Below, piece by piece: positions 1 to 57,740 of a stretch of 57,740 nt of DNA. A program made the position numbers and the translations under genes. Each line of letters starts with the position of its first letter. Position 1 is the first letter of the stretch. The notes below the pieces were generated by a model. It saw only the letters and a program-made list of their open reading frames with translations, was not told the DNA's origin and ran no database searches. The stretch is from positions 1 to 57,740 of the forward strand of contig JAFSVD010000014.1 of the NCBI GenBank assembly GCA_017450275.1, given 5' to 3'. This DNA comes from Desulfovibrio sp. (GTDB taxonomy: Bacteria > Desulfobacterota > Desulfovibrionia > Desulfovibrionales > Desulfovibrionaceae).

Positions 1-44
1 CGTTTATCGGTTTGTACAAAGAGCGTACAAACCCTGCCAACGTA

Positions 45-139
45 GTTCAGATGGCAAAAATGCCATCTGAACTGAGGCTGATTACGAGCAAAAATATCCA
101 ACCACCTTAGTGGTGGGATATTTTTGGAGAACCGTAATA
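45..139 (+). repeat. dispersed hairpin-forming repeat, family 1, copy A
   Basis: Positions 53-139 match positions 56363-56277 in reverse complement. The first 44 nt differ at about one position, and the last 30 nt (110-139) are again nearly identical. A third, partial copy is at 56781-56810. Two hairpins are visible: a perfect 11-bp stem at 45-55/62-72 with a 6-nt A-rich loop, and a long imperfect stem at 90-105/110-125 with a 4-nt loop. No ORF lies inside. It could be a MITE, an insertion-sequence end or a REP-like element; the sequence alone does not decide. A smaller inverted repeat (7 bp, 11-17/25-31) lies just before it. Confidence 0.7.
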
Positions 140-145
140 CTCCCT

Positions 146-210
146 TCCAAAAGTTGGTTCCCCACCTCATCTCTCTGCAAGCCAGGTACCCTGGGAGACT
201 TTGGCAGACC
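146..210 (+). repeat. dispersed degenerate repeat, family 2, copy 1
   Basis: This block contains the words TTGGTTCCCCACC and CTGCAAGC, then GGGAGACTTTGGC. The same ordered words recur in degenerate form at about 6360-6410 and at 8535-8590. The last two copies bracket the AT-rich island inside the capsule operon. The relationship is by eye over about 55-65 nt with several mismatches and small gaps, so it is weaker than family 1. The function is unknown. It may be part of the same mobile element as the hairpin repeat immediately to its left. Confidence 0.4.
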
Positions 211-266
211 AATAGGGAATCAAGTTGCGAAATGGTAATACCCACCGTGCGCTCAGATCGCTCTCG

Positions 267-1247
267 CTAAAAATGCCCGATTGACCCAATATGCTTGTGC
301 AGCTCCTGGAGCATCATAAGTGGAATCGTCGATTCCCAGTGATTTGTCGCCCGTGCCCAAGCGTAGCAAAGGAACAAAAAGAGCAGACTTGCTGCAAGAT
401 GCCACGTTTGCGGATGAGGGATACGGACGCCCAAAGCGGTCAATGACAGACTCGATACCTTGCATACCCGCACACATTCCAGACACCCCGTGCATTCAGG
501 GACATTGACCCGTGTAAGCCTTGTAATCGCAATCCTTTGCGGACAAAGCTCCTCACACGCCTTACAGTCCACGCAGCGTACGGGTGAGCGTTGGATCGCA
601 ACAGGCGAGAGGAGTGCAATGAGCCCCTGCAGCGCCCCATACGGACAAAACGATCGGCACCACAGCGATGGAAAAAAAAGACTCCCAAGCGCAAGCAGGC
701 ACAGGCAAAGAAGGACATTACTCCCTGGATGCTGAAAGAACAGGAGCATCTTAGTGTCACAGACCAGGTTGTAGGGAGAGAAAAGAAAGGCCTCAATAGC
801 CGCCCCATCCATGGTCACAAGCAAGGAGGCAAAAAAGGCGAGCAGAAGGTATTTGGGCAGACACAAAATACGCTCAATCCAGCGGGGAAGCGGGTGGACG
901 AGCCCCAAGCGCAGACCAAGCCCAAACAGCACCTCCTCCAAAAAACCGATCGGGCACACGGTGCTACAAAAACTTCGTCGCAGCAAAAAGGCTGAAACAA
1001 TCACAAAGCAAAAGAGCACGAGCCCTGCCGGATGCACAGGATCCCATGCTCCGCTTAGCAGCAAGCGTTTTGCGGCAAGAAGGGCACTGATCGGTAAAAA
1101 GCCCTCAACAGAAGGCGGTTTTGGCACAAAGGACAAGGAATTCCCTGAGATAAAGGCCACGTACTGGGCAAAACGAATCCCTATCCAGCAGCAAAAGAGA
1201 CAAAACAGTCCCTGCACAATCCTGCGTTTGGAAAAAAACGCCTTCAC
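267..1247 (-). CDS. NapH-type membrane polyferredoxin (4Fe-4S binding)
   Basis: A 326-residue membrane iron-sulfur protein. It has several hydrophobic segments and four cysteine clusters: CSTVCPIG (C94, C98) and CRSFCPYG (C197, C201) at membrane faces, then two classical 4Fe-4S motifs, CVDCKACEELCP (C225-C235) and CTGCLECVRVC (C252-C262). This is the layout of the NapH/NosR/CcoG-like polyferredoxins that pass electrons across or along the inner membrane; its partner is unknown here. The start overlaps the stop of the upstream sulfatase-like gene by 4 nt (ATGA), so it is the last gene of the capsule operon. No oxidoreductase that would use it lies nearby, which makes the placement odd. The family call is firm; the biological role is open. 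Confidence 0.85.
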   Translation of the reverse strand: MKAFFSKRRIVQGLFCLFCCWIGIRFAQYVAFISGNSLSFVPKPPSVEGFLPISALLAAKRLLLSGAWDPVHPAGLVLFCFVIVSAFLLRRSFCSTVCPIGFLEEVLFGLGLRLGLVHPLPRWIERILCLPKYLLLAFFASLLVTMDGAAIEAFLFSPYNLVCDTKMLLFFQHPGSNVLLCLCLLALGSLFFPSLWCRSFCPYGALQGLIALLSPVAIQRSPVRCVDCKACEELCPQRIAITRLTRVNVPECTGCLECVRVCKVSSLSLTALGVRIPHPQTWHLAASLLFLFLCYAWARATNHWESTIPLMMLQELHKHIGSIGHF

Positions 1248-2761
1248 ATATCCTCCGATATACCTTCGTTCGCCATGGCATCAAGCAGTATCCCCCCTAA
1301 ATTGGCAGGGGCGATGACGCCTTGTTTGCTTCGAAATACCTCTGCCCCCCAAAGCAGACAGGGGGTGTGGGTGGCATTGCTGGGAATAAGACTTGGGATA
1401 TTGGGTAAATGATCGCCATAGAGCGCAAGAAGGAGCTTTTTGGGGTAGGAAGTGCGAAGAGTTGCCAGCATGGAATCTGTGTGCATGGTGTGAAGAAGGT
1501 AGGGACCAATGGGGGCAGGAATATGGGCAAGCAAAGGGTGGGAGAAAGTGAGCCTTGCCGCATCCCAAGGCCCATGATTTTCCATGGTGATCACAAAACA
1601 AAAGAGGGGTTTCTCGCCTACCCATTGACAGAGAAGCGTGGCAAGGAAGGTATCGCTGACATAGGGGCCAAAATACACAGGATCCACAAGATCCTCCAAG
1701 GCCACAAAGCGGTCAAAGCCCAGATGGGGGATGGCGCGGTCGCGATAAAAAAAGCTTTTTGCGTAGGGATGCAACAAGACAGTGGTATAGCCCAAACACT
1801 TCAAATACCAGGCTATCGACCACGAAGGTCTTTTGGCCACCCGCCAATAGGGATGAAAGGCGTCTGTGCCAAGATCCTGGGGGGGAATGCCTGTCAGCAC
1901 CTCGTATTCGGTGCGCATGGTATAGGCACCATAGGCATGCACGCCAAAATCGAGAAGCGCCCCCTCCTTGCTCATCGCATCAAAGGTGGCAAGATAGTTT
2001 TCTGGCAAAGACTGGGCATCGTTTGGCGCAAGATAGACTCTTGGGTCGCAAAAGGATTCTGCCTGAATCACAACAATATCGGGCTTGCTCACATACCTGT
2101 GCTTCCGCCACCCTTTCCCCCAAAGCGGCTCTGCAAAGGGCTGATCGCAGGATCCCCGAATACCAGAAAGACCCTGCATCCCCACATGCCAAAGCCCATG
2201 CCAAAAAACACAGGCCAAAGGCCCTATCGTGGCAAGATCCTGGGTGCTGAGTGTAAGCGGAATCATTTCCTTGGCAAAACGCAAAACCACTCTGCCAAGC
2301 TTTGTTTTGGCCACGACAAAACAAAGCCCAAGGAAAAAGAGCGGCACAAGATCAAAGCAGGAGCGTGCGGGATATTCAAGATTTGCCAGAAGCCAAAAGA
2401 GAGGCAGCGCCAAAAAAAGCCCTGCAAGCATCGCTTTCCAGGGCAAAAAAGGGAGATAGAGCTTTGGATGCTCAACCACCTGACGAAGTAAGGTGACATC
2501 GGCAAAGGTTAAGGATTCCCCACGCAGGGCACGCTCCTTGGCCACATTGCAAAAGCCAAGCCCCGCAAAACACAAAACCGTGGCAAAAGCGCTCACGAGG
2601 GCGCGGCCACAGATCGCGTGGATGAGCCCAAAGACAAGAAGACCAAAAAAAAGGGCAAAACCATCACACATCCACCCCCGAGTACGGACACAATGCCGCT
2701 GCACGCAAAGCACAGCCAAAGGGGTGAGCACATACATCCACAAATCCAACACACTCATCAC
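1244..2761 (-). CDS. LTA-synthase-like membrane sulfatase/phosphoglycerol transferase family protein
   Basis: A 505-residue protein. It has an N-terminal block of about five membrane segments (residues 5-195), followed by an extracytoplasmic alkaline-phosphatase-superfamily domain. Visible active-site blocks are VVIQAES (about 231-236), TEYEVLTG (about 284-291, with candidate nucleophile Thr281 just before), ENHGPW (394) and YGDHLPN (448). These match the LtaS/MdoB/OpgB class, which transfers phosphoglycerol or phosphoethanolamine or hydrolyses such esters. Rhizobial rkp capsule loci also contain a membrane protein at this place (recalled, not checked). It starts inside the acetyltransferase stop (4-nt overlap). 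It probably modifies the capsule or its anchor at the outer face of the inner membrane; the substrate is not deducible. Confidence 0.85.
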   Translation of the reverse strand: MMSVLDLWMYVLTPLAVLCVQRHCVRTRGWMCDGFALFFGLLVFGLIHAICGRALVSAFATVLCFAGLGFCNVAKERALRGESLTFADVTLLRQVVEHPKLYLPFLPWKAMLAGLFLALPLFWLLANLEYPARSCFDLVPLFFLGLCFVVAKTKLGRVVLRFAKEMIPLTLSTQDLATIGPLACVFWHGLWHVGMQGLSGIRGSCDQPFAEPLWGKGWRKHRYVSKPDIVVIQAESFCDPRVYLAPNDAQSLPENYLATFDAMSKEGALLDFGVHAYGAYTMRTEYEVLTGIPPQDLGTDAFHPYWRVAKRPSWSIAWYLKCLGYTTVLLHPYAKSFFYRDRAIPHLGFDRFVALEDLVDPVYFGPYVSDTFLATLLCQWVGEKPLFCFVITMENHGPWDAARLTFSHPLLAHIPAPIGPYLLHTMHTDSMLATLRTSYPKKLLLALYGDHLPNIPSLIPSNATHTPCLLWGAEVFRSKQGVIAPANLGGILLDAMANEGISEDM

Positions 2762-3348
2762 ACAAGGAGCCGTTCGTAGAGATCAGCCCCTCCCTCCAAG
2801 GATTCAGGCACTTGAACAGATCGCACTGTGGTGAACCCGTGTTTGGCATAAAAAGCCAAGGCACGGCTGTTGTCGCGCCAGGCAAGGAGAGAGAGCTTGG
2901 TTAAGCCACTTTCTTTGGCAAAAAAGGCGGCATAGTCGAGCAAAACATCAGCCAAGCCCTGCCCCCGAACGCTTGGATCCACCCAAATGGTGTTGATATA
3001 GAGGCTCTCCGGAACAACGGCTGTGACGATATCGGTATAGGAGGTTAAGCGTGCTGCTGGCAGCATCACCCGCATCAAGGGAGGAATTGTCTGAGCGCTG
3101 GCTGGATAGCAAAAAAGCAGAGCCAAAATGCTCGCCCCCTGCTCCGTCAGCACGCAATTTTTGTAGGAATACTGGGATGAGGCATCGCGCAACACCATGC
3201 TCAAAATGGCCTCAGCATCGAGGCCTGGCAAAACGCCCTCCAAAAGCCCGTCCACCACCCCGTGGGACACTTCGCGGACACACTTGGCCAAAAACGGCGC
3301 ATCGTCTGCTGTTGCTTGCCGATACGATGGTTGTATAAACGCTTTCAT
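2758..3348 (-). CDS. GNAT-family N-acetyltransferase
   Basis: A 196-residue single-domain protein of the Gcn5-related acetyltransferase fold. The acetyl-CoA binding signature lies near residues 134-142 (VDPSVRGQGLA, the R/Q-x-x-G-x-G/A pattern), followed by the LSLLAW strand and the typical C-terminal NSRALAFYAKHGF segment (about residues 164-176). The N-terminal third (IRQAT-like opening and acidic helix) also fits. Both ends overlap neighbours by 4 nt, so it is translationally coupled between kpsS and the LTA-synthase-like gene. It may acetylate an amino sugar or an amino group of the lipid anchor, but GNATs in such loci can act on many substrates. Function is assigned at family level only. 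Confidence 0.85.
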   Translation of the reverse strand: MKAFIQPSYRQATADDAPFLAKCVREVSHGVVDGLLEGVLPGLDAEAILSMVLRDASSQYSYKNCVLTEQGASILALLFCYPASAQTIPPLMRVMLPAARLTSYTDIVTAVVPESLYINTIWVDPSVRGQGLADVLLDYAAFFAKESGLTKLSLLAWRDNSRALAFYAKHGFTTVRSVQVPESLEGGADLYERLLV

Positions 3349-4592
3349 ACTTCTTCCGTAAAAATCCCCATCCGATGCAGCGAGGCGTCTATGGCGCAGG
3401 CAATCCCCTGCTTCGAATAAAAATTCCCAGGCACTAAGGCATCGTGGGTGAGCACGGTGATAAAATCCTTCACAAGCGTGGGATTTGGCGGAATGGGATT
3501 ATTCCAAAAATCCGCAAGAGGCATTGTGTTGGCATCCACCGCAAGGCCTGGCATGACATAGATGGACTGGCCAAGACAATAGAGGGCTTTCCCCCGTTGC
3601 AGGGCAGTGAGACCAAGGGTGCTGTTGCACAAGACAACCGCCTTGCAACGATCCAAAATCAAGGCGTTGTTGACCGACTCCACAAAGACCAAACGCTCTT
3701 CGATGCCTAAAGCCTTCCCGAGCGAGGCGACAAAGCGCGCATACGGTAACAAGCCATTGTCCAAGGGATGATTTTTAATGAGTAAAACACTTGTTTTGGG
3801 GGCATAGGTGGCAAAATTGACAATCACCTGCCCCAACAGATCCAGAATCCCTGAATAGGGGGAATGAATGCGTATCTGCGAATCGCTGTCGAGCTGGAGC
3901 GGAAAAAAATAGACGGGGTTGTTTTGTCGAAGAAGAGCACGAAAACGCGCCAAGGATTCCTTGCGCCTGCGCACGCGGGAAACATAGCGGGGGATGAGAC
4001 CGAAGAGTTCACGGCCGATACAATAGGGTCTGTGGGTCTTGTAGCGGAAAAAAAACGGCCACAAGAAAAAATTCCCCACATGATGCCAAATGGTATCAAG
4101 AACCCGGCCTTCGATGGGATTGGGGGCAGTGGAGGGAGGAATGCGTTTGGGATACTGTTTGGCTTTGGCTTCTATCTCGGCAGGATCCTTAGACAAATGG
4201 CTTCTGGCATTGACCCCATTGTTTTCCAAGGTGACATAGCCAGGCCGCACATAGCCTTCTTCATAGACCCACACCGTGATACCAAGCGATTGCGCGATAA
4301 GCACCGCTTCCCGATGCATGGGACGCCAATCGCCAAGCAAAACAAGATCAGTAATGCAATAGCGATGAAAAATCGTGCCAATATAGGCTGGCCACTCAGA
4401 TACCCCTCCCTGAAAGGGGAGTGCGGAAGGACTCGGCCAAAAAAGGACATCGCCGCCACACAATTGGACGCGCCACACCCCATAGCCTAAGGATCGAAGC
4501 CTTTGCCCAAGGCGGTAGAAAAAAAAGCTCAATGGCCCTTGGAGAAAAAGAAAATTCCGACTCACGGCATTATCCGGCTGCACGCTTGGCAT
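3345..4592 (-). CDS. capsule polysaccharide biosynthesis/export protein KpsS-like (beta-Kdo transferase)
   Basis: About 415 residues if started at the ATG at 4592; a GTG at 4565, five bases past the upstream stop, is an alternative. The family hallmark EEGYVRPG is at about residue 111, followed by TLENNGVNA. Further on come KNHPLDNG and LCNSTLGLTAL, as in KpsS/LipB and rhizobial RkpJ. KpsS adds the first beta-linked Kdo to the lipid acceptor of group 2 capsules, and KpsC then extends it; it acts in the cytoplasm at the inner membrane. It overlaps the oxoamine synthase by about 23 nt. A longer frame to 4706 exists but its extra N-terminus is Arg/Ser-rich and lies wholly inside the upstream gene, so I reject it. 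Confidence 0.85.
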   Translation of the reverse strand: MPSVQPDNAVSRNFLFLQGPLSFFFYRLGQRLRSLGYGVWRVQLCGGDVLFWPSPSALPFQGGVSEWPAYIGTIFHRYCITDLVLLGDWRPMHREAVLIAQSLGITVWVYEEGYVRPGYVTLENNGVNARSHLSKDPAEIEAKAKQYPKRIPPSTAPNPIEGRVLDTIWHHVGNFFLWPFFFRYKTHRPYCIGRELFGLIPRYVSRVRRRKESLARFRALLRQNNPVYFFPLQLDSDSQIRIHSPYSGILDLLGQVIVNFATYAPKTSVLLIKNHPLDNGLLPYARFVASLGKALGIEERLVFVESVNNALILDRCKAVVLCNSTLGLTALQRGKALYCLGQSIYVMPGLAVDANTMPLADFWNNPIPPNPTLVKDFITVLTHDALVPGNFYSKQGIACAIDASLHRMGIFTEEV

Positions 4593-5913
4593 TCGCTCTG
4601 GCACGGGGCAAAAGCTTGGCGCACGTTGCGATGGCCTCTTTGATCTGGAGATCTGTGTGCCTGGCACTGACAAAGAACCTGAGCCGTGCCCGCCCCTCCT
4701 GGACACCGGGATAGATGATGGGCAGGGTGAGAATCCCCTCTTCTTTCAACATCGCTGCCAAAAGCACGCATGTCACAGAATCCCCAACCAAAATAGGGAT
4801 CACGGCATAGCCATCGGCTTTGCCCGTATCCAGACCTGCCTCATGGGCTAAGCTCAGCATTGTCTGGCTTTTTTCCTGAATGGCTGCAACTCTCCAAGGC
4901 TCCTTCTCCATGCAGTCTAAGGCGCAGAGAGAGGCACAAGCCAGCAAGGGTGGCATGCCAACACTATAGACAAAGCCCGGTGCCTCGTAGCGCAAAATAT
5001 CGATCAGGGCTTTTGTTCCCGCAATATAGCCCCCGCAGCCGCACAGCGTCTTGCTCAAGGTGCCCATCCAGATATCGACGCGCTCCTTGTGAATGCCAAA
5101 ATGCTCGCCAACGCCATGCCCGTATTTGCCAACAGTGCCCAGAGAATGGGCTTCGTCGACCATCAAAAAACAGGCGTATTGCTCTTTGAGTTCCAAAAGA
5201 CGAGGAAGATTGGTGATCACCCCGTCCATCCCAAAAAGGCCTTCAGTGACAATCATGGCACGCTGAAAGGAGGCACGATGGGTGCGCAGTGACTGCTCTA
5301 AGGCATCACAATCGTTGTTGGGATAGGAAAAACGCGCAGCCTGGGAAAGAGCTGCCCCCATAATCAAAGAATTATGAGAGGCCTGATCGTAGAAAATAAC
5401 ATCGCGGGAACCCATCACCGAGGCAATGGTTGAAACATTGGTGCCGTGCCCACTGACAAAGCACAGACAATCTTCGGTTCCGTAGATGGCTGCCAAGGCC
5501 TCTTCCAAGGCTCTGTGGGGTGGCCGTTCTCCTGCTGTGAGTCTGCTCGCCGAGGCAGATACCCCATAGCGCGCAAGGGCATCTTGAACCGCCTGCATGA
5601 TACGGGGATCGCCGTTTAGCCCCAAATAATCATAACAGGAAAAATTCACATACGCCCGACCGTTGATATGCGCCACTTCCTGGGACAGGCCGTCGTGGCA
5701 TATATAATAGGGTTCTTCAATCCCCAACTTTTTGCACACCGCTTTTTCCACCTGCACCTGGGTGTATTGGGGCAATGTGGCAAAATTGGTGAGATCGGGC
5801 GAATACTGGGGGGTCACATCGCGGCGTGGCTCCGGTTTGGCTCCACGCATAGACTGGAGCAGTCGTTCTCTCTCTTCCGCTCGCATCCCAAAAAGGTGTT
5901 TTTTTTCCGTCAT
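4570..5913 (-). CDS. PLP-dependent alpha-oxoamine synthase (RkpG/KBL/BioF-like)
   Basis: A 447-residue fold-type I PLP enzyme that decarboxylatively condenses an amino acid with an acyl thioester. Visible are DQASHNSL (His180, stacks on PLP), VDEAHS (about 252-257) and MGTLSKTL with the Schiff-base Lys288. BioF and Kbl are about 390-400 residues. Here a roughly 60-residue N-terminal extension precedes the core, as in serine palmitoyltransferase-like and RkpG members. Context (PKS upstream, KpsS downstream) argues for synthesis of a capsule lipid anchor rather than biotin or threonine metabolism. The intergenic leader carries no clear Shine-Dalgarno; an in-frame ATG at 5886 is an alternative start. 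It is separated from the PKS by a 2.7-kb AT-rich island. Confidence 0.85.
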   Translation of the reverse strand: MTEKKHLFGMRAEERERLLQSMRGAKPEPRRDVTPQYSPDLTNFATLPQYTQVQVEKAVCKKLGIEEPYYICHDGLSQEVAHINGRAYVNFSCYDYLGLNGDPRIMQAVQDALARYGVSASASRLTAGERPPHRALEEALAAIYGTEDCLCFVSGHGTNVSTIASVMGSRDVIFYDQASHNSLIMGAALSQAARFSYPNNDCDALEQSLRTHRASFQRAMIVTEGLFGMDGVITNLPRLLELKEQYACFLMVDEAHSLGTVGKYGHGVGEHFGIHKERVDIWMGTLSKTLCGCGGYIAGTKALIDILRYEAPGFVYSVGMPPLLACASLCALDCMEKEPWRVAAIQEKSQTMLSLAHEAGLDTGKADGYAVIPILVGDSVTCVLLAAMLKEEGILTLPIIYPGVQEGRARLRFFVSARHTDLQIKEAIATCAKLLPRARANAKRAAG

Positions 5914-6479
5914 ACATTATTTAGCGGGGGAACCCACCCACAGGGCTTGCCTGTGGGAGAAACCGCAACCCTCCGTTCTGATAGAATATTATTATATTGT
6001 TTATTTTCAACAACCTGCTAAATTACTGATACGCGTTCCATCTCATAATCTACCATCCATATTGCCAGAGGAACGCCAATAAAAGAACAAAATACTATTT
6101 GCTATTACAAAAATCTTTGTCAAATAGAAAAAAAATCTAACAACACATAATATCTGATCATTTTTTGTGCATACTTTTACTCATTATGTCTTTATTATTA
6201 CCTTCCAAGGGGGTACCTCGAAGTTCAGCTTGTTTGCCATATCTCAAAAATTGACCTTTTACACACATCGTAAGCTTGGCTGTTTCGGGCTATTATCTCA
6301 ATCTATTTTTATTGTTGCCGAGCTGATAATCAAGGCTATTGGAGGAGATTAGTATCTTTTCAGAAATTGGTTCCCCACCCCATGGATGTGCAAGCCATAG
6401 AGACTGTGAGATTCTGGAAAAACAGTGGAATTGTAATAAATCTTAAAGAGTAATACAAAAAGAACATTTTTGAGAAAAA
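5914..6479. other. AT-rich non-coding stretch with hairpin and family-2 repeat
   Basis: No convincing gene is present. A short plus-strand reading frame at 6167-6352 (61 codons) has no ribosome binding site or recognisable motif. A compact hairpin with 8-bp arms (5937-5944/5950-5957, CCCACAGG/CCTGTGGG) sits 24 nt upstream of the oxoamine synthase start. It resembles the hairpins found at ends of IS200/IS605-type elements, and a similar one is at 8611-8628. A family-2 repeat copy is at about 6360-6410. From about 6430 the sequence is the 3' flank of the duplicated Rpn-like genes. The stretch is much richer in A+T than the flanking capsule genes. Confidence 0.5.
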
Positions 6480-6904
6480 CTATTTTGTAAGAGTATCTTT
6501 AAGTTCTTGAATACGTTCAAGAGACAGCTGTGTTAATTCCTGAATTTTGTCGAAAGTCATACCAGAACGAAGCATATTACAAGTAACAAATTCTATACCA
6601 ATTTTAAACCCTTTCCTATACCCGACTTCGTAACCTTTCCTATATCCGACTTCGTAACCTTTCCTATATCCGAGTTCGTAATTTTCATCAAAACGAGCCT
6701 GAAGAGCGTCATCCATATTCCATTCAAGTGTCAGCATACTGAAAACATCCTCGGAGTGTTCAACAAGATAATTATTGATTGAAGGCATTGAAACAAGTTC
6801 AAGAGATGTTGAATCATTGTCAAAGACATCAGAGAGTCACATTGTTCTTTACAAGGGCTCTTTTTTGTCAGTGTCGTACAGAAAAAATTTAGGAGGAGGA
6901 ATTG
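6480..6904 (-). pseudogene. decayed Rpn/PD-(D/E)XK transposase-family copy 1
   Basis: Reading on the minus strand from 6904, the sequence follows the intact gene at 7313-8164 from its PKFF segment through KEPLxRTMxLSD, with two in-frame stops. It then jumps from SLELV directly to NYLVEHSE, deleting about 60 codons. The remaining open frame (from an ATG at 6788, 102 codons) is the C-terminal domain. This copy also carries a three-fold 24-nt repeat encoding GYRKGYEV that the other copies lack. It is probably non-functional, although the C-terminal fragment could still be translated. It was generated by tandem duplication followed by internal deletion. Confidence 0.75.
6610..6681 (-). repeat. 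three tandem 24-nt units (GYRKGYEV coding)
   Basis: Three consecutive 24-nt units (6610-6633, 6634-6657, 6658-6681) differ at only one or two positions each. On the minus strand they encode repeated Tyr-Arg-Lys-Gly-Tyr-Glu-Val-Gly. Such Gly/Tyr/Glu repeats near the C-terminus are common in Rpn-like recombination-promoting proteins, and their copy number can change by slippage. The corresponding place in the intact gene has only FDEGFDEG. Confidence 0.85.
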
Positions 6905-6950
6905 TAATACATCTCGAAAAGTAATATCAGAAGAATATCTTTAAAAAAAG

Positions 6951-7266
6951 TTATTTTGTAAGAGTATTTTTAATATCTTGAATATGCTCAAAGGACAATT
7001 GGGTTAATTCCTGAATTTTGTCGAAAGTCATACCAGAACGAAGCATATTACGAACAACAGAGTCCATGGCAACGTCATGCCCTTCATCAAAACGAGCCTG
7101 AAGAGCGTCATCCATATTCCATTCAAGTGTCAGCATATTGAAAACCTCCTCGGAGTGCTCAACAAGGTAGCTCCCCATAATACCGTGTTCAATACAGAGT
7201 CACATTGTTCTTTGCAAGGGCTCCTTTTTGTCACTGTCGTACAGAAAAAAATTTAGGAGGAGGAAT
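6951..7266 (-). pseudogene. decayed Rpn/PD-(D/E)XK transposase-family copy 2
   Basis: From 7266 leftwards the minus strand matches the intact neighbour from PKFF through YxxDxKEPLQRTM, then a stop. It then fuses directly to CIEHGIMG and continues through NYLVEHSEEVF to the same C-terminus. About 90 middle codons are missing, and there is a 2-nt deletion after the PKFF codons. The left-over frame (ATG at 7178, 75 codons) is a short C-terminal peptide. The DNA between this copy and the next (7267-7312) is a close copy of 6907-6950, so the 3' flank was duplicated along with the gene end. Confidence 0.75.
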
Positions 7267-7312
7267 TGTAACACATTTCGAAAAGTAATATCAAAAGAAT
7301 ATTTTTAAAAAA

Positions 7313-8164
7313 TTATTTTACAAGAGTATTTTTAAGGTCTTGAATCCGCTCAAAGGACAATTGAGTTAATTCCTGAATTTTGTCGAAAGTCATACCAGAA
7401 CGAAGCATATTACGAGCAACAGAGTCCATGGCAAGGTTATGCCCTTCATCAAAACCCTCATCAAAACGAGCCTGAAGAGCGTCATCCATATTCCATTCAA
7501 GTGTCAGCATATTGAAAACCTCCTCGGAGTGCTCAACAAGGTAGTTCCCCATAATACCGTGTTCAATACAAAATGTAACGGTACGAGTGATAGCCTCACG
7601 ACGCGACAGTCCAGCCCTTATGCCCTCTTTAACTCTGCCGACGAGCGTAGCGTAATCGAAAAGATACGGGCATTTTTGTAACAAAGGCTGGGGCAGTCCG
7701 TAGTTAATATTGAAGGCATTGACAACAAGTTCAAGAGATGTTGAATCATTATCAAAAGCATCAGAGAGACGCATTGTTCTTTGCAAGGGTTCCTTTTCGT
7801 CGCCGTTGTACAGAACAAAAAATTTAGGAGAAGGAAATTTAATTAATCTTTTGTAATAGAGCCTATTCTTATCTTTAATCATATTGTTTAAAAGTTCGGT
7901 AATATAGGACAAGCAGCGAAATGGCATATTTTCATTTACTGTTGATTGATGTTCAATAAGAACCAAAAAATGATCATCGATAGTGCAAGAAATGTCGTTC
8001 TTCTGTTTGTCGAAGAAAATTCCATTAAGGGTATTAATGTTGAGTTTATTTGGATCAATGTATTGAGTATCAAGAACAGCGTTACAGAGGGAAAGAAGCC
8101 TTGTAGGTTCATTGAAGTAAGATCTGAAGACTGAATCGCGATATTGTGTGTTATAATCTGCCAT
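7313..8164 (-). CDS. Rpn family recombination-promoting nuclease / PD-(D/E)XK nuclease family transposase
   Basis: A 283-residue protein. The N-terminal opening (RDSVFRSYF) and the catalytic block IDDHFLVLIEHQS (D and E-x-Q of the PD-(D/E)XK fold, about residues 62-74) followed by MPFRCLSYITELL are typical of the Rpn/YhgA-like transposase-related nucleases. The C-terminal part is the variable tail: Gly/Asp/Glu repeat, then LRSGMTFDKIQELTQLS. Known relatives promote RecA-independent recombination and contract or expand their own C-terminal repeats; some are anti-phage effectors. The ATG at 8164 has only a weak ribosome binding site. Base composition is far more A+T-rich than the flanking capsule genes, so recent acquisition is likely. 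Two truncated relatives lie just downstream. Confidence 0.85.
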   Translation of the reverse strand: MADYNTQYRDSVFRSYFNEPTRLLSLCNAVLDTQYIDPNKLNINTLNGIFFDKQKNDISCTIDDHFLVLIEHQSTVNENMPFRCLSYITELLNNMIKDKNRLYYKRLIKFPSPKFFVLYNGDEKEPLQRTMRLSDAFDNDSTSLELVVNAFNINYGLPQPLLQKCPYLFDYATLVGRVKEGIRAGLSRREAITRTVTFCIEHGIMGNYLVEHSEEVFNMLTLEWNMDDALQARFDEGFDEGHNLAMDSVARNMLRSGMTFDKIQELTQLSFERIQDLKNTLVK

Positions 8165-8648
8165 AATATCACTTTAAGTTAATTATTATCGATTTTTCCA
8201 ATACGAGACTCTATAGCTATTTCTCAGTACGATACCACACTTACGAAAACATCATTGGAATAATCTTGTACGAATAAAACACAATAATCGCCTATTGCCA
8301 TCCAGATCAGCATATTAGCATCAAGAAAAATTTTATTATTTATAGATTTATCAAACCAATTCAATAAATCAATTGTTGTATAATCAACTTTATTATACAA
8401 ACTTGTTTTTACGCATCATTGCCATATTTAAATCGTATTAGTTTTTCTCATTTCTCTTTATTTCTGCAAACATGCTCACTTTTTAACCTGTTTTTTTTCA
8501 TCTTTTCAGTCTCTTTTCGCCAGAAAAAGTACTTTTCTAGAGGTTGATTCCAACCTCTGCAAGCAAGGTAATCCGGGAGACTTTGGCTACTCACTCTGGG
8601 ATAGTAAAGCCCACGGGATTGCCCGTGGACTTGTGTGCATACTTTTGC
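8165..8648. other. AT-rich non-coding stretch with family-2 repeat and hairpin
   Basis: About 480 nt with no supported gene. The first 350 nt are very A+T-rich and probably contain the promoter of the Rpn-like gene; no clear -35/-10 pair stands out. At 8535-8590 is a family-2 repeat copy (CTGCAAGC, then GGGAGACTTTGGC as at 177-207). It is followed by a hairpin with 7-bp arms (8611-8617/8622-8628, CCACGGG/CCCGTGG). The PKS stop codon is only about 20 nt further on, so this element abuts the 3' end of the PKS gene. Confidence 0.5.
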
Positions 8649-11600
8649 TTAGATCGAGGCAGTATCGCCCTGCAAGGCTATTGCCTGCTCCTTGGTAAGC
8701 CCATGGCTTTCGGCCAATCCAGCCAAATACGGTTCTTCGTGCTCATGCTCCTCCGATCCTGCCATGGTAAGAATTTGGGCAGTGATGGACTGGGCACTGA
8801 CCGTGTGACTTATGGCAAGAGCTAACTGATGCCCACCCAACAATTCCTCAAGCGCCAAGCCCAGCTCAACCCCCATCAAAGAATCAATACCCAAGGATTG
8901 GAGGGGTCGATCAGCCGCAATGGTTTTGGGACTGGTTCGAACCACTCTGGCGATGGTGGCAATCACAGCCCCCAAGACCACATCGTGCGCCTTTTCCGGA
9001 CTCAAGCCCTGGATCTGATCAAAGATCGACTGCCGCTCACTCTCTGCAATGGCAAGTTGCGTGGTTAAGGCCGCAAAACGGGGATCCACAAGCAAGGGCA
9101 AATGCCCAAGCGTGCGCCAATCCGCCGTAAAGATAAAGGTCGTTGTGGGGCATGAGCAAGAAAGGGTTGAGAGACAGGCAAAGGCATCCTTGGCAGTCAA
9201 GGGAACAATGCCTGTGCGGGCAACAAGGCCTTCCATGGTCTTCGTATCACGGGACAGCATACCACAGTCAGCAATCGCCCCCCACCCAATAGCTAAGCCA
9301 GGAAGGCCAAGGGATCGGCGATAGCTCATGAGGGATTCCATCACCATATTGGCTGCCACATAATTAACCTGCCCGGGATTGCCCACAAGCGTTGTGACCG
9401 AAGAATAGACCACAAAAAAATCGAGCGGAAGATCACGGCTTGCCGCATCCAGGGCAAAGGCGCCCCCAACCTTGGGACGAAAGACCCGTGCGATTTTTTC
9501 GTCATCCACATTGGCCACCAAGGCATCGTCCAAGACCGCGGCAGCGTGGAGGATGCCGGCAATGGGAGGCTGAGTGGTCTTGTGCAAAATGTCGGCTACA
9601 CGAGCAGAATCAGCCACATCGCAGGATTCCGCCACAATCTGCGCCTTGGGATAGCGAGCGCGAAGATCGACAACATGGGCATTTTCCCCGCTTCGGCTCA
9701 AAAGCAAAAGCGACGTCGCGCCCTTTGCGAGGAGTGCCTCTGCTGAGGCCAGGCCAAAGCCTTGGGTTCCACCGGTGACCACATAGGTGGCCTGCTCTTT
9801 CACCACAAGCGCGGGCGTAGACGCTGCCTTTTCCTGAACCAAGGGCGCCTTTGGCGGCACAACCACGATCTTGCCTACATGCTTTGCGCTTTGCATGAGC
9901 CGGAAGCTCTCTTGCACACATTCGCCCTCAAAGACCGTGACAGGCAGCGGCATCCACGATCCATCCCGAAAGCCCTGCATCACGTCCCGCAAAATCGATT
10001 GCCCCTGTTGGGGACGCTCACGCATCAATTGATCCAGATCAATGGCATAGTAGGAAATATTCTGCCTGAAGGGACGCAAGCGCATGGGCGAATTCTGGTA
10101 GAGATCGCTTTTGCCCAGCTCCAAAAAACGACCAAAGGGACGCAAGAGCGCAAGCCCCGCGTTGATGGCCTCGCCAGCCAAGGAGTTCAACACACAGTCA
10201 ATGCCCTCGCCCCCGGTATCCTCCAAAATGGCGTCCATAAAGGATAAGGAACGCGAATCGTAGATGTGTTCAACGCCTAAGAGTTCAAGATAGTGCCGTT
10301 TAACAGGAGAGCCAGCTGTGCAATAGAGTTCTGCCCCAAGAGCGAGAGCTATCTGGATAGCGGCCAAGCCAACGCCACCGGCTGCGCCGTGGATCAAGAC
10401 ACGTTCGCCTGGCTGAATATTGGCCAGGGTGCGCAGCGCATAATAGGCTGTGCAAAAGGTTGTGGGCACACTGGCAGCCACAGGAAAGTCCCAGTTATCG
10501 GGGATTTTGGCCACATAGGTCTCCTTGGTGACCACATGGCTGGCAAAACAATCCGAGGCAAAGGCAACAACCCTGTCGCCGACAGAGACAGTGTGAACCT
10601 TGTCCCCAACAGCAAGAACGCGCCCCGCGCATTCAAAGCCCAAGCAGGCACCGGACATGCCCTGCTCAAGTGCTTCTTCGGGCAAAAGATTCATCGCCCA
10701 CATGACATCGCGGAAGTTCAAACCCGTGGCAGCAACCTCGATAACAACGCTCTCTCCCTGGGCTGTGGGAAGAGGTACTGGCTCCCACGCAAGACTCTCA
10801 AGCCGTCCAGGCTCGCGACACACCAGACGAAGCCCATCCCCCGCCTTTTCCTCTGCTTGCGCCAATTCCTGGCTGCGAAGCACAAAGCGATCTCCTCCCC
10901 GGATAATGAGCTCGGCTTCCAAAGGATGCGCCAAAAGATCCCGCACATTGTCAAAAGTGTCAGCATCGGGTGTCTTTGGCAGATCCAAGAGCGTGATCTG
11001 CATCGGAGGGTATTCGTTGCGAAGCACCCTGATGGTTCCAAGCGCAGCGCCTAAGGCCGGCTGCAGATCACGGCCATCCGCAAAGGCTGTTTGGGTGAGA
11101 ACAAGCAAGGGATGCGCAAGAGCCCCCTTGGCATCAAGGGTTTTGGCGAGCGTCGTTAACTGCGAACACACGGCAATGGCCGCGTCGCAGGCAAAAGGAT
11201 CAAGAAGCGCCAGCGGCAGAATGAGCGGGGTCTTGGTGGCAATCGCTTCTTCGAGCACTGTGTCATCCAAAACCGTTTCAGCAAGCCCAAGCCCTGTGGC
11301 ACACGCTTTGACAAAGGCGGTATCGAGATAGGGGCTTGGCAAGGCCACCACCATACAAGGGCTTTTCTCGCTCTTGTCCTCCTCAGACACGGGCTTTTGC
11401 CCAAGCACGAGAAAGGCAGGATCGTCGCCCTTGGCATTGTGCACGCAAAAGACCTCACACTGCGTAAAGCCAGCGTCTTTCAAGGAGGCGATCCACTGCT
11501 CTTTGGTGAGCAGACGCGAGGTATAGCCTTCGTCTGTGCCTGGTTTTGCCACCCACCATGCGGGATCAAGACCAAAAAGGATGTTGGCAAAGGCCGATGG

Positions 11601-14600
11601 CTCGTTCTCAAACACGCAGAGAAGACCACCTGGCAAGAGGCTTTCCCGAATATTGGCCAAGGCATGGGGGATATTGGCGCAGGTGTGCAAGGTGTTGGCA
11701 AAAAGCGCCATATGGGCTTTGCCAGCTGGATAGACCCCTTCTTCCACATCCCAGCCCTCTCCCTCCTGCGTATCGGCGAGCACAAGGTTTTGGGAAGAAA
11801 GCTTGGGGAGCCATTTCCACAGCACCGATGTCGCAAGCCCTTGGAGAAGCACGGTCTTTTTGACGGACGAGGCCGTTATGCGCGCCAAAACCGCGTCAAA
11901 AAGCGGGCTCAGGTGGGCAAAGGTCTCTTTGCGAAGCGCTGCCCACAGCGGCTCAAGAGCGATGGCCGATTGATCGACCACATGAGCATGGAGGGCGCAA
12001 AGCAAAAGATGCAAGGCCGACTGCTCAGGCGCCTGAAAGAGCAAGGTCTGCCAAAGCGTTGCAACCGGTGGCAGATCCGAAAAAATCGGCTCATAGTGGG
12101 CAAGAGCGTCTTGTAAGCCCTTTGGCATATAGGTCGGCGTATTGCGTATACCCCCCACAATACCCTCAGCCACAGCCATGGCCATGGCCTGCGCATCCTG
12201 AAAGCGGGCATAGTCGCTGCTCTCGGCAAGTTCAGCACAGACGTGGGTGAGATGCTTGCTGAACTCGGCCACGTCTTCCTCGGCGCTTTTGGCAAAGGAG
12301 GCCGCCCGAAGGATTTCAGTGTGGTAGAAGGAGGCAAGAGGCTTCTTGGCAAGACGCTTGGCAAAGCGCGCACGCCCGCCCCGCAGAGAGAGGAGCACCT
12401 CACCCTGCTTGTCCAGATAGTCGATTGTGCACACAATGGTGCGTTCGGACTGACTCTGCACAGTCAAATGGGCATAGGCTGGCCTGCCAGCGTGGTAGCA
12501 GATGCAGCGGTCAAACCAATAGGGCAATCGTGGCCCTTTTTGGGCTGGATCCACCAAGAGGAAAATCAATTGCAAACCGCCGTCCATGATGGCTGGCGGA
12601 ATCAACATGCCCTCTTCGGCCAAACAAGCTCCTTCGCAATAGTCTTCTTCGCGGAATCGGGCAAAGACCTCGTTGTCGCCACGCAAAACAACCGCATCCA
12701 CGCTTTGAAAGACAGATCCATAGTGCATGTTGTGGCTTTCTGTGATCGTATACAAGGCGTCCTTGGGAAGCGCATGCGCCCACATTGTTTGCGAAAGCAC
12801 AGTCGTACACGGCTTTGGGCGTTTGGACTGATTGGGGATTACGCGGCATTGCGAATGCACCCGCCACTCGGCCTCCTGCATAAAGGGGCGAGACGAGATG
12901 GTCAGTTCCCCATCCCTGGGCTCATAGAGTGTGCGGAGAACCTGGGTGGTTTCGGTTTCCAGAAAGAGCGGGCGAAGAATGGCCGCGTTGGCAATCTCGA
13001 GCTGGGCTTCTTTGCCAAAGACCTCTCTCGCACAGGCAAAGGTGGTCTCGATAAAACACGCAGCCGGAAAAAAGGCCGTATTGCCCACCTTGTGGTCGCC
13101 CATCCAGGGCATCAGTGCCAAATCAACTTGCTTGGTAAAAACATGTCCCTCCTTGGCCTTCCAGCCAAGCAAAGGATGGGCTTTGAGGGTGTGCAAATAG
13201 CCGAGGCTTTCCGGTGTTTCCGCCAAAGCGAGATCACTCCCATGCCAGGCATACTTGGGAAGATCTGGGAGATAGGTATAGGTGGTATCCGGGAAAAAAG
13301 GCGAAAGCGACAACGGCCAGCCATGCACCCAGGCGTTTTTCCAAAAGGACTGCAAAAGAGCAACGTTATCGGCGTTGCGCTGCATGGTGCCTGTCACCCA
13401 GCCAGAAATCCCCTGGCTCTTCATGACTGAGCGCAAATACTGCTGCAAAATGGCATGCGGGCTTATTTCGACAAAACAGCGAACCCCAAGCTCCAAGGCG
13501 CGTTGAACTGTTTGCGCAAAAAAGACGGGTTTGCGGATATTGCGCCACCAATAGGTGGCCGAAAAATCCGAGGGCTCTTTGCCGCACGCTTCATCGCCAA
13601 TGGTTGAGAGAAAGAGCGTATGGGGCTTTTGGCTTGTAATACCGGCAAGGGAGTCCAAAAGCTCATCCTTGATCGCTTCCATGGAGGTGCTGTGAAAGGC
13701 ATAGTCCAAGGGGAGCATTTTAAAAAAATGCCGCTCCTTGGCGCAAACAGCTCCTATCGCCAAAAGACCTCGTTCGGTACCGCACATGGTGAGGGAATTG
13801 GGCGCGTTGATGCCAGCGAGCTCCACCTCGTCAAAACCCACTGTATGGGCAAGCTCGGTAAAACGCGCAAGCCCGATCTTGGCCGCAGCCATCTTGCCGC
13901 TGCCCTTGGTCTTGCCCTGGCACACACTGCGATAGTAGACAATGCGCACCGCGTCAGCCAAGGACACAGCGCCGCACGCCCAGGCAGCGCACACCTCGCC
14001 CACGCTGTGGCCGAACACCACATCAGGCACAATACCCTGCTCAGCCAAAACCGCGCAGATCCCCACCTGCAAGACAAAGATCAAGGGTTGGGTGATTTCG
14101 GTGAGCGCCAGATCCTCTTCGCTGGCATGGGTCAGGCGATGCAAAAGATCGATGCCCGAGAGCGCTTGAAAAAGCGTTGACACCTCGCGAACCTTGGCGA
14201 GAAAGGGCGGATAGGCCAAAAGATCTTGCCCCATGCCAAGCCAATGGCAGCCATTGCCGGCAAAGACAAAGGCTGTTTTGGCCTTGGGAGCAACCGCTGT
14301 GGCAAAATGCGCTGCCCCTTGGGGGATGTTGGCAAGCCCGTCCTTCGCAAAGGCCTCCAAATGCGTCTGTATGGCGTGACGATCGCCTTCGAGCACAAGG
14401 CGGACAGGCATACACTCCCTGTGCAAAGCATGGGTTTGAGCAATAGTTCCGCAATCCGCGCCCAAAGCAAGAAGGCGCGCAAGCGCCCCTGCCTGCTTCT
14501 GCAGGCTCTCTTCGCTTTTGGCCGAAAGAAAAAAGAAGGGCTTTGTCCCGGCGTTGTGCGTGCGTTCTTGTGCACGCACCCCTTCGATCAAGACATGGCC

Positions 14601-15863
14601 ATTGGCTCCCCCAAAACCAAAGGAATTGACACCGATCAAATCCCTTTCGCTTTCCGGAAAGTCTTCCAGAGCCATGGGCACACGCAATTTGAGCCCCTCA
14701 AAATCGATGGCTGTATTCAGATGGGCGATATGGATCTGCCCCGGGATCTTGCGCTTTGCCAACATGACAAGGGCTTTCATGATCCCAGCCATGGCAGAGG
14801 CTGTCTCAAGATGCCCCACATGGCATTTGACAGAGCCGATGGGAAGAGCGTGGTCTCGCAAAAGCCCAACGCTTCGGCCGATGGCCGTTGCTTCGATGGG
14901 ATCCCCAACAGAGGTGCCTGTGCCGTGGGCTTCCAGATAGGTAATGGCATTGGGATCAATGCCAAGCTGCGAATAGAGATTGCCAAGGAGGTCTTCCTGG
15001 GCTTTGGCTGAGGGAAGGGCTATGCCTTGGGTTGTGCCGTCGCTATTGCAGTCAATACCCCGAATCACCCCATGGATATGACGGCCGTTGGCCAAGGCGT
15101 ACTCCAAGGGCTCCAAGAGAAGCACACCCCCGCCTTCGCTTCGCACATAGCCATTGCCGTTTTCGTCAAAGACCTTACAGCGACCATCGGGGGAGAGCAT
15201 GTAGGCTTGGGAAAAGCCCACAAAGGGATAGGGCGCTAAGAGGACATTGACCCCGCAGGCAAAGGCTCTCTGGCAGGCGCCCTGGGCGAGCAAAAGGCAG
15301 GCCTGGTAGAGGGCGTAGAGCGAGGAAGAACACGCTGTATCGAGGGTGAAGCTGGGACCGTGGAGATTAAAAATATAGGAGATGCGGTTGGCAATAATAC
15401 TTAAATTGGTGCCGGTCATGCTGTAGGGCGTTGTGCAGCACATATCGTCGGCATGCATGGTGCCGCTGTCGGGACTTGCCGCACCAACAACCACAGCCGT
15501 GTCGGAGTCAGCGAGATGCGAGGGAGGAATCCCCGCGTCTTCCATGGCTTCCCAGGCGAGTTCTAAGAGAATCCGCTGCTGCGGATCCATGGAAAGGGCT
15601 TCCTTGCGTGCTATGCCAAAAAAATCCGCGTCGAAGGAGGAGAGCGAATCGATTACGCCGGCATGAACAGAGACCGTGCTTCCAGGATGCACCCGATTGG
15701 GATGGTAGAATCGTTCCGTATCCCATCGGGTTTTGGGGATTTCTGTAATGCAGTCCACGCCATCGCGCAGGACTGACCACAGACCCGGCAGATCATGCAC
15801 CCCACCGGGAAGGCGCAAGCCCACGCCGACAATGGCTATAGGCATCGAAATACATGCTCTCAT
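8649..15863 (-). CDS. type I polyketide synthase / multifunctional fatty-acid-synthase-like protein (RkpA-like)
   Basis: About 2404 residues from the ATG at 15863, which has AGGA about 7 nt upstream; a TTG at 15923 is an alternative start. Domains in order: ketosynthase (about 9-430; DTACSS Cys178, EAHGTG His313, GHLE His351), acyltransferase (about 530-840; GHSVGE Ser620, YAFHS near 721-725), dehydratase double hot-dog (about 893-1190; GDHKVGNTAFFPA with His924), a methyltransferase-like region (about 1220-1500) without the glycine-rich SAM loop, enoyl reductase (about 1687-2000; GAAGGVG), ketoreductase (about 2025-2210; GGTQGFG, LDD, YSS, NYVAAN) and one acyl carrier domain (GIDSL, Ser2328). 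No thioesterase is seen. One fully reducing module should make a saturated acyl chain, probably handed to the oxoamine synthase encoded next. RkpA of rhizobia is the closest known parallel. It is the largest gene of the operon. Confidence 0.9.
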   Translation of the reverse strand: MRACISMPIAIVGVGLRLPGGVHDLPGLWSVLRDGVDCITEIPKTRWDTERFYHPNRVHPGSTVSVHAGVIDSLSSFDADFFGIARKEALSMDPQQRILLELAWEAMEDAGIPPSHLADSDTAVVVGAASPDSGTMHADDMCCTTPYSMTGTNLSIIANRISYIFNLHGPSFTLDTACSSSLYALYQACLLLAQGACQRAFACGVNVLLAPYPFVGFSQAYMLSPDGRCKVFDENGNGYVRSEGGGVLLLEPLEYALANGRHIHGVIRGIDCNSDGTTQGIALPSAKAQEDLLGNLYSQLGIDPNAITYLEAHGTGTSVGDPIEATAIGRSVGLLRDHALPIGSVKCHVGHLETASAMAGIMKALVMLAKRKIPGQIHIAHLNTAIDFEGLKLRVPMALEDFPESERDLIGVNSFGFGGANGHVLIEGVRAQERTHNAGTKPFFFLSAKSEESLQKQAGALARLLALGADCGTIAQTHALHRECMPVRLVLEGDRHAIQTHLEAFAKDGLANIPQGAAHFATAVAPKAKTAFVFAGNGCHWLGMGQDLLAYPPFLAKVREVSTLFQALSGIDLLHRLTHASEEDLALTEITQPLIFVLQVGICAVLAEQGIVPDVVFGHSVGEVCAAWACGAVSLADAVRIVYYRSVCQGKTKGSGKMAAAKIGLARFTELAHTVGFDEVELAGINAPNSLTMCGTERGLLAIGAVCAKERHFFKMLPLDYAFHSTSMEAIKDELLDSLAGITSQKPHTLFLSTIGDEACGKEPSDFSATYWWRNIRKPVFFAQTVQRALELGVRCFVEISPHAILQQYLRSVMKSQGISGWVTGTMQRNADNVALLQSFWKNAWVHGWPLSLSPFFPDTTYTYLPDLPKYAWHGSDLALAETPESLGYLHTLKAHPLLGWKAKEGHVFTKQVDLALMPWMGDHKVGNTAFFPAACFIETTFACAREVFGKEAQLEIANAAILRPLFLETETTQVLRTLYEPRDGELTISSRPFMQEAEWRVHSQCRVIPNQSKRPKPCTTVLSQTMWAHALPKDALYTITESHNMHYGSVFQSVDAVVLRGDNEVFARFREEDYCEGACLAEEGMLIPPAIMDGGLQLIFLLVDPAQKGPRLPYWFDRCICYHAGRPAYAHLTVQSQSERTIVCTIDYLDKQGEVLLSLRGGRARFAKRLAKKPLASFYHTEILRAASFAKSAEEDVAEFSKHLTHVCAELAESSDYARFQDAQAMAMAVAEGIVGGIRNTPTYMPKGLQDALAHYEPIFSDLPPVATLWQTLLFQAPEQSALHLLLCALHAHVVDQSAIALEPLWAALRKETFAHLSPLFDAVLARITASSVKKTVLLQGLATSVLWKWLPKLSSQNLVLADTQEGEGWDVEEGVYPAGKAHMALFANTLHTCANIPHALANIRESLLPGGLLCVFENEPSAFANILFGLDPAWWVAKPGTDEGYTSRLLTKEQWIASLKDAGFTQCEVFCVHNAKGDDPAFLVLGQKPVSEEDKSEKSPCMVVALPSPYLDTAFVKACATGLGLAETVLDDTVLEEAIATKTPLILPLALLDPFACDAAIAVCSQLTTLAKTLDAKGALAHPLLVLTQTAFADGRDLQPALGAALGTIRVLRNEYPPMQITLLDLPKTPDADTFDNVRDLLAHPLEAELIIRGGDRFVLRSQELAQAEEKAGDGLRLVCREPGRLESLAWEPVPLPTAQGESVVIEVAATGLNFRDVMWAMNLLPEEALEQGMSGACLGFECAGRVLAVGDKVHTVSVGDRVVAFASDCFASHVVTKETYVAKIPDNWDFPVAASVPTTFCTAYYALRTLANIQPGERVLIHGAAGGVGLAAIQIALALGAELYCTAGSPVKRHYLELLGVEHIYDSRSLSFMDAILEDTGGEGIDCVLNSLAGEAINAGLALLRPFGRFLELGKSDLYQNSPMRLRPFRQNISYYAIDLDQLMRERPQQGQSILRDVMQGFRDGSWMPLPVTVFEGECVQESFRLMQSAKHVGKIVVVPPKAPLVQEKAASTPALVVKEQATYVVTGGTQGFGLASAEALLAKGATSLLLLSRSGENAHVVDLRARYPKAQIVAESCDVADSARVADILHKTTQPPIAGILHAAAVLDDALVANVDDEKIARVFRPKVGGAFALDAASRDLPLDFFVVYSSVTTLVGNPGQVNYVAANMVMESLMSYRRSLGLPGLAIGWGAIADCGMLSRDTKTMEGLVARTGIVPLTAKDAFACLSTLSCSCPTTTFIFTADWRTLGHLPLLVDPRFAALTTQLAIAESERQSIFDQIQGLSPEKAHDVVLGAVIATIARVVRTSPKTIAADRPLQSLGIDSLMGVELGLALEELLGGHQLALAISHTVSAQSITAQILTMAGSEEHEHEEPYLAGLAESHGLTKEQAIALQGDTASI

Positions 15864-15938
15864 AGGACATCCTGAAGGAAGGCGACCAAAAGACCTTGAT
15901 TCACGTATTGGCACAAAAAACAAGAGTACGAAAAAAGT

Positions 15939-18194
15939 CTATCTCTTTGACCGCGCTTTTGCAAGACAGTCCACAAAGAGCCGACAATCCACAGCCATGC
16001 GCATCGTCCAATCGTAGTAGCGAGGATACACAACCAAGACACCAGCCACCAAGGCATCGAGGGTGAGGCGCTTTTCTCTCCTTGGGAAGGAGAGCCGATC
16101 ACGCGTGAGTCCCCAGCCCGCATAAAAAGGGCCTCCGTAGGTGACCACAGGTATCCCCCGAAGGAGTGCCTCAAAACCCGTGAGCGAGGTTAAGGTATGC
16201 ACCTCATTGCACAGGGGCAAAACCATTTCAATGGGGCTTGTTCTCACCACCCCGTCGGCCAAGGCTGCGAGCGCCTTCTTGGGTACAGCTCCTGCTCTAT
16301 TGCCGCTCACCACATCGGGATGTTCCTTATAGAGGATATAGCAGGAGGGATTGCTCTTGCGGACGTGTTCCAAAAGCGCCTGATTGGAAAAAATCCCCTC
16401 ACCGCCCAAACGAACCGAGGCATCGTCTTCCACCTGCCCTGGCACAAGAAGGATGGGACGATCCTTGGGAAGGATGGGCAGATCAAGGGCTCCGCTCACA
16501 TTGTACTTGCTGATGCCCTTGGCAACGAGATTGCTGCGCAAATGCTTGGCTATTTCGAGTTCTTCGGCTGTGCGCTCTTCCAAAAGAATGCGCTCAAGCT
16601 GACTCTGGCTCTTGGGATCGTAGTAGATACCAGTGCTATCGAGCACCAACGAGCCTGGCTGGTTGAAGTTGGAACCAAGACCAACGGATCGCACAAAGCC
16701 ATCTTCCATGCGCAACAAGGGCACCTGGGCTTCTTCGGCCAAATCAGGCAGATCCGCAGGCAGCTTGGAGGCCCACACAACGAGATTGCCTCGATGCGCC
16801 TTGGCCTGGGAAAGCGCTTGGCTTGGATCGGTGAAAAAGGCCACTTCCGAATGGGTGCCCTGTAAAAAGGCTTTCGCATGGATCTCTTTCCAACGGGAAA
16901 AGCCCAAACAGGCATGGTAGCCGGCGTTTTCTTTGTCGATACGACGCTGCAGCACAAGGAGCTTGATACACGACTCAATCTGCGCCCGTTCCCCAACACT
17001 CAGGCAATAGCGGGTGTAGTGGGCATAGGCCGCCCAGAAAAGATCGAGAAGCGTGCGCGATCGTATGCGCCTCGGATTCTGGATATGATCCTGTGTCAGT
17101 CCCCAACCCGCATAAAAGGGCATGCCAAAGGTGTGCACCTCTTTGCCCAAAAACAGGGCTTCAAAGCCCATCTGGGAGGTGACGGTATAGACCACATCCA
17201 TCTGGGCAAGAAGAGAAAGAGGGGCGCAGTCACAGGCCAAAAGCGTCACGCCATTCGGGAGATTCTGCCTGTCAAAATGCCCTTCTTTTTTCCCGCCCAA
17301 GACATCGGGATGCACTTTAATGAAAATTTCCGCGTTGGGATACCTCGTTAAGGCATCCGTGAGCATGGCCTGGAAGGTCTCAGCACTCGCTAGCCCCAAG
17401 TGTATGCTCATATCGCCCTTGGTCTGGTCGATCAAGAGAATACGCTGTTTTGTGCTTTCAGGCAGCTTGGGTGCCTCATTGGCATGGTTATACTTGCTCA
17501 AGGAGTGGGTCACGATGGCAGAAAGAGCCGCCTTGGCTCGCTCTGGATCCTCGACTTCCCAGGAAGAATTCAAGAGATTTTCCAAATCCGAAGGATTTCT
17601 CGCGTCGTAGTATATGCCTGTGTGGTCAACAACCAAGGACAAAGGCAGGGCGCCGTGCACCCCAAGGTCGAGGGAGCGCAAAAAACCGTCTTCAACGCGG
17701 ACAAGCCCTATGCCATGGTTCTTGGCAAAGGAAAGCGCAAAGCCGCGGGCATAGCGGAGGCGCTCGTGGGCAAGCATAAGCCCATACGCTCGGCAAATGG
17801 CGAGCAAACGCACAAGAAGACCAGAACTGCCCTGCGTCCTCTCAAGGGATTGCCGATACAAGACAGCCATGGGGATGGGGGCTTCCTCTTCCTTGACCCC
17901 CCACACCAAGACCCCGATGCAGGTGCCTGAAAGTTCCACCAACAGATGTGCCAAGAGATTAGGGGGCATAAAGAGGATCTTCCGCTCAACAATATCCTCG
18001 AGTGTCGGAATACGCTTCATGCCTTTGGCAAAACAAATATACCACGGTTCCTTGGGCAAAAGAAAAAAGGCGAAAACCCATCTGGGAACTCTTGGGAGAA
18101 GAGCCGCGAGTTTTCGCCTGGCAATCCACAAAACCGATCGAAAAATACGACTGAGCAAACGCACACTACGTCCAAAGTGGTATGAGTACCACAC
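15939..18194 (-). CDS. capsule beta-Kdo transferase KpsC (two-domain)
   Basis: 751 residues with an internal duplication. The block EDGFLRSLDLG at about 168 and EDGFVRSVGLG at about 497 is each followed by a D-x-TGIYYD signature. FYAGWGLT occurs at about 360 and again near the C-terminus. This tandem pair of glycosyltransferase domains is diagnostic of KpsC/LipA, which lengthens the short beta-Kdo linker that KpsS starts on the capsule lipid. It is cytoplasmic and membrane-associated. The start used overlaps the KpsD-like gene by 29 nt. The first 58 residues are basic and hydrophobic and may be extra; the ATG at 18020 (MKRIPTLED) is a plausible alternative. About 75 nt separate its stop from the PKS start. 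Confidence 0.92.
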   Translation of the reverse strand: MWYSYHFGRSVRLLSRIFRSVLWIARRKLAALLPRVPRWVFAFFLLPKEPWYICFAKGMKRIPTLEDIVERKILFMPPNLLAHLLVELSGTCIGVLVWGVKEEEAPIPMAVLYRQSLERTQGSSGLLVRLLAICRAYGLMLAHERLRYARGFALSFAKNHGIGLVRVEDGFLRSLDLGVHGALPLSLVVDHTGIYYDARNPSDLENLLNSSWEVEDPERAKAALSAIVTHSLSKYNHANEAPKLPESTKQRILLIDQTKGDMSIHLGLASAETFQAMLTDALTRYPNAEIFIKVHPDVLGGKKEGHFDRQNLPNGVTLLACDCAPLSLLAQMDVVYTVTSQMGFEALFLGKEVHTFGMPFYAGWGLTQDHIQNPRRIRSRTLLDLFWAAYAHYTRYCLSVGERAQIESCIKLLVLQRRIDKENAGYHACLGFSRWKEIHAKAFLQGTHSEVAFFTDPSQALSQAKAHRGNLVVWASKLPADLPDLAEEAQVPLLRMEDGFVRSVGLGSNFNQPGSLVLDSTGIYYDPKSQSQLERILLEERTAEELEIAKHLRSNLVAKGISKYNVSGALDLPILPKDRPILLVPGQVEDDASVRLGGEGIFSNQALLEHVRKSNPSCYILYKEHPDVVSGNRAGAVPKKALAALADGVVRTSPIEMVLPLCNEVHTLTSLTGFEALLRGIPVVTYGGPFYAGWGLTRDRLSFPRREKRLTLDALVAGVLVVYPRYYDWTMRMAVDCRLFVDCLAKARSKR

Positions 18195-20010
18195 CGGCAG
18201 AAACAGCCAGCTGGTAGATTATCTGTACAATATCCTTGATCGACTGCACAACTTTTGAATCGTACATGGGCATGACCATGATCTGATCCCCAGGTGCTAT
18301 GCCAAGCGCTGCCACAGAGCCGATTTCGCCATTGGGTTTCATGACAAGCACAGAGCCTGTGTCCGCCCTGTCGGTAAAGCCTCCGGCCTTGGCCACATAG
18401 TCTTTGAGCTTCATGCTGGCGTCAAAGACAACAGCCTTGGGAATGGCAACCTCGCCCACCACCTGAATCACATCCGATTTGTGAGGGATATAGACCACAT
18501 CACCGTCTTCCAAGATGGGATCCTTGATAACCCCCTTGTGGGCAACAACCACAACCCCGTCTGGTTCAATCATGGAGGCGCGCTTGACAAAATCCTGCAC
18601 AAGGGTTGCTTCCTGCACGCGGATTTTTGCCTCATCCACCGATTGCGACCGAGCGGTGAGCACCGATTTTTCCAAGTTCCTGAGAGCATCGTCAATGGCT
18701 TTTTTTTGCTGCATGGCCACCGATCGACGCTTGATATAGAGGGCTCCGCAGTTGGCGGTCTTGGGATCAACCCCGATATAGTAGAGCAGGGATTTCAGCG
18801 TCACCCCCTTGCGAACCGCATACCGGGATGCTCCGGCAATGGCACCGGCGCAGCCAACCAAGATGGTTGAGCCCGGTCTATCCGCATGGAATTCCACAAT
18901 ATCTTCATCGCGCACCGAAAACTTCGCAAAGTCTTCCACCGTCATATAGGTGTTGAAGCGAGCGCGATTGCGCGTTCCCTGCACGCTCACATGGGTGGCT
19001 CCGGGCTGCGGTGTCACCATGCCAAGGAGATTTTTGCCCAATTGCGCTGCGCCCTGTCTGAATTCATAGCGCCCCTGCTGGCGGACAAGACCAAGCGCTG
19101 CCACACCAGCCCCGCGTTTCCCAACCACAATCACATCCCCATCTTGCAAATGCACCTGCGGAAGATTGCCGTTGGTGATGAAATCGTAGAGATCGACGTT
19201 GGCGATGGTGCGATTGGCGCGTTTGACGAGAATGTTCCGGTAGCTGCCGGCCTCAGCAACAATGCCGCCCGCCCGATCGAGAAAATACAAGATCGAATCG
19301 CCAGGGCCGCCCGCATAATGGCCAGGTCGAACCACATTGCCTGTCACAAAGACAGCCAAGGGCTGGCTCGAGAGCAAATCAACATAGGCCTCCACGTTTT
19401 GCGTAAAGACTTCGGTGATCTGCTGATCCACCGCCCGCTGCAAGCCAGCATTGGTCACCCCTTCGACGCTGATGGGGCCGACCTCTGGGATAAAGATATT
19501 GCCCTGATGGTCAACCACCACGACCCCGTCAAAAGACACCGCTCCCCACAAACGCACCATAATCCGATCGCCTGGCTGGATCGTATAGCCTGGATGGATG
19601 CCGCTCTGCCAGGTGCCGGCAAAGTTGCCCAAGAAAAGATCCGCGCCAAAGGGTTTGAGGGTCTCCACAAGATCCTGCGGATAGCTTGTCTGCGCCCAGG
19701 CAGGCGGAGCCTCAAGCGGGGAAGCCTTTTTAACAGGTCCTGGGATCGCCGCCTGAGGGCGCGAGCTGGGACGCTGTTGCATCATGATGTCGTTGCGGGT
19801 GAGGGGCTTGGGTCTGTCTTTAGCCGGATAGACCCTGTCGGGATTAACCCGTTGCTCTGCCTGGATGGACTGGTTTTCTTGTGCCATCACGCCTCTGCCC
19901 AAAGCCTCGAGTCGAGCTTGCTTTGTGGCGGTATCAACCGCGTAGGCTGGGTTTGCCCACATAAGCGCAAAAAGCACGAGACAAGGAAAGACCGATAGGA
20001 GCATTCGCAT
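18166..20010 (-). CDS. polysaccharide export protein, KpsD/Wza-like
   Basis: 614 residues with an N-terminal signal peptide (residues 1-24, ending NPAYA). After a Pro/Arg-rich spacer comes the polysaccharide-export domain, with QPGDRIMVRLWG and VGPISVEGV (about 150-200). SLBB-like segments follow (VTGNVVRPGHY, then DGDVIVVGKRG, and later VVGEVAIPKAV with AGGFTDRADTG). The length is close to E. coli KpsD (about 558) rather than Wza (about 379), and the architecture suits ABC-transporter-dependent capsules. The mature protein would be periplasmic/outer-membrane and form the exit path with the KpsE-like inner-membrane protein encoded 3 nt upstream. The C-terminal tail contains a hydrophobic stretch (AGVVLIPLW). 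Confidence 0.9.
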   Translation of the reverse strand: MRMLLSVFPCLVLFALMWANPAYAVDTATKQARLEALGRGVMAQENQSIQAEQRVNPDRVYPAKDRPKPLTRNDIMMQQRPSSRPQAAIPGPVKKASPLEAPPAWAQTSYPQDLVETLKPFGADLFLGNFAGTWQSGIHPGYTIQPGDRIMVRLWGAVSFDGVVVVDHQGNIFIPEVGPISVEGVTNAGLQRAVDQQITEVFTQNVEAYVDLLSSQPLAVFVTGNVVRPGHYAGGPGDSILYFLDRAGGIVAEAGSYRNILVKRANRTIANVDLYDFITNGNLPQVHLQDGDVIVVGKRGAGVAALGLVRQQGRYEFRQGAAQLGKNLLGMVTPQPGATHVSVQGTRNRARFNTYMTVEDFAKFSVRDEDIVEFHADRPGSTILVGCAGAIAGASRYAVRKGVTLKSLLYYIGVDPKTANCGALYIKRRSVAMQQKKAIDDALRNLEKSVLTARSQSVDEAKIRVQEATLVQDFVKRASMIEPDGVVVVAHKGVIKDPILEDGDVVYIPHKSDVIQVVGEVAIPKAVVFDASMKLKDYVAKAGGFTDRADTGSVLVMKPNGEIGSVAALGIAPGDQIMVMPMYDSKVVQSIKDIVQIIYQLAVSAGVVLIPLWT

Positions 20011-20013
20011 CGT

Positions 20014-22443
20014 TTAAAACCCCGCGTGTTCACGCACTGCCGCAATGATTAAGGAGGTAAGCCCCAAGAGCAGAAGGGCTGTGATCATATAAATGCACGC
20101 AAAGAGCAATGGCCTGGGATAGAGCGACTCGTCCGCCAACGTTGGCCGCTGGAAGGCCTCAATATACTGGGTCTGCGAATCCGCACGAACTCTGGCAGCC
20201 TCAAGCGATGCCATGGCTGAGGTCAATTGCTTTTGCGCAAACTGCTCTTCCAGAGCCAAATTCTGGAATCCGCTTAATAAATCGTTGAGCGACTTGTCGT
20301 CCTTGATCTTGCCGGCAAGCCTGAGCTTTTCGCTGGCCAGCTGCTTTTCCAAAACCTTCAGACGGTTTTCGAGCTGCCGAACTCGTGGGCTCCCCTCCTT
20401 CATAAAGGTTCGCGCCTCGGAGAGTTCGGACGAAGTCTGGGTCACCTCGGCCTCAAGCTTGTTGACCAAGGCGTAGAGACCGGTTGCCACAGCCTCGGGA
20501 TCCAAGATGACGGTCTTCTCCCGATAGGTGTGCATGGCCTCCCTGGCACGCACAATCCGCTGTTCAGCCCTGCGTACTTCTAGTTCCGCCTGCTTGATCG
20601 CGTCCTGCCGGGCACGGGTGTTCATGGCATTGACAAGGTCTTCGCTCAACGCCAGCAAGCCTTCACAGACAGCCAGCGCTTTTTGCGGGGTGAAGGCCTT
20701 CACCCGCACATCCAAAATGCTTGTATCCGGATCATACCCCACCTCGCACGCCCATTCCCAAAAATCTTTGATCTCCTCGTTGCTCGCCTTTTTCTTCAGA
20801 CGATACCAAGGGTCGAGCTTCGAATCCGCATAATGGTCGCGCAAATGGAGCTTTTCATCGAGTTTGAGAAACATATCCAGGGATTGGATATAGTTCAGCA
20901 CAATATAGGAATCGTTTTGCGTATTGGAGGGCAGGCTGAATATTGTGCTCAGCCCCTCCAGGGGGTGGGAGCCGTTTTGCCCCCTGACAGCAAAACGCGC
21001 TTCGGAGATATAGGCCTGGGAGGCAAAGAGAAGGAGGTAGAAAAAGATACAAATCCCTGGCAACAGCACAAAGAGCATGATAAGGCGCCTGGCCAGGCTC
21101 TTTTTCCACAGCTGCCGTTCAACGCCTGAGACCAGATTATGCCAGGTGTTTGGGGCTGGCATGTGGAGGGTGTATTCAGGGATGGGCTCTAACGCCCCTG
21201 AAGGCGGGAGCGCCACAGCCTTGGCCTCGGTTTGGGGGAGTGCCACGGCCTTTTTGCCAGCCAATTGCACGGCATTTTTGGGCGCTGCTTTGGGCGGATT
21301 TTTCGGGGGATCGGGCTTTTTGGGGGCTGGTTTTGCCGGCACCTTGGGTTCGTCCCACTCAAAATCCTCGAAGGGAGCCACCTCAACATCGCGCACATGG
21401 AGCACATCGGCAACCGTAAAGGCTTCGGGAATACGCCCTTCTTCGGTGAGCCCCACCTCGACCTCACCAGAACCGGAACCGGCATAGAGCAAAAAATGTT
21501 CAAGCGCGCTGATGTGCTCTTGCTTGAGCATCCGGGCAATGGATTCAGCATCCCAGGGCGCGCCGTTGTTGGTTTTGCCAGCCGTGTTCATGGCTGTGGC
21601 CTTGGCCTGGAGATAGCTGACCGTGTCGAATTCGTTGGAGGGGTTAATCCCCTCTAAGGTGCCCTGCTCCCGATAATGCACCCAGGGATTGATATGGTCT
21701 TTTTGGAATTTCTTATAAATTTCTGACGCGTAGAAAAAAATGTTTTGCCGAATTTGTTCTTCGGTTAAGCCACCTTTTTTGGGATCCTGAAAATCGTGGA
21801 TGGCTTTAAACTGCAAATAGCAGCCAATCGAGAAATAATCCTTGGGGTTGCGGCGCTGGTATTTGTTCTCCTGATTGTCCTGCTCCTCGTCCACAGCGTC
21901 GGTGACGCGCACCGAAAAATCCGCGTCCGTGAGTTCAGGGACGCGTTCTGCAGGTGGCACGACAAATTCTTCGGGAATATCGCCTTGCGGGGTCAATCCA
22001 TGGGCAACCTCGCCAGGCCCTTTGCCGGCAAAGCGCACAAAATGTTCGAGCGCGCTGATGGAAAGCTTGCGGAAAAAGGCGCCCAGTCGCAAGGCATCCC
22101 AAGGTCCCTCTTCCTGCATAATCCCTGCGGCGTTGAGAGCCTGGGCTTTGGCTTCAAGATATTTGTGGGTGCAAAAGGCGTTGGAAGGGTTCAACAACTC
22201 CATGGTGCCATAGAGGCGGTAGTGTTCCCAGGCATCCAGGCCTGCTTGGGCGAAACCAGAATGAATTTTGGCCGCATAGGTGACAATGTTTGCCCGGATT
22301 TCCTCCTCAGACAGACCACCGTGTTCTGGTGCTGCATAGTATTGCAGCGCCTTGCTGCAGCAGTATTGTTTCGCATCAAAAAAAATGCTCAGGAAGCGTT
22401 CCTGAACCTTGGCAGAGGCGGATTTCTTGGTTGGATTTGCCAT
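20014..22443 (-). CDS. KpsE/Wzz-like capsule export protein with duplicated N-terminal module
   Basis: About 809 residues from the ATG at 22443; an upstream in-frame ATG at 22500 would overlap the lipoprotein gene. The C-terminal 364 residues are a classical KpsE/BexC: TM helix (about 453-474), periplasmic region with ISEARFAVRG, long coiled coil (about 610-770), second TM (about 782-803). The first 345 residues are unusual. They are two copies (about 20-160 and 202-345) of a module with conserved W-x-HYR-x-x-GT-x-E-x-(I/L)NPSN-x-F, then YL-x-AKA, ISALEHF and GEV. This is reminiscent of the repeats in large RTX-type secreted proteins. A Pro/Ala/Lys-rich linker joins it to TM1. By topology the modules should be cytoplasmic. 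KpsE bridges the ABC transporter and KpsD. Confidence 0.88.
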   Translation of the reverse strand: MANPTKKSASAKVQERFLSIFFDAKQYCCSKALQYYAAPEHGGLSEEEIRANIVTYAAKIHSGFAQAGLDAWEHYRLYGTMELLNPSNAFCTHKYLEAKAQALNAAGIMQEEGPWDALRLGAFFRKLSISALEHFVRFAGKGPGEVAHGLTPQGDIPEEFVVPPAERVPELTDADFSVRVTDAVDEEQDNQENKYQRRNPKDYFSIGCYLQFKAIHDFQDPKKGGLTEEQIRQNIFFYASEIYKKFQKDHINPWVHYREQGTLEGINPSNEFDTVSYLQAKATAMNTAGKTNNGAPWDAESIARMLKQEHISALEHFLLYAGSGSGEVEVGLTEEGRIPEAFTVADVLHVRDVEVAPFEDFEWDEPKVPAKPAPKKPDPPKNPPKAAPKNAVQLAGKKAVALPQTEAKAVALPPSGALEPIPEYTLHMPAPNTWHNLVSGVERQLWKKSLARRLIMLFVLLPGICIFFYLLLFASQAYISEARFAVRGQNGSHPLEGLSTIFSLPSNTQNDSYIVLNYIQSLDMFLKLDEKLHLRDHYADSKLDPWYRLKKKASNEEIKDFWEWACEVGYDPDTSILDVRVKAFTPQKALAVCEGLLALSEDLVNAMNTRARQDAIKQAELEVRRAEQRIVRAREAMHTYREKTVILDPEAVATGLYALVNKLEAEVTQTSSELSEARTFMKEGSPRVRQLENRLKVLEKQLASEKLRLAGKIKDDKSLNDLLSGFQNLALEEQFAQKQLTSAMASLEAARVRADSQTQYIEAFQRPTLADESLYPRPLLFACIYMITALLLLGLTSLIIAAVREHAGF

Positions 22444-22483
22444 GCTCTTGTGCGTAATCCTTGCTGTTAAAGCCTCATTCGAC

Positions 22484-22846
22484 TCACAGGGAGCCATCAC
22501 CGGTTATATCGGGCGCAAGAATCCATCCCTTTTCCGGATCCTTGCAGGCTGCAATGCGCGAACGCGAAGAGCCCTGGATACGTGCTTCCCGACACTCCAT
22601 ATTGAGTGCCGAATAATAGCTTCCGCCCACAGTGACAAGCCCTGTGCCGTAGTGGGTTCCGGAAAAGTGCTGGCTGGCTCCTTCAGGCGCCTGCCCGATA
22701 AACTGCGCGATCTGGCTCTCAAGCGGTGTTTGGACAATGCTTTCCTGAGGGACTACGTGTTCTTTGGGCTTGTGGGCGCATGCCCCAAGGCAGAGGAAAG
22801 AAAGGAACACGGCAACGATGGGGAAAAACAGGTGGCGAACTCGCAT
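22484..22846 (-). CDS. small lipoprotein of the capsule operon
   Basis: About 120 residues from the ATG at 22846. It has a basic n-region (MRVRH), a hydrophobic core and the lipobox CLGAC near residues 21-25, so it is probably a lipid-modified periplasmic or outer-membrane protein. The mature part ends in a small domain with GSYYSALNMECREARI, resembling the tail seen in 17-kDa-surface-antigen-like lipoproteins (GxxYxSAxxxxCRE). This is resemblance by eye only. It is the first gene of the capsule operon and ends about 40 nt before the KpsE-like start. It may be an accessory factor for the export channel; the function is unknown. A longer frame to 22981 would place the signal peptide internally and is rejected. 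Confidence 0.7.
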   Translation of the reverse strand: MRVRHLFFPIVAVFLSFLCLGACAHKPKEHVVPQESIVQTPLESQIAQFIGQAPEGASQHFSGTHYGTGLVTVGGSYYSALNMECREARIQGSSRSRIAACKDPEKGWILAPDITGDGSL

Positions 22847-23123
22847 ACACACTACACTCCAATCGGAGGGACAACGAAAAAAGGAACAATACCCCACTCT
22901 CCCGCAAAAAGCAAAAAGCGCACACACACCCTGTGTCAGCTCTTTGGTCGTGCTTGGCAAGGGCAATTGCGAAAAACCCAAAGCCTGCTATAGTTGGGCA
23001 CGCTTCTCTGTGTCCAATCCCTCCTATCGCTTTTCAACCAACAAGACATTCAGAAACCATTGCATGGTGTACTGCCACGCATACGCGTTTCTCTTCAATA
23101 CATAATGCTTGTATGGAGGATCT

Positions 23124-24839
23124 ATGGGAAAAAACATCGTTGTCATTGGCGGCGTGGCCTTAGGCCCCAAAGCTGCCTGCCGTTGCTTGCGTCTGGCTCC
23201 AGACACCAATCTCACCCTTGTGGATGAAAATACCTTTATCTCCTATGGTGGTTGCGGCCTCCCCTACTATGTCTCAGGCGAGATCCAAGCGCTCGACGCG
23301 CTCCGCTCAACAAACTACCAGGTTGTCCGCGATCCCGCGTTTTTTGCCAAGATGAAGGGCTTTCGGGTGATGACACAAACCCGTGCAACGGCGATTGACA
23401 GGGCAAAACAATGTGTGCACGTGAAGCACCTTGACAGCAATACCGAAGAAGACTTGCCCTACGACTCACTTGTCTTGGCAACAGGTGCAAAACCCAGAAT
23501 ACCTCCCTTTGAAGGCAAGGATCTGCGCAATATCTATACCCTGACCAAGTTGGAAGACGCTGATCAGATCCGCAAAAACTGCGAATCAGGCGCTGTGACC
23601 GATGCCGTGATTATTGGTGGCGGCTTTATCGGCCTTGAGGCAGCCGTTGCCCTGGCTGACATGTGGGGCATACACACAACCGTGCTCGAAATGGACAACA
23701 CCCTTATGCGGGCGGTTCTGCCAGAAACCCTGGGCAAAGTGGCTGAAGCCGACATGGTCAAACACGGGGTGACGGTTTTAACCAGCGAGAAAACCCTCAA
23801 GTTTACCGGGGAAAACGGCGCTGTCACCGCGGTTGTCACCGACAAACGCACCATCAAGGCCCAGTTGGTCATCATCGCAACCGGCTTTATTCCCAATGGG
23901 CAATTGGCCAAGGACGCGGGATTGCCGACCCTTGGCAATGGCGCCATCATTGTCGACGCCTTTATGCGGACCGAAGACCCCCATATTTATGCTGGCGGCG
24001 ACTGCGCATCTATCGTGAATATCATCACCGGCAAACACGGCTACCTGCCCCTTGGCAGCATGAGCAACAGGCAGGGACGCGTCATTGGCACCAATATTGC
24101 CGGCGGCTCCCAGACCTTCCCCGGCTTTGTGGGCACATGGGCTGTCAAACTCTTTGACATGTCCATCGCCGCAACAGGCCTCACCATCGACCGCGCCCGC
24201 ATGGAAGGCTTTGACGCCATAAGCGTCACAGTGGAACAGCTCGACCGCGCCCACTTCTATCCCGAAAAGGATATGATGGCGCTTGAGATCGTTGTCGACA
24301 AAAAAACCCGCCGCGTGCTGGGCATGCAGGGAGCGAGTGCCAACGGTCAAGGCCTCAAGGCACGCATCGATGCGGTTGCCGCTCTGCTGCAATGCGCCAA
24401 ACCCACGGTCGCCGATGTCTCCAATCTCGAAGTGGGCTATGCCCCGCCCTTTGCCGCAGCCATGGATGTTGTCAATGTGGCTGGCAACGTCGCCGAAAAC
24501 GTGCTCGACGGCCACTTTACCGCCATCAACGGCATCGACTTTGCCGATCTTTGGGAAAAACGCAGCGATAACACGATCTTCTTTATCGATGCCCGTCCCA
24601 AGGGAGCAGGAGATGCCCTGGCGCAAAAGCATCCGGAATGGCACCCCATTCCCCTGGAGCAGATCGAAGCGGAATTACCCACTATTCCCAAAGACCGCGA
24701 TATCGCCCTTATCTGCAATACAGGGCTCAGATCCTATGAAAGTCTGCTCATCTTGCAACGCCATGGCTATACCCGCATCAAGAACGCCATGGGCGGCATG
24801 CAAGCCCTCAAACAGATGGGCTTAGACCCCAAGGCGTAG
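23124..24839 (+). CDS. FAD-dependent CoA-disulfide reductase-like enzyme with C-terminal rhodanese domain
   Basis: 571 residues from the ATG at 23124, chosen because GGAGGATCT precedes it; an upstream in-frame ATG at 23109 lacks this. It has an N-terminal FAD site (GKNIVVIGGVALGPKAA), a redox cysteine in GGCGLPYYVSG (about residue 47), an NAD(P) site (IIGGGFIGLEAA), an FAD-ribityl motif (YAGGDCA) and a dimerisation domain. It ends in a rhodanese domain whose active-site loop ICNTGLRSYES keeps its cysteine. This matches CoA-disulfide/polysulfide reductases (Cdr/Npsr group), which reduce CoA persulfide, polysulfide or oxygen with NAD(P)H. It fits a sulfur-metabolising anaerobe. It is divergent from the capsule operon and followed by a strong terminator. 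Confidence 0.9.
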   Translation: MGKNIVVIGGVALGPKAACRCLRLAPDTNLTLVDENTFISYGGCGLPYYVSGEIQALDALRSTNYQVVRDPAFFAKMKGFRVMTQTRATAIDRAKQCVHVKHLDSNTEEDLPYDSLVLATGAKPRIPPFEGKDLRNIYTLTKLEDADQIRKNCESGAVTDAVIIGGGFIGLEAAVALADMWGIHTTVLEMDNTLMRAVLPETLGKVAEADMVKHGVTVLTSEKTLKFTGENGAVTAVVTDKRTIKAQLVIIATGFIPNGQLAKDAGLPTLGNGAIIVDAFMRTEDPHIYAGGDCASIVNIITGKHGYLPLGSMSNRQGRVIGTNIAGGSQTFPGFVGTWAVKLFDMSIAATGLTIDRARMEGFDAISVTVEQLDRAHFYPEKDMMALEIVVDKKTRRVLGMQGASANGQGLKARIDAVAALLQCAKPTVADVSNLEVGYAPPFAAAMDVVNVAGNVAENVLDGHFTAINGIDFADLWEKRSDNTIFFIDARPKGAGDALAQKHPEWHPIPLEQIEAELPTIPKDRDIALICNTGLRSYESLLILQRHGYTRIKNAMGGMQALKQMGLDPKA

Positions 24840-24849
24840 TTGTACACAA

Positions 24850-24879
24850 CGTCCAGACTGGGTCTGGACGTTTTTTTTT
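24850..24879 (+). terminator. Rho-independent terminator
   Basis: A perfect 9-bp stem CGTCCAGAC/GTCTGGACG with a 3-nt loop is followed by nine T residues, starting 11 nt after the flavoprotein stop codon. Confidence 0.95.
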
Positions 24880-24903
24880 CACTCATTACCAACGGAAGCC
24901 CCC

Positions 24904-25872
24904 ATGCCAGAAATTGAAACGCCCACACAATCCTTCACAATGCCCCCCGAGATCTGGCAGAAAATGCTCGATAGCATCCTCCCCAAACCCTTTTACAAAC
25001 GGCATCCCATCCTCACGACTCTTGCTGCCTTCCTCCTCATAAGCTTTTTCTTCCAACTCTTCTTCCCGAGCAAGGAAGACAGTCAAGACCTCTCGCTCGA
25101 TGAAGACCATCTGGCCTTGGTTTCCATCAAAGGCGTGATCTACGACTCGCAAGACACGCTCAAATGGATCCACACGCTCCTGCACACGGACAACATCAAG
25201 GGGGTTTTGCTTCGGGTCGATTCCCCTGGCGGCAGTGCAGCAGCCTCACAGGAACTCTTTGCTGCCATCAAAGCCCTCGCCAAGGTCAAACCCGTCTGCG
25301 TCAGCATGGGACAAACCGCAGCCTCAGGGGGACTTATGGTCAGTATGGCCGGGGAGAGAATCTTTGCCAATGCCTCCACCATTACGGGCTCCATCGGCGT
25401 TCGCATGGATATCCCCCAAGTCAAAGCCCTTGCCGACAAAATCGGCATTGCCCAGGAGACCCTGGTAACCGGCCCCTATAAGGATGCTGGCTCCTCCCTC
25501 CGCCCCCTTTCAGACAAAGATCGCGCGTATTTGCAGGGCATTTTAGAGGATCTGCACACGCAATTTATCACCATTATCGCCGATGCCAGAAATCTCCCCA
25601 TGGAAAAAGTGAGAGAGCTGGCCAACGGCCAAATCTACACAGGCCAAAAGGCACAAAGCCTGGGTCTTATCGATGACCTGGGCACCCAGGAAGACGCCCA
25701 TGCTTGGCTTGCGCACAAGACAGGCGTCGCTGTGACAAAGAAACTGGTGACAAAGCCCAAGCGCTTTCCCTGGTATGAGGACTTTCTCACCTCCCAAAGC
25801 CATGCCCTGGTGCAAAGCCTGAGAGAATCGCTCGACTTTTTGGGATTTGCCCCCATTGTCCGCTATCAGTAA
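24904..25872 (+). CDS. SppA-like S49 signal peptide peptidase
   Basis: 322 residues. It has a short cytoplasmic N-terminus, one membrane anchor (about residues 38-56, ending FFPSK), then the S49 protease domain: RVDSPGGS (about 101-108), the serine nucleophile region MGQTAASGG (about 137-145) and the general-base lysine in TGPYKDAGS (about 188-196). The single-domain size matches the short SppA/SohB-type enzymes, which form rings and degrade cleaved signal peptides at the inner membrane. The ribosome binding site is weak (GGAAG). It is preceded and followed by terminators, so it is probably monocistronic. Confidence 0.92.
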   Translation: MPEIETPTQSFTMPPEIWQKMLDSILPKPFYKRHPILTTLAAFLLISFFFQLFFPSKEDSQDLSLDEDHLALVSIKGVIYDSQDTLKWIHTLLHTDNIKGVLLRVDSPGGSAAASQELFAAIKALAKVKPVCVSMGQTAASGGLMVSMAGERIFANASTITGSIGVRMDIPQVKALADKIGIAQETLVTGPYKDAGSSLRPLSDKDRAYLQGILEDLHTQFITIIADARNLPMEKVRELANGQIYTGQKAQSLGLIDDLGTQEDAHAWLAHKTGVAVTKKLVTKPKRFPWYEDFLTSQSHALVQSLRESLDFLGFAPIVRYQ

Positions 25873-25874
25873 GC

Positions 25875-25917
25875 CGCAAAAAAAGCCCTCTTCGCTTTGG
25901 AGAGGGCTTTTTTTGCG
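25875..25917. terminator. strong bidirectional terminator
   Basis: A perfect 17-bp inverted repeat (25875-25891/25901-25917) with a 9-nt loop. Its outer arms contain an A7 and a T7 tract, so it can terminate transcription in both directions between sppA and the convergent small membrane gene. Confidence 0.95.
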
Positions 25918-25978
25918 AGCCAATCACCCCGACCCACACGGGGTCAGAGCTTGCTGCGCACAGCTCTTGTGAAAAAGG

Positions 25979-26170
25979 TTAAAAATGCGTTTTAATAAAG
26001 TACCAAAGGGCAATAAAGAGAATAACCGTTGCGAGATTTGCAAGTTCAGTGTTATATAGCCCCGATAAAACCTCATACTTCTTTACATAATATATGCCAA
26101 AGGCGCAGAAAAAAATAACGATAAGGATAAACAAAGAATCAGCGAGTGTTTGAATATAATGCATAATCAT
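25979..26170 (-). CDS. small two-TM membrane protein, unknown
   Basis: 63 residues from the ATG at 26170, which has AAGG about 6 nt upstream; a GTG one codon earlier is also possible. Two hydrophobic segments (about residues 9-27 and 43-59) are separated by a short polar loop (KKYEVLSGLYNTE). No family is recognised. It lies between the bidirectional terminator and the XpaC-like gene in the same direction as XpaC/TelA, with a 37-nt gap, so it may be the last gene of that transcript. The good ribosome binding site and clean membrane profile support it being real. Confidence 0.6.
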   Translation of the reverse strand: MIMHYIQTLADSLFILIVIFFCAFGIYYVKKYEVLSGLYNTELANLATVILFIALWYFIKTHF

Positions 26171-26207
26171 CACCGCCTTCTCACGAGACTACGTCAACAC
26201 TGAATCA

Positions 26208-27479
26208 CTAATGCCCTTTCATTTGAAGCATAACATCGATCGTGTCAATATCAGCGGCAAAATCCATGGCATCGTTTTGCAAAAGGCTGCCCAGCTCTTC
26301 ACGGAATGCCTGATCCAAGCGCTCCAAAAGAGCAGCGCTTTTGTCAAGCGTCTTTTGAATCTCCCCTTGGATGGGGCCTTGGGAGAGACGCTGGTATTCG
26401 TCAATAATCTTGTGGACAGCAGGCAGATAGCGATCGAGAAATTTTTGGCCAGGGGTTCTATCCTGAGGATCCTCACGCATATTTTTTACAATTTCGAGCG
26501 TTGTTTGCGCGATCGATTCCACGAACCTCGTGATATTGTCGGGGAGATGGGCGGTTTTTTGCACAAGAAGAGCGGCCTGCTCTTCAAAGCCAAACAAGAT
26601 GCTCTCCCACTCATCCCCTGTCTGCCCACCCCGCAAGGTACGAATTGCCTGTGTCAGAAGGGCGTTTACGGCATGGATCTGATCCACGACAGCGGAGGCA
26701 TCGTTTTTCTGCCCAAAGGTCTGCGATCGCAAGAGGCCTTTTGACCAGCCGCTCGATGTGCTGGGTTTCGCACTCTCGCAATAGCTGACAACAGCATTGA
26801 CCGTCTTTTCAAGACGCACAATGGTTGGAATGGCCTCGCGAATCTTCCCTTTGACCAGGGTTGCATAGCTTGCAACGTGCGCTGTCAGCATTTTGATCTG
26901 GGGGATCAAATTTTCAGGACGAACCAGCCCCAAATTGATCATCTTCAAACGCGCAAGACATGTTGTCAACATTTCCTCGTGGATTTGTTCTGCCCGAACG
27001 CGACCATAGATGACCTGGGCTACAACACCAAGCGCAAAGACCACGCCAAAGGAGGAAAGCGTCAACACCATCGATCGACCAAAGGAGAGCGAATCCACAC
27101 AGAGCAGCAACAAGGGAGCTCCCACCCAATCCCAGGAAAGGCGCCCACGATTTTGCCATATCCGCAACAGCCACGACTCTGCGCCCCCCAAAAAAAGCGC
27201 TGCATCAGGAGGCACGCCGAGAGCAAGGGCAACAACTGTCATCAAAAGACCAAAGCCAACAGGAAGCCACCAGACAGCCTTGCGCCAATCGCCACGGGGG
27301 AAGAGGCAGATGAAGCCGATATAGGCCACGACAGCAGCGGTATTGGAATGAAGGGATTCGCCTATGCCGAAGGCGACGATAAAGCCAAGGATAAAGACCA
27401 AAAGCCTGCGCACAAGCAGGGAAAAAAAAGAGGGCTTGTTCTGGGCTTGTGGCTGCGTATCAGAAATATGCTGTGCCAT
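26208..27479 (-). CDS. XpaC-like (5-bromo-4-chloroindolyl phosphate hydrolysis family) membrane protein
   Basis: 423 residues from the ATG at 27479; a GTG directly after the telA stop is the alternative. The N-terminal half has about five or six membrane helices (residues 20-155). The C-terminal half is helical and contains VKNMREDPQDRTPGQKFLDRYLP and HKIIDEYQRL, the conserved core of the XpaC family. Members are encoded beside telA in many bacteria, as here (7 nt apart). The pair is linked to envelope stress and toxic-anion or antimicrobial tolerance; the biochemical activity is unknown and the historic name is not a proven hydrolase function. The N-terminal membrane part is longer than in Bacillus XpaC. 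Confidence 0.8.
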   Translation of the reverse strand: MAQHISDTQPQAQNKPSFFSLLVRRLLVFILGFIVAFGIGESLHSNTAAVVAYIGFICLFPRGDWRKAVWWLPVGFGLLMTVVALALGVPPDAALFLGGAESWLLRIWQNRGRLSWDWVGAPLLLLCVDSLSFGRSMVLTLSSFGVVFALGVVAQVIYGRVRAEQIHEEMLTTCLARLKMINLGLVRPENLIPQIKMLTAHVASYATLVKGKIREAIPTIVRLEKTVNAVVSYCESAKPSTSSGWSKGLLRSQTFGQKNDASAVVDQIHAVNALLTQAIRTLRGGQTGDEWESILFGFEEQAALLVQKTAHLPDNITRFVESIAQTTLEIVKNMREDPQDRTPGQKFLDRYLPAVHKIIDEYQRLSQGPIQGEIQKTLDKSAALLERLDQAFREELGSLLQNDAMDFAADIDTIDVMLQMKGH

Positions 27480-27488
27480 AAAGGACAC

Positions 27489-28619
27489 CTACCGTTGGCC
27501 TTGATTCAGCGCTCCCCCGAGTCCTCGGGCGCCTTCGATGGTGTCAGCCACTTTCTGCTGCGAGAGATCCGTCAGACGGACGCGCAGATCTTCTTCCATG
27601 TGCTGCAATTCGCGTTCGGTTGCACGGCGACGTTCACGGCCTTCACGGGCAATCGTCATGGTCTCTTCAATGGTGGCAATCAGCTTCTGATGCACATTAC
27701 GCAGGGTTTCGATATCGACCACAGAGCGCTCCACTTCCCGGGCTGTCTCAACCGTTGATTGGTGCAAGAGATCGGCCGTTTTTTGAAGCATACTATTGGT
27801 TGTGTCCGCCACTTCCTTTTGCAGTTTGGCAGCCTGGCGCTGGCCATGGAGGGAGAGCGCCAAAACCATCTGGTTTTTCCAGATCGGGATGGTGGTCAGA
27901 ATGCTTGTCTGGATTTTTTCCGCCAGAGTCTGATCGTTGCTTTGGATCATGCGGATCTGGGGGGCGGTCTGCAGGGTGATGGTGCGGGAAAGCTTCAAAT
28001 CGTGGAGTCTGCGTTCAAAACGGGTTAAGCGTTCGGCAAGATCCCTGACATTCTGGGCAGCGAGATTGTCCCCACTCTGCTTGGCGATCTCCTCAAGCTT
28101 GGGCAATTCCTCTGTCCTTGCACGCTCAAGGCTCATCTCACCTGCCTTGATATAGGCGCTCAACTGCTCGTAATAATTCTTATTGTGTTCGTAGAGCTGT
28201 TCAAGAATCTTGATGTCCTTCAAGAGGCCATACATGGCATCTTCGAGCTTTTTGCTGATACCTTCGACCTGTCCCAAGACCGTATCAAACTGTCTGAGCG
28301 TATCTTCGATGGAATTGAACAATTTCCCCACAAGCGGCAGCGAGCTCAAAAAACCTTTCTTCGGTTGGGCTATCTGGTCGATGTCCACATCCTTAATGCG
28401 CCCCATCAGCTCAGCAAGGCTCTGCCCCACAGGCCCTGAATCCTTCACCCGAACATTGCCAAGCAAGGAGTCGGCAAATTTTGAAATCTCGCCCATGGTC
28501 TTGGCACCATAGCTGAGGGTTAAGGTCGGATTGGCAAAATCGATTTCCGCTAAGGCAGCCTGCACCTTGGTATCCTGAACAGGAAGCGACTCAAGCGTCG
28601 CCACTTCATTTATCGCCAT
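27489..28619 (-). CDS. TelA-like toxic anion resistance protein
   Basis: 376 residues from the ATG at 28619, preceded by AAGGGG at about 8 nt; a longer frame to 28820 lacks this and adds a non-conserved tail. It is a helical, largely soluble protein. Motifs are VGQSLAELMGRI, then KKGFLSSLPLVGKLFN, the long helix with YEHNKNYYEQLSAYIKAGE, and QAAKLQKEVADTTNSML. These are the TelA/KlaA family signature, and the size is typical. The family was named from plasmid tellurite resistance and is paired with XpaC-like proteins. The resistance role in this organism is inference. It forms a two- or three-gene operon with the two genes downstream. Confidence 0.9.
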   Translation of the reverse strand: MAINEVATLESLPVQDTKVQAALAEIDFANPTLTLSYGAKTMGEISKFADSLLGNVRVKDSGPVGQSLAELMGRIKDVDIDQIAQPKKGFLSSLPLVGKLFNSIEDTLRQFDTVLGQVEGISKKLEDAMYGLLKDIKILEQLYEHNKNYYEQLSAYIKAGEMSLERARTEELPKLEEIAKQSGDNLAAQNVRDLAERLTRFERRLHDLKLSRTITLQTAPQIRMIQSNDQTLAEKIQTSILTTIPIWKNQMVLALSLHGQRQAAKLQKEVADTTNSMLQKTADLLHQSTVETAREVERSVVDIETLRNVHQKLIATIEETMTIAREGRERRRATERELQHMEEDLRVRLTDLSQQKVADTIEGARGLGGALNQGQR

Positions 28620-29294
28620 CGTCGAAACCCCTTGATGTATTTGTACGAGAAGATCCTCGAGAAATTGCAAACCGTACCATGACAAAAATGGTGTGCATTG
28701 CGCCAAAAAACCGCGCCTACGCCGCCACGATCGCACCAACAGGCACTCATTGCCCGTTAAAGGCTTGGTCGTGGGCATAGCTATTTTGCCCGACAATGCG
28801 AACGCAGTCAAGACGAACAAAACAAACCGTATTTAAATAGACTCTTTTTGGAAAACACAACGTCACAATACACAATAAATTTCTTACAGATATCCAAGAT
28901 AACCTCAGGAAAAAACACAAAGACCCATCAACTCCTCCCAATCGAGACACAGTCCAGACTTTTTGATCGCCATGGCGATATCCCTTTGGATGCGCACGCG
29001 TATCTCTTGTGCCAAAAGTTTGCGGGGATAGAAAACACACCTGCATCGCCCTCCCTTGCTGCCCACGCAAGACACATTGTCCTTGCCCACATGCTCGGCG
29101 TATTGCGAAGGTGACAGCGCGAGTCTTTGATTGGCTAGCGCACTATTCGCTTATGGGAGCGTTTTTGGGGAGGCCTATCTAAGGTGCTTCCCTTTCAGAC
29201 GAGCGAACACAGGCTGTGCCTTGACCGCTTACAACACCCATGCCCCCTGATTGTACGAAGCTTGCTTCGCAAAGCACGGTGTTTGTGCGGCCTC
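28620..29294. other. intergenic region between divergent telA and icm-like operons
   Basis: About 675 nt without a supported gene. A TTG-initiated plus-strand frame at 28848-29114 (88 codons) and a minus-strand frame at 28905-29090 have no ribosome binding site or motif. The region should hold the telA promoter on the minus strand; no consensus pair is obvious. A small perfect hairpin, CGAAGC/GCTTCG, lies near 29258-29271. The right edge is the strong promoter described separately. Confidence 0.5.
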
Positions 29295-29322
29295 TTGACG
29301 TCTTGGCATACGACTTTATAAT
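29295..29322 (+). promoter_or_regulatory. near-consensus sigma-70 promoter of the icmL/icmB-like operon
   Basis: TTGACG (29295-29300), a 16-nt spacer, then a perfect TATAAT (29317-29322). Transcription would start about 29329-29330. The -10 box lies inside the left arm of a 15-bp palindrome, and the first gene starts at 29361. This is the most consensus-like promoter I found in the window. Confidence 0.8.
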
Positions 29323-29347
29323 TTTTGATATCTCAAAAATTATAAAG
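29314..29347. promoter_or_regulatory. perfect 34-nt palindrome overlapping -10 and start site (probable operator)
   Basis: Arms at 29314-29328 and 29333-29347 are exact reverse complements (15 bp, CTTTATAATTTTTGA and its complement) around a TATC centre. It covers the -10 box and predicted start site and ends 4 nt before the GGGAGG ribosome binding site. The low-GC arms and position favour an operator for a dimeric repressor. In RNA only the distal part would be transcribed, so a terminator or attenuator is less likely. Confidence 0.7.
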
Positions 29348-29360
29348 CGGGAGGCTTTTG

Positions 29361-30704
29361 ATGGAGGATGTGGTTTTGGGCTGTTGTATCTTTGATGAGC
29401 CGGATCTGTGTGCGCAGGGCTGGCTTGCCACAGGGGGAGAGAAGACTGAGCGCTTTGAGTCAGTGGATGAGGTGTTAGAGCACTATCCCTCATCCCAATG
29501 GCTGACCAATGTGCCCTATACCGTACGCAAGGAACTGGGTGTTATGCCTCAGACGCAGTGCTGCTGCGCAGGGTATTTTCACGAAGATTTTGTGCGTCTT
29601 TCGGCCAGTCTTGGGATTCAGGAACGACGGGGTATGGCGATTTTTGGGGGGATGCTGATGAATCGAGTGACAAGGCTTGCCAAGGCCTTTGTGGACGAAG
29701 CGTTTTTTCCAGCGCCCTATGCCGTGAAATTTGGATTTCAGAGGGCACTTGGGCTCAGCACGCTCTTTGTCCCAGGGATTTTGAACGAAGCCTTTACCAG
29801 CGCAACCTACTATTCTGTTGAATGCCCCTTGGCGTACGAATATCCCGAGAAAGAGCATATTGGCACGCTCCTTGTTCCCCAGCGCACCCATTGTGCCCGC
29901 ATTTTCGACGCTCCTTTGCCCCTTGGGCGTTTTCTCCCAGCGTCACGGGACGAGATCCCTGCTCAAGGAGCCAAACGAGAGGACATCATTGCCTATCTCA
30001 GAGACAACAGGGATCGACCAGGGCTTTTTCACATAGTTTGGAGCAATCTTGATGCCAACGTACGCCCTCTGCTTCGCTTTTCTCGGCATTTTGGAGACAT
30101 GCCCAGAGAACTCTGGTTGACCTCGCCCGATTTCATGCTTTTGGCACCCTTTGCGGATATCACCATCTATGAGGTCTATTTTGCCGAATCGGTTCACCAT
30201 CTCGATCGCCTTGTTTCGCTTGCTGAGACCTTTGGCGAGCACGCGGATTGTTCTATTTCAAGCCATCTGTTTTTTGAAAATCTCTGGCTTGGTCAGACTG
30301 TGGCCAGAAAAAGCCGACAGCGTCTTCCTGGTCTGTTCGCTGTCAATCCCAATACCAGCTATCTGCGGGCACGGGATCGTTTTGTCCTGTTCCAGAGTGT
30401 GGCCAATCTCATCAAAAACGGGATTACGGTTTTAGGCTATGGCAATGGGCGTATCCGGGTGGATATGAGCCGTACGGATCCCTTGCGTCTCTTTACCATC
30501 GCCCGCGAAAACGGTCTTATTCCGCCCTTTCTTGGTCTACAGGGGGATCTCTTGCCCAAGCCTTCGGAGGAAAAGGTGCTCTCCTATATGCAGCATTGGT
30601 TTGCCACCAACAATACAGCGGCTATTTTGGACTTTGACGGCAAGATGGTGAACTCGTTGTTGGCGAAAAGCGCCAATCTGGCCGGAGGCAAGGATGAAGC
30701 ATAA
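29361..30704 (+). CDS. unrecognised 447-residue protein, first gene of icm-like operon
   Basis: It starts at the ATG at 29361, 6 nt after GGGAGG; a TTG one codon earlier is the nominal frame start. I recognise no family. The sequence is a soluble-looking alpha/beta protein without a clear signal peptide or membrane helix. It has a cysteine trio (QTQCCCAGYF, about residues 66-75) and a conserved-looking second half (WLTSPDFMLLAPFADITIYE, later VNPNTSYLRARDRF and NGITVLGYGNGRIRVDM). Its stop overlaps the IcmL-like start by 11 nt, so the genes are translationally coupled. It may be an effector, a chaperone or a component of the machine encoded downstream. No hit to any DotA-V protein is evident by eye. 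Confidence 0.8.
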   Translation: MEDVVLGCCIFDEPDLCAQGWLATGGEKTERFESVDEVLEHYPSSQWLTNVPYTVRKELGVMPQTQCCCAGYFHEDFVRLSASLGIQERRGMAIFGGMLMNRVTRLAKAFVDEAFFPAPYAVKFGFQRALGLSTLFVPGILNEAFTSATYYSVECPLAYEYPEKEHIGTLLVPQRTHCARIFDAPLPLGRFLPASRDEIPAQGAKREDIIAYLRDNRDRPGLFHIVWSNLDANVRPLLRFSRHFGDMPRELWLTSPDFMLLAPFADITIYEVYFAESVHHLDRLVSLAETFGEHADCSISSHLFFENLWLGQTVARKSRQRLPGLFAVNPNTSYLRARDRFVLFQSVANLIKNGITVLGYGNGRIRVDMSRTDPLRLFTIARENGLIPPFLGLQGDLLPKPSEEKVLSYMQHWFATNNTAAILDFDGKMVNSLLAKSANLAGGKDEA

Positions 30705-31362
30705 GGCAGAGAGGGAAGAGGATCATGTGGTGTGGCAGGGATTAGAAGGGGTTTTGTCTGGTATTGGCTATCAACAATCTGTCAACAGAAAGCTCCTCTC
30801 CTGTGTGCTTCTGCTTGTGCTGCTGTTGAGCGCAAGTCTCTGTGGCATTCTTGTCTTGCTCAGTATGGAACCCAAGCCCGTGTATTTTGGCATGAATCAA
30901 GAGATGCAGATTCTGCCGCTGCATCCTCTTACCGATCCGATCTACACGGATGCCGCACTGACATCGTGGGCAGCCCAGGCTGCGACAACGCTCTTCAACC
31001 TCGATTTCGTGCATTGGCGGGAGCAGCTTGCAGAGCTTCGCCCCTATTGCACAAAACAGGCCTATCTGGGCTTTCGCAAATCCCTGGAGGCTGAGGGGCA
31101 TCTGGGGATTGTGACACAGTATCGGGCATTGATGCACGGGGTTCCCACCGGCATTCCCCGTATCGTGGCTGCGGGTGTTGTTGGCAGTCGCATGAGCTGG
31201 GAAGTGGAGGTACCGTTTTCCATCGCCTATGAAACATCGGAGAAAGTGCTGGCCGAACAGCGCTGTACGATCACCATGCGCATTCAGCGCATGGCAACCT
31301 CGGAATTTGTCAAGGGTATCGCCATAAGCCAATTGGTTGTGAGCAAGGAAAGGACGCCGTAG
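30694..31362 (+). CDS. IcmL/DotI (TraM)-like type IVB secretion protein
   Basis: 222 residues with the DotI layout: a short charged cytoplasmic N-terminus, one membrane helix (about 29-55), then a periplasmic domain. That domain begins with PLHPLTDPIYTDAALTSW and continues through AATTLFNLDFVHW, then LRPYCTKQAYLGF and WEVEVPFSIAYE. This order (a DPxxT-x-x-x-(L/V)-x-x-W segment, then NFVHW-like, then F-x-x-SL) is characteristic of DotI/IcmL of Legionella and TraM of plasmid R64, which form an inner-membrane ring with DotJ. It overlaps the preceding gene and is 9 nt from the ATPase gene. The ribosome binding site is GGAGGC. Confidence 0.85.
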   Translation: MKHKAEREEDHVVWQGLEGVLSGIGYQQSVNRKLLSCVLLLVLLLSASLCGILVLLSMEPKPVYFGMNQEMQILPLHPLTDPIYTDAALTSWAAQAATTLFNLDFVHWREQLAELRPYCTKQAYLGFRKSLEAEGHLGIVTQYRALMHGVPTGIPRIVAAGVVGSRMSWEVEVPFSIAYETSEKVLAEQRCTITMRIQRMATSEFVKGIAISQLVVSKERTP

Positions 31363-31371
31363 GAGAGATGT

Positions 31372-34300
31372 ATGCGATTTGATGGATTGTTGTATGCGAT
31401 CAATGACGCGATCGCGCAGTGTTTGGCTGTGGCAGGGCTGACATCTTTTGCCGCAACACGATTGTACACCAACGACAGAGACGGTGTTTTGGTGGCTGAC
31501 GACGGCTCCTTGGTTTCGCTGTTGCGGCTCGACGGCAGCCTTTCCCTGATCGGGGATGCCGCCTTTGCCGACATAATCGGCCAGATGGCGAGCATGATAG
31601 CGCAACCCTTGGGCAAGTCGTGTCATGTCTTGCAGTGTTGTTTGAGCTATGAACCCAAGGCAGCCAAGCGCGTGATGCACGAGCAATTTGGGCCGATGCA
31701 TGCCACGGCACGAGCCTTGGAACTCGATGTGGGGGCTGTACTCACCAATTGGGAAGAAAAAATGGCCAGCCTTTGCAGCGAAGAGAGCGTGTATATGGCT
31801 TTGTGGACAAAACGCACAGCGCTTCCCAAACTTCGGCAAAAGCAGGAGGAAAAAAAGGAAAAGCATTGTGTAGGACGAACAGGCTCTGTGACACGGATGC
31901 TCTCTGCCGATGCCTTGCGCGATCAGCATATCTCCCAGGTTCGGACGATCCTTAGTTTTTTCCACGACCAACACTACAAGATCGTCTGGTTGGACAGCCA
32001 TCGCGCCTGTGCTGCTCTGCGCCACATGCTTGTGCCACACAGTCCCCTCACCTGGCGCCCCCGTTTTTTAGACGATTGTGCGTGGCGGCTTGCCAACGAC
32101 AGTGGAGCCAATATCGACGATATCACAGGCTGTCTTGTGCCAACCATAGCCCGCCAGATTTGGCCAGAGCGTGTCGAATACATGGATGGCAGCACCATCC
32201 GCGTTGGGGAGACCCTGTTTGCCCCCCTGCTCATGACGCTTCCGCCGCAGACGGTCTTTTCCTTTGACAAGCTCTTTGCCAGCCTGCGGGGGGAGATGCC
32301 CTGGCGAGCGACGTTTTTGTTGAGCGGCGATGGCCTCCGCGGGCACAATCTGAAGCATCTGTGTGCGCAGGTTTTGGCCTTTGCCAGTTCAACCAACAGG
32401 ATGCTGGTCAAGGCCTACGATGCCTTGGAAGAGGCCTGGCAAGAGGGACGCTGCATCGTGGGCTTCCAAGCCTGTTTTTGCACCTGGGTATCAACCCTCG
32501 ATGGGGAGAATATACAGGATCTTGCGCTGTACCGAGCACGCCTCAAAAGCCGTATCGAGGCCTGGGGAAGCTGTGCGGTGCGGGAACGGTGCGGCGATCC
32601 CCTTGTGGCGCTTTCTGCCACCATTCCTGGCCTTCTGCCCACATCCCCTGCGCCCAAGGCCTTAGCTCCCCTTGAGGAGGTCTTGTCTTTGCTTCCCTTG
32701 CATCGACTGTCCTCGCCCTGGGATGTGGGCGATCTTCCTCTGCGAACACCTGATGGCAAATTCCTGCCGATTGGCCTTTTCCATTCCAAGCAGGCCTCGT
32801 GGAACGAGGTGGTCTTTGCCGGCATGGGAGCAGGCAAATCCTTTTTCTTAAACACCATCAATTTCTTTTTTTTGCTGAGATCCGGCCAGACTCATCTTCC
32901 GTGGTTGACCGTGATCGATATCGGTCCCTCCTGCAAGGGCTTGCTCAGCATCCTTGCCTCTGCCTTGCCGCCGGAAAAACGCCATCTCGTTGTGCACGCC
33001 AAGCTCAAAAACAGCCAGGATCGGGCGATCAATCCCTTCGATACCCCGCTTGGCTGCCACTCCCCCCTGCAAAACCATGGCGAGTTTCTCAACAATTTGC
33101 TCTGCCTTTTGTGCACCCCGTTGGAAAAGACCGCCCCGGCAGACGGGATCAGCGGGCTTTTGCGGGAGGCAGTGGATCAGCTCTACAAACGCTTGGCGCC
33201 AAAGGGGCCTCTCCCCAAACGTTTTGATCCCTTTTGTGAGCCCAAGCTCACCCAAAGAGCTGAGCAGCTCGGCTTTTCCTACGACGCCACCACGACCTGG
33301 TGGGAGGTGGTGACCTTTTTCTTCGAGCACAAGGCCTTTCCGGAAGCCATTGGCGCCCAGCGCTATGCCATGCCTGTTTTGGCGGATCTTGCCCAGATTG
33401 TGACAGAGCGGACGGTTGCGGAAAACTATGCAGGCATTGCGGTTGGGAGCGGTGGCGAATGTGTGCCTGAGGCGTGTTCCCGGTATTTGATCAGCGCCAT
33501 CACCGAATACCCGATCTTGGCCAATCCAACCTGTTTTTCGCTGGGGGCTGCCCGCGTCATCGGCCTTGATTTGTACGATGTGACACCCAGAGGCGGCATG
33601 GCAGCCGAGCGGCAGTCGGGCATCATGTATATGATGGCTCGCTATGTGGGTGCCAATCATTTTTTCATGAGTTTGGATGATCTGCGTGAAATACCCGAAC
33701 CCTACCGCGAATACCACCGTCCCCGCCTCGAAGAGCTCATGGGCGATCCCAAACGGCTCTGCTACGATGAATTCCACCGCGCTTCGTGTCAGGATATGCA
33801 CAATCCGCTTTCCAGGCAGATTATTGCGGATTTGGCCACAGCAACACGAGAATCCCGCAAGCTCAATCTCTCTATCGGTCTCTACAGCCAACGCCTGTCT
33901 GATTTCCCGCCGGAACTGGTTGCCATGGCCACAAGCATCTATGTGCTTGGCAGCGCCAATGCCAAAGAGGCTGAAGAGATTCGAGAGCGTTTTGGTTTTA
34001 CGGACGAAGCGGTCAAAGCCTTGCGTGCCATCACGCGTCCCAATGCCGATGGCGCAACCTGTGTTGCGCTTTACAAAACCGTTGAGGGAGAATGCGTGCA
34101 AAGTGTCACCAACAGTGCCGGCAGCCTGGCCTTGTGGGCTTTTTCCACAACCGCGGAAGATATGCGGGTGCGCGACCGACTCTACCAGCGCCTTGGCTGC
34201 GGAGAGACGCTTCTTCTGCTCCACACCCACTATCCCAAGGGCACGATCAAGGAAGAAATAGAACGCCGCAAAGCCGTGATGGTGGAAAACGCGCTCCAGG

Positions 34301-34419
34301 AAGCAGAGGATATCGAGGAGACGATTTTTCAGGAACTGCTTCAAAGCGCTTTGCGCAAACAAAAAAGCGGTTCTTTTCAAAATCTGGAATGGACGTGTGC
34401 TAAAACAAGAAATGCCTAA
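31372..34419 (+). CDS. IcmB/DotO (TraU)-like VirB4-class ATPase of type IVB secretion
   Basis: 1015 residues, practically the length of Legionella DotO (about 1009). The Walker A motif is at 484-490 (GMGAGKS), preceded by WNEVVF; IDIGPSCKGL is a DotO-type sequence following it. The Walker B block is KRLCYDEFHR (Asp799, Glu800), followed by ATATRESRKLNLSIGLYSQRL, which matches the arginine-rich sensor region of VirB4-like ATPases. The N-terminal 450 residues are the family's non-ATPase scaffold. DotO energises assembly of the T4BSS at the cytoplasmic face with DotB. Intact and well translated (GGAGAG), so probably functional. No other dot/icm/tra gene is within the window. Confidence 0.92.
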   Translation: MRFDGLLYAINDAIAQCLAVAGLTSFAATRLYTNDRDGVLVADDGSLVSLLRLDGSLSLIGDAAFADIIGQMASMIAQPLGKSCHVLQCCLSYEPKAAKRVMHEQFGPMHATARALELDVGAVLTNWEEKMASLCSEESVYMALWTKRTALPKLRQKQEEKKEKHCVGRTGSVTRMLSADALRDQHISQVRTILSFFHDQHYKIVWLDSHRACAALRHMLVPHSPLTWRPRFLDDCAWRLANDSGANIDDITGCLVPTIARQIWPERVEYMDGSTIRVGETLFAPLLMTLPPQTVFSFDKLFASLRGEMPWRATFLLSGDGLRGHNLKHLCAQVLAFASSTNRMLVKAYDALEEAWQEGRCIVGFQACFCTWVSTLDGENIQDLALYRARLKSRIEAWGSCAVRERCGDPLVALSATIPGLLPTSPAPKALAPLEEVLSLLPLHRLSSPWDVGDLPLRTPDGKFLPIGLFHSKQASWNEVVFAGMGAGKSFFLNTINFFFLLRSGQTHLPWLTVIDIGPSCKGLLSILASALPPEKRHLVVHAKLKNSQDRAINPFDTPLGCHSPLQNHGEFLNNLLCLLCTPLEKTAPADGISGLLREAVDQLYKRLAPKGPLPKRFDPFCEPKLTQRAEQLGFSYDATTTWWEVVTFFFEHKAFPEAIGAQRYAMPVLADLAQIVTERTVAENYAGIAVGSGGECVPEACSRYLISAITEYPILANPTCFSLGAARVIGLDLYDVTPRGGMAAERQSGIMYMMARYVGANHFFMSLDDLREIPEPYREYHRPRLEELMGDPKRLCYDEFHRASCQDMHNPLSRQIIADLATATRESRKLNLSIGLYSQRLSDFPPELVAMATSIYVLGSANAKEAEEIRERFGFTDEAVKALRAITRPNADGATCVALYKTVEGECVQSVTNSAGSLALWAFSTTAEDMRVRDRLYQRLGCGETLLLLHTHYPKGTIKEEIERRKAVMVENALQEAEDIEETIFQELLQSALRKQKSGSFQNLEWTCAKTRNA

Positions 34420-34478
34420 ACGCTCTTTTCTTCAAAGCGTTTGGGCAAGCCAGCTACACCCCTTATAGGTGGTACCAC

Positions 34479-34511
34479 GACGGATAGTGCATCGCGCTAT
34501 CCGTCTTTTTT
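34479..34511 (+). terminator. Rho-independent terminator of the icm-like operon
   Basis: A perfect 9-bp stem GACGGATAG/CTATCCGTC with a 9-nt loop is followed by six T residues, 60 nt after the ATPase stop. A weaker hairpin (about 34415-34443) precedes it. Confidence 0.9.
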
Positions 34512-34534
34512 GTTCAGAGACAATGTTATGGTTC

Positions 34535-35317
34535 TTAGGGAAGAATCGTTGTTTCGGATACAAGCGACAGCGAAGCTTTTCGCTCAAACAAGGCCATATA
34601 TTCCTGATTGCCCTTGGAACCTTTGATTTTAGAGGGAATACAGGCTCGGCAGGTAAAGCCCAAGGTATCCTGGCAAAAGGTGATGATCTTGGCACACGCG
34701 GCTTTCTGCTTCTCCACATCTTTGACAACACCTCGAACCGTCTCATGGGGTCCCACTTCAAACTGCGGCTTGATCAAGAGACAGAGTTTGGCAGAGTCTT
34801 TCAGCCACTGGCAGCAGGGTTGTAAGATCAGGGTGAGCGAAATAAAGGAGACGTCCGCGCACAAAAGATCCAGGGGTTCACCAATCAGGGTGGGATCGGG
34901 ATTGCGCAAATTGACCCCTTCCCGGGATACCACCCGCGGATCCGCCCGTAACGACTCGTGGAGCTGATTGTGACCAACATCAAAGGCATAGACGCGACGG
35001 GCACCGTGCTTGAGCAAACAGTCGGTGAAGCCACCGGTTGAGGCACCGGCATCGAGGCAGACACAATCCGTGACATCCAGCTCGCAATGCTCAAGCAGGG
35101 TCAAAAGCTTGTAGGCGCCCCGGCTCACATAGTGCGCTTTTTCCTGCACAGCCAAACGCGTGTCCGAAGAGAGATTCTGACCCGGTTTTTCCACCCGCAC
35201 CGTTGTCCCAGCCACAGAGACAATGCCTTCCATGATGAAGCGCTTTGCCTGCTCCCGGGATTCGGCGAGCCCCTGCTCAACCAAAAGCTGATCCGCCCGC
35301 TCTTTGCGCTTTTTCAT
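34535..35317 (-). CDS. TlyA-family S4-domain methyltransferase
   Basis: 260 residues from the ATG at 35317. The N-terminal S4 RNA-binding domain (RADQLLVEQGLAESREQAKRF, about 5-60) is followed by an FtsJ-like SAM methyltransferase fold: CLDAGASTGGFTDCLL (about 85-100), AFDVGHNQLH (about 109-118), LDLLCADVSFISL and KPQFEVG. TlyA enzymes 2'-O-methylate 16S/23S rRNA cytidines; in many bacteria the homologue is annotated as a putative haemolysin, but rRNA methylation is the demonstrated activity in mycobacteria. The start overlaps the slyX stop by one base (TGATG). Confidence 0.92.
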   Translation of the reverse strand: MKKRKERADQLLVEQGLAESREQAKRFIMEGIVSVAGTTVRVEKPGQNLSSDTRLAVQEKAHYVSRGAYKLLTLLEHCELDVTDCVCLDAGASTGGFTDCLLKHGARRVYAFDVGHNQLHESLRADPRVVSREGVNLRNPDPTLIGEPLDLLCADVSFISLTLILQPCCQWLKDSAKLCLLIKPQFEVGPHETVRGVVKDVEKQKAACAKIITFCQDTLGFTCRACIPSKIKGSKGNQEYMALFERKASLSLVSETTILP

Positions 35318-35541
35318 CAAACCCCCGACTCCTGATAGTGTGGTGGTTTTGTCTGGGCGATCTTTGAGGCGTAGAGAATATCCTTCATCTCCTTGAGCTC
35401 GCTTTGCAAGGAGGCCACCAAACGCTCAAGGCCAGCGATTTGCTTCTGCTGGCTGATAAGCGCTCCATTGAGGTCTTTCAAGAGCGTTTCCTGAAAATAG
35501 CATGTCTCTTCAAGGCGTATCAAACGGGCTTCTTCTTCCAT
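35317..35541 (-). CDS. SlyX-like small coiled-coil protein
   Basis: 74 residues from the ATG at 35541. It is nearly all coiled coil (LIRLEETCYFQETLLKDLN, then QQKQIAGLERLVASLQ) with the characteristic C-terminal KPPHYQESGV; the PPHY tail is the hallmark of SlyX proteins. The function is unknown; it was found beside slyD in E. coli. The gene overlaps the end of the YgiQ gene by 22 nt and the start of tlyA by 1 nt, so the three are one transcript. A longer frame upstream to 35730 is rejected because it is buried in the YgiQ coding sequence. Confidence 0.85.
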   Translation of the reverse strand: MEEEARLIRLEETCYFQETLLKDLNGALISQQKQIAGLERLVASLQSELKEMKDILYASKIAQTKPPHYQESGV

Positions 35542-37319
35542 GGCGTTTTGTTTGTTTTTCGAGGGTTTGGGTCTTTGTGCGGGGCAAGCAGGCTGTGCTG
35601 GCGCAAGCGCTCGGCATCCGTGGTGGCACAAACAATGGGCTCTCCCGAGGGAGTGATTTTGGCGTAGAACATGGCTGTGGCAATGGTTCCTGGCGTTGGG
35701 ATAAAACACTGAGTCTGTTTGGGGCTCCAATGGCGTTTCGCAAGCCAGGTGGCCAAGGCCTCCATATCCGTATCCCGACAGGACGGAAACGCGCTGATCA
35801 AATAGGGCACCACATACTGCTCAAGGCCGAATTCCCGGCTTTTTTGATAAAAAAAGGCCAAAAACTGCTCAAAAAGCGCCTGCTTGGGCTTGCGCATAGC
35901 GTCCAGAACATGGGGAACAATGTGTTCTGGCGCAACCTTGATCTGGCCTCCGGTAAAATCGCGGATATAGCTCGCCAAGGCCTCGGGCTCGCGCAAGGCC
36001 AAATCAAAACGGACACCGCTCGCAACGCGCACACTGACAACCCCTGGCAAGGCTTTGACAGCCTGCAATAAGGCCACATGCTCCGCTTGCGGTGTGTGAA
36101 AAAACGGACACACCGTGGGATAGCAGCAGCTCACCCTGTGGCAGGAAAACAGGGGATCGTGAGCGCGCTTGGTACATACCCCCTGCCACATGTTGGCGGT
36201 GGGGCCACCGATATCGGATATGGCAAGCCCCTTTTGCCTGCGGCTTTGCGGATGCATTTTTGCCAAGGCACGAGCCTCTGCCAGAATCGAGGCTTTGGAG
36301 CGAGAGCTGATCGTTCTCCCCTGGTGCATGGCCAGCGAACAAAAGGAACAGCCGCCCCCGCAGCCCCTGTGGCTTGTGATACTTGTGGCAAGCATACCAG
36401 CCGCAGGAATGGGCTCTGTGTAGGAGGGATGCGCCTTCTTGGTAAAGGGAAGACCGTAAAGCACATCCATCTCTTCTGTTGTCAGAGGCTTTGCCGGCGG
36501 CGCAACAACAAGCGCCCGGCCTCCGCACACTTCATAGCCCCAGAGGCCTTGATGCACCTGGTCTTCCAAAGCGATGGTGAGATCCATAAGCAGGGACTTT
36601 GTGGCACAACAGGCTTCGTGGGAGGGGAAGACACAGGGACTTGTTGCGGCATAGTCTTCTGGGATGCGAATGGGTTTTCCAGAATCATCCAAGGGACTGA
36701 TCCAGCATGTTCCTGGAATGCCAATGAGCTCCTGCTTGGCAGCCAAGCGTCTGGCCACCTCGACAATGGCGCGTTCTCCCATGCCGTAGACCAAGAGATC
36801 GGCTTTGGCATCAAAGAGGATCGGGCGTCTGAGCGCATCCTGCCAAAAGTCGTAGTGGGTGAGCCTGCGCGTGGAGGCCTCAATGCCTCCGAGCACGATG
36901 GGAAGATCCGGGAACGCTCTGCGACACACATTGGCATAGACAATGCTTGCCCGGTTGGGACGAAGCCCCATACGCCCCCCAGGGGAATAGGCATCCTGGA
37001 GGCGCTTTTTGCGAAAGGCCGAATAGTGCGCGAGCATGGAATCCACACAGCCTGCCCCAATGCCGACAAAGAGACGGGGCTTGCCCATCGCGCACACATC
37101 CTCTTCCCGATCCCACCGTGGCTGACACACAAGACCGCAGCGAAAACCGTTTTCGATCAACCAGCGCGCTAAGAGAACAATCCCAAAAGAGGGATGATCG
37201 ACATAGCTGTCCCCGCTCACAAGCAAAACATCCAGCCTGTCCCAACCAAGGGCTTCCATGGCGGAAGCCGTTGTTGGGACATAGAGAGGCTGGATGCAGT
37301 GATTTTTTGTGCTTGGCAT
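35520..37319 (-). CDS. YgiQ-family radical SAM protein
   Basis: 599 residues, the usual size for UPF0313/YgiQ. The N-terminal B12-binding-like region has DVLLVSGDSYVDHPSFG, then SIVYANVCRRAFPDLPIVLGGIEAS. The radical SAM cluster motif is CGGGCSFCSLAMHQGR (C-x3-C-x2-C) at about residues 318-325. The C-terminal GIxTAMFYAKITPSG-like end follows a proline-rich tail (ending PWKKKPV), with VKVAPEHIVPHVLDAM in between. The substrate is unknown. It starts 2 nt after the EF-hand gene stop with a poor ribosome binding site, which suggests coupled translation. Confidence 0.92.
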   Translation of the reverse strand: MPSTKNHCIQPLYVPTTASAMEALGWDRLDVLLVSGDSYVDHPSFGIVLLARWLIENGFRCGLVCQPRWDREEDVCAMGKPRLFVGIGAGCVDSMLAHYSAFRKKRLQDAYSPGGRMGLRPNRASIVYANVCRRAFPDLPIVLGGIEASTRRLTHYDFWQDALRRPILFDAKADLLVYGMGERAIVEVARRLAAKQELIGIPGTCWISPLDDSGKPIRIPEDYAATSPCVFPSHEACCATKSLLMDLTIALEDQVHQGLWGYEVCGGRALVVAPPAKPLTTEEMDVLYGLPFTKKAHPSYTEPIPAAGMLATSITSHRGCGGGCSFCSLAMHQGRTISSRSKASILAEARALAKMHPQSRRQKGLAISDIGGPTANMWQGVCTKRAHDPLFSCHRVSCCYPTVCPFFHTPQAEHVALLQAVKALPGVVSVRVASGVRFDLALREPEALASYIRDFTGGQIKVAPEHIVPHVLDAMRKPKQALFEQFLAFFYQKSREFGLEQYVVPYLISAFPSCRDTDMEALATWLAKRHWSPKQTQCFIPTPGTIATAMFYAKITPSGEPIVCATTDAERLRQHSLLAPHKDPNPRKTNKTPWKKKPV

Positions 37320-37320
37320 A

Positions 37321-37662
37321 CTATGGGGTGGGGGGCATAATCATGGTTTTCGGCAGAGGCTTTTGTTCTTTGCCGGTCTCGTGATTGCCCAGAAAGCGCT
37401 CCCACTCCGAAAGATCCACAGCATCGTCGCGGTTTTGGTCGAGAGCGGAAAAGGCATTGTCTGTCATGCCCGCAAAGCCCTTGGCAAATTCCTCACGGCT
37501 CAAACGATCATCGCCATTGCTATCCGCTTTACAAAAGCGATGCAGGGCTTTTGGCTGGCTTTGATCGTTCAAAATCACGCTGCAGGTTTGCGCTAAAACA
37601 GGGGAAGCAAAGAAGAGATACAGCAAACAAGACAGGCAAAGCGCGATGGTTTTCTTATTCAC
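37321..37662 (-). CDS. periplasmic EF-hand protein
   Basis: About 113 residues, starting at a GTG (37662) because AAGGAG lies 7 nt upstream and a signal peptide (VNKKTIALCLSC to SPVLAQ) begins right there. Two EF-hand loops are visible: DSNGDDRLSREEF and DQNRDDAVDLSEW, both with acidic ligands at loop positions 1, 3, 5 and 12 as required for calcium. One cysteine pair in the mature part could form a disulfide. It overlaps the upstream gene by 8 nt. The small exported calcium-binding protein has no assignable role; the Pro-rich C-terminus (MIMPPTP) is short. Confidence 0.8.
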   Translation of the reverse strand: MNKKTIALCLSCLLYLFFASPVLAQTCSVILNDQSQPKALHRFCKADSNGDDRLSREEFAKGFAGMTDNAFSALDQNRDDAVDLSEWERFLGNHETGKEQKPLPKTMIMPPTP

Positions 37663-38029
37663 CCAAGGCTCCTTCGCGAAGCTGATTGATGAATTCCTGC
37701 AAGGTATCAGGATCGCCGACTTCATGGTCATCCCGATACAAAAGCACGCGCCAATAGAAGACGGATTGCACCTTCAAGCCAAAGGCTGCGCTGTTTGAAA
37801 ACGCAACGAGTTTTCGAAAAATCTGCCCTTTCTGCTCATCGGGCAAAGCGGCAAGCACGTCCTTGGCGTCCTTGGCCATGCTTGCAACAGATTCGGCTTT
37901 TTCCCGAAGAAGGGTGCGGTAGGTATCCAGATCGCCGTTTTCCAAGGCAACAAGAGCCGCTTTTTCCTTGCCAAGAATATGGTCGTGGCGATCACTGAGC
38001 CAAGCAATGACTGCTTCCATGGCTTGCAT
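37655..38029 (-). CDS. conserved-looking helical protein, unknown function
   Basis: 124 residues from the ATG at 38029 (AGGAG 6 nt upstream). It is predicted mostly alpha-helical: HDHILGKEKAALVALENGDL at the start and LQEFINQLREGALGE at the end. It has no signal peptide or membrane segment. No family recognised. It is co-transcribed between the PaaK-like gene (22 nt upstream) and the EF-hand gene (8-nt overlap). A clean ribosome binding site and coding-like composition make it a real gene. Confidence 0.75.
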   Translation of the reverse strand: MQAMEAVIAWLSDRHDHILGKEKAALVALENGDLDTYRTLLREKAESVASMAKDAKDVLAALPDEQKGQIFRKLVAFSNSAAFGLKVQSVFYWRVLLYRDDHEVGDPDTLQEFINQLREGALGE

Positions 38030-38051
38030 AGACACTCCTGTTTCGCAAAGA

Positions 38052-39317
38052 CTAATCCCATTTGCGTTTGTCGCTGATGGGCTGAATTTGGGCTGGCAAA
38101 CTTCCTGGCACCTTCACATAGAGGGTAGGACGAAGTTTGATCTTTTCCCTGAACTGATGGAGGAGTTCATCCTGACGCTTGAAATCCGTGGTCTCGATAT
38201 AGAGCGCCATTTCATCGATGCCGTCGGGATTGGTCACTTCGATCTGCCAACGCTTGATCTCTTCAAAGCGGCTCATCACCTGTTCCACCTGATGCGGATA
38301 GACAAACATCCCCATGATACGGGCGGTTGTGTCGACGCGTCCCACAATGCTGCCTAAGCGCGGGCTCGTTCTGCCGCAGGCACAGGGACTGCGATCGATA
38401 TAGGAGAGATCGCCTGTTGCCAGACGGATCAAAGGATAGGTCTTGTTAAAGGCTGTGACCACGATTTCCCCCACTTCGCCGTCTTTTAAGGGAATACCGG
38501 TGTCGGGATGACAGATCTCAACCAGACAGCGATTGGCGATATGGAGGCCGCATTTGTGGTAGCATTCATAGCCGATACAGCCCACATCGGCTGTGCCATA
38601 GCCCTGGCGCAGGATAATGTCGAATTTCTTCTCAAGCTGGGAGCGCATCTTTTCCGAGAGCCGTTCGCTGGTCACAAAGGCCACTTCCAAAAAGAGCTCT
38701 TTGCGCAGATTGATCCCCTTTTCTTCGGCTTTTCTGGCCAAATGCATGAGAAAACTCGGCGTGCCCACATAGCCTGAGACGCGGAGCTTTTGGAGAATGT
38801 CGAGCTGGGTTGCTGCATCGGAAGGGCCTGAGGGAATCACGGCACAGCCCAAATTGCTCAAGGGCTCTTCAAACATAAAGCCCGCAGGACCTAACTGGTA
38901 GTTGAAGGTGTTTTGCACGCAGTCCCCGGGTCGAAAGCCCACTGAATAAAAGGCTTCGGTATAGCCCCAATAGTCTTCCGTCCGATCTTCCGGATCGAAG
39001 ATGGGACCAGGAGAGAGGAAGATGCGTTTCAACTCCCCGATATCCCGAGTCAAAAGCCCGCCGAGCCTGGGCCCCATGGACTGCAGAAAAATCAATTCCT
39101 TTTTCTTGAGAATGGGCACATGCTTGATGTCCGAAAGGCTTTTGAATTTCTCGACATTAAATTGTGCGCGGTCAAAGCGTTTTTTGACATCCTCCGAATA
39201 CCTGTATGCATACGAGAGCAAGTCCTTCAGCTGTATGAGACAATACTGCCTGCGTTCCCCTTCATCTAAGACTTCACGGCGACTGTAAATGCCTTCAGTG
39301 CGATCTTTTCGTGTCAT
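38052..39317 (-). CDS. phenylacetate-CoA-ligase-family protein lacking the canonical ATP loop
   Basis: 421 residues with PaaK-like features. These are the early LLSYAYRYSEDVKKRF region, SGYVGTPSFLMHLARKAEEKG, the acceptor motif RQGYGTADVGCIGYEC (the YG-x-(T/A)-E-like block), DGEVGEIVVTAFNKTYPLIRLATGD, a zinc-type CACGRTSPRLG stretch and GRVD-(S/T)-x-R-IMGMFVYP. The P-loop SSGTTGK that normally follows HVPIL-x-K-(K/R)-(E/D)-L is absent; the place reads ELKRIFLSPGPIFDP. The C-terminus stops at DKRKWD instead of running on past the catalytic-lysine motif. It may be a reduced or altered-substrate acyl-adenylate enzyme. Family-level call only. Confidence 0.8.
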   Translation of the reverse strand: MTRKDRTEGIYSRREVLDEGERRQYCLIQLKDLLSYAYRYSEDVKKRFDRAQFNVEKFKSLSDIKHVPILKKKELIFLQSMGPRLGGLLTRDIGELKRIFLSPGPIFDPEDRTEDYWGYTEAFYSVGFRPGDCVQNTFNYQLGPAGFMFEEPLSNLGCAVIPSGPSDAATQLDILQKLRVSGYVGTPSFLMHLARKAEEKGINLRKELFLEVAFVTSERLSEKMRSQLEKKFDIILRQGYGTADVGCIGYECYHKCGLHIANRCLVEICHPDTGIPLKDGEVGEIVVTAFNKTYPLIRLATGDLSYIDRSPCACGRTSPRLGSIVGRVDTTARIMGMFVYPHQVEQVMSRFEEIKRWQIEVTNPDGIDEMALYIETTDFKRQDELLHQFREKIKLRPTLYVKVPGSLPAQIQPISDKRKWD

Positions 39318-39435
39318 CCAACGTTTCAGCGTACAACCCCGAGGCCAGGGAGAAAAAACGCTGCCTCCATTTTATGTTAATTGCACGTGGCCAACTATGC
39401 ACCACAAAAAATCCCCTTGGCCATCAAGGGGCGAA

Positions 39436-40590
39436 TCAATTCGTAGGATGCGCCTTTGTCTGATAATAGACTCTGGGCACCATATACATAAGACTGAGCT
39501 GGGCAATATCGGGAACATACTGGGTCGCAATCACAACCGTCCCCATATTCCACAAGCTGGAATCAGGCCCTTCATTTGCCTGGGGCTTCCCAAACCGCCC
39601 CTCCACCATCGTGTGGATCTGGGAAGCTGTTGTGGCATTTTTGGCCGCATAATCGATTTTTAAAAAGCCCAGGGGCTGTGGTTTCCCGGAGCCGTAGCAA
39701 ATAGTCATCTGCCCAGCCCCCGGCACAGCGCGGGTCACATCATAGACATCGCAGATATATTTGTCCGAAACACGAACCTTGGGAATTTTCGCTGTCTCCA
39801 AGACCTTGCGCATGCGATCCCGGTCGGTCTGATCCATACGCTGCCCAAAGAGGGCGATGCCACGGGAGGATGCATCGTCTGGAGCCATGGCCGCCAGTTC
39901 GTCGATCGCCTCTTTATTGCCGTTCATGCTCGCGGCATAGAGCAAAAGCTGTGCCTTGGCCGCGTCTTTGGGAACGCCCTTGCCCTCGCGGTAGAGATGC
40001 CCAAGACGGGCGAGCGCTTCGGTCTGCTGTTGTTTGGCAGCCTGACTGTACCAAGCGCAGGCGTTTTCAAAGCTTTGCGCAACCCCTCGCCCCCGCTCGT
40101 ACATGAGTCCCAGATTGTATTGCGCCTCTGCCTGGCCTTTGCGGGCGCTTTTATCGTACCAGCGAGCCGCCTCCCGGGGATTGGCTGGAATGCCGCGCCC
40201 CTGGTCAAGCATCCACCCGTAATTGCTCATGCCCTTGGGATTGTCCGCCTTGGCTGAAAGCCCAAACCAATAGAGGGCTCGACCCTGGTCAACCGCTCCC
40301 CCCAGGCCTCGGTCGTAGAGAATGCCCAGATTGTTCATGGCATCCGCATCGCCCGATGCCGCCAATTTCTCCCAAATGGCTTTCGCCTGCTCGTATTCTC
40401 CGCGCTTGTAGTGGGAGAGCGCCTGCTCGGCACCGCTCAAGGCTTTCTCAGGCGAAGCCTCTTGAGCCTGCGTTTTAGCGGCCTTTGCCTCGCGTTTTTG
40501 GGCAGCGAAGCTTGTATCGCAGATGCCCAAGCCCGAAAAGCCCCCAAGCAATCCCAGGCAAAGAATCAGAAGCCGCGCAATGGTTGTCAC
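39436..40590 (-). CDS. exported Sel1-repeat (TPR-like) protein
   Basis: About 384 residues, starting at the GTG at 40590 (GGGGGGTG upstream); a TTG at 40602 is possible. A signal peptide runs to about residue 30 (ICDTSFAAQ). Four or five Sel1-like repeats follow (residues about 75-220), each with the A-x-x-x-LG-x-(L/M)-(Y)-x-x-G-x-G-V pattern: AMNNLGILYDRGLG, GMSNYGWMLDQGRGI, AQYNLGLMYERGRGV, ALARLGHLYREGKGV. The last 150 residues (CDVYDVTRAVPGAGQMTICYG and the following beta-rich part) are not recognised. Sel1 arrays mediate protein-protein contact. The function in the periplasm is unknown. It directly follows the SGNH-acyltransferase gene. Confidence 0.85.
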   Translation of the reverse strand: MTTIARLLILCLGLLGGFSGLGICDTSFAAQKREAKAAKTQAQEASPEKALSGAEQALSHYKRGEYEQAKAIWEKLAASGDADAMNNLGILYDRGLGGAVDQGRALYWFGLSAKADNPKGMSNYGWMLDQGRGIPANPREAARWYDKSARKGQAEAQYNLGLMYERGRGVAQSFENACAWYSQAAKQQQTEALARLGHLYREGKGVPKDAAKAQLLLYAASMNGNKEAIDELAAMAPDDASSRGIALFGQRMDQTDRDRMRKVLETAKIPKVRVSDKYICDVYDVTRAVPGAGQMTICYGSGKPQPLGFLKIDYAAKNATTASQIHTMVEGRFGKPQANEGPDSSLWNMGTVVIATQYVPDIAQLSLMYMVPRVYYQTKAHPTN

Positions 40591-40602
40591 GACACCCCCC
40601 AA

Positions 40603-41871
40603 TCACCGAAGTTGCGAGCGTTTTTTGCAACCGAAATCGTTAAAATCCACTTCCCACAAATCCGTCACCCTGTCATCGTGCGCATAGACATGGCCTTTCC
40701 ACGACGCTATGCGGGTATGGAGTGCATCCAGATGCACATACGAGAGCAAGGTTGACCATTGATCGCACAGGCTTCGGAGAATGCGAAGATAGGTGATCTC
40801 GCCCCCGTGAAAGCCATCGACAAATTCACAGTCGTTTGAACCAAGGGTTCGGGGATTGGTGCAGTCGAGCACAGCAATGCCCCTGGCTCGAAGCGCGTTT
40901 GCGAGCCCAAAACAGTGGGGATACTTCTCTTCCCTCTCCCGCATGGCTTTATACACCGATTCGGCCACAGGGGGTATCACCACATAGACCCGTATGCCCC
41001 GAGCGTGCAAACGGCACAAGAGCTCCGCAAGCGCGTCAAGATGGGCTGGATTGGGGGCTTGGATTCCTTTGGGCACATGGTAGAAGGCTTTCATGCCATG
41101 CACAACCTGGGTCAAGGTATCGCGAAACTGATAGTCAAAGGGCTTTTTTTGCCCGGTTGTCTCGGCAGTATAGTACCAGGATCCGTCCTGAGCAAAGCCG
41201 TCGTTGGTGGTCTGCGCCATAATACCAAAGCGATCAGCAAAAAAGCCATGCCCTGCGACCCCTAAAAACGGCGCAAAAAACTCGCCAACCGACAACTTCC
41301 CCTCAAAGACCCACTGCCAAAATTTCTTCAAATTGCTCAAAGAATACGTATAGGAGCCTGAGGTTGGGGGCTCAAGGGCAAAGGGATCCTTGTTCCATGC
41401 CGGCATAAACCACCAAAAGTCCAATCCTAAAATAATAGCTTCAGGCTTGTGGATGGCGAGCATGGCGTCGATGGTTGATCGAAGCACCGGAAGGTTGCCG
41501 GCAACGCCCCCCATATTGCAAAAGGGCTTGGTGAAGGAGGATTCGCGAAACTGCATAACCCGAGAACTGCCCAGGGCAACAATCGTGGGTTTTTTTTGCG
41601 CATAGAGACGCAATTTATAGTCGACAAAATCCTGGGACACCCCTGAGCCAAAGAGCACGCACGCATCCTCTGTTTGGCTGGCAACCGCCCGATCAACCGC
41701 AACATCACCTGAGCAAAAGAGCCAAAGCCAGGCATAGGGAAGAAGGAGGGCAAACCACACAAAACCAAGGAGACAAACAGACTGTGCCAGGATACGCAGA
41801 AAGTCTTTGGCACGCAGGATCTCGTCTGCTTTGGGCGTTTTGTGCGTGGTGGATCGTCGAAAAAACACCAT
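40603..41871 (-). CDS. SGNH/AlgX-DltD-like protein, partner of MBOAT acyltransferase
   Basis: 422 residues: one N-terminal membrane segment (about 27-52) and a periplasmic SGNH-hydrolase-like domain. The first block is IVALGSSRVMQF (Ser at about residue 103), and the catalytic Asp/His region is DCEFVDGFHGGEI near residue 353. Proteins of this shape sit next to MBOAT enzymes and complete transfer of acetyl or D-alanyl groups to exopolysaccharide or teichoic acid. The MBOAT gene lies upstream, separated by a 420-nt inserted element whose inverted repeat reaches into the AGGAGG ribosome binding site of this gene. Substrate unknown. Confidence 0.8.
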   Translation of the reverse strand: MVFFRRSTTHKTPKADEILRAKDFLRILAQSVCLLGFVWFALLLPYAWLWLFCSGDVAVDRAVASQTEDACVLFGSGVSQDFVDYKLRLYAQKKPTIVALGSSRVMQFRESSFTKPFCNMGGVAGNLPVLRSTIDAMLAIHKPEAIILGLDFWWFMPAWNKDPFALEPPTSGSYTYSLSNLKKFWQWVFEGKLSVGEFFAPFLGVAGHGFFADRFGIMAQTTNDGFAQDGSWYYTAETTGQKKPFDYQFRDTLTQVVHGMKAFYHVPKGIQAPNPAHLDALAELLCRLHARGIRVYVVIPPVAESVYKAMREREEKYPHCFGLANALRARGIAVLDCTNPRTLGSNDCEFVDGFHGGEITYLRILRSLCDQWSTLLSYVHLDALHTRIASWKGHVYAHDDRVTDLWEVDFNDFGCKKRSQLR

Positions 41872-41879
41872 GCAGCCTC

Positions 41880-42302
41880 CTAGTGGTCTATTTCATTCAC
41901 ATTGTAGAAAATTAGCTTCAAAGTGTTTTTTAGAGTACAAAAAAGTAGTCCCCAAAAAACAACATTTTTTAGATCTATCAGTCTCACTTTCAACGTAAGG
42001 TATTATTTTATATTTCTTTACATTTTTTAACTCATTTGCCTTACATTATGATGTTAAATAAAATGTAGACATATTTTCAATATTACAGCTTTTTTTACAA
42101 TTGATTATTCTTACCAATATATTAATGCAATGGAGGATCAGCCTATCTGTAAACCATGGAAAAAACCTCTCTAAAACGATTCAAGGTAAGCTTAAAATCT
42201 ACAAAAGTTCGTTTTTTCTGCCAGGAAGCCAGATGCTCTGCGAGCTGTTCGACAGAGGAAACTCCGTCCTTTTTCTAAAATATGAATGAAATGTGACACT
42301 AG
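41880..42302. mobile_element. MITE-like element with 23-bp terminal inverted repeats
   Basis: The left end (41880-41902, CTAGTGGTCTATTTC...) and right end (42280-42302) are imperfect inverted repeats (about 18 of 23 matching), both starting CTAG. The interior is about 375 nt, very A+T-rich, with no supported coding sequence. The right end contains the MBOAT stop codon, and the left end supplies part of the SGNH gene's ribosome binding site. A 22-nt exact inverted match to the left end (41882-41903) recurs at 52333-52354, which shows that the end sequence is dispersed. No transposase is encoded, so it would be non-autonomous. Confidence 0.6.
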
Positions 42303-43780
42303 AACTGAAAATAGAGAAAAGCCGGAGCCTCTTTGGACAAGACCAAACTCGCCACAAAGAGCAAAGAAAGCCCGATCGCCCACGCCTTTGTCAAACGGAA
42401 CCTGAGCCAGGCTTGGAGGCTGGGATCTTTCTTGGCAAAGATTTCATGGGTGCAGGGGAATCCCCACACAAGGATGGCAGAAAGCCCCAGCAAAAACACG
42501 GGATACCACGACTGCACATAGTGGTTGGGCAGAAAACCCTGCAAGGTGCCGTCAAGACCGTCTGCAACAAAAGGCCCTGTCATCATGGTTTGCAAAAGCG
42601 TGCAGGCAGTCGAGAGACTCTCTGCCCGAAAAAAGACCCAGCAGCAATGCAGGCAGAAAAAGGTGAGGGCGATAAAGAAAATGCGGAAGGGCAAACGCTG
42701 TAAAACAGGAGCCACAGGCGTGTCCCGAATACTCTGCCGAAAGGCATGATTGATGGTCAGCATAAGCCCGTGCAAAGCGCCCCATACCAAAAAAGGCCAG
42801 CCAGCTCCGTGCCAGGCTCCGCCAATCACCATGGTCAGAAACAAATTGCCATACTGGCGAAGGCGGCCTTTGCGGTTGCCTCCAAGGGGAATATAGAGAA
42901 AATCGCGCAGCCACAAGCCAAGGGTTATGTGCCACCGCCGCCAAAAATCCACAATACCTGTGGACTTATAGGGCGAAATAAAGTTTTCCGGCAATTGGAG
43001 CCCCAGCATAAGACCAATGCCTATGGCCATGTCCGTATAGCCCGAAAAATCGAAATAGAGCTGAAAAGTGTAGGCGAGTGTGCCGAGCCAGGCCTCGCCT
43101 CCCAAGACAGGCCAGCCTTTTTCACAGGCGCCAAAGACGGCATTGGCAAGAGGAGCCAATCCATCGGCGATGATCAATTTTTTGCCAAGCCCCAAGATAA
43201 AGAGCGAAAAACCACTCGCCAGAGACTCCCAGGTGGGCTGCGGCAGACGATCGAACTGCGCCCCCATCTGCTCGTAGCGAACAATAGGGCCTGAGAGAAT
43301 CACCGGGAAAAAGGTGGAAAACAGGGCGTGGCGGCCGAATCCTTCCGGCACAATGCTTCCTTTGTACACGCTCACAAGCCAGGCGATCTGGATAAAGGTG
43401 TAGAAGGAAATGCCCGGCGGAAGGGTTGGATGCGTCCAGGCAATGGGGGTGCCTGCCACCTGCCCCAAGAGTTCCACAAAAAAGGTCGAATATTTGCAAT
43501 AGAGAAGGGGCAAAAGATTGCAAATCAGCGCCCCCACAAGGAGAGCCTTTCGCCTTCCTCCCATTGCCTTCGAGGAAAAACCCAAGGCAAAGGCGTAGTT
43601 GATACTGATTTGCACCGCAAGCAGGCAAAACGAAAGAGCATCGTTTATGAGGTAAAAGAGTGCTGAAAAGACAAGAAGCACCCAGGCCTCATGGGCAACC
43701 CCCATACTCGAGGCAATGCGGGCACTCACAAGAAAAAGGGGCAAAAAACACCACAGAAACAACGGTTGGGTGAAAAACAC
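42299..43780 (-). CDS. MBOAT O-acyltransferase (AlgI/DltB-like)
   Basis: 493 residues from a GTG start (AAGGG about 10 nt upstream); no better ATG is near. There are about ten hydrophobic segments. The family signature is FDFSGYTDMAIG (about 246-257), ENFISPYKS and IVDFWRRWHITL (about 277-288, with the first conserved histidine), YIPLGGNRKG and GGAWHGAGWPFLVWG (about 316-330, catalytic histidine). Such enzymes import acyl groups across the inner membrane for O-acetylation of alginate, cellulose, peptidoglycan or teichoic acid. With the downstream SGNH gene it makes an acylation cassette; the target polymer could be the capsule but that is inference. Confidence 0.92.
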   Translation of the reverse strand: MFFTQPLFLWCFLPLFLVSARIASSMGVAHEAWVLLVFSALFYLINDALSFCLLAVQISINYAFALGFSSKAMGGRRKALLVGALICNLLPLLYCKYSTFFVELLGQVAGTPIAWTHPTLPPGISFYTFIQIAWLVSVYKGSIVPEGFGRHALFSTFFPVILSGPIVRYEQMGAQFDRLPQPTWESLASGFSLFILGLGKKLIIADGLAPLANAVFGACEKGWPVLGGEAWLGTLAYTFQLYFDFSGYTDMAIGIGLMLGLQLPENFISPYKSTGIVDFWRRWHITLGLWLRDFLYIPLGGNRKGRLRQYGNLFLTMVIGGAWHGAGWPFLVWGALHGLMLTINHAFRQSIRDTPVAPVLQRLPFRIFFIALTFFCLHCCWVFFRAESLSTACTLLQTMMTGPFVADGLDGTLQGFLPNHYVQSWYPVFLLGLSAILVWGFPCTHEIFAKKDPSLQAWLRFRLTKAWAIGLSLLFVASLVLSKEAPAFLYFQF

Positions 43781-43921
43781 GGTTCAATACCCTTGCGATC
43801 ACAGTCTCTGCCTCCCTTTGGGAGACAGTATCCAACAATTCCTCAACAGGCACAAAGACGATTCCCTCTCTCACCAACAGGGAATCATAAAGCAGGCGAT
43901 ACTAGATATCGATGCGCTTTG

Positions 43922-43959
43922 GTGATACGTATCACTTTGGCGTAGGGTATACCTACGCC
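43922..43959. promoter_or_regulatory. two adjacent palindromes in the fliR/MBOAT divergent region
   Basis: A perfect 14-bp palindrome (43922-43935, GTGATACGTATCAC) is followed 3 nt later by an inverted repeat with 7-bp arms around GGTATAC (43939-43945/43953-43959, GGCGTAG/CTACGCC). They lie 31 nt upstream of fliR and about 140 nt upstream of the MBOAT start on the other strand. The location suggests operators, but no T-run follows either, so they are not terminators. Confidence 0.5.
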
Positions 43960-43990
43960 CAACTCTGCATACTCTTACAAAGCTCTTCCC

Positions 43991-44782
43991 ATGCAAATCT
44001 TCACCACTGATGCCGCGCAACTGTTCAGTTTTTTGCTCACCTTCATGCGCATAAGCATCGTTCTCTTCATGCTTCCCATCTTTAATACCAACAATATCCC
44101 CATGCAAGTGAAGGCCGCTGTGAGCCTGGTTCTCAGCCTCTCCGTGTGGCCCCATCTTTCGCTGCCGATTGCTGGGGTTCCCTTGCACCCCATTGGGCTT
44201 TCGCTCATGATCCTTGGCGAAGTCTTTATGGGACTTGTGCTTGGGCTTGCGATCAATCTCACCTTTATGGGCATCCAGGCAGGCGGGGAACTCTTAGGCT
44301 ATCAGATGGGCTTTACCATGATCAGCTTTGCCGATCCTTTGACCGGCAACCAAACAGGCTCTGCGGCTTTTTTCCTGTGGATGGTCACTCTCATGGTCTT
44401 TCTCGCTCTGGACGGCCATCTCACCATGATCAAGGGCTTTTTTCAGAGCTTTGAACTCATTCCGCCAGGCCAGCTCTTTGTGACAGAGACCCTCTACCAC
44501 CAGATTTTGACGCTCTCCTGCGAGCTCTTTACCTTGGCTATTAAAATCTGTGCGCCGGTTATGGTCGCGCTCTTTGCCTGCGAATGCGCCCTCGGCCTGG
44601 TCGCTCGCACATCGCCGCAAATGCACATTATGGACTTTGGCTTTCCTGTTAAAATCGGCATCGGCTTCTTTTTTCTCGGTATCCTTCTCATCATTATCGC
44701 GGATCATACCAGACATTTTATCGCGGGCATTGAAGGGCTGATGACCAATCTCCTTCGCAGCATGAGTCCCTTATTCAACTGA
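43991..44782 (+). CDS. flagellar export apparatus protein FliR
   Basis: 263 residues with about six membrane helices and the typical FliR order: FSFLLTFMRISIVLFMLPIF near the start, VKAAVSLVLSLSVWP, then GEVFMGLVLGLAINLTFMGIQAGGELLGYQMGF (about 77-109), the best conserved stretch. It also has VMVALFACECALGLVARTSPQM (about 190-211). FliR with FliP and FliQ forms the secretion gate of the flagellar type III system. SctT (T3SS) homologues are similar, but the conserved blocks here look flagellar and cheV is nearby. No flhB or other flagellar gene adjoins it. The ribosome binding site is poor. Confidence 0.92.
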   Translation: MQIFTTDAAQLFSFLLTFMRISIVLFMLPIFNTNNIPMQVKAAVSLVLSLSVWPHLSLPIAGVPLHPIGLSLMILGEVFMGLVLGLAINLTFMGIQAGGELLGYQMGFTMISFADPLTGNQTGSAAFFLWMVTLMVFLALDGHLTMIKGFFQSFELIPPGQLFVTETLYHQILTLSCELFTLAIKICAPVMVALFACECALGLVARTSPQMHIMDFGFPVKIGIGFFFLGILLIIIADHTRHFIAGIEGLMTNLLRSMSPLFN

Positions 44783-44786
44783 GGAC

Positions 44787-44818
44787 AAAAAAGACCTGCC
44801 AGGATCATCCTGGCAGGT
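44787..44818 (-). terminator. Rho-independent terminator of the DUF533 gene
   Basis: A perfect 11-bp stem (44794-44804/44808-44818) with a 3-nt loop. Read on the minus strand it is followed by six T residues. It lies 5 nt after fliR's stop on the plus strand and could also slow plus-strand transcripts. Confidence 0.85.
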
Positions 44819-44828
44819 ATCCCCTCTC

Positions 44829-45506
44829 TTACGCGAACTTGGCCAATTCGGCTTTGACGTTTTTGGCTTCAGCCATAAGAGCCTGTTGACGATTGGCATC
44901 AATATGCAGGGCTTTGCCCAGTGCTTCAAAATACGATTCTTCCATAAAATGGTCGATATCGACAATCACGCACGACAGACGAAAGAGATCGTCCGCCTGT
45001 TCCTGGTTCACCACGTCTTTGGCAAGAACACTGGGATCAATGGCCTCTTCCATAAGCTTGGCCATCACGGGTTGCACATCCTGATTGGGGAAAAGCTGGC
45101 CAACCATCAGTTCAATGCGCTTCTGCTCGGTTGCATCGATGTGGCCATCGGCACGAGCGGCAAAGATCATAGCGCGAAGGAGCTGAAGGGCAACAGGATC
45201 CACGGCTGCTTGCTGCGACCCTTGCTTGGCATCGAAAAAGGCATTGGGCGTTATGCCTTTTTCTTTTGCCCACTTTTGATAGAAATTCCAGGCAATGGCG
45301 CCCACGCCGAGCATGCCAGCAGCCCCTGCCACACCACGGGGCAAGACACTACCGAGCAAGGCACCCAAGGCACCGGCACCAGCCAAGCCCCCCATACCCT
45401 GGGGGATTTTCTGATTGAGCTGCTGTAAACCATCTCCGGCTTTGCCGGCAAGGGATGTCAAAACCTGGCGAACCTCTGGATTCGTCAAAATATCAAACAA
45501 GCCCAT
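44829..45506 (-). CDS. DUF533/TerB-like protein
   Basis: 225 residues from the ATG at 45506 (AAAGGAG 8 nt upstream). The N-terminus is a Gly/Ala-rich, weakly hydrophobic stretch (GGLAGAGALGALLGSVLPRGVAG, about 45-80), and the C-terminal 120 residues contain RAMIFAARADGHIDATEQKRIE, the TerB-like acidic motif of DUF533 (YebE) proteins. E. coli YebE is an inner-membrane protein induced by envelope stress; the activity is unknown. The gene precedes a good terminator and follows gltX by 27 nt. Confidence 0.85.
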   Translation of the reverse strand: MGLFDILTNPEVRQVLTSLAGKAGDGLQQLNQKIPQGMGGLAGAGALGALLGSVLPRGVAGAAGMLGVGAIAWNFYQKWAKEKGITPNAFFDAKQGSQQAAVDPVALQLLRAMIFAARADGHIDATEQKRIELMVGQLFPNQDVQPVMAKLMEEAIDPSVLAKDVVNQEQADDLFRLSCVIVDIDHFMEESYFEALGKALHIDANRQQALMAEAKNVKAELAKFA

Positions 45507-45533
45507 ACACTTCTCCTTTGAGCACAACTACGC

Positions 45534-46943
45534 TCAACGCTCTTGGTCGCATGCGGCAATGGCTTTGGCAAAGCGGGCGAGGGTCTCTTCCTTCCCTAAA
45601 AAGGCCATGATCTCATGCAGATGGGAGCCCCCCATAAAGCCCATCAAGGCCGTACGCACAGGCGGCGCCACCTCCTTAAACTTCAAGCCATTCTGCGCCA
45701 CATAGCTGTTCAACTGCTCGTCAATGGCTTCCTTCGTAAACGGTGTCAGCGCGGCAAAACACTGGGACAAGGCGCGCAAATGCTGGGCACCCGCTGGGGT
45801 GAAATGCTTTTTCGCGTCTTTTTCCACATAGTCAAGCGCCGAGGCTTCGACCAAAAGCGGTCGAAAACAGTGCGCAAGCCCCTTCAAATCCTGCGCCCGC
45901 TCGCGGAACATCACGCACAAGGCATCCATCCGCTCACCCGTTGGAACGAGAAGTCCCTCGCTGGCCACAAAGGGCGCAACGCGTTGGCCGAGCTGATCGA
46001 GAGGCAATGCCCGAAGATAGTGGGCATTCAGCCAGCTAAACTTCACATCGTCGAAACAGGCAGCCGAAGGATTCAAATTGCTGCCGTCAAAGTCCTTGAT
46101 CAGTTCATCCAGGGTGAAAATTTCCTGATCCCCATGGGACCAGCCGAGCCGTGCCAGGTAATTGACCAAGGCCTCTGGCAAAAGACCGTCTTTTTCGTAT
46201 TCGATGACAGCCTTCGCCCCATGGCGTTTGGACAATTTCTGCTTGTCCTTGCCCAAGATCATGGGCACATGGCCAAAGCGCGGAATGGGCAAACCCAATG
46301 CCTGGTAGAGGACGATCTGTTTGGGGGTATTGGGCACATGGTCATCGCCCCGGATAATGTGGGTGAGCCCCATGGTGTGGTCATCCACAACCACCGCCAT
46401 ATTATAGGTAGGCATGCCGTCGGCACGACGGATCACCATATCGTCCAATTCCTGTACATCCGTGGCAATGGGACCTTTCACCATATCGTCGAACACAATG
46501 CGACCGGTGTCAGGCAGACGCAAGCGCACACAATGCCCCTTGCCAGGTCCAAGATGGCGATCTCGGCAATGCCCGTCGTAGCGGGGTTTTCTGCCCTCGG
46601 CTCGGGCTTTTGCCCGCATGGCTTCCACCTCCTCAGGCGTACAGGAACAATAATAGGCATGCCCGCTTGCGAGCAACTGATCCACATAGGAGGAATAGAG
46701 CTCTGTGCGATCAGACTGGTAGAGCACGTCCCCGTCCCAATCGAGGCCGAGCCATCGCATCGAGGCGAGAATGGAGGTGGTGTACTCCTGTTTGGAACGC
46801 AGCGTATCGGTGTCTTCAATGCGCAGGCAGAAACGACCGCCATAGTGACGGGCGAGCAACCAGTTGAACAGGGCGGTTCTGGCACCCCCTAAATGGAGAT
46901 GACCAGTAGGGCTTGGGGCAAATCGTGTCACAACATCCGACAT
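45534..46943 (-). CDS. glutamyl-tRNA synthetase
   Basis: 469 residues from the ATG at 46943 (AAGGAT 7 nt upstream; a longer frame to 47036 is not conserved). It is class I: the HIGH-type motif sits in FAPSPTGHLHLGG at the N-terminus and the KMSKS-type motif is KLSKRHGA (about 240-247). A zinc-type CSCTPEEVEAM segment (about residue 100) and the C-terminal anticodon-binding helices are present. It charges tRNA-Glu (or, if non-discriminating, also tRNA-Gln; not decidable here). The length is normal. It is transcribed toward the DUF533 gene and is divergent from argB. Confidence 0.97.
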   Translation of the reverse strand: MSDVVTRFAPSPTGHLHLGGARTALFNWLLARHYGGRFCLRIEDTDTLRSKQEYTTSILASMRWLGLDWDGDVLYQSDRTELYSSYVDQLLASGHAYYCSCTPEEVEAMRAKARAEGRKPRYDGHCRDRHLGPGKGHCVRLRLPDTGRIVFDDMVKGPIATDVQELDDMVIRRADGMPTYNMAVVVDDHTMGLTHIIRGDDHVPNTPKQIVLYQALGLPIPRFGHVPMILGKDKQKLSKRHGAKAVIEYEKDGLLPEALVNYLARLGWSHGDQEIFTLDELIKDFDGSNLNPSAACFDDVKFSWLNAHYLRALPLDQLGQRVAPFVASEGLLVPTGERMDALCVMFRERAQDLKGLAHCFRPLLVEASALDYVEKDAKKHFTPAGAQHLRALSQCFAALTPFTKEAIDEQLNSYVAQNGLKFKEVAPPVRTALMGFMGGSHLHEIMAFLGKEETLARFAKAIAACDQER

Positions 46944-47154
46944 TTCACTATCCTTGACAAAATCCACGCAAAAGGATTTTTGAGCCATTCTTGACAACAC
47001 TATCCAAAAATATCTCTGAATAGTATCATGTATCATACATTACTGCATGATCTTCCCATAAAGGTATTAAAAACAAAATAATGATTTTGTGATACTTTGT
47101 CAAGATGGTTTAAGATAAAACAAAAAACCACATCTATCAAAATCCGAGGAAACT

Positions 47155-47934
47155 ATGCAATCGATTGCTGTCATCAAATACGGCGGCCACGCCATGGATC
47201 ATCCAGAGCTGGCTGCGAGCTTTGCCAAGGACATGGGCGCCTTAGCCAAGCATCATACGCAATGTGTCTTGGTGCATGGGGGAGGACCGCAAATCGCGAG
47301 CCTCCTTGCGCGCCTTGGCATCGAAAGCCACTTTGTGAACGGTCTGCGCGTCACCGACGCCCAAACCCTGGAAGCCGTTGAAATGGTGCTTTCAGGAACG
47401 GTCAACAAGGCTGTTTGCGCCAATCTTCTCAAAATCGGCGTTCAAGCGGTCGGCCTCTCGGGGCGCGACGCCAACATGCTGGTTGCCAAACAAGCGGATC
47501 CAAGCTTAGGCCTTGTTGGCACCATCACCCAGGTGCATTGCGAAATCCTTGTGCATCTTTTGCAGGCAGGCTTTGTCCCTGTCGTTGCTCCTGTGGCAAA
47601 CGACGAACACTGCCAGCCCCTCAATGTCAACGCCGATACCGCCGCAGGAGCTGTGGCCGGTGCCTTGCGCGCTCAGCATTTTATTTTGATCTCTGATGTG
47701 CCAGGTGTTTTGGATCAAAACGGCAAACGCTTCGATACACTCGATTTCGCGGCTATCGAAGAGCTCAAACAAAGCGGGGTCATCACCGGCGGCATGATTC
47801 CCAAGGTGCAGGCCTGCGTTGCAGCCATTCAGGCAGGAGCTTCGCGTGCCATTATCCTCGATGGCAGAACACCCAACAGCCTCCGCGATGCCCTCATCAA
47901 CGACACCATCTCAGGCACCCTCATCACCGCCTAA
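47155..47934 (+). CDS. acetylglutamate kinase
   Basis: 259 residues, the length of E. coli ArgB, with the amino-acid-kinase fold: IKYGGHAM (phosphate-binding lysine, about residues 8-15), LVHGGGPQI (about 38-46), the acetylglutamate-binding region (NGLRVTDAQTLE), NVNADTAAGAVAGAL (about 158-172) and VITGGMIPKVQA (about 207-218, catalytic lysine). It catalyses step two of arginine synthesis. CGAGGAAA is a good ribosome binding site. The last 24 nt overlap the end of the convergent HD-domain gene. No other arg gene is in view. Confidence 0.97.
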   Translation: MQSIAVIKYGGHAMDHPELAASFAKDMGALAKHHTQCVLVHGGGPQIASLLARLGIESHFVNGLRVTDAQTLEAVEMVLSGTVNKAVCANLLKIGVQAVGLSGRDANMLVAKQADPSLGLVGTITQVHCEILVHLLQAGFVPVVAPVANDEHCQPLNVNADTAAGAVAGALRAQHFILISDVPGVLDQNGKRFDTLDFAAIEELKQSGVITGGMIPKVQACVAAIQAGASRAIILDGRTPNSLRDALINDTISGTLITA

Positions 47935-48525
47935 ATCGCTATGGTGGATCCACCACGATTTGGGCACCTGTTTATACCACCAGGCGTTGGGATCCCGTGC
48001 TACAAGCGCCTCTCCCAGCGCCTTTCCCTCCTCTGTCACAAGCCGCTTCATAGCGCTCTCTAACCACGCCACCGCAAAACCATTGCCCCGCTCCCGCCAC
48101 ACCACGAGATTGGCGATCAAATCGAGCTGATCCGCATCCTGAGCCAATTTGGCCTCCAGACTGTCCCCCTGGCTAAAGGTCGTAAAAAGCGCAAGAAGAT
48201 CGTCTTCCAAACCTGTGCCCTGCGTTGCGTCTTCCACTGCCCGCCTGGCGTCACTGGCGTTATAGCGGTGGTAGACGTAGTTGAAATCGCCGGTTCTGGC
48301 CTCGTGGAGGTCGTGGAACAGACACAAACTCACCACCTCATGCACCTTGGCCTTGGCCTTCCGTGCCAAGAGATAGCCGATCACCGCACAGCGGAACGAA
48401 TGCTCGGCAACACTTTCACGGCCTGAGCCCAAAAACGGCCAGCCCGTGCGCGGGGTGTCTTTGAGCATGCCGCATTCAAAGACAAAGTCAGCCAATCGTT
48501 GCAATGTCTTTGCCTGATCATCCAT
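47911..48525 (-). CDS. HD-domain phosphohydrolase (YfbR/HDDC2-like)
   Basis: 204 residues with all HD metal-binding blocks: VAEHSFRCAVIG (His, about 40-51), LCLFHDLHEARTGD (His-Asp, about 68-81) and AQDADQLDLI (Asp, about 131-140). The spacing matches the YfbR/HDDC2-type 5'-deoxynucleotidases, which hydrolyse deoxynucleoside monophosphates. The N-terminal LADFVFECGMLKDTPRTGW is also typical of the HDDC2 group. The gene end runs 24 nt into argB on the opposite strand, so the two share antisense 3' ends. Confidence 0.88.
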   Translation of the reverse strand: MDDQAKTLQRLADFVFECGMLKDTPRTGWPFLGSGRESVAEHSFRCAVIGYLLARKAKAKVHEVVSLCLFHDLHEARTGDFNYVYHRYNASDARRAVEDATQGTGLEDDLLALFTTFSQGDSLEAKLAQDADQLDLIANLVVWRERGNGFAVAWLESAMKRLVTEEGKALGEALVARDPNAWWYKQVPKSWWIHHSDLGGDEGA

Positions 48526-48652
48526 ACGAATTCCTTTTTTTTCTGTGCAAGACCGTCAGAACATTCTCTTGACGAAAGCGTGAAAAGCCTTATTTTTTTC
48601 CCAACCTTGGACACTCCAAGGTTGTCAACCCTTCCTATCAAAGGAGGTCGCT

Positions 48653-49183
48653 TTGAAACGTTCTTTAGCCATTGCACTCTCCCTTGTCGCCCTGACACTG
48701 TGTTCAGTGTCCTTTGTGGGCGCCTATCCCATGCACAATGAGGCTCCGTGCCAAGGCCAAGGCATGCCCTGCCCTGGTTTTCACGGCCAAGGCCAAGGCC
48801 AAGGCTATGGACCTTGCCAGAGCATCACTGCTGAACAACGGGCAAAATACTATGCCCTTATGGATGAATACGAACCCAGACTGCGGGAATTAAAAGATCA
48901 ACTCTTTATTAAAAAGCAAGAATTGGAAGCCTTGAAAAAGGCCAATCAACCGGATGTCAACCAAGTTCGCGCGGTAGCGACCGAAATTGTGAAATTGCAA
49001 AACGCGAAGCGCGACCTGCAAAAGGTCATCAACAACCGCATCGCCAAAGAATGCGGCATCCAACGTCCGCAACGGCCGATCCCCGGTGTCGATTGTCCTT
49101 TTCCTGGACCTAAAGGCCCCGGTCCCAGAGGACCGATGGGACCAATGGGACCCATGGGGCCTGGTCCCATGAATCACATGTAA
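48653..49183 (+). CDS. ZraP/CpxP-like periplasmic metal-binding protein with collagen-like tail
   Basis: 176 residues from a TTG start with a near-perfect AAGGAGG 6-7 nt upstream. It has a signal peptide (to about GAYP), then a Gly/Gln/Cys-rich linker (GQGQGQGYGP), then a helical domain (about 55-135: SITAEQRAKYYALMDEYEPR and the rest) of the LTxxQ/ZraP fold. It ends in a Gly-Pro-Met tail (PRGPMGPMGPMGPGPM). ZraP-like proteins are zinc-responsive periplasmic chaperones. The tail is unusual. A hairpin with 8-bp arms (48603-48610/48616-48623) lies in the leader, and a strong terminator follows. Confidence 0.85.
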   Translation: MKRSLAIALSLVALTLCSVSFVGAYPMHNEAPCQGQGMPCPGFHGQGQGQGYGPCQSITAEQRAKYYALMDEYEPRLRELKDQLFIKKQELEALKKANQPDVNQVRAVATEIVKLQNAKRDLQKVINNRIAKECGIQRPQRPIPGVDCPFPGPKGPGPRGPMGPMGPMGPGPMNHM

Positions 49184-49190
49184 AACGTTC

Positions 49191-49221
49191 AAACGCCTCA
49201 GTTCATGAGGCGTTTTTTTTT
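49191..49221 (+). terminator. Rho-independent terminator after the ZraP-like gene
   Basis: A perfect 10-bp stem AAACGCCTCA/TGAGGCGTTT with a 5-nt loop runs into a T tract to 49221. It lies against the stop of the convergent radical SAM gene. Confidence 0.92.
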
Positions 49222-50245
49222 ACTCTACAAAGAGCTCAACATCCTGCCGCTTTTCAAACACAATCTCCTCAAGCCCCATCATACGCCATTTTTCTCGCAT
49301 ATCCCCACAATCGCCCCAAAAAAATCCCTGATACGAGGCGGGCAGACGAAGGGCGTACACGCGCTGTTTGCCTGCGCAGGCAAGCGTTCGAAGCACGGCC
49401 AGATACAAGGCCTTGGCCTTAACACGGGCTCCCAAGGCAGGGTGGACTGGGCCTGCCAGAATGCGCATGCTGGGTTCAAGCACAAGCCCCATACGAATAA
49501 CCGGAACATGGTTGCTTTGCGCAATCACATAGCCTTTGGCAAGCGCGTCAATGGTTTGTTCCATTGTCCAGGGTTGATACAGACCCTCTCGAAAAAGGCG
49601 GGCGAGCATGGTTCCTTCAAGCACAAGGCAGGGATAAAAACGCAGCATGGATGCGCCAGCCGCGATGGCGACAGAGACATCGCGCACAAAAACATCCGCA
49701 TCCACCCCAGGCATGCCTGGCAAAAGCTGCACACCCAATTGAAAGCCCGCCGCAAGCACGCTTTTGCAGGCAGCGAACGCGCCTTCTCCGGTGTATCCGC
49801 GCCGCGATTGCGCTAAGGCCGTATCCGAAAAGCTTTGAATGCCCAGTTCAATGCATGTGCAGCCGCTTTGCGCAAGGGCGTTCAAGCGATCGGGAGAAAG
49901 GGCATCGGGTCTCGTCGAACAGCGAAAGCCAGTAATGGCTCCTGCCTCTCTCAATGTGTGCGCCGTTGAAAGACACGCGGAAAAGGAATCGGTATCGAGC
50001 AGGGTGAAGGTACCGCCAAAGAAGGCGAGTTCCGGCTTGGGGGTCATGTGCTTTTGCAACTGTGCCTGCAGAGCCCGAAGACGGTCGAGGAGAGGGGGAT
50101 TGGAGCTACATCCTGTCGTCTGATCCTGGGCGCAAAAAATACAGCGCTCAGGACATCCCTGAAACGGCAGAAAAAACGGGAGAAGATAGGGATGGCGTCG
50201 CTTCGAAGGAAAGGAAAAACGAAGCTTTATTGGATGGAGAGTCAA
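49220..50245 (-). CDS. Elp3-like radical SAM protein
   Basis: 341 residues from a TTG 11 nt after the cheV stop; the start is uncertain. The radical SAM cluster is CPERCIFCAQ (C-x3-C-x2-C, about residues 31-38). FFGGTFTLLD, then RCSTRPDAL and CIELGIQSFSDTAL form the HemN/Elp3-like SAM-binding core; LLPGMPG and LRFYPCLVLEGT follow. It lacks the acetyltransferase domain of true Elp3, so it belongs to the short group of Elp3-like proteins of unknown substrate. Co-transcribed with cheV by position. Confidence 0.88.
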   Translation of the reverse strand: MTLHPIKLRFSFPSKRRHPYLLPFFLPFQGCPERCIFCAQDQTTGCSSNPPLLDRLRALQAQLQKHMTPKPELAFFGGTFTLLDTDSFSACLSTAHTLREAGAITGFRCSTRPDALSPDRLNALAQSGCTCIELGIQSFSDTALAQSRRGYTGEGAFAACKSVLAAGFQLGVQLLPGMPGVDADVFVRDVSVAIAAGASMLRFYPCLVLEGTMLARLFREGLYQPWTMEQTIDALAKGYVIAQSNHVPVIRMGLVLEPSMRILAGPVHPALGARVKAKALYLAVLRTLACAGKQRVYALRLPASYQGFFWGDCGDMREKWRMMGLEEIVFEKRQDVELFVE

Positions 50246-50256
50246 GGATACGTCCG

Positions 50257-51222
50257 TCAGATTTTGGCGCTACGATGCAGTTTTTCTTCCAGAAGTTCAC
50301 AAATGATTTTATTGAGCCCCGGCAGATCCGGTTTTGACACCTGCCGATCCGCGCCAGCCTTGACCCCAATTTCGCGCACAGCATCGGTGATGAGGGAGGA
50401 AAACAGAATAACCGGCAATGCCTTGGTAAAGGGATTGCCCCGAACTTTTCGGGTCAGCTCATGGCCATCCATTTCAGGCATCTCGATATCGGAGATCAAA
50501 AGCTGCACAATGTCGGTGATTTGCTGATGGTTTTGGGTCGCTTCGGCTTCAAGCCCCATTAAATAGTCCCAGGCATCGCGGCCGCTCACAGCCGTTGTGA
50601 CACGGAAGCCCGATTTTTCCAGGGCTGATTTGATAATATGCCGCAAGGAACTCGAATCATCCGCCACCAACAGATGGAATTGCTCGGCATCGTCGACCTT
50701 GGAGGTGTCCAATTCCGCTGTGGTCATATCGAGCCTTGAATCCAGACTGCCTAAGACCTTTTCCATATCGAGAATAAAGAGCACCTTTTCGCCAATGCGA
50801 AGAACCCCGGTTACGCTTTCGTTGGAATAGACATCGACATACTTGTTGGGCGCCTCAATTCTGTCCCAGGTGATTTGGTGGATATTGGCCACATTGGACA
50901 CCAAGAAGGCCGATTGCACACTGCAAAACTCCGTGACAATGACCTTATTATTGGCTCTGGGGATCATCTTCTTGCCCATCCAGGCTGCCAAATCCAAAAT
51001 CGGCAAGACATTGCCCCGCAAATTGAAGGTGCCAAGCACTGAGGGATCCTTCTGGCTCGGAAGACTGGTGATTCCGGGCTGGCGAATAATGCTCACCACC
51101 TTGGCCACATTGATGCCATAGTGGCCGGTATAGGTGGAACCATCGGGCAGTTCTTCTTCAATCAGAAACTCGATGATCTTGAGTTCATTATTGTGATCCT
51201 GGGTAAAAAGAATCTGACTCAT
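50257..51222 (-). CDS. chemotaxis protein CheV
   Basis: 321 residues: an N-terminal CheW-like domain (about 12-160, with VLGTFNLRGNVLPILDLAAWMG and GEKVLFILDME) and a C-terminal receiver domain (about 185-310; VADDSSSLRH acidic pair, phospho-acceptor Asp in SDIEMPEMDG, LFSS Ser, and lysine in VSKPDLPG). It couples chemoreceptors to CheA and is tuned by phosphorylation. AAGGA lies 9 nt upstream of the ATG. No other che gene is present in the window, but fliR is about 6 kb away. Confidence 0.95.
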   Translation of the reverse strand: MSQILFTQDHNNELKIIEFLIEEELPDGSTYTGHYGINVAKVVSIIRQPGITSLPSQKDPSVLGTFNLRGNVLPILDLAAWMGKKMIPRANNKVIVTEFCSVQSAFLVSNVANIHQITWDRIEAPNKYVDVYSNESVTGVLRIGEKVLFILDMEKVLGSLDSRLDMTTAELDTSKVDDAEQFHLLVADDSSSLRHIIKSALEKSGFRVTTAVSGRDAWDYLMGLEAEATQNHQQITDIVQLLISDIEMPEMDGHELTRKVRGNPFTKALPVILFSSLITDAVREIGVKAGADRQVSKPDLPGLNKIICELLEEKLHRSAKI

Positions 51223-51346
51223 GGCTCTTGTCCTTCCAAAAAGGCGCGTTCCTTCGGACGGAACACATCAGCAGTATCTGCTAGAGATTTTTGAACACTT
51301 TTTAAGACACAGTGCCCTTCATTTGTCAATGGGCGGCAAACTCCCC

Positions 51347-51991
51347 TTAGCCGGATTTTGCGCTTCCTTCAAGCCCAAGGCGCGGGCAACTCTCTCCAAA
51401 CGGACAGCTATGGCATTTGGGGCTTCTCGCGCAGCAGATCTCCCGTCCAAACCACACCATACGATGGTTTAAATCGCCCCAGCTTTCTTGGGGAAAGAGC
51501 CGAACCAAGTCTTCTTCAATACGATTTGGATCCTGCTCCTTTGTCAGGCCAAGACGCGTGCTGATACGTTTGACATGGGTGTCAACCGCAAAGCCGGCAT
51601 TGATCCCGTAGGCGCCGTACAAGACAACATTGGCGGTTTTTCTGGCAACACCGGGCAGGGTCAGAAGCTCTTCAAGGGTTTTTGGCACCGTGCCCTGAAA
51701 GGTGGTTTCGAGTCTTTTCGCTGTTGCAAGCAGGTGTTTGGCCTTCATCCGGTAAAAACCCGCAGGCCTGATCACCTCTTCGAGAGCGCCTTGATCTGCC
51801 TCGCTCATGGCCTTGGGATTGGGCCACGCGGCGAACAAGGCCGGTGTCAGCTGGTTGACTCTGGCATCCGTACACTGGGCGGACAAAATAGTGGCAACAA
51901 GCAGTTCAAAGGGGTTTGACGCGATCAGATTGGTTTTGGGCTGGGGATAGCGCTTGGATAAGGTGGCAAGAACGAGAGAGGGATCGACCAT
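51347..51991 (-). CDS. endonuclease III
   Basis: 214 residues from the ATG at 51991. The helix-hairpin-helix with catalytic lysine is LPGVARKTANVV (about 112-123), the catalytic aspartate is in AVDTHVKR (about 136-143), and the C-terminal 4Fe-4S ligands are CCARSPKCHSCPFGESC (C-x6-C-x2-C-x5-C; about 188-204). It removes oxidised pyrimidines in base-excision repair as a DNA glycosylase/AP lyase. The usual length is about 211. A longer frame to 52042 is disregarded. Confidence 0.97.
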   Translation of the reverse strand: MVDPSLVLATLSKRYPQPKTNLIASNPFELLVATILSAQCTDARVNQLTPALFAAWPNPKAMSEADQGALEEVIRPAGFYRMKAKHLLATAKRLETTFQGTVPKTLEELLTLPGVARKTANVVLYGAYGINAGFAVDTHVKRISTRLGLTKEQDPNRIEEDLVRLFPQESWGDLNHRMVWFGREICCARSPKCHSCPFGESCPRLGLEGSAKSG

Positions 51992-52411
51992 ATACGCCTC
52001 ACACGATACTGAGCGTCTTGGAAAAGCCCGCGTTCTCGACATACACTGTCCAATCTGCTACAACCAGGCTATCAATCCGTTCATTTTTTGGCCTTTGGAA
52101 GACCATTGACAACGAATGTCCCATTTCATTTCCTATAAAAGAGAAACGCCTAACGCGGAGCGGGTTGAGATGGAGTGTGGCACGACAGGGTACGGCTAGC
52201 GTTCTTCCCCTTCGCTCTGGGCAGTCTATGGCAACGCTATCAGCACGTATGGTGCTCACTGCTCTCTGGCCACAAATGACGGATTCAGGTTCTCCCAATT
52301 CCTCAGCCGAAGAATGGAATGTATCGGCTGGAGAATGTGAATGAAATAGACCACTCGGTATTCTCGCAGACTTTGATGCAAAAAACAATGCTCTGCTTTT
52401 GGGCGCCTACC
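51992..52411. other. intergenic region upstream of the PaaK-like gene; contains the MITE end
   Basis: About 420 nt without a supported gene between divergent nth and paaK-like genes. At 52333-52354 there is a 22-nt exact reverse complement of 41882-41903, the left inverted repeat of the element at 41880-42302. A degenerate opposite end may lie near 52113-52136 (CCATTTCATTTCC), which would delimit a shorter element of about 240 nt. A TTGACA (52106-52111) and a TATAAA (52134-52139) occur but 22 nt apart, too far for a normal promoter. Confidence 0.5.
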
Positions 52412-53701
52412 ATGCATACACCCTTTTCTTTCATTCCCGACTACGACGAAGCAACGCTCGAACGCATCCAAATCGAAGGCATCCGCAAAACCCTTGCCCA
52501 GGCACAAAAAAGCCCCCAATACCAAAAGATTCTGGGCGCATGCGGCGTGCAACCAGGCGATATTCAGCGTCTCGACGATCTCCAAAAACTCCCCACAACC
52601 GATGTCAACGATCTCAGGGAAGGCTATCCCTTGCCCCTTGTTTGCGTGCCCACAAAGGACATTGTCCGCATCCATGCCTCAAGCGGCACAACCGGCAAGC
52701 GAAAGATCCTCGCCTACACTCAAAACGACGTGGACACCTTGGCGTTGCAGATGGCCAGATGCTTCGAACTGGCTGGCTTAACCTGCGACGACATCCTCCA
52801 GGCAGCGGTTGGCTATGGCCTGTGGACAGCAGGAGCCGCTTTTCAGGCGGGCAGCGAAAAGATCGGCATGATGACCATTCCGGTAGGACCAGGCAATCTC
52901 GCCATGCATCTCGAACTGCTGCAGGATCTGCACGCAACCTGCTTTGGCGCCACTGCCTCTATGGCGCTCCTTCTGGCCGAAGAAGTGGAACGCAACAATC
53001 TGCGCAACCGTATTGCGCTCAAACGCATGATCTCGGGTTCTGAAACCCGCACGGAAAAAATGCGCCAGGCCATTGAGTCGAAACTGGGGCTTATCGGGAG
53101 CTATGATATTGCCGGCATGACCGAAATGTATGGGCCTGGCACAGCCATTGACTGCGACTACCACTGCGGACTCCACTATTGGGCTGATCTTTTCGTGCTT
53201 GAAATTCTCGACCCCCAAACGCTTGAACCCGTCCCAGACGGCGAGATCGGCGAAATGGTGGTCACAAGCCTTCGCAAAGAAGCCGTTCCCCTTATCCGCT
53301 ACCGCACCCACGATCTTTCCCGCAAACTGCCAGGCACCTGCCCCTGCGGCCTTCGCATGCCCCGCCACGACGCCATCCTCGGTCGCTCAGACGATATGAT
53401 TGTCTATCGGGGGGTCAACCTGTATCCAGGCCAATTCCATGCTGTCATCGCCCAATTTCCTGAACTGGGCGGCGAATACCAGGTGGAACTGACCCGCGAT
53501 GCCCATGCCATCGACCATCTCACCCTTCGGCTTGAACGGGCGGACACAGCCACATCCGACAACGATGCCAATCTCGCACAAGCCCTTGACCAGGCTTTCC
53601 ACCAGGCTCTGCTCACACGCATCGAGGTTGTCATCACCGACTACGCAAGCCTGCCCCGCACCTTCAGCAAATCCAAACGTATTATCGATCATCGCATCTA
53701 A
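52412..53701 (+). CDS. phenylacetate-CoA ligase family protein (PaaK-like)
   Basis: About 429 residues from the ATG at 52412 (a frame to 52319 exists; MHTPFSFIPDYDEATLE begins the conserved part). Class I adenylate-forming enzyme: HASSGTTGKRKILAYT (P-loop, about 88-103), SGSETRTEKM, YDIAGMTEMYGPG (the acceptor/A5-type motif, about 240-252), YRTHDLSR, CPCGLRMPRHDAILGRSDDMIVYRGVNLYP and the C-terminal catalytic lysine in SKSKRIIDHR. It activates an aryl acid to its CoA thioester; in Desulfovibrio-like genomes such ligases lie near indolepyruvate oxidoreductases, not seen here. It is 11 nt upstream of selB. Confidence 0.92.
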   Translation: MHTPFSFIPDYDEATLERIQIEGIRKTLAQAQKSPQYQKILGACGVQPGDIQRLDDLQKLPTTDVNDLREGYPLPLVCVPTKDIVRIHASSGTTGKRKILAYTQNDVDTLALQMARCFELAGLTCDDILQAAVGYGLWTAGAAFQAGSEKIGMMTIPVGPGNLAMHLELLQDLHATCFGATASMALLLAEEVERNNLRNRIALKRMISGSETRTEKMRQAIESKLGLIGSYDIAGMTEMYGPGTAIDCDYHCGLHYWADLFVLEILDPQTLEPVPDGEIGEMVVTSLRKEAVPLIRYRTHDLSRKLPGTCPCGLRMPRHDAILGRSDDMIVYRGVNLYPGQFHAVIAQFPELGGEYQVELTRDAHAIDHLTLRLERADTATSDNDANLAQALDQAFHQALLTRIEVVITDYASLPRTFSKSKRIIDHRI

Positions 53702-53712
53702 ACAGAGGTTCT

Positions 53713-55635
53713 ATGGCCTACATCCTTGGAACAGCAGGACATATTGACCACGGGAAAACGTCCCTGATTCGGGCGCTGACTACGATCGACTGCGACCGCC
53801 TCAAAGAAGAAAAAAAGCGGGGCATAACCATTGATTTGGGCTTTGCCTGGCTCGATCTGCCCAACGGCGATCGCCTTGGTATTATCGATGTGCCAGGACA
53901 CGAAAAATTCGTCCGCACCATGGTGGCCGGAGCCTGCGGTATCGATTTTGTACTCTTGGTCATTGCGGCAGACGAAGGGATCATGCCCCAGACACGCGAA
54001 CACCTTGAGATCTGTCAGCTGCTTGGGATCAAACACGGCGTAGTCGCCCTCACCAAGATCGACCTTGTGGATGCCGAATGGTGTGCCATGGTGCGTGCGG
54101 AAATCGCCCAAAATCTCGAAGGCACGTTTTTGCAAGGGGCACCGATCATCCCTGTGTCTGCCACAACAGGAGAGGGGCTTACAACCCTGCGAGAGCACAT
54201 CCTTGCTCTCATCCAAAGCCACACCCAAAGCCGACAAAACGATCTTGTGCGCATGCCCATCGATCGGGTCTTTACCATCCACGGCCATGGCACGGTTGTG
54301 ACCGGCACCCTGCTCTCTGGCACGCTCACGGTTGGCGACAGCCTTGTTGTGATGCCCAAAGGCCTTGAAACCAAGGTGCGCTTCCTTGAGCGCCATGGAA
54401 CACCCGTGACAACGATTGAAGCAGGCAGCCGATGCGCCATCAACGTGCAAGGCCTTGAAACAACCGATATCGCCCGGGGCGACACCATCGCCCGTCCCAA
54501 GACCCTTGTGCCTTCCACGCGCTTCTATACGAAAACAACCCTGCTTCAGCACGCGCCCACGCTCAAACAGCGCACAGAACTCCATTTTCATCTGGGCACC
54601 AAGGAATGTCTGGCCAAACTGCGCTTTCGGGATCGCCTCCGTATGGAGCCAGGCGAACAAGCCTTTGTGGAAGTGATCTTTGACCAGCCTCTGTGCGCGG
54701 TCTTTGGCGACAGGGCTGTGCTTCGCACAGGCTCTCCGCTGCGAACCATTGCTGGCTGCGAAATTCTCTGCCCCATTCCGCCTCTGTGGCCAAAACACCA
54801 TCCTGACAAAGACCAGTATATCGCCACATGGCTCTCGCTCCCCACGCTCTCCGAGAACAATCCCAGCGAGTGCCTCGCTGTTCTCCTCGATCTCTTTGGT
54901 GTGCCAGGCCTCTCTGAGAGCGAACTCGCCCTTGCGAGCGGCCAAGAGACAAAGACGCGCACCAAAGCCCTCAAGACCCTTATGGAGAAAGGCGTCATCG
55001 TCTGCTGGGATACAGAGACCAAAAGCTATATCCACAAAAACCATCTCGCCAAACTTGTTTGTGATATCCTCGCCTATGCCCAGACCATCCACGATAAGGC
55101 TCCCTTATCGCCGCACTTTGCCAAGGAGGCCTTACTGGCGGCAACGGATTCTCTCCCCAAAAAGCTCTTTGCCTGCGCGATCGAGACCTGTATCCGCACA
55201 AAACGCCTTGTCGCTGACGGGGACGGGGTGCGCTTGGCAAGCCACAGCGTGACCCTCGATACCAAGGATCAAAACACAAGCCAGCAATTGCTGAAAGCCC
55301 TCCAAAAAACTCCTCTCACCCCGCCCAATATCAAGGAAGTACTGGAAAATGTGCGTCTTTCAGACAAAGAAGCCCTGCCTCTTTTGAACCATCTCACCCA
55401 GACAGGCGATATCATTCGGATCAATCCCACCCTCTATTACGCCAAAGAGGGATACGACGATATTATGGAACGTATTTACACCTGGTTCAAAGACCACGAA
55501 AGCCTGGACATCACCGATCTCAAAGGTCTTTTAGGGCTCTCTCGCAAATACCTTATTGCGCTTCTGGAATATATGGACAATACCCATATCACGGTTCGCG
55601 TTGGCAACAAACGAACCTTGCGGCAAACACGCTGA
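53713..55635 (+). CDS. selenocysteine-specific elongation factor SelB
   Basis: 640 residues, typical of SelB. The EF-Tu-like GTPase has [12 protein letters not shown] (G1), RGITIDLGF (G2), DVPGHEKF (G3), TKID (G4) and SAT (G5). Then come the beta-barrel domains and the C-terminal winged-helix domains (from about 400) that bind the SECIS hairpin (the [18 protein letters not shown] end is diagnostic). It delivers Sec-tRNA to UGA codons. Its presence shows that selenoproteins are made by this organism; selA and selC are not in the window. AGAGG lies 6 nt upstream, and it is probably co-transcribed with the gene before and the one after. Confidence 0.97.
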
Positions 55636-55643
55636 GGCTCGAC

Positions 55644-56255
55644 GTGCGCACCCATCTTCTCGATCGCCTCAAAACCGATGCAAACGCTCTGGAGCACGGT
55701 GGTGAGAGCCAAACCGCCAAAAACCTTGTGCGTCTTTGGGAGGAGCTGGCTTCAGCTCATTGGTACCACGCTCCAATGAACCTTGCTCCAAGCTCGAATC
55801 TGCTCTTCTACGATCACACAAAACTCACCCAATACCCGCTTTTTATCACCACAGGCACCCCCATTGCCCATGCAGCCCTCATTACGTATGAGCCCACAGG
55901 GCTTATCAGCTACTGCTTTCGCTGTGATGCCAAAGGATGGATGTGGCCGTTTCTTGGCCTTTCCTTTTGCCTTGTGCCGAAAAAACGCATGGATATCGTG
56001 CCGGTTTTGGTGCATACATCTGCCACATCAACGACCTGGCAGAACGCCGCTCTTCGGGAAAGCATCGAGGAATTAGCCGTAATCGGGGCAGCCTTTGCCC
56101 TTGTTTGGGAAGGGATTTTGCCTGAAAAAGAAGCTCCGCTCAAAGTGCCAAAGCACAAAAAGGAGATAAAAGCCCCCATCCACCCCTCCTCCTTCGACAA
56201 AAGAGGACGCACAAAAAGGGTGAAACGGGGACAAAGCAGCGGCCAACGAGCGTAA
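55644..56255 (+). CDS. unknown protein downstream of selB
   Basis: 203 residues from a GTG 8 nt after the selB stop (GAGG just upstream). I recognise no family. It is mostly soluble with a hydrophobic stretch (MWPFLGLSFCLVP, about 99-111), an aromatic motif near residue 40 (HWYHAP) and a very basic C-terminal tail rich in Lys/Arg (KHKKEIKAP, then KRGRTKRVKRG), which suggests nucleic-acid or membrane contact. The tight linkage to selB could mean a role in selenoprotein synthesis, but context is the only hint. It is immediately followed by the repeat element. Confidence 0.75.
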   Translation: MRTHLLDRLKTDANALEHGGESQTAKNLVRLWEELASAHWYHAPMNLAPSSNLLFYDHTKLTQYPLFITTGTPIAHAALITYEPTGLISYCFRCDAKGWMWPFLGLSFCLVPKKRMDIVPVLVHTSATSTTWQNAALRESIEELAVIGAAFALVWEGILPEKEAPLKVPKHKKEIKAPIHPSSFDKRGRTKRVKRGQSSGQRA

Positions 56256-56276
56256 TTTTTTACCTTGGGAGAATGC

Positions 56277-56363
56277 TATTACGGTTCTCCAAAAATATCA
56301 CGCCACTCAGGTAGTTTGGTATTTTTGCTCGTAATCAGTCTCAGTTCAGATGGCATTTTTGCC
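56277..56363 (-). repeat. dispersed hairpin-forming repeat, family 1, copy B
   Basis: Reverse complement of the copy at 53-139. The distal 44 nt (56363 down to 56320) differ at about one base, the hairpin arms have changed more, and the last 30 nt (56306 down to 56277) match except for two positions. The element starts only about 22 nt after the upstream gene's stop. Together with copy A it forms an inverted pair about 56 kb apart. Confidence 0.75.
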
Positions 56364-56780
56364 AAAGGTGAATATATCGGTCGGGATATTGTCCGACAAA
56401 GCGCTTCTTTTGATCTAAAAACCGCCAGTAGAAAAATAGAAGGTATTTCCTGGAAATACTGTCGTTTACTTGCTAAAAACGATGGTTATGGATATTCATA
56501 CAATAGTTTAAAAAAGTGAGAAAAGAGGTATGGCTATCCAGCCACGGCGGGGCGGCCTTCCTCAGAATGGACACTGTTTCCAACTATCTCTACAACATCC
56601 CCTATGCCACTTTTGTGCCATTTTACTCCTTCAAGTGAGATATCGCGATCGCGTGAGGAATTTTCTCACTCACGAGCAGGCATGCCATCCATGTTGATTT
56701 TTGTCTTTCACTTTGCCTCATGCCTCAAACGAGCTTGTCCACGAGGAAAGGAACGTATGATACGTACAAAGACCGGCAAA
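56364..56780. other. intergenic island with a short orphan reading frame
   Basis: About 420 nt. A plus-strand frame running from the repeat to 56519 encodes about 52 codons after the repeat (IGRDIVRQSASFDLKTASRK to SYNSLKK). These look protein-like but have no start outside the repeat, so they are probably a remnant of a larger gene. The rest (56520-56780) has no supported gene. It contains CGCGATCGCG near 56645 and an inverted GTGAG/CTCAC pair around 56652-56674. Confidence 0.45.
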
Positions 56781-56810
56781 GTGGCGTGATATTTTAGGAG
56801 AACCGTACTA
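56781..56810 (+). repeat. partial copy C of family-1 repeat, carrying the HIT gene ribosome binding site
   Basis: These 30 nt (GTGGCGTGATATTTTAGGAG and ten more) match 110-139 at 26 of 30 positions and the corresponding part of copy B at 28 of 30. The AGGAG at 56796-56800 lies 9 nt before the HIT start at 56810, so the repeat end provides translation initiation. Confidence 0.7.
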
Positions 56811-57217
56811 TGGATTGTGTTTTTTGCGATATCCTTGCCGGGAAAATTCCCTCGGCAAAGCTCCTTGAAACAGAGTCGCTCTACGCCTTCTTGGATATTG
56901 CCCCAGCCAACAAAGGCCATGCGCTCATCATCCCCCGCACCCATTGCCAAGACATCTTAGGCGTGGATCCCAAAATCGGCGAAGACCTGCTCAGCACCAT
57001 GCAACGCATAGCCAGAGCCATTGTCAATGTCACCGGTGCCAAGGGCTTCAACATCATTCAAAACAACGGTCGTGTGGCTGGCCAAGAAGTCGACCACCTC
57101 CACTGGCATATCATCCCCCGTTTTGACCGGGCGGAGATGCCTCTGTGGAAGCAGGGCAAATACGAGTCCATGGATGAAATGATGCGCCTTGCCACAACCA
57201 TCAAACTGCAAATTTAA
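56810..57217 (+). CDS. HIT-family nucleotide-binding protein (Hint-like)
   Basis: 135 residues with CVFCDILAGKIP at the N-terminus, then LDIAPANKGHALIIPRTH and the histidine triad HLHWHIIPR (His-x-His-x-His, about 96-104). The length suits bacterial HinT, which hydrolyses nucleoside phosphoramidates. The two CxxC cysteines at the start resemble the zinc-binding pair in some HIT proteins. Its ribosome binding site lies in the repeat copy described above. A hairpin-like T-rich sequence (about 57270-57298) may end transcription. Confidence 0.93.
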   Translation: MDCVFCDILAGKIPSAKLLETESLYAFLDIAPANKGHALIIPRTHCQDILGVDPKIGEDLLSTMQRIARAIVNVTGAKGFNIIQNNGRVAGQEVDHLHWHIIPRFDRAEMPLWKQGKYESMDEMMRLATTIKLQI

Positions 57218-57740
57218 CGAAAAAAGCCTCCAAACACAGGCCAAAAGATCGCCCACAAAGCCCCTTTGCGCCAATGGATGGGGGCGTTTTTTGCATACGC
57301 TCTCTGTTTGCCTGGGAGGCTTTTGGGAAAAATAGACAATTCGCTTTTCGACTGAGTTTTTACTGATCCATTTCGAATAGAAAGATGCAATACCAGGGAT
57401 GAAAATCAAGAAAAAGAACAATGGCAAAGAGTAAGGACATAATGGAGATACACATTCCTAAGAACTGCGTTTTCTCGGTTCGTGTGTCAAAATACGGTAG
57501 GGGGAACATCTGATTTCTCAAGAATGTTCTGCGTAAAAGATAGATATGAACTTGGGGAAGTCAGTAGTAGGGTGTGCGTCCAAAAGCTTGAGTGATACTT
57601 TGCCGACATTTGTCATGGATATAACCAAATGGCGTCCCGTTTTTGCCAAGGAGCGTGCCATGCGAGTTTCTGACCGCGTTTCAGCTATAACCCCATCAGT
57701 TACCCTCAGCATCAACAGCAAAGCACTGGCTATGCGCAAG
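57218..57740. other. right-end region, no supported gene
   Basis: It contains a weak terminator-like sequence near 57270-57298 (GGGGGCGTTTTTT) and a 10-bp inverted repeat AAAAGCCTCC/GGAGGCTTTT (57227-57236/57319-57328). On the minus strand a reading frame runs from 57739 to 57518 (73 codons) and continues beyond the window; its tail (SLAKTGRHLVISMTNVGKVS) could be the end of a gene, but there is not enough to judge. A 31-codon hydrophobic minus-strand frame near 57365-57455 is also present without a good ribosome binding site. Confidence 0.35.

Follow-up and report, generated by a model that had tools for sequence, protein, structure and literature searches.

The window, a stretch of 57,740 nt from a probable sulfate-reducing bacterium, has at 267-22500 a capsule gene set which, judged by its sequence, is of the rkp/wcb kind, a kind that is widespread beyond rhizobia. 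On balance, and with modest confidence, we favour the view that this ABC-exporter capsule operon makes its own lipid anchor, a sphingoid base headed by phosphoglycerol, along the six steps proposed below.

Gene content and layout of the operon

All ORFs of the set and their Pfam and NCBIfam domain matches lie on the minus strand. From the high-coordinate end, a KpsE-like polysaccharide co-polymerase (20014..22500; TIGR01010 BexC/CtrB/KpsE at residues 471-825, 1.9e-78, under the curated cut-off), whose ORF has an extra N-terminal extension of ~470 amino acids with an internal duplication visible in the sequence, is followed by a KpsD-like outer-membrane export protein with Poly_export and SLBB domains (18166..20010) and by KpsC, the poly-beta-Kdo transferase, matched by PF05159 in three stretches (15939..18194; 4.5e-82). 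Then come an iterative type I PKS of the RkpA/WcbR/SgaA type (8649..15923; KS-AT-DH-pseudoMT-ER-KR-ACP, with Pfam matches for KS, AT, DH, ER, KR and ACP) and, beyond an AT-rich insert, an alpha-oxoamine synthase (AOS) of the RkpG/SgaB type (4570..5913; PF00155), so classed by its grouping with PKS-linked AOS. The ORF listed for KpsS, the first beta-Kdo transferase (3345..4706; PF05159, 2.4e-62; NF050054, 1.6e-59, under cut-off), runs into the AOS gene, and its true start is probably nearer 4580. Three four-base overlaps link KpsS, a GNAT acyltransferase that is a candidate N-acylating enzyme (2758..3348; PF00583, 3e-12), a predicted LtaS/GacH-like phosphoglycerol transferase of the RkpI family, in which membrane helices precede the PF00884 domain (1244..2761; 1.4e-22), and a NapH-like membrane 4Fe-4S protein (267..1247; PF12801, with TIGR02163 under cut-off), which is shared with one relative (L037, 53% identity).

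The earlier note had named all of these genes, on one strand, and its placing of an RkpA/RkpG-type PKS-AOS pair inside a KpsC/S/D/E operon is supported by domain matches and gene order; the two membrane enzymes that it listed are both present, but the likeness of the PF00884 enzyme to phosphoglycerol transferases, the strongest chemical clue, had been missed. KpsM and KpsT are absent from the 57,740-nt window, and exporter candidates lie unlinked on other contigs (KpsM-like C61, 33%; KpsT-like C25, 53%). Their place outside the window, the N-terminal extension of the KpsE-like protein and the Rpn-family insert described in the last section are observations that the first reading did not contain. 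The order KpsC-PKS-AOS-KpsS-GNAT-PF00884 is found again in three same-genus loci, in L039 up to the end of its contig, and the conserved gene order is therefore far above chance.

The oxoamine synthase and its company in other genomes

Among NCBIfam models the window AOS scores best with bioF (351 bits against a model cut-off of 426 bits), and its best match among solved structures is serine palmitoyltransferase (8e-64). In a tree in which BioF sits on a very long branch, 64 rows including the PKS-linked AOS fall on one side of a branch with an SH-aLRT of 99, apart from BioF and Kbl; in a second tree, with E. coli SPT added, Kbl included and BioF left out, the PKS-linked group is again separate, both trees being quick, midpoint-drawn and flagged for long branches. 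By these comparisons the window AOS falls with the PKS-linked AOS (SgaB/RkpG) and not with BioF/Kbl or the classical serine palmitoyltransferases. The enzyme does not cluster with E. coli BioF/Kbl in the trees, a clustering that the earlier note had named as counting against its reading. It shares 44% identity with the Pseudomonas AOS, and the PKS shares 32% with its S. meliloti and 35% with a Pseudomonas homologue.

The homologous system with measured products is that of Pseudomonas fluorescens MYb115, where SgaA/SgaB, likewise a monomodular PKS and then an AOS, yield C24-C28 sphinganines, SgaB uses L-serine almost exclusively, and species of +154 Da were assigned, by mass, as phosphoglycerol sphingolipids, whose levels did not rise alongside sphinganine (PMC12134224). 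The sga cluster is presented there as a sphingolipid cluster, with capsule unmentioned, and the lipids, taken from cell extracts, are described as secondary metabolites affecting the host (PMC12134224). The tag spacing from SgaB (RS19800) to the SDR SgaC (RS19775) equals the spacing in Pseudomonas TMW 2.1634, where PhyH, KpsC, GNAT and LTA-synthase-like genes stand between AOS and SDR, and from this spacing we deduce that the MYb115 locus would have a similar content.

The pair had first been read as a rhizobial trait, which proved too narrow, for PKS-AOS genes accompany Kps genes in Pseudomonas, Bordetella, Burkholderiaceae, Nitrosomonas, halomonads and Desulfovibrionales-like genomes. The relation between wcb and rkp is already in print, in passages that place a WcbR-kind type I PKS with capsule genes, as in the window, in the Burkholderia wcb cluster and Nitrosomonas rkp (PMC3908369). 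The Burkholderiaceae loci have the order LTA-PKS-LpxC-AOS, most with a GNAT, and PF05159 adjoins the stretch; their LpxC-like deacetylase was not found in the window. Sinorhizobium rkp-1 (rkpU, rkpA, rkpG, rkpH, rkpI, rkpJ) shares the PKS and AOS, a PF00884 membrane enzyme at the RkpI position (L056:16331-17869) and a PF05159 protein at the RkpJ position. Unlike the window, S. meliloti rkp-1 has an SDR at the RkpH position and no GNAT within the stretch read, whereas the window adds KpsC/D/E in the same operon and the NapH-like protein.

Around the order-level PKS-AOS loci, the stretch holds Kps genes in 15/15, a PF00884 gene in 11/15, a GNAT in 11/15 and an SDR in 8/15. A weaker AOS class has PKS, PF00884 or Kps genes in 0/20 loci, save for KpsT-like ATPases in 8/20, and a second AOS type has them in 0/5. 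The PF00884 gene occurs in 30 of the 80 named contig loci, with a Kps gene inside the stretch in 11 of these 30; for the other 19, whole-genome searches found PF05159 (KpsC/KpsS) in 19/19 genomes, overlapping the stretch or within about 1.1 kb of its edge. Of 348 Pseudomonas genomes, 17 carry the AOS (76-81% identity), 18 the LtaS-like gene and 17 both, and KpsC, GNAT, LTA-like, SDR and KpsS genes accompany this AOS in 11 of 15 Pseudomonas loci. Among 199 genomes of the order, the LtaS-like gene at more than 370 bits, a line set after the scores had been seen, occurs in 22/23 with a PKS-type AOS and in 0/176 others, three of which have weak matches of 98-200 bits. The co-occurrence p-values of 1e-26 and 5e-25 were computed ignoring shared descent and linkage.

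Could the capsule nevertheless keep an ordinary phosphatidylglycerol-type anchor, with the PKS-AOS set making an independent free sphingolipid and merely accompanying the capsule genes? The window has KpsS and KpsC, like E. coli, the MYb115 lipids come from cell extracts and are regarded as host-affecting metabolites (PMC12134224), and in 2/15 Pseudomonas loci the PKS-AOS genes are apart from the capsule genes. Moreover, among 47 contig loci flanked on either side by 8.5 kb or more, 6 contain a PKS in a stretch that lacks any Kps or PF00884 gene. Most of the related AOS in planctomycetes and cyanobacteria are without Kps/PF00884 neighbours, so a PKS-type AOS alone does not imply a capsule. However, in both of those Pseudomonas genomes (G206 and G517), where the PKS-AOS genes stand alone, a KpsC-GNAT-LTA-SDR-KpsS set is retained elsewhere, and Kps-family genes lie in or adjoin the stretch in 30/30 PF00884-bearing contig loci. 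Finally, passages on Sinorhizobium credit rkp-1 with making the lipid carrier for K-antigen, and name no structure for it (PMC4881576, PMC3557214). We therefore regard an ordinary anchor as unlikely and retain the phosphoglycerol-headed sphingoid.

The PF00884 enzyme and the proposed anchor

The window PF00884 protein alone matches GacH at 1.4e-6, and a family profile matches GacH at 5e-39, LtaP at 5e-19 and LtaS at 1e-13. Two profiles, one built from 11 members and one from 25, rank GacH, LtaP and LtaS far before sulfatases, and EptA is not among the matches listed for either. A profile of 24 contig members, from which the window and S. meliloti were left out, recovers the window protein at 3.8e-82, the protein at the RkpI position of S. 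meliloti at 2.2e-63, OpgB at E 0.14 and EptA at E 1.7. Glu235, Thr281, His396 and Asp450-His451 are invariant across the family and are, as we assume from LtaS, the catalytic residues. GacH, LtaP and LtaS have the domain and these residues in common with the window enzyme and differ from it in genome context. By profile and residues, then, the enzyme is predicted to be a phosphoglycerol transferase of the LtaS/GacH kind, in a family that includes the S. meliloti RkpI-position protein.

LtaS and EptA work outside the cytoplasmic membrane whereas KpsS is thought to work inside it, and the phosphoglycerol step would thus call either for a flip or for an enzyme inserted the other way round. Such an inversion agrees with the charge pattern of 35 family members, read by a rough method that placed the EptA control right and put OpgB, with three helices found, on the wrong side; the pattern hints that RkpI-family enzymes are oriented opposite to GacH, LtaP and LtaS.

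The pathway that we propose builds on observed gene content, families, synteny and co-occurrence, and for its first two steps and the head group on analogy with MYb115. The PKS would turn malonyl units into a saturated long-chain acyl-ACP, from which the AOS would release the chain by condensing it decarboxylatively with an amino acid, L-serine being the likeliest, to give a 3-keto sphingoid base. In many relatives an SDR would reduce the ketone. The operon has no dedicated reductase (RkpH/SgaC), nor does the window's clade, the best SDR matches in its genomes (G000, G062, G158, G190) showing 26-34% identity over about 190 residues; here, therefore, a general SDR may act, or the anchor may remain a keto-amine. 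The LtaS/GacH-like enzyme would then put phosphoglycerol on the free C1 hydroxyl, giving a look-alike of lyso-phosphatidylglycerol, and the GNAT may acylate the amine. KpsS and KpsC would add beta-Kdo to the glycerol of this sphingoid lipid, after which the polymer would be built and exported by KpsMTED.

The E. coli group 2 anchor is the lyso form of phosphatidylglycerol. The group 2 kps genes of E. coli share KpsE, KpsD, KpsC and KpsS with the window, and the BL21(DE3) locus, our control, gave no PKS, AOS, GNAT or PF00884 match beside its Kps genes. The earlier note had expected an anchor distinct from that of E. coli; this probably holds for the sphingoid tail but not for the head, which, the PF00884 enzyme being of the phosphoglycerol-transferase kind, is probably the same as in the phosphatidylglycerol-based E. 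coli anchor described in passages of PMC11041684.

Another candidate anchor is an amino-ketone or a 1-deoxy sphingoid, derived from alanine or glycine and free of a phosphoglycerol head; the LtaS-like enzyme would in that case decorate the polymer or another glycolipid. The lack of an SDR in the window's clade and the best score of the AOS with bioF, although under cut-off, fit such an anchor, and L-serine is a predicted substrate of the window AOS. It is rendered improbable, more so than an ordinary anchor, by the LtaS-like gene, which tracks the PKS-AOS pair over many capsule loci, and by MYb115, with its strong preference for L-serine and its phosphoglycerol species (PMC12134224).

If the phosphoglycerol-headed sphingoid is correct, a wider reading may be ventured, tentatively: that the lipid of rkp/wcb-type capsules generally is a phosphoglycerol sphingoid base with a tail from PKS and AOS, that RkpI-family enzymes form a branch of the LtaS superfamily that has changed its orientation and adds, on the cytoplasmic face, the phosphoglycerol that KpsS needs, that the MYb115 sphingolipids are capsule anchor precursors, and that PKS-dependent sphingolipids are a common capsule lipid in Proteobacteria. 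This would answer the old question of which lipid holds rhizobial-type capsules, and it joins rkp-1 genetics, PKS-derived phosphoglycerol sphingolipids and LtaS-like enzymes, which the cited papers treat separately, giving a concrete structure to seek and a function for RkpI. It would also explain how one KpsS/KpsC machine serves two lipid tails, place among the sphingolipid producers many bacteria that are not counted there now, and matter for capsule antigens purified together with lipid.

The AT-rich insert between PKS and AOS

PKS and AOS are adjacent in relatives, and in the window they are so but for ~2.7 kb at 30-39% GC (approximately 5950..8500, minus strand), the rest of the operon having 50-59% GC. 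The insert carries an Rpn-family gene (7313-8164; PF04754, 1.6e-5; TIGR01784, 2.2e-9, the latter under cut-off) together with two incomplete copies of the gene's 3' part, making three-copy repeats. One might suppose that the operon is decaying, the insert having disrupted the coupling of PKS and AOS so that this organism makes no such lipid, the more so since the KpsM/KpsT candidates are on other contigs and AcpS was not found in the assembly, which is 74% complete. We think this very improbable: AcpS is present in three near-complete relatives, the capsule genes have full-length ORFs, and the KS, AT (GHSVGE, YAFH), KR, ER and ACP motifs of the PKS are intact. The genes on both sides of the insert are unbroken.

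The capsule operon and its polyketide synthase

The capsule operon of the window (contig C58; assembly completeness 74%) comprises nine genes on the minus strand between 22500 and 267, a run interrupted by an AT-rich element. Pfam and NCBIfam scans identify, in order, a KpsE-like and a KpsD-like protein, KpsC (PF05159), a type I polyketide synthase (PKS), an alpha-oxoamine synthase (AOS), KpsS (PF05159), a GNAT, a PF00884 membrane protein and a NapH-like 4Fe-4S protein, and thereby confirm the combination of capsule genes with PKS and AOS that the earlier note had read from the bare sequence. The last four genes (KpsS, GNAT, PF00884 and NapH-like) are joined by three 4-base overlaps, a pattern of coupled genes. 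It belongs among the rkp/wcb-type PKS-AOS capsule loci, with variations of its own. The AT-rich insert of about 2.7 kb (about 5950-8500; GC 30-39% as compared to 50-59% in the rest of the operon) splits the PKS and AOS genes, which are adjacent in relatives. Besides one full Rpn-family gene it carries two further, partial copies of that gene's 3' part, and neither the PKS nor the AOS gene flanking it is broken.

Pfam assigns KS, AT, DH, ER, KR and ACP domains to the PKS, and in an alignment with nine homologues the motifs examined in KS, AT, KR, ER and ACP are all retained. The AT motifs GHSVGE and YAFH form what we take to be a malonyl-type pattern, while the interval between DH and ER, which has no match in the Pfam scan, resembles the remnant of a methyltransferase. 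The PKS is expected to make a saturated, unbranched acyl chain. Two same-genus loci have a PKS 51-52% identical to that of the window; for the remaining seven homologues (Sinorhizobium, Shinella, Pseudomonas, Paraburkholderia, Caballeronia and two relatives from the order) the identity is 32-36%. Membership in the sponge-type swf group, whose KS motif is HATGT and whose partner genes are R+ST and radical SAM (PMC3908369, in excerpt), was considered and rejected, as the operon contains neither partner gene and its KS reads HGTGT instead.

Exporter candidates are found off the window (KpsT-like on contig C25, KpsM-like on contig C61); AcpS was not found in the 74% complete genome and is present in three near-complete relatives. 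The KpsE-like protein (20014-22500) carries a long N-terminal extension (residues 1-470) with two repeats of about 150 residues and HYR..G...P...F motifs, to which the Pfam scan gave no match. Elsewhere in the window, 30694-31362 encodes a DotI/IcmL type IVB secretion inner-membrane component (PF11393), flanked by large proteins at 29358-30704 and 31372-34419, both without Pfam match.

Placement of the oxoamine synthase and gene content of related loci

In a tree of AOS sequences a branch with support 99 separates off 64 of the 82 rows, the window enzyme among them; they comprise five rows of a second AOS type of the window genus and 59 labelled PKS-linked, a label of our own choice that takes in planctomycete and cyanobacterial rows mostly without Kps neighbours in the stretch. 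On the other side are E. coli BioF and Kbl, eight alphaproteobacterial serine palmitoyltransferases (SPT) and eight controls, six of which group with Kbl and two (L158, L162) on the SPT side. The groups separate again in a second tree, to which the SPT of E. coli BL21(DE3) was added and from which nine rows were left out, E. coli BioF included. Both are quick trees, midpoint-rooted for drawing and with long branches flagged. Since the window AOS is placed apart in both trees (the second without E. coli BioF), we reject its assignment to BioF or Kbl; the clustering with these enzymes that the earlier note had named as evidence against its reading does not occur. The nearest rows are those of three same-genus capsule loci, and a Desulfomicrobium locus pairs with a genome of the same order as the window, which makes Desulfovibrionales the probable order, on the weak basis of a single-gene tree.

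The operon AOS is also distinct from the genome's second AOS (G000:C50:41020-42162; L036:8976-10442), which lacks a PKS and lies in a polysaccharide-type cluster. This context, checked in five loci, includes a gene resembling an XrtA-system amidotransferase (score under the cut-off) and OEP, HlyD and flippase-like genes, and the second AOS adjoins a 1047-aa protein whose acyltransferase domain is PKS-like and in which no KS was matched. An AOS scoring comparably to this type occurs in all 38 same-genus genomes listed. Further AOS relatives in four planctomycete (L114, L123, L132, L134) and four cyanobacterial loci (L121, L126, L136, L139) are without PF00884 match and, except for a KpsT-like one in L136, without Kps match in the stretch; they perhaps represent other uses of this AOS type.

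Neighbourhoods were surveyed with HMMs seeded from the window, L037-L040, L044, L052 and L056-L060, loci that match by construction; no seed was taken from the 80 contig loci, from the Pseudomonas genomes or from the controls. Matches below 150 bits and frames above 600 residues were excluded when RkpH/SgaC-type reductases (SDR) were counted. At the level of the order, the gene-order comparison proposed in the earlier note shows PKS-AOS loci to carry Kps genes in 15/15 cases, with PF00884 in 11/15, GNAT in 11/15 and SDR in 8/15 within the stretch; the PF00884 gene lies farther off on the same contig in G163, G166 and G021 and on another contig in G061.

The contig loci represent the best 80 among 591 that were confirmed, a set that favours Pseudomonas-like AOS. 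Among these 80, a PKS or piece of one is present in 58, accompanied by a Kps or PF00884 gene in 47. When only those 47 of the best 80 are considered that extend 8.5 kb or more to each side, 45 have a PKS and 39 a PKS together with Kps or PF00884, and six have a PKS and neither of the two. A PF00884 gene is found in 30 of the best 80; in 19 of these, mostly halomonad and Burkholderiaceae, the stretch lacks Kps genes (KpsT uncounted). The whole genomes of these 19 were therefore searched, and PF05159 genes were found in 19/19; by contig coordinates, all 19 have one that overlaps the stretch or comes within about 1.1 kb of its edge. In the controls, PKS, PF00884 and Kps genes other than KpsT-like ones were found in 0/20 weaker-AOS loci (one of them, L144, only 4.1 kb long) and 0/5 loci of the second AOS type; KpsT-like ATPases occur in 8/20 of the former. 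The group 2 locus of E. coli BL21(DE3) differs from the window in having no PKS, AOS, GNAT or PF00884 match; it contains KpsF, E, D, C, S, M and T, together with a weak match to the SDR. Seven plasmid loci were hand-picked from 258 records and six counted; the cyanobacterial one left out (L062) has a PKS and lacks Kps and LTA genes. An LpxC-like deacetylase gene stands just before the AOS gene in twelve Burkholderiales loci (L058, L060, L088, L094, L096, L098, L109, L110, L117, L118, L122, L131), and a GNAT follows the AOS in 10/12 of them.

The LtaS-like membrane enzyme

Searched alone against the PDB, the window PF00884 protein matches GacH at 1.4e-6. A profile of 11 members finds GacH (5e-39), LtaP (5e-19) and LtaS (1e-13), and lower down the uncharacterised VP1736 (6e-8); a 25-member profile, including 24 contig loci from the best 80 of 591, gives GacH 2e-32, LtaP 1e-16 and LtaS about 2e-10. 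A sulfatase was rejected, as phosphoglycerol transferases come first and an arylsulfatase reaches only 5e-4 (11-member profile) and 1.4e-3. A phosphoethanolamine transferase was likewise rejected: EptA is unlisted with both profiles and unmatched by a profile of the 24 contig members only, which scores EptA at 1.7, OpgB at 0.14, the window protein at 3.8e-82 and, at 2.2e-63, the S. meliloti protein at the RkpI position. The latter is a PF00884 protein encoded in an unannotated gap of rkp-1 at the expected place of rkpI. Invariant in both PF00884 sets are Glu235, Thr281, Arg340, His396 and Asp450-His451 among others, which presumably sit where LtaS has its metal, nucleophile and substrate residues. 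The record annotation of Pseudomonas, Paraburkholderia and Caballeronia capsule loci already reads 'LTA synthase family', and PMC9952627 (in excerpt) describes RkpI of S. fredii as a transmembrane protein of capsule biosynthesis/export.

The gene also co-occurs with the AOS. Among 348 Pseudomonas genomes (genus of a Pseudomonas putida genome; at most four candidates scored per genome) an AOS of 76-81% identity is found in 17, with a 44% match in an eighteenth, the LtaS-like gene in 18 and both in 17. The exceptions are G244, with only the 44% AOS, and G358, where an LtaS-like gene (one stop) stands beside PKS, KpsC, SDR and KpsS without AOS match. Seventeen Pseudomonas loci were fetched, and with L229 (44% AOS) and L231 (contig end) left out, KpsC, GNAT, LTA, SDR and KpsS lie beside the AOS in 11/15 and part of the set in two; in the remaining two (G206, G517) PKS-AOS stand alone and the set is elsewhere in the genome. 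In the order survey of 199 genomes the LtaS-like gene exceeds 370 bits, a line drawn after the scores were seen, in 22/23 genomes with PKS-type AOS (G179 being the exception) and in 0/176 others, three of which have weak matches of 98-200 bits; this class includes G055 and G067 by their Kps neighbours, with no PKS domain match on a short contig, and excludes G022 and G140, which have no PKS or Kps gene beside the AOS. Fisher tests of co-occurrence counted the three weak order matches and ignored common descent and linkage. One genome has a second LtaS-like gene (G190:C48:74089-75666, L248), its capsule locus on contig C168 already starting one at the contig end.

LtaS-type domains work outside the cell membrane, and KpsS is cytoplasmic; therefore the topologies clash. 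On average, 35 members of the PF00884 family, some with a truncated or overly long N-terminus, show five hydrophobic segments. Loops 1 and 3 are richer in K+R, with means of 2.7 and 3.9, than loops 2 and 4 (1.0 and 0.8). As a lead only, this charge pattern would place the catalytic domain inside; of the controls, EptA was placed correctly and OpgB on the wrong side with three helices found.

A proposed sphingoid anchor

The acceptor known for KpsS is the lyso form of a phosphatidylglycerol lipid. In known ABC-type capsules KpsS adds the first Kdo to the phosphatidylglycerol lipid (PMC12220298, PMC11041684, both in excerpt), and a phosphoglycerol-bearing sphingoid base would therefore present the same head. 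We propose such an anchor for the window locus, in which PKS and AOS would make the base, the LtaS-like enzyme would add phosphoglycerol and KpsS/KpsC would add Kdo. This specific structure is a hypothesis suggested by family, synteny and co-occurrence together with the chemistry of homologues; what is new is a specific, testable anchor proposal for a locus of the rkp/wcb type.

The homologues are those of the nematode commensal Pseudomonas fluorescens MYb115, where, as shown in PMC12134224, SgaA/SgaB give rise to C24, C26 and C28 sphinganines, SgaB uses L-serine almost exclusively, and three more lipids, heavier by 154 Da, are assigned by mass as phosphoglycerol sphingolipids; the sections consulted name no head-group enzyme for them. 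The word element 'capsul' has 0 occurrences in the main text of that paper, and among the titles and abstract openings listed in searches of one open-access library none joined capsule and PKS-derived sphingolipids. The locus tags of the SDR SgaC (RS19775) and of SgaB (RS19800) are given in PMC12134224, and in Pseudomonas TMW 2.1634 the SDR is also five tags from the AOS, with PhyH, KpsC, GNAT and LTA-synthase-like genes between. By analogy we infer that the sga cluster of MYb115 would be a capsule locus and that an LtaS-like gene there would make the phosphoglycerol head.

A dedicated SDR is absent from the operon of the window and of the same-genus capsule loci L037 and L038 (the contig of L039, the third, ends too early), and searches elsewhere in the window genome, as in the four genomes of the window and L037-L039 together, returned remote matches only. 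As no dedicated SDR was found, the product may be a keto-amine, as the earlier note had guessed, or a housekeeping SDR may reduce it. The GNAT is a candidate enzyme for N-acylation of the amine. A NapH-like gene was not found in L038, and the contig of L039 stops before that position; the NapH-like 4Fe-4S protein that ends the operon in the window (267-1247) and in L037 (L037:5451-6458) might serve as a redox partner in the absence of the SDR.
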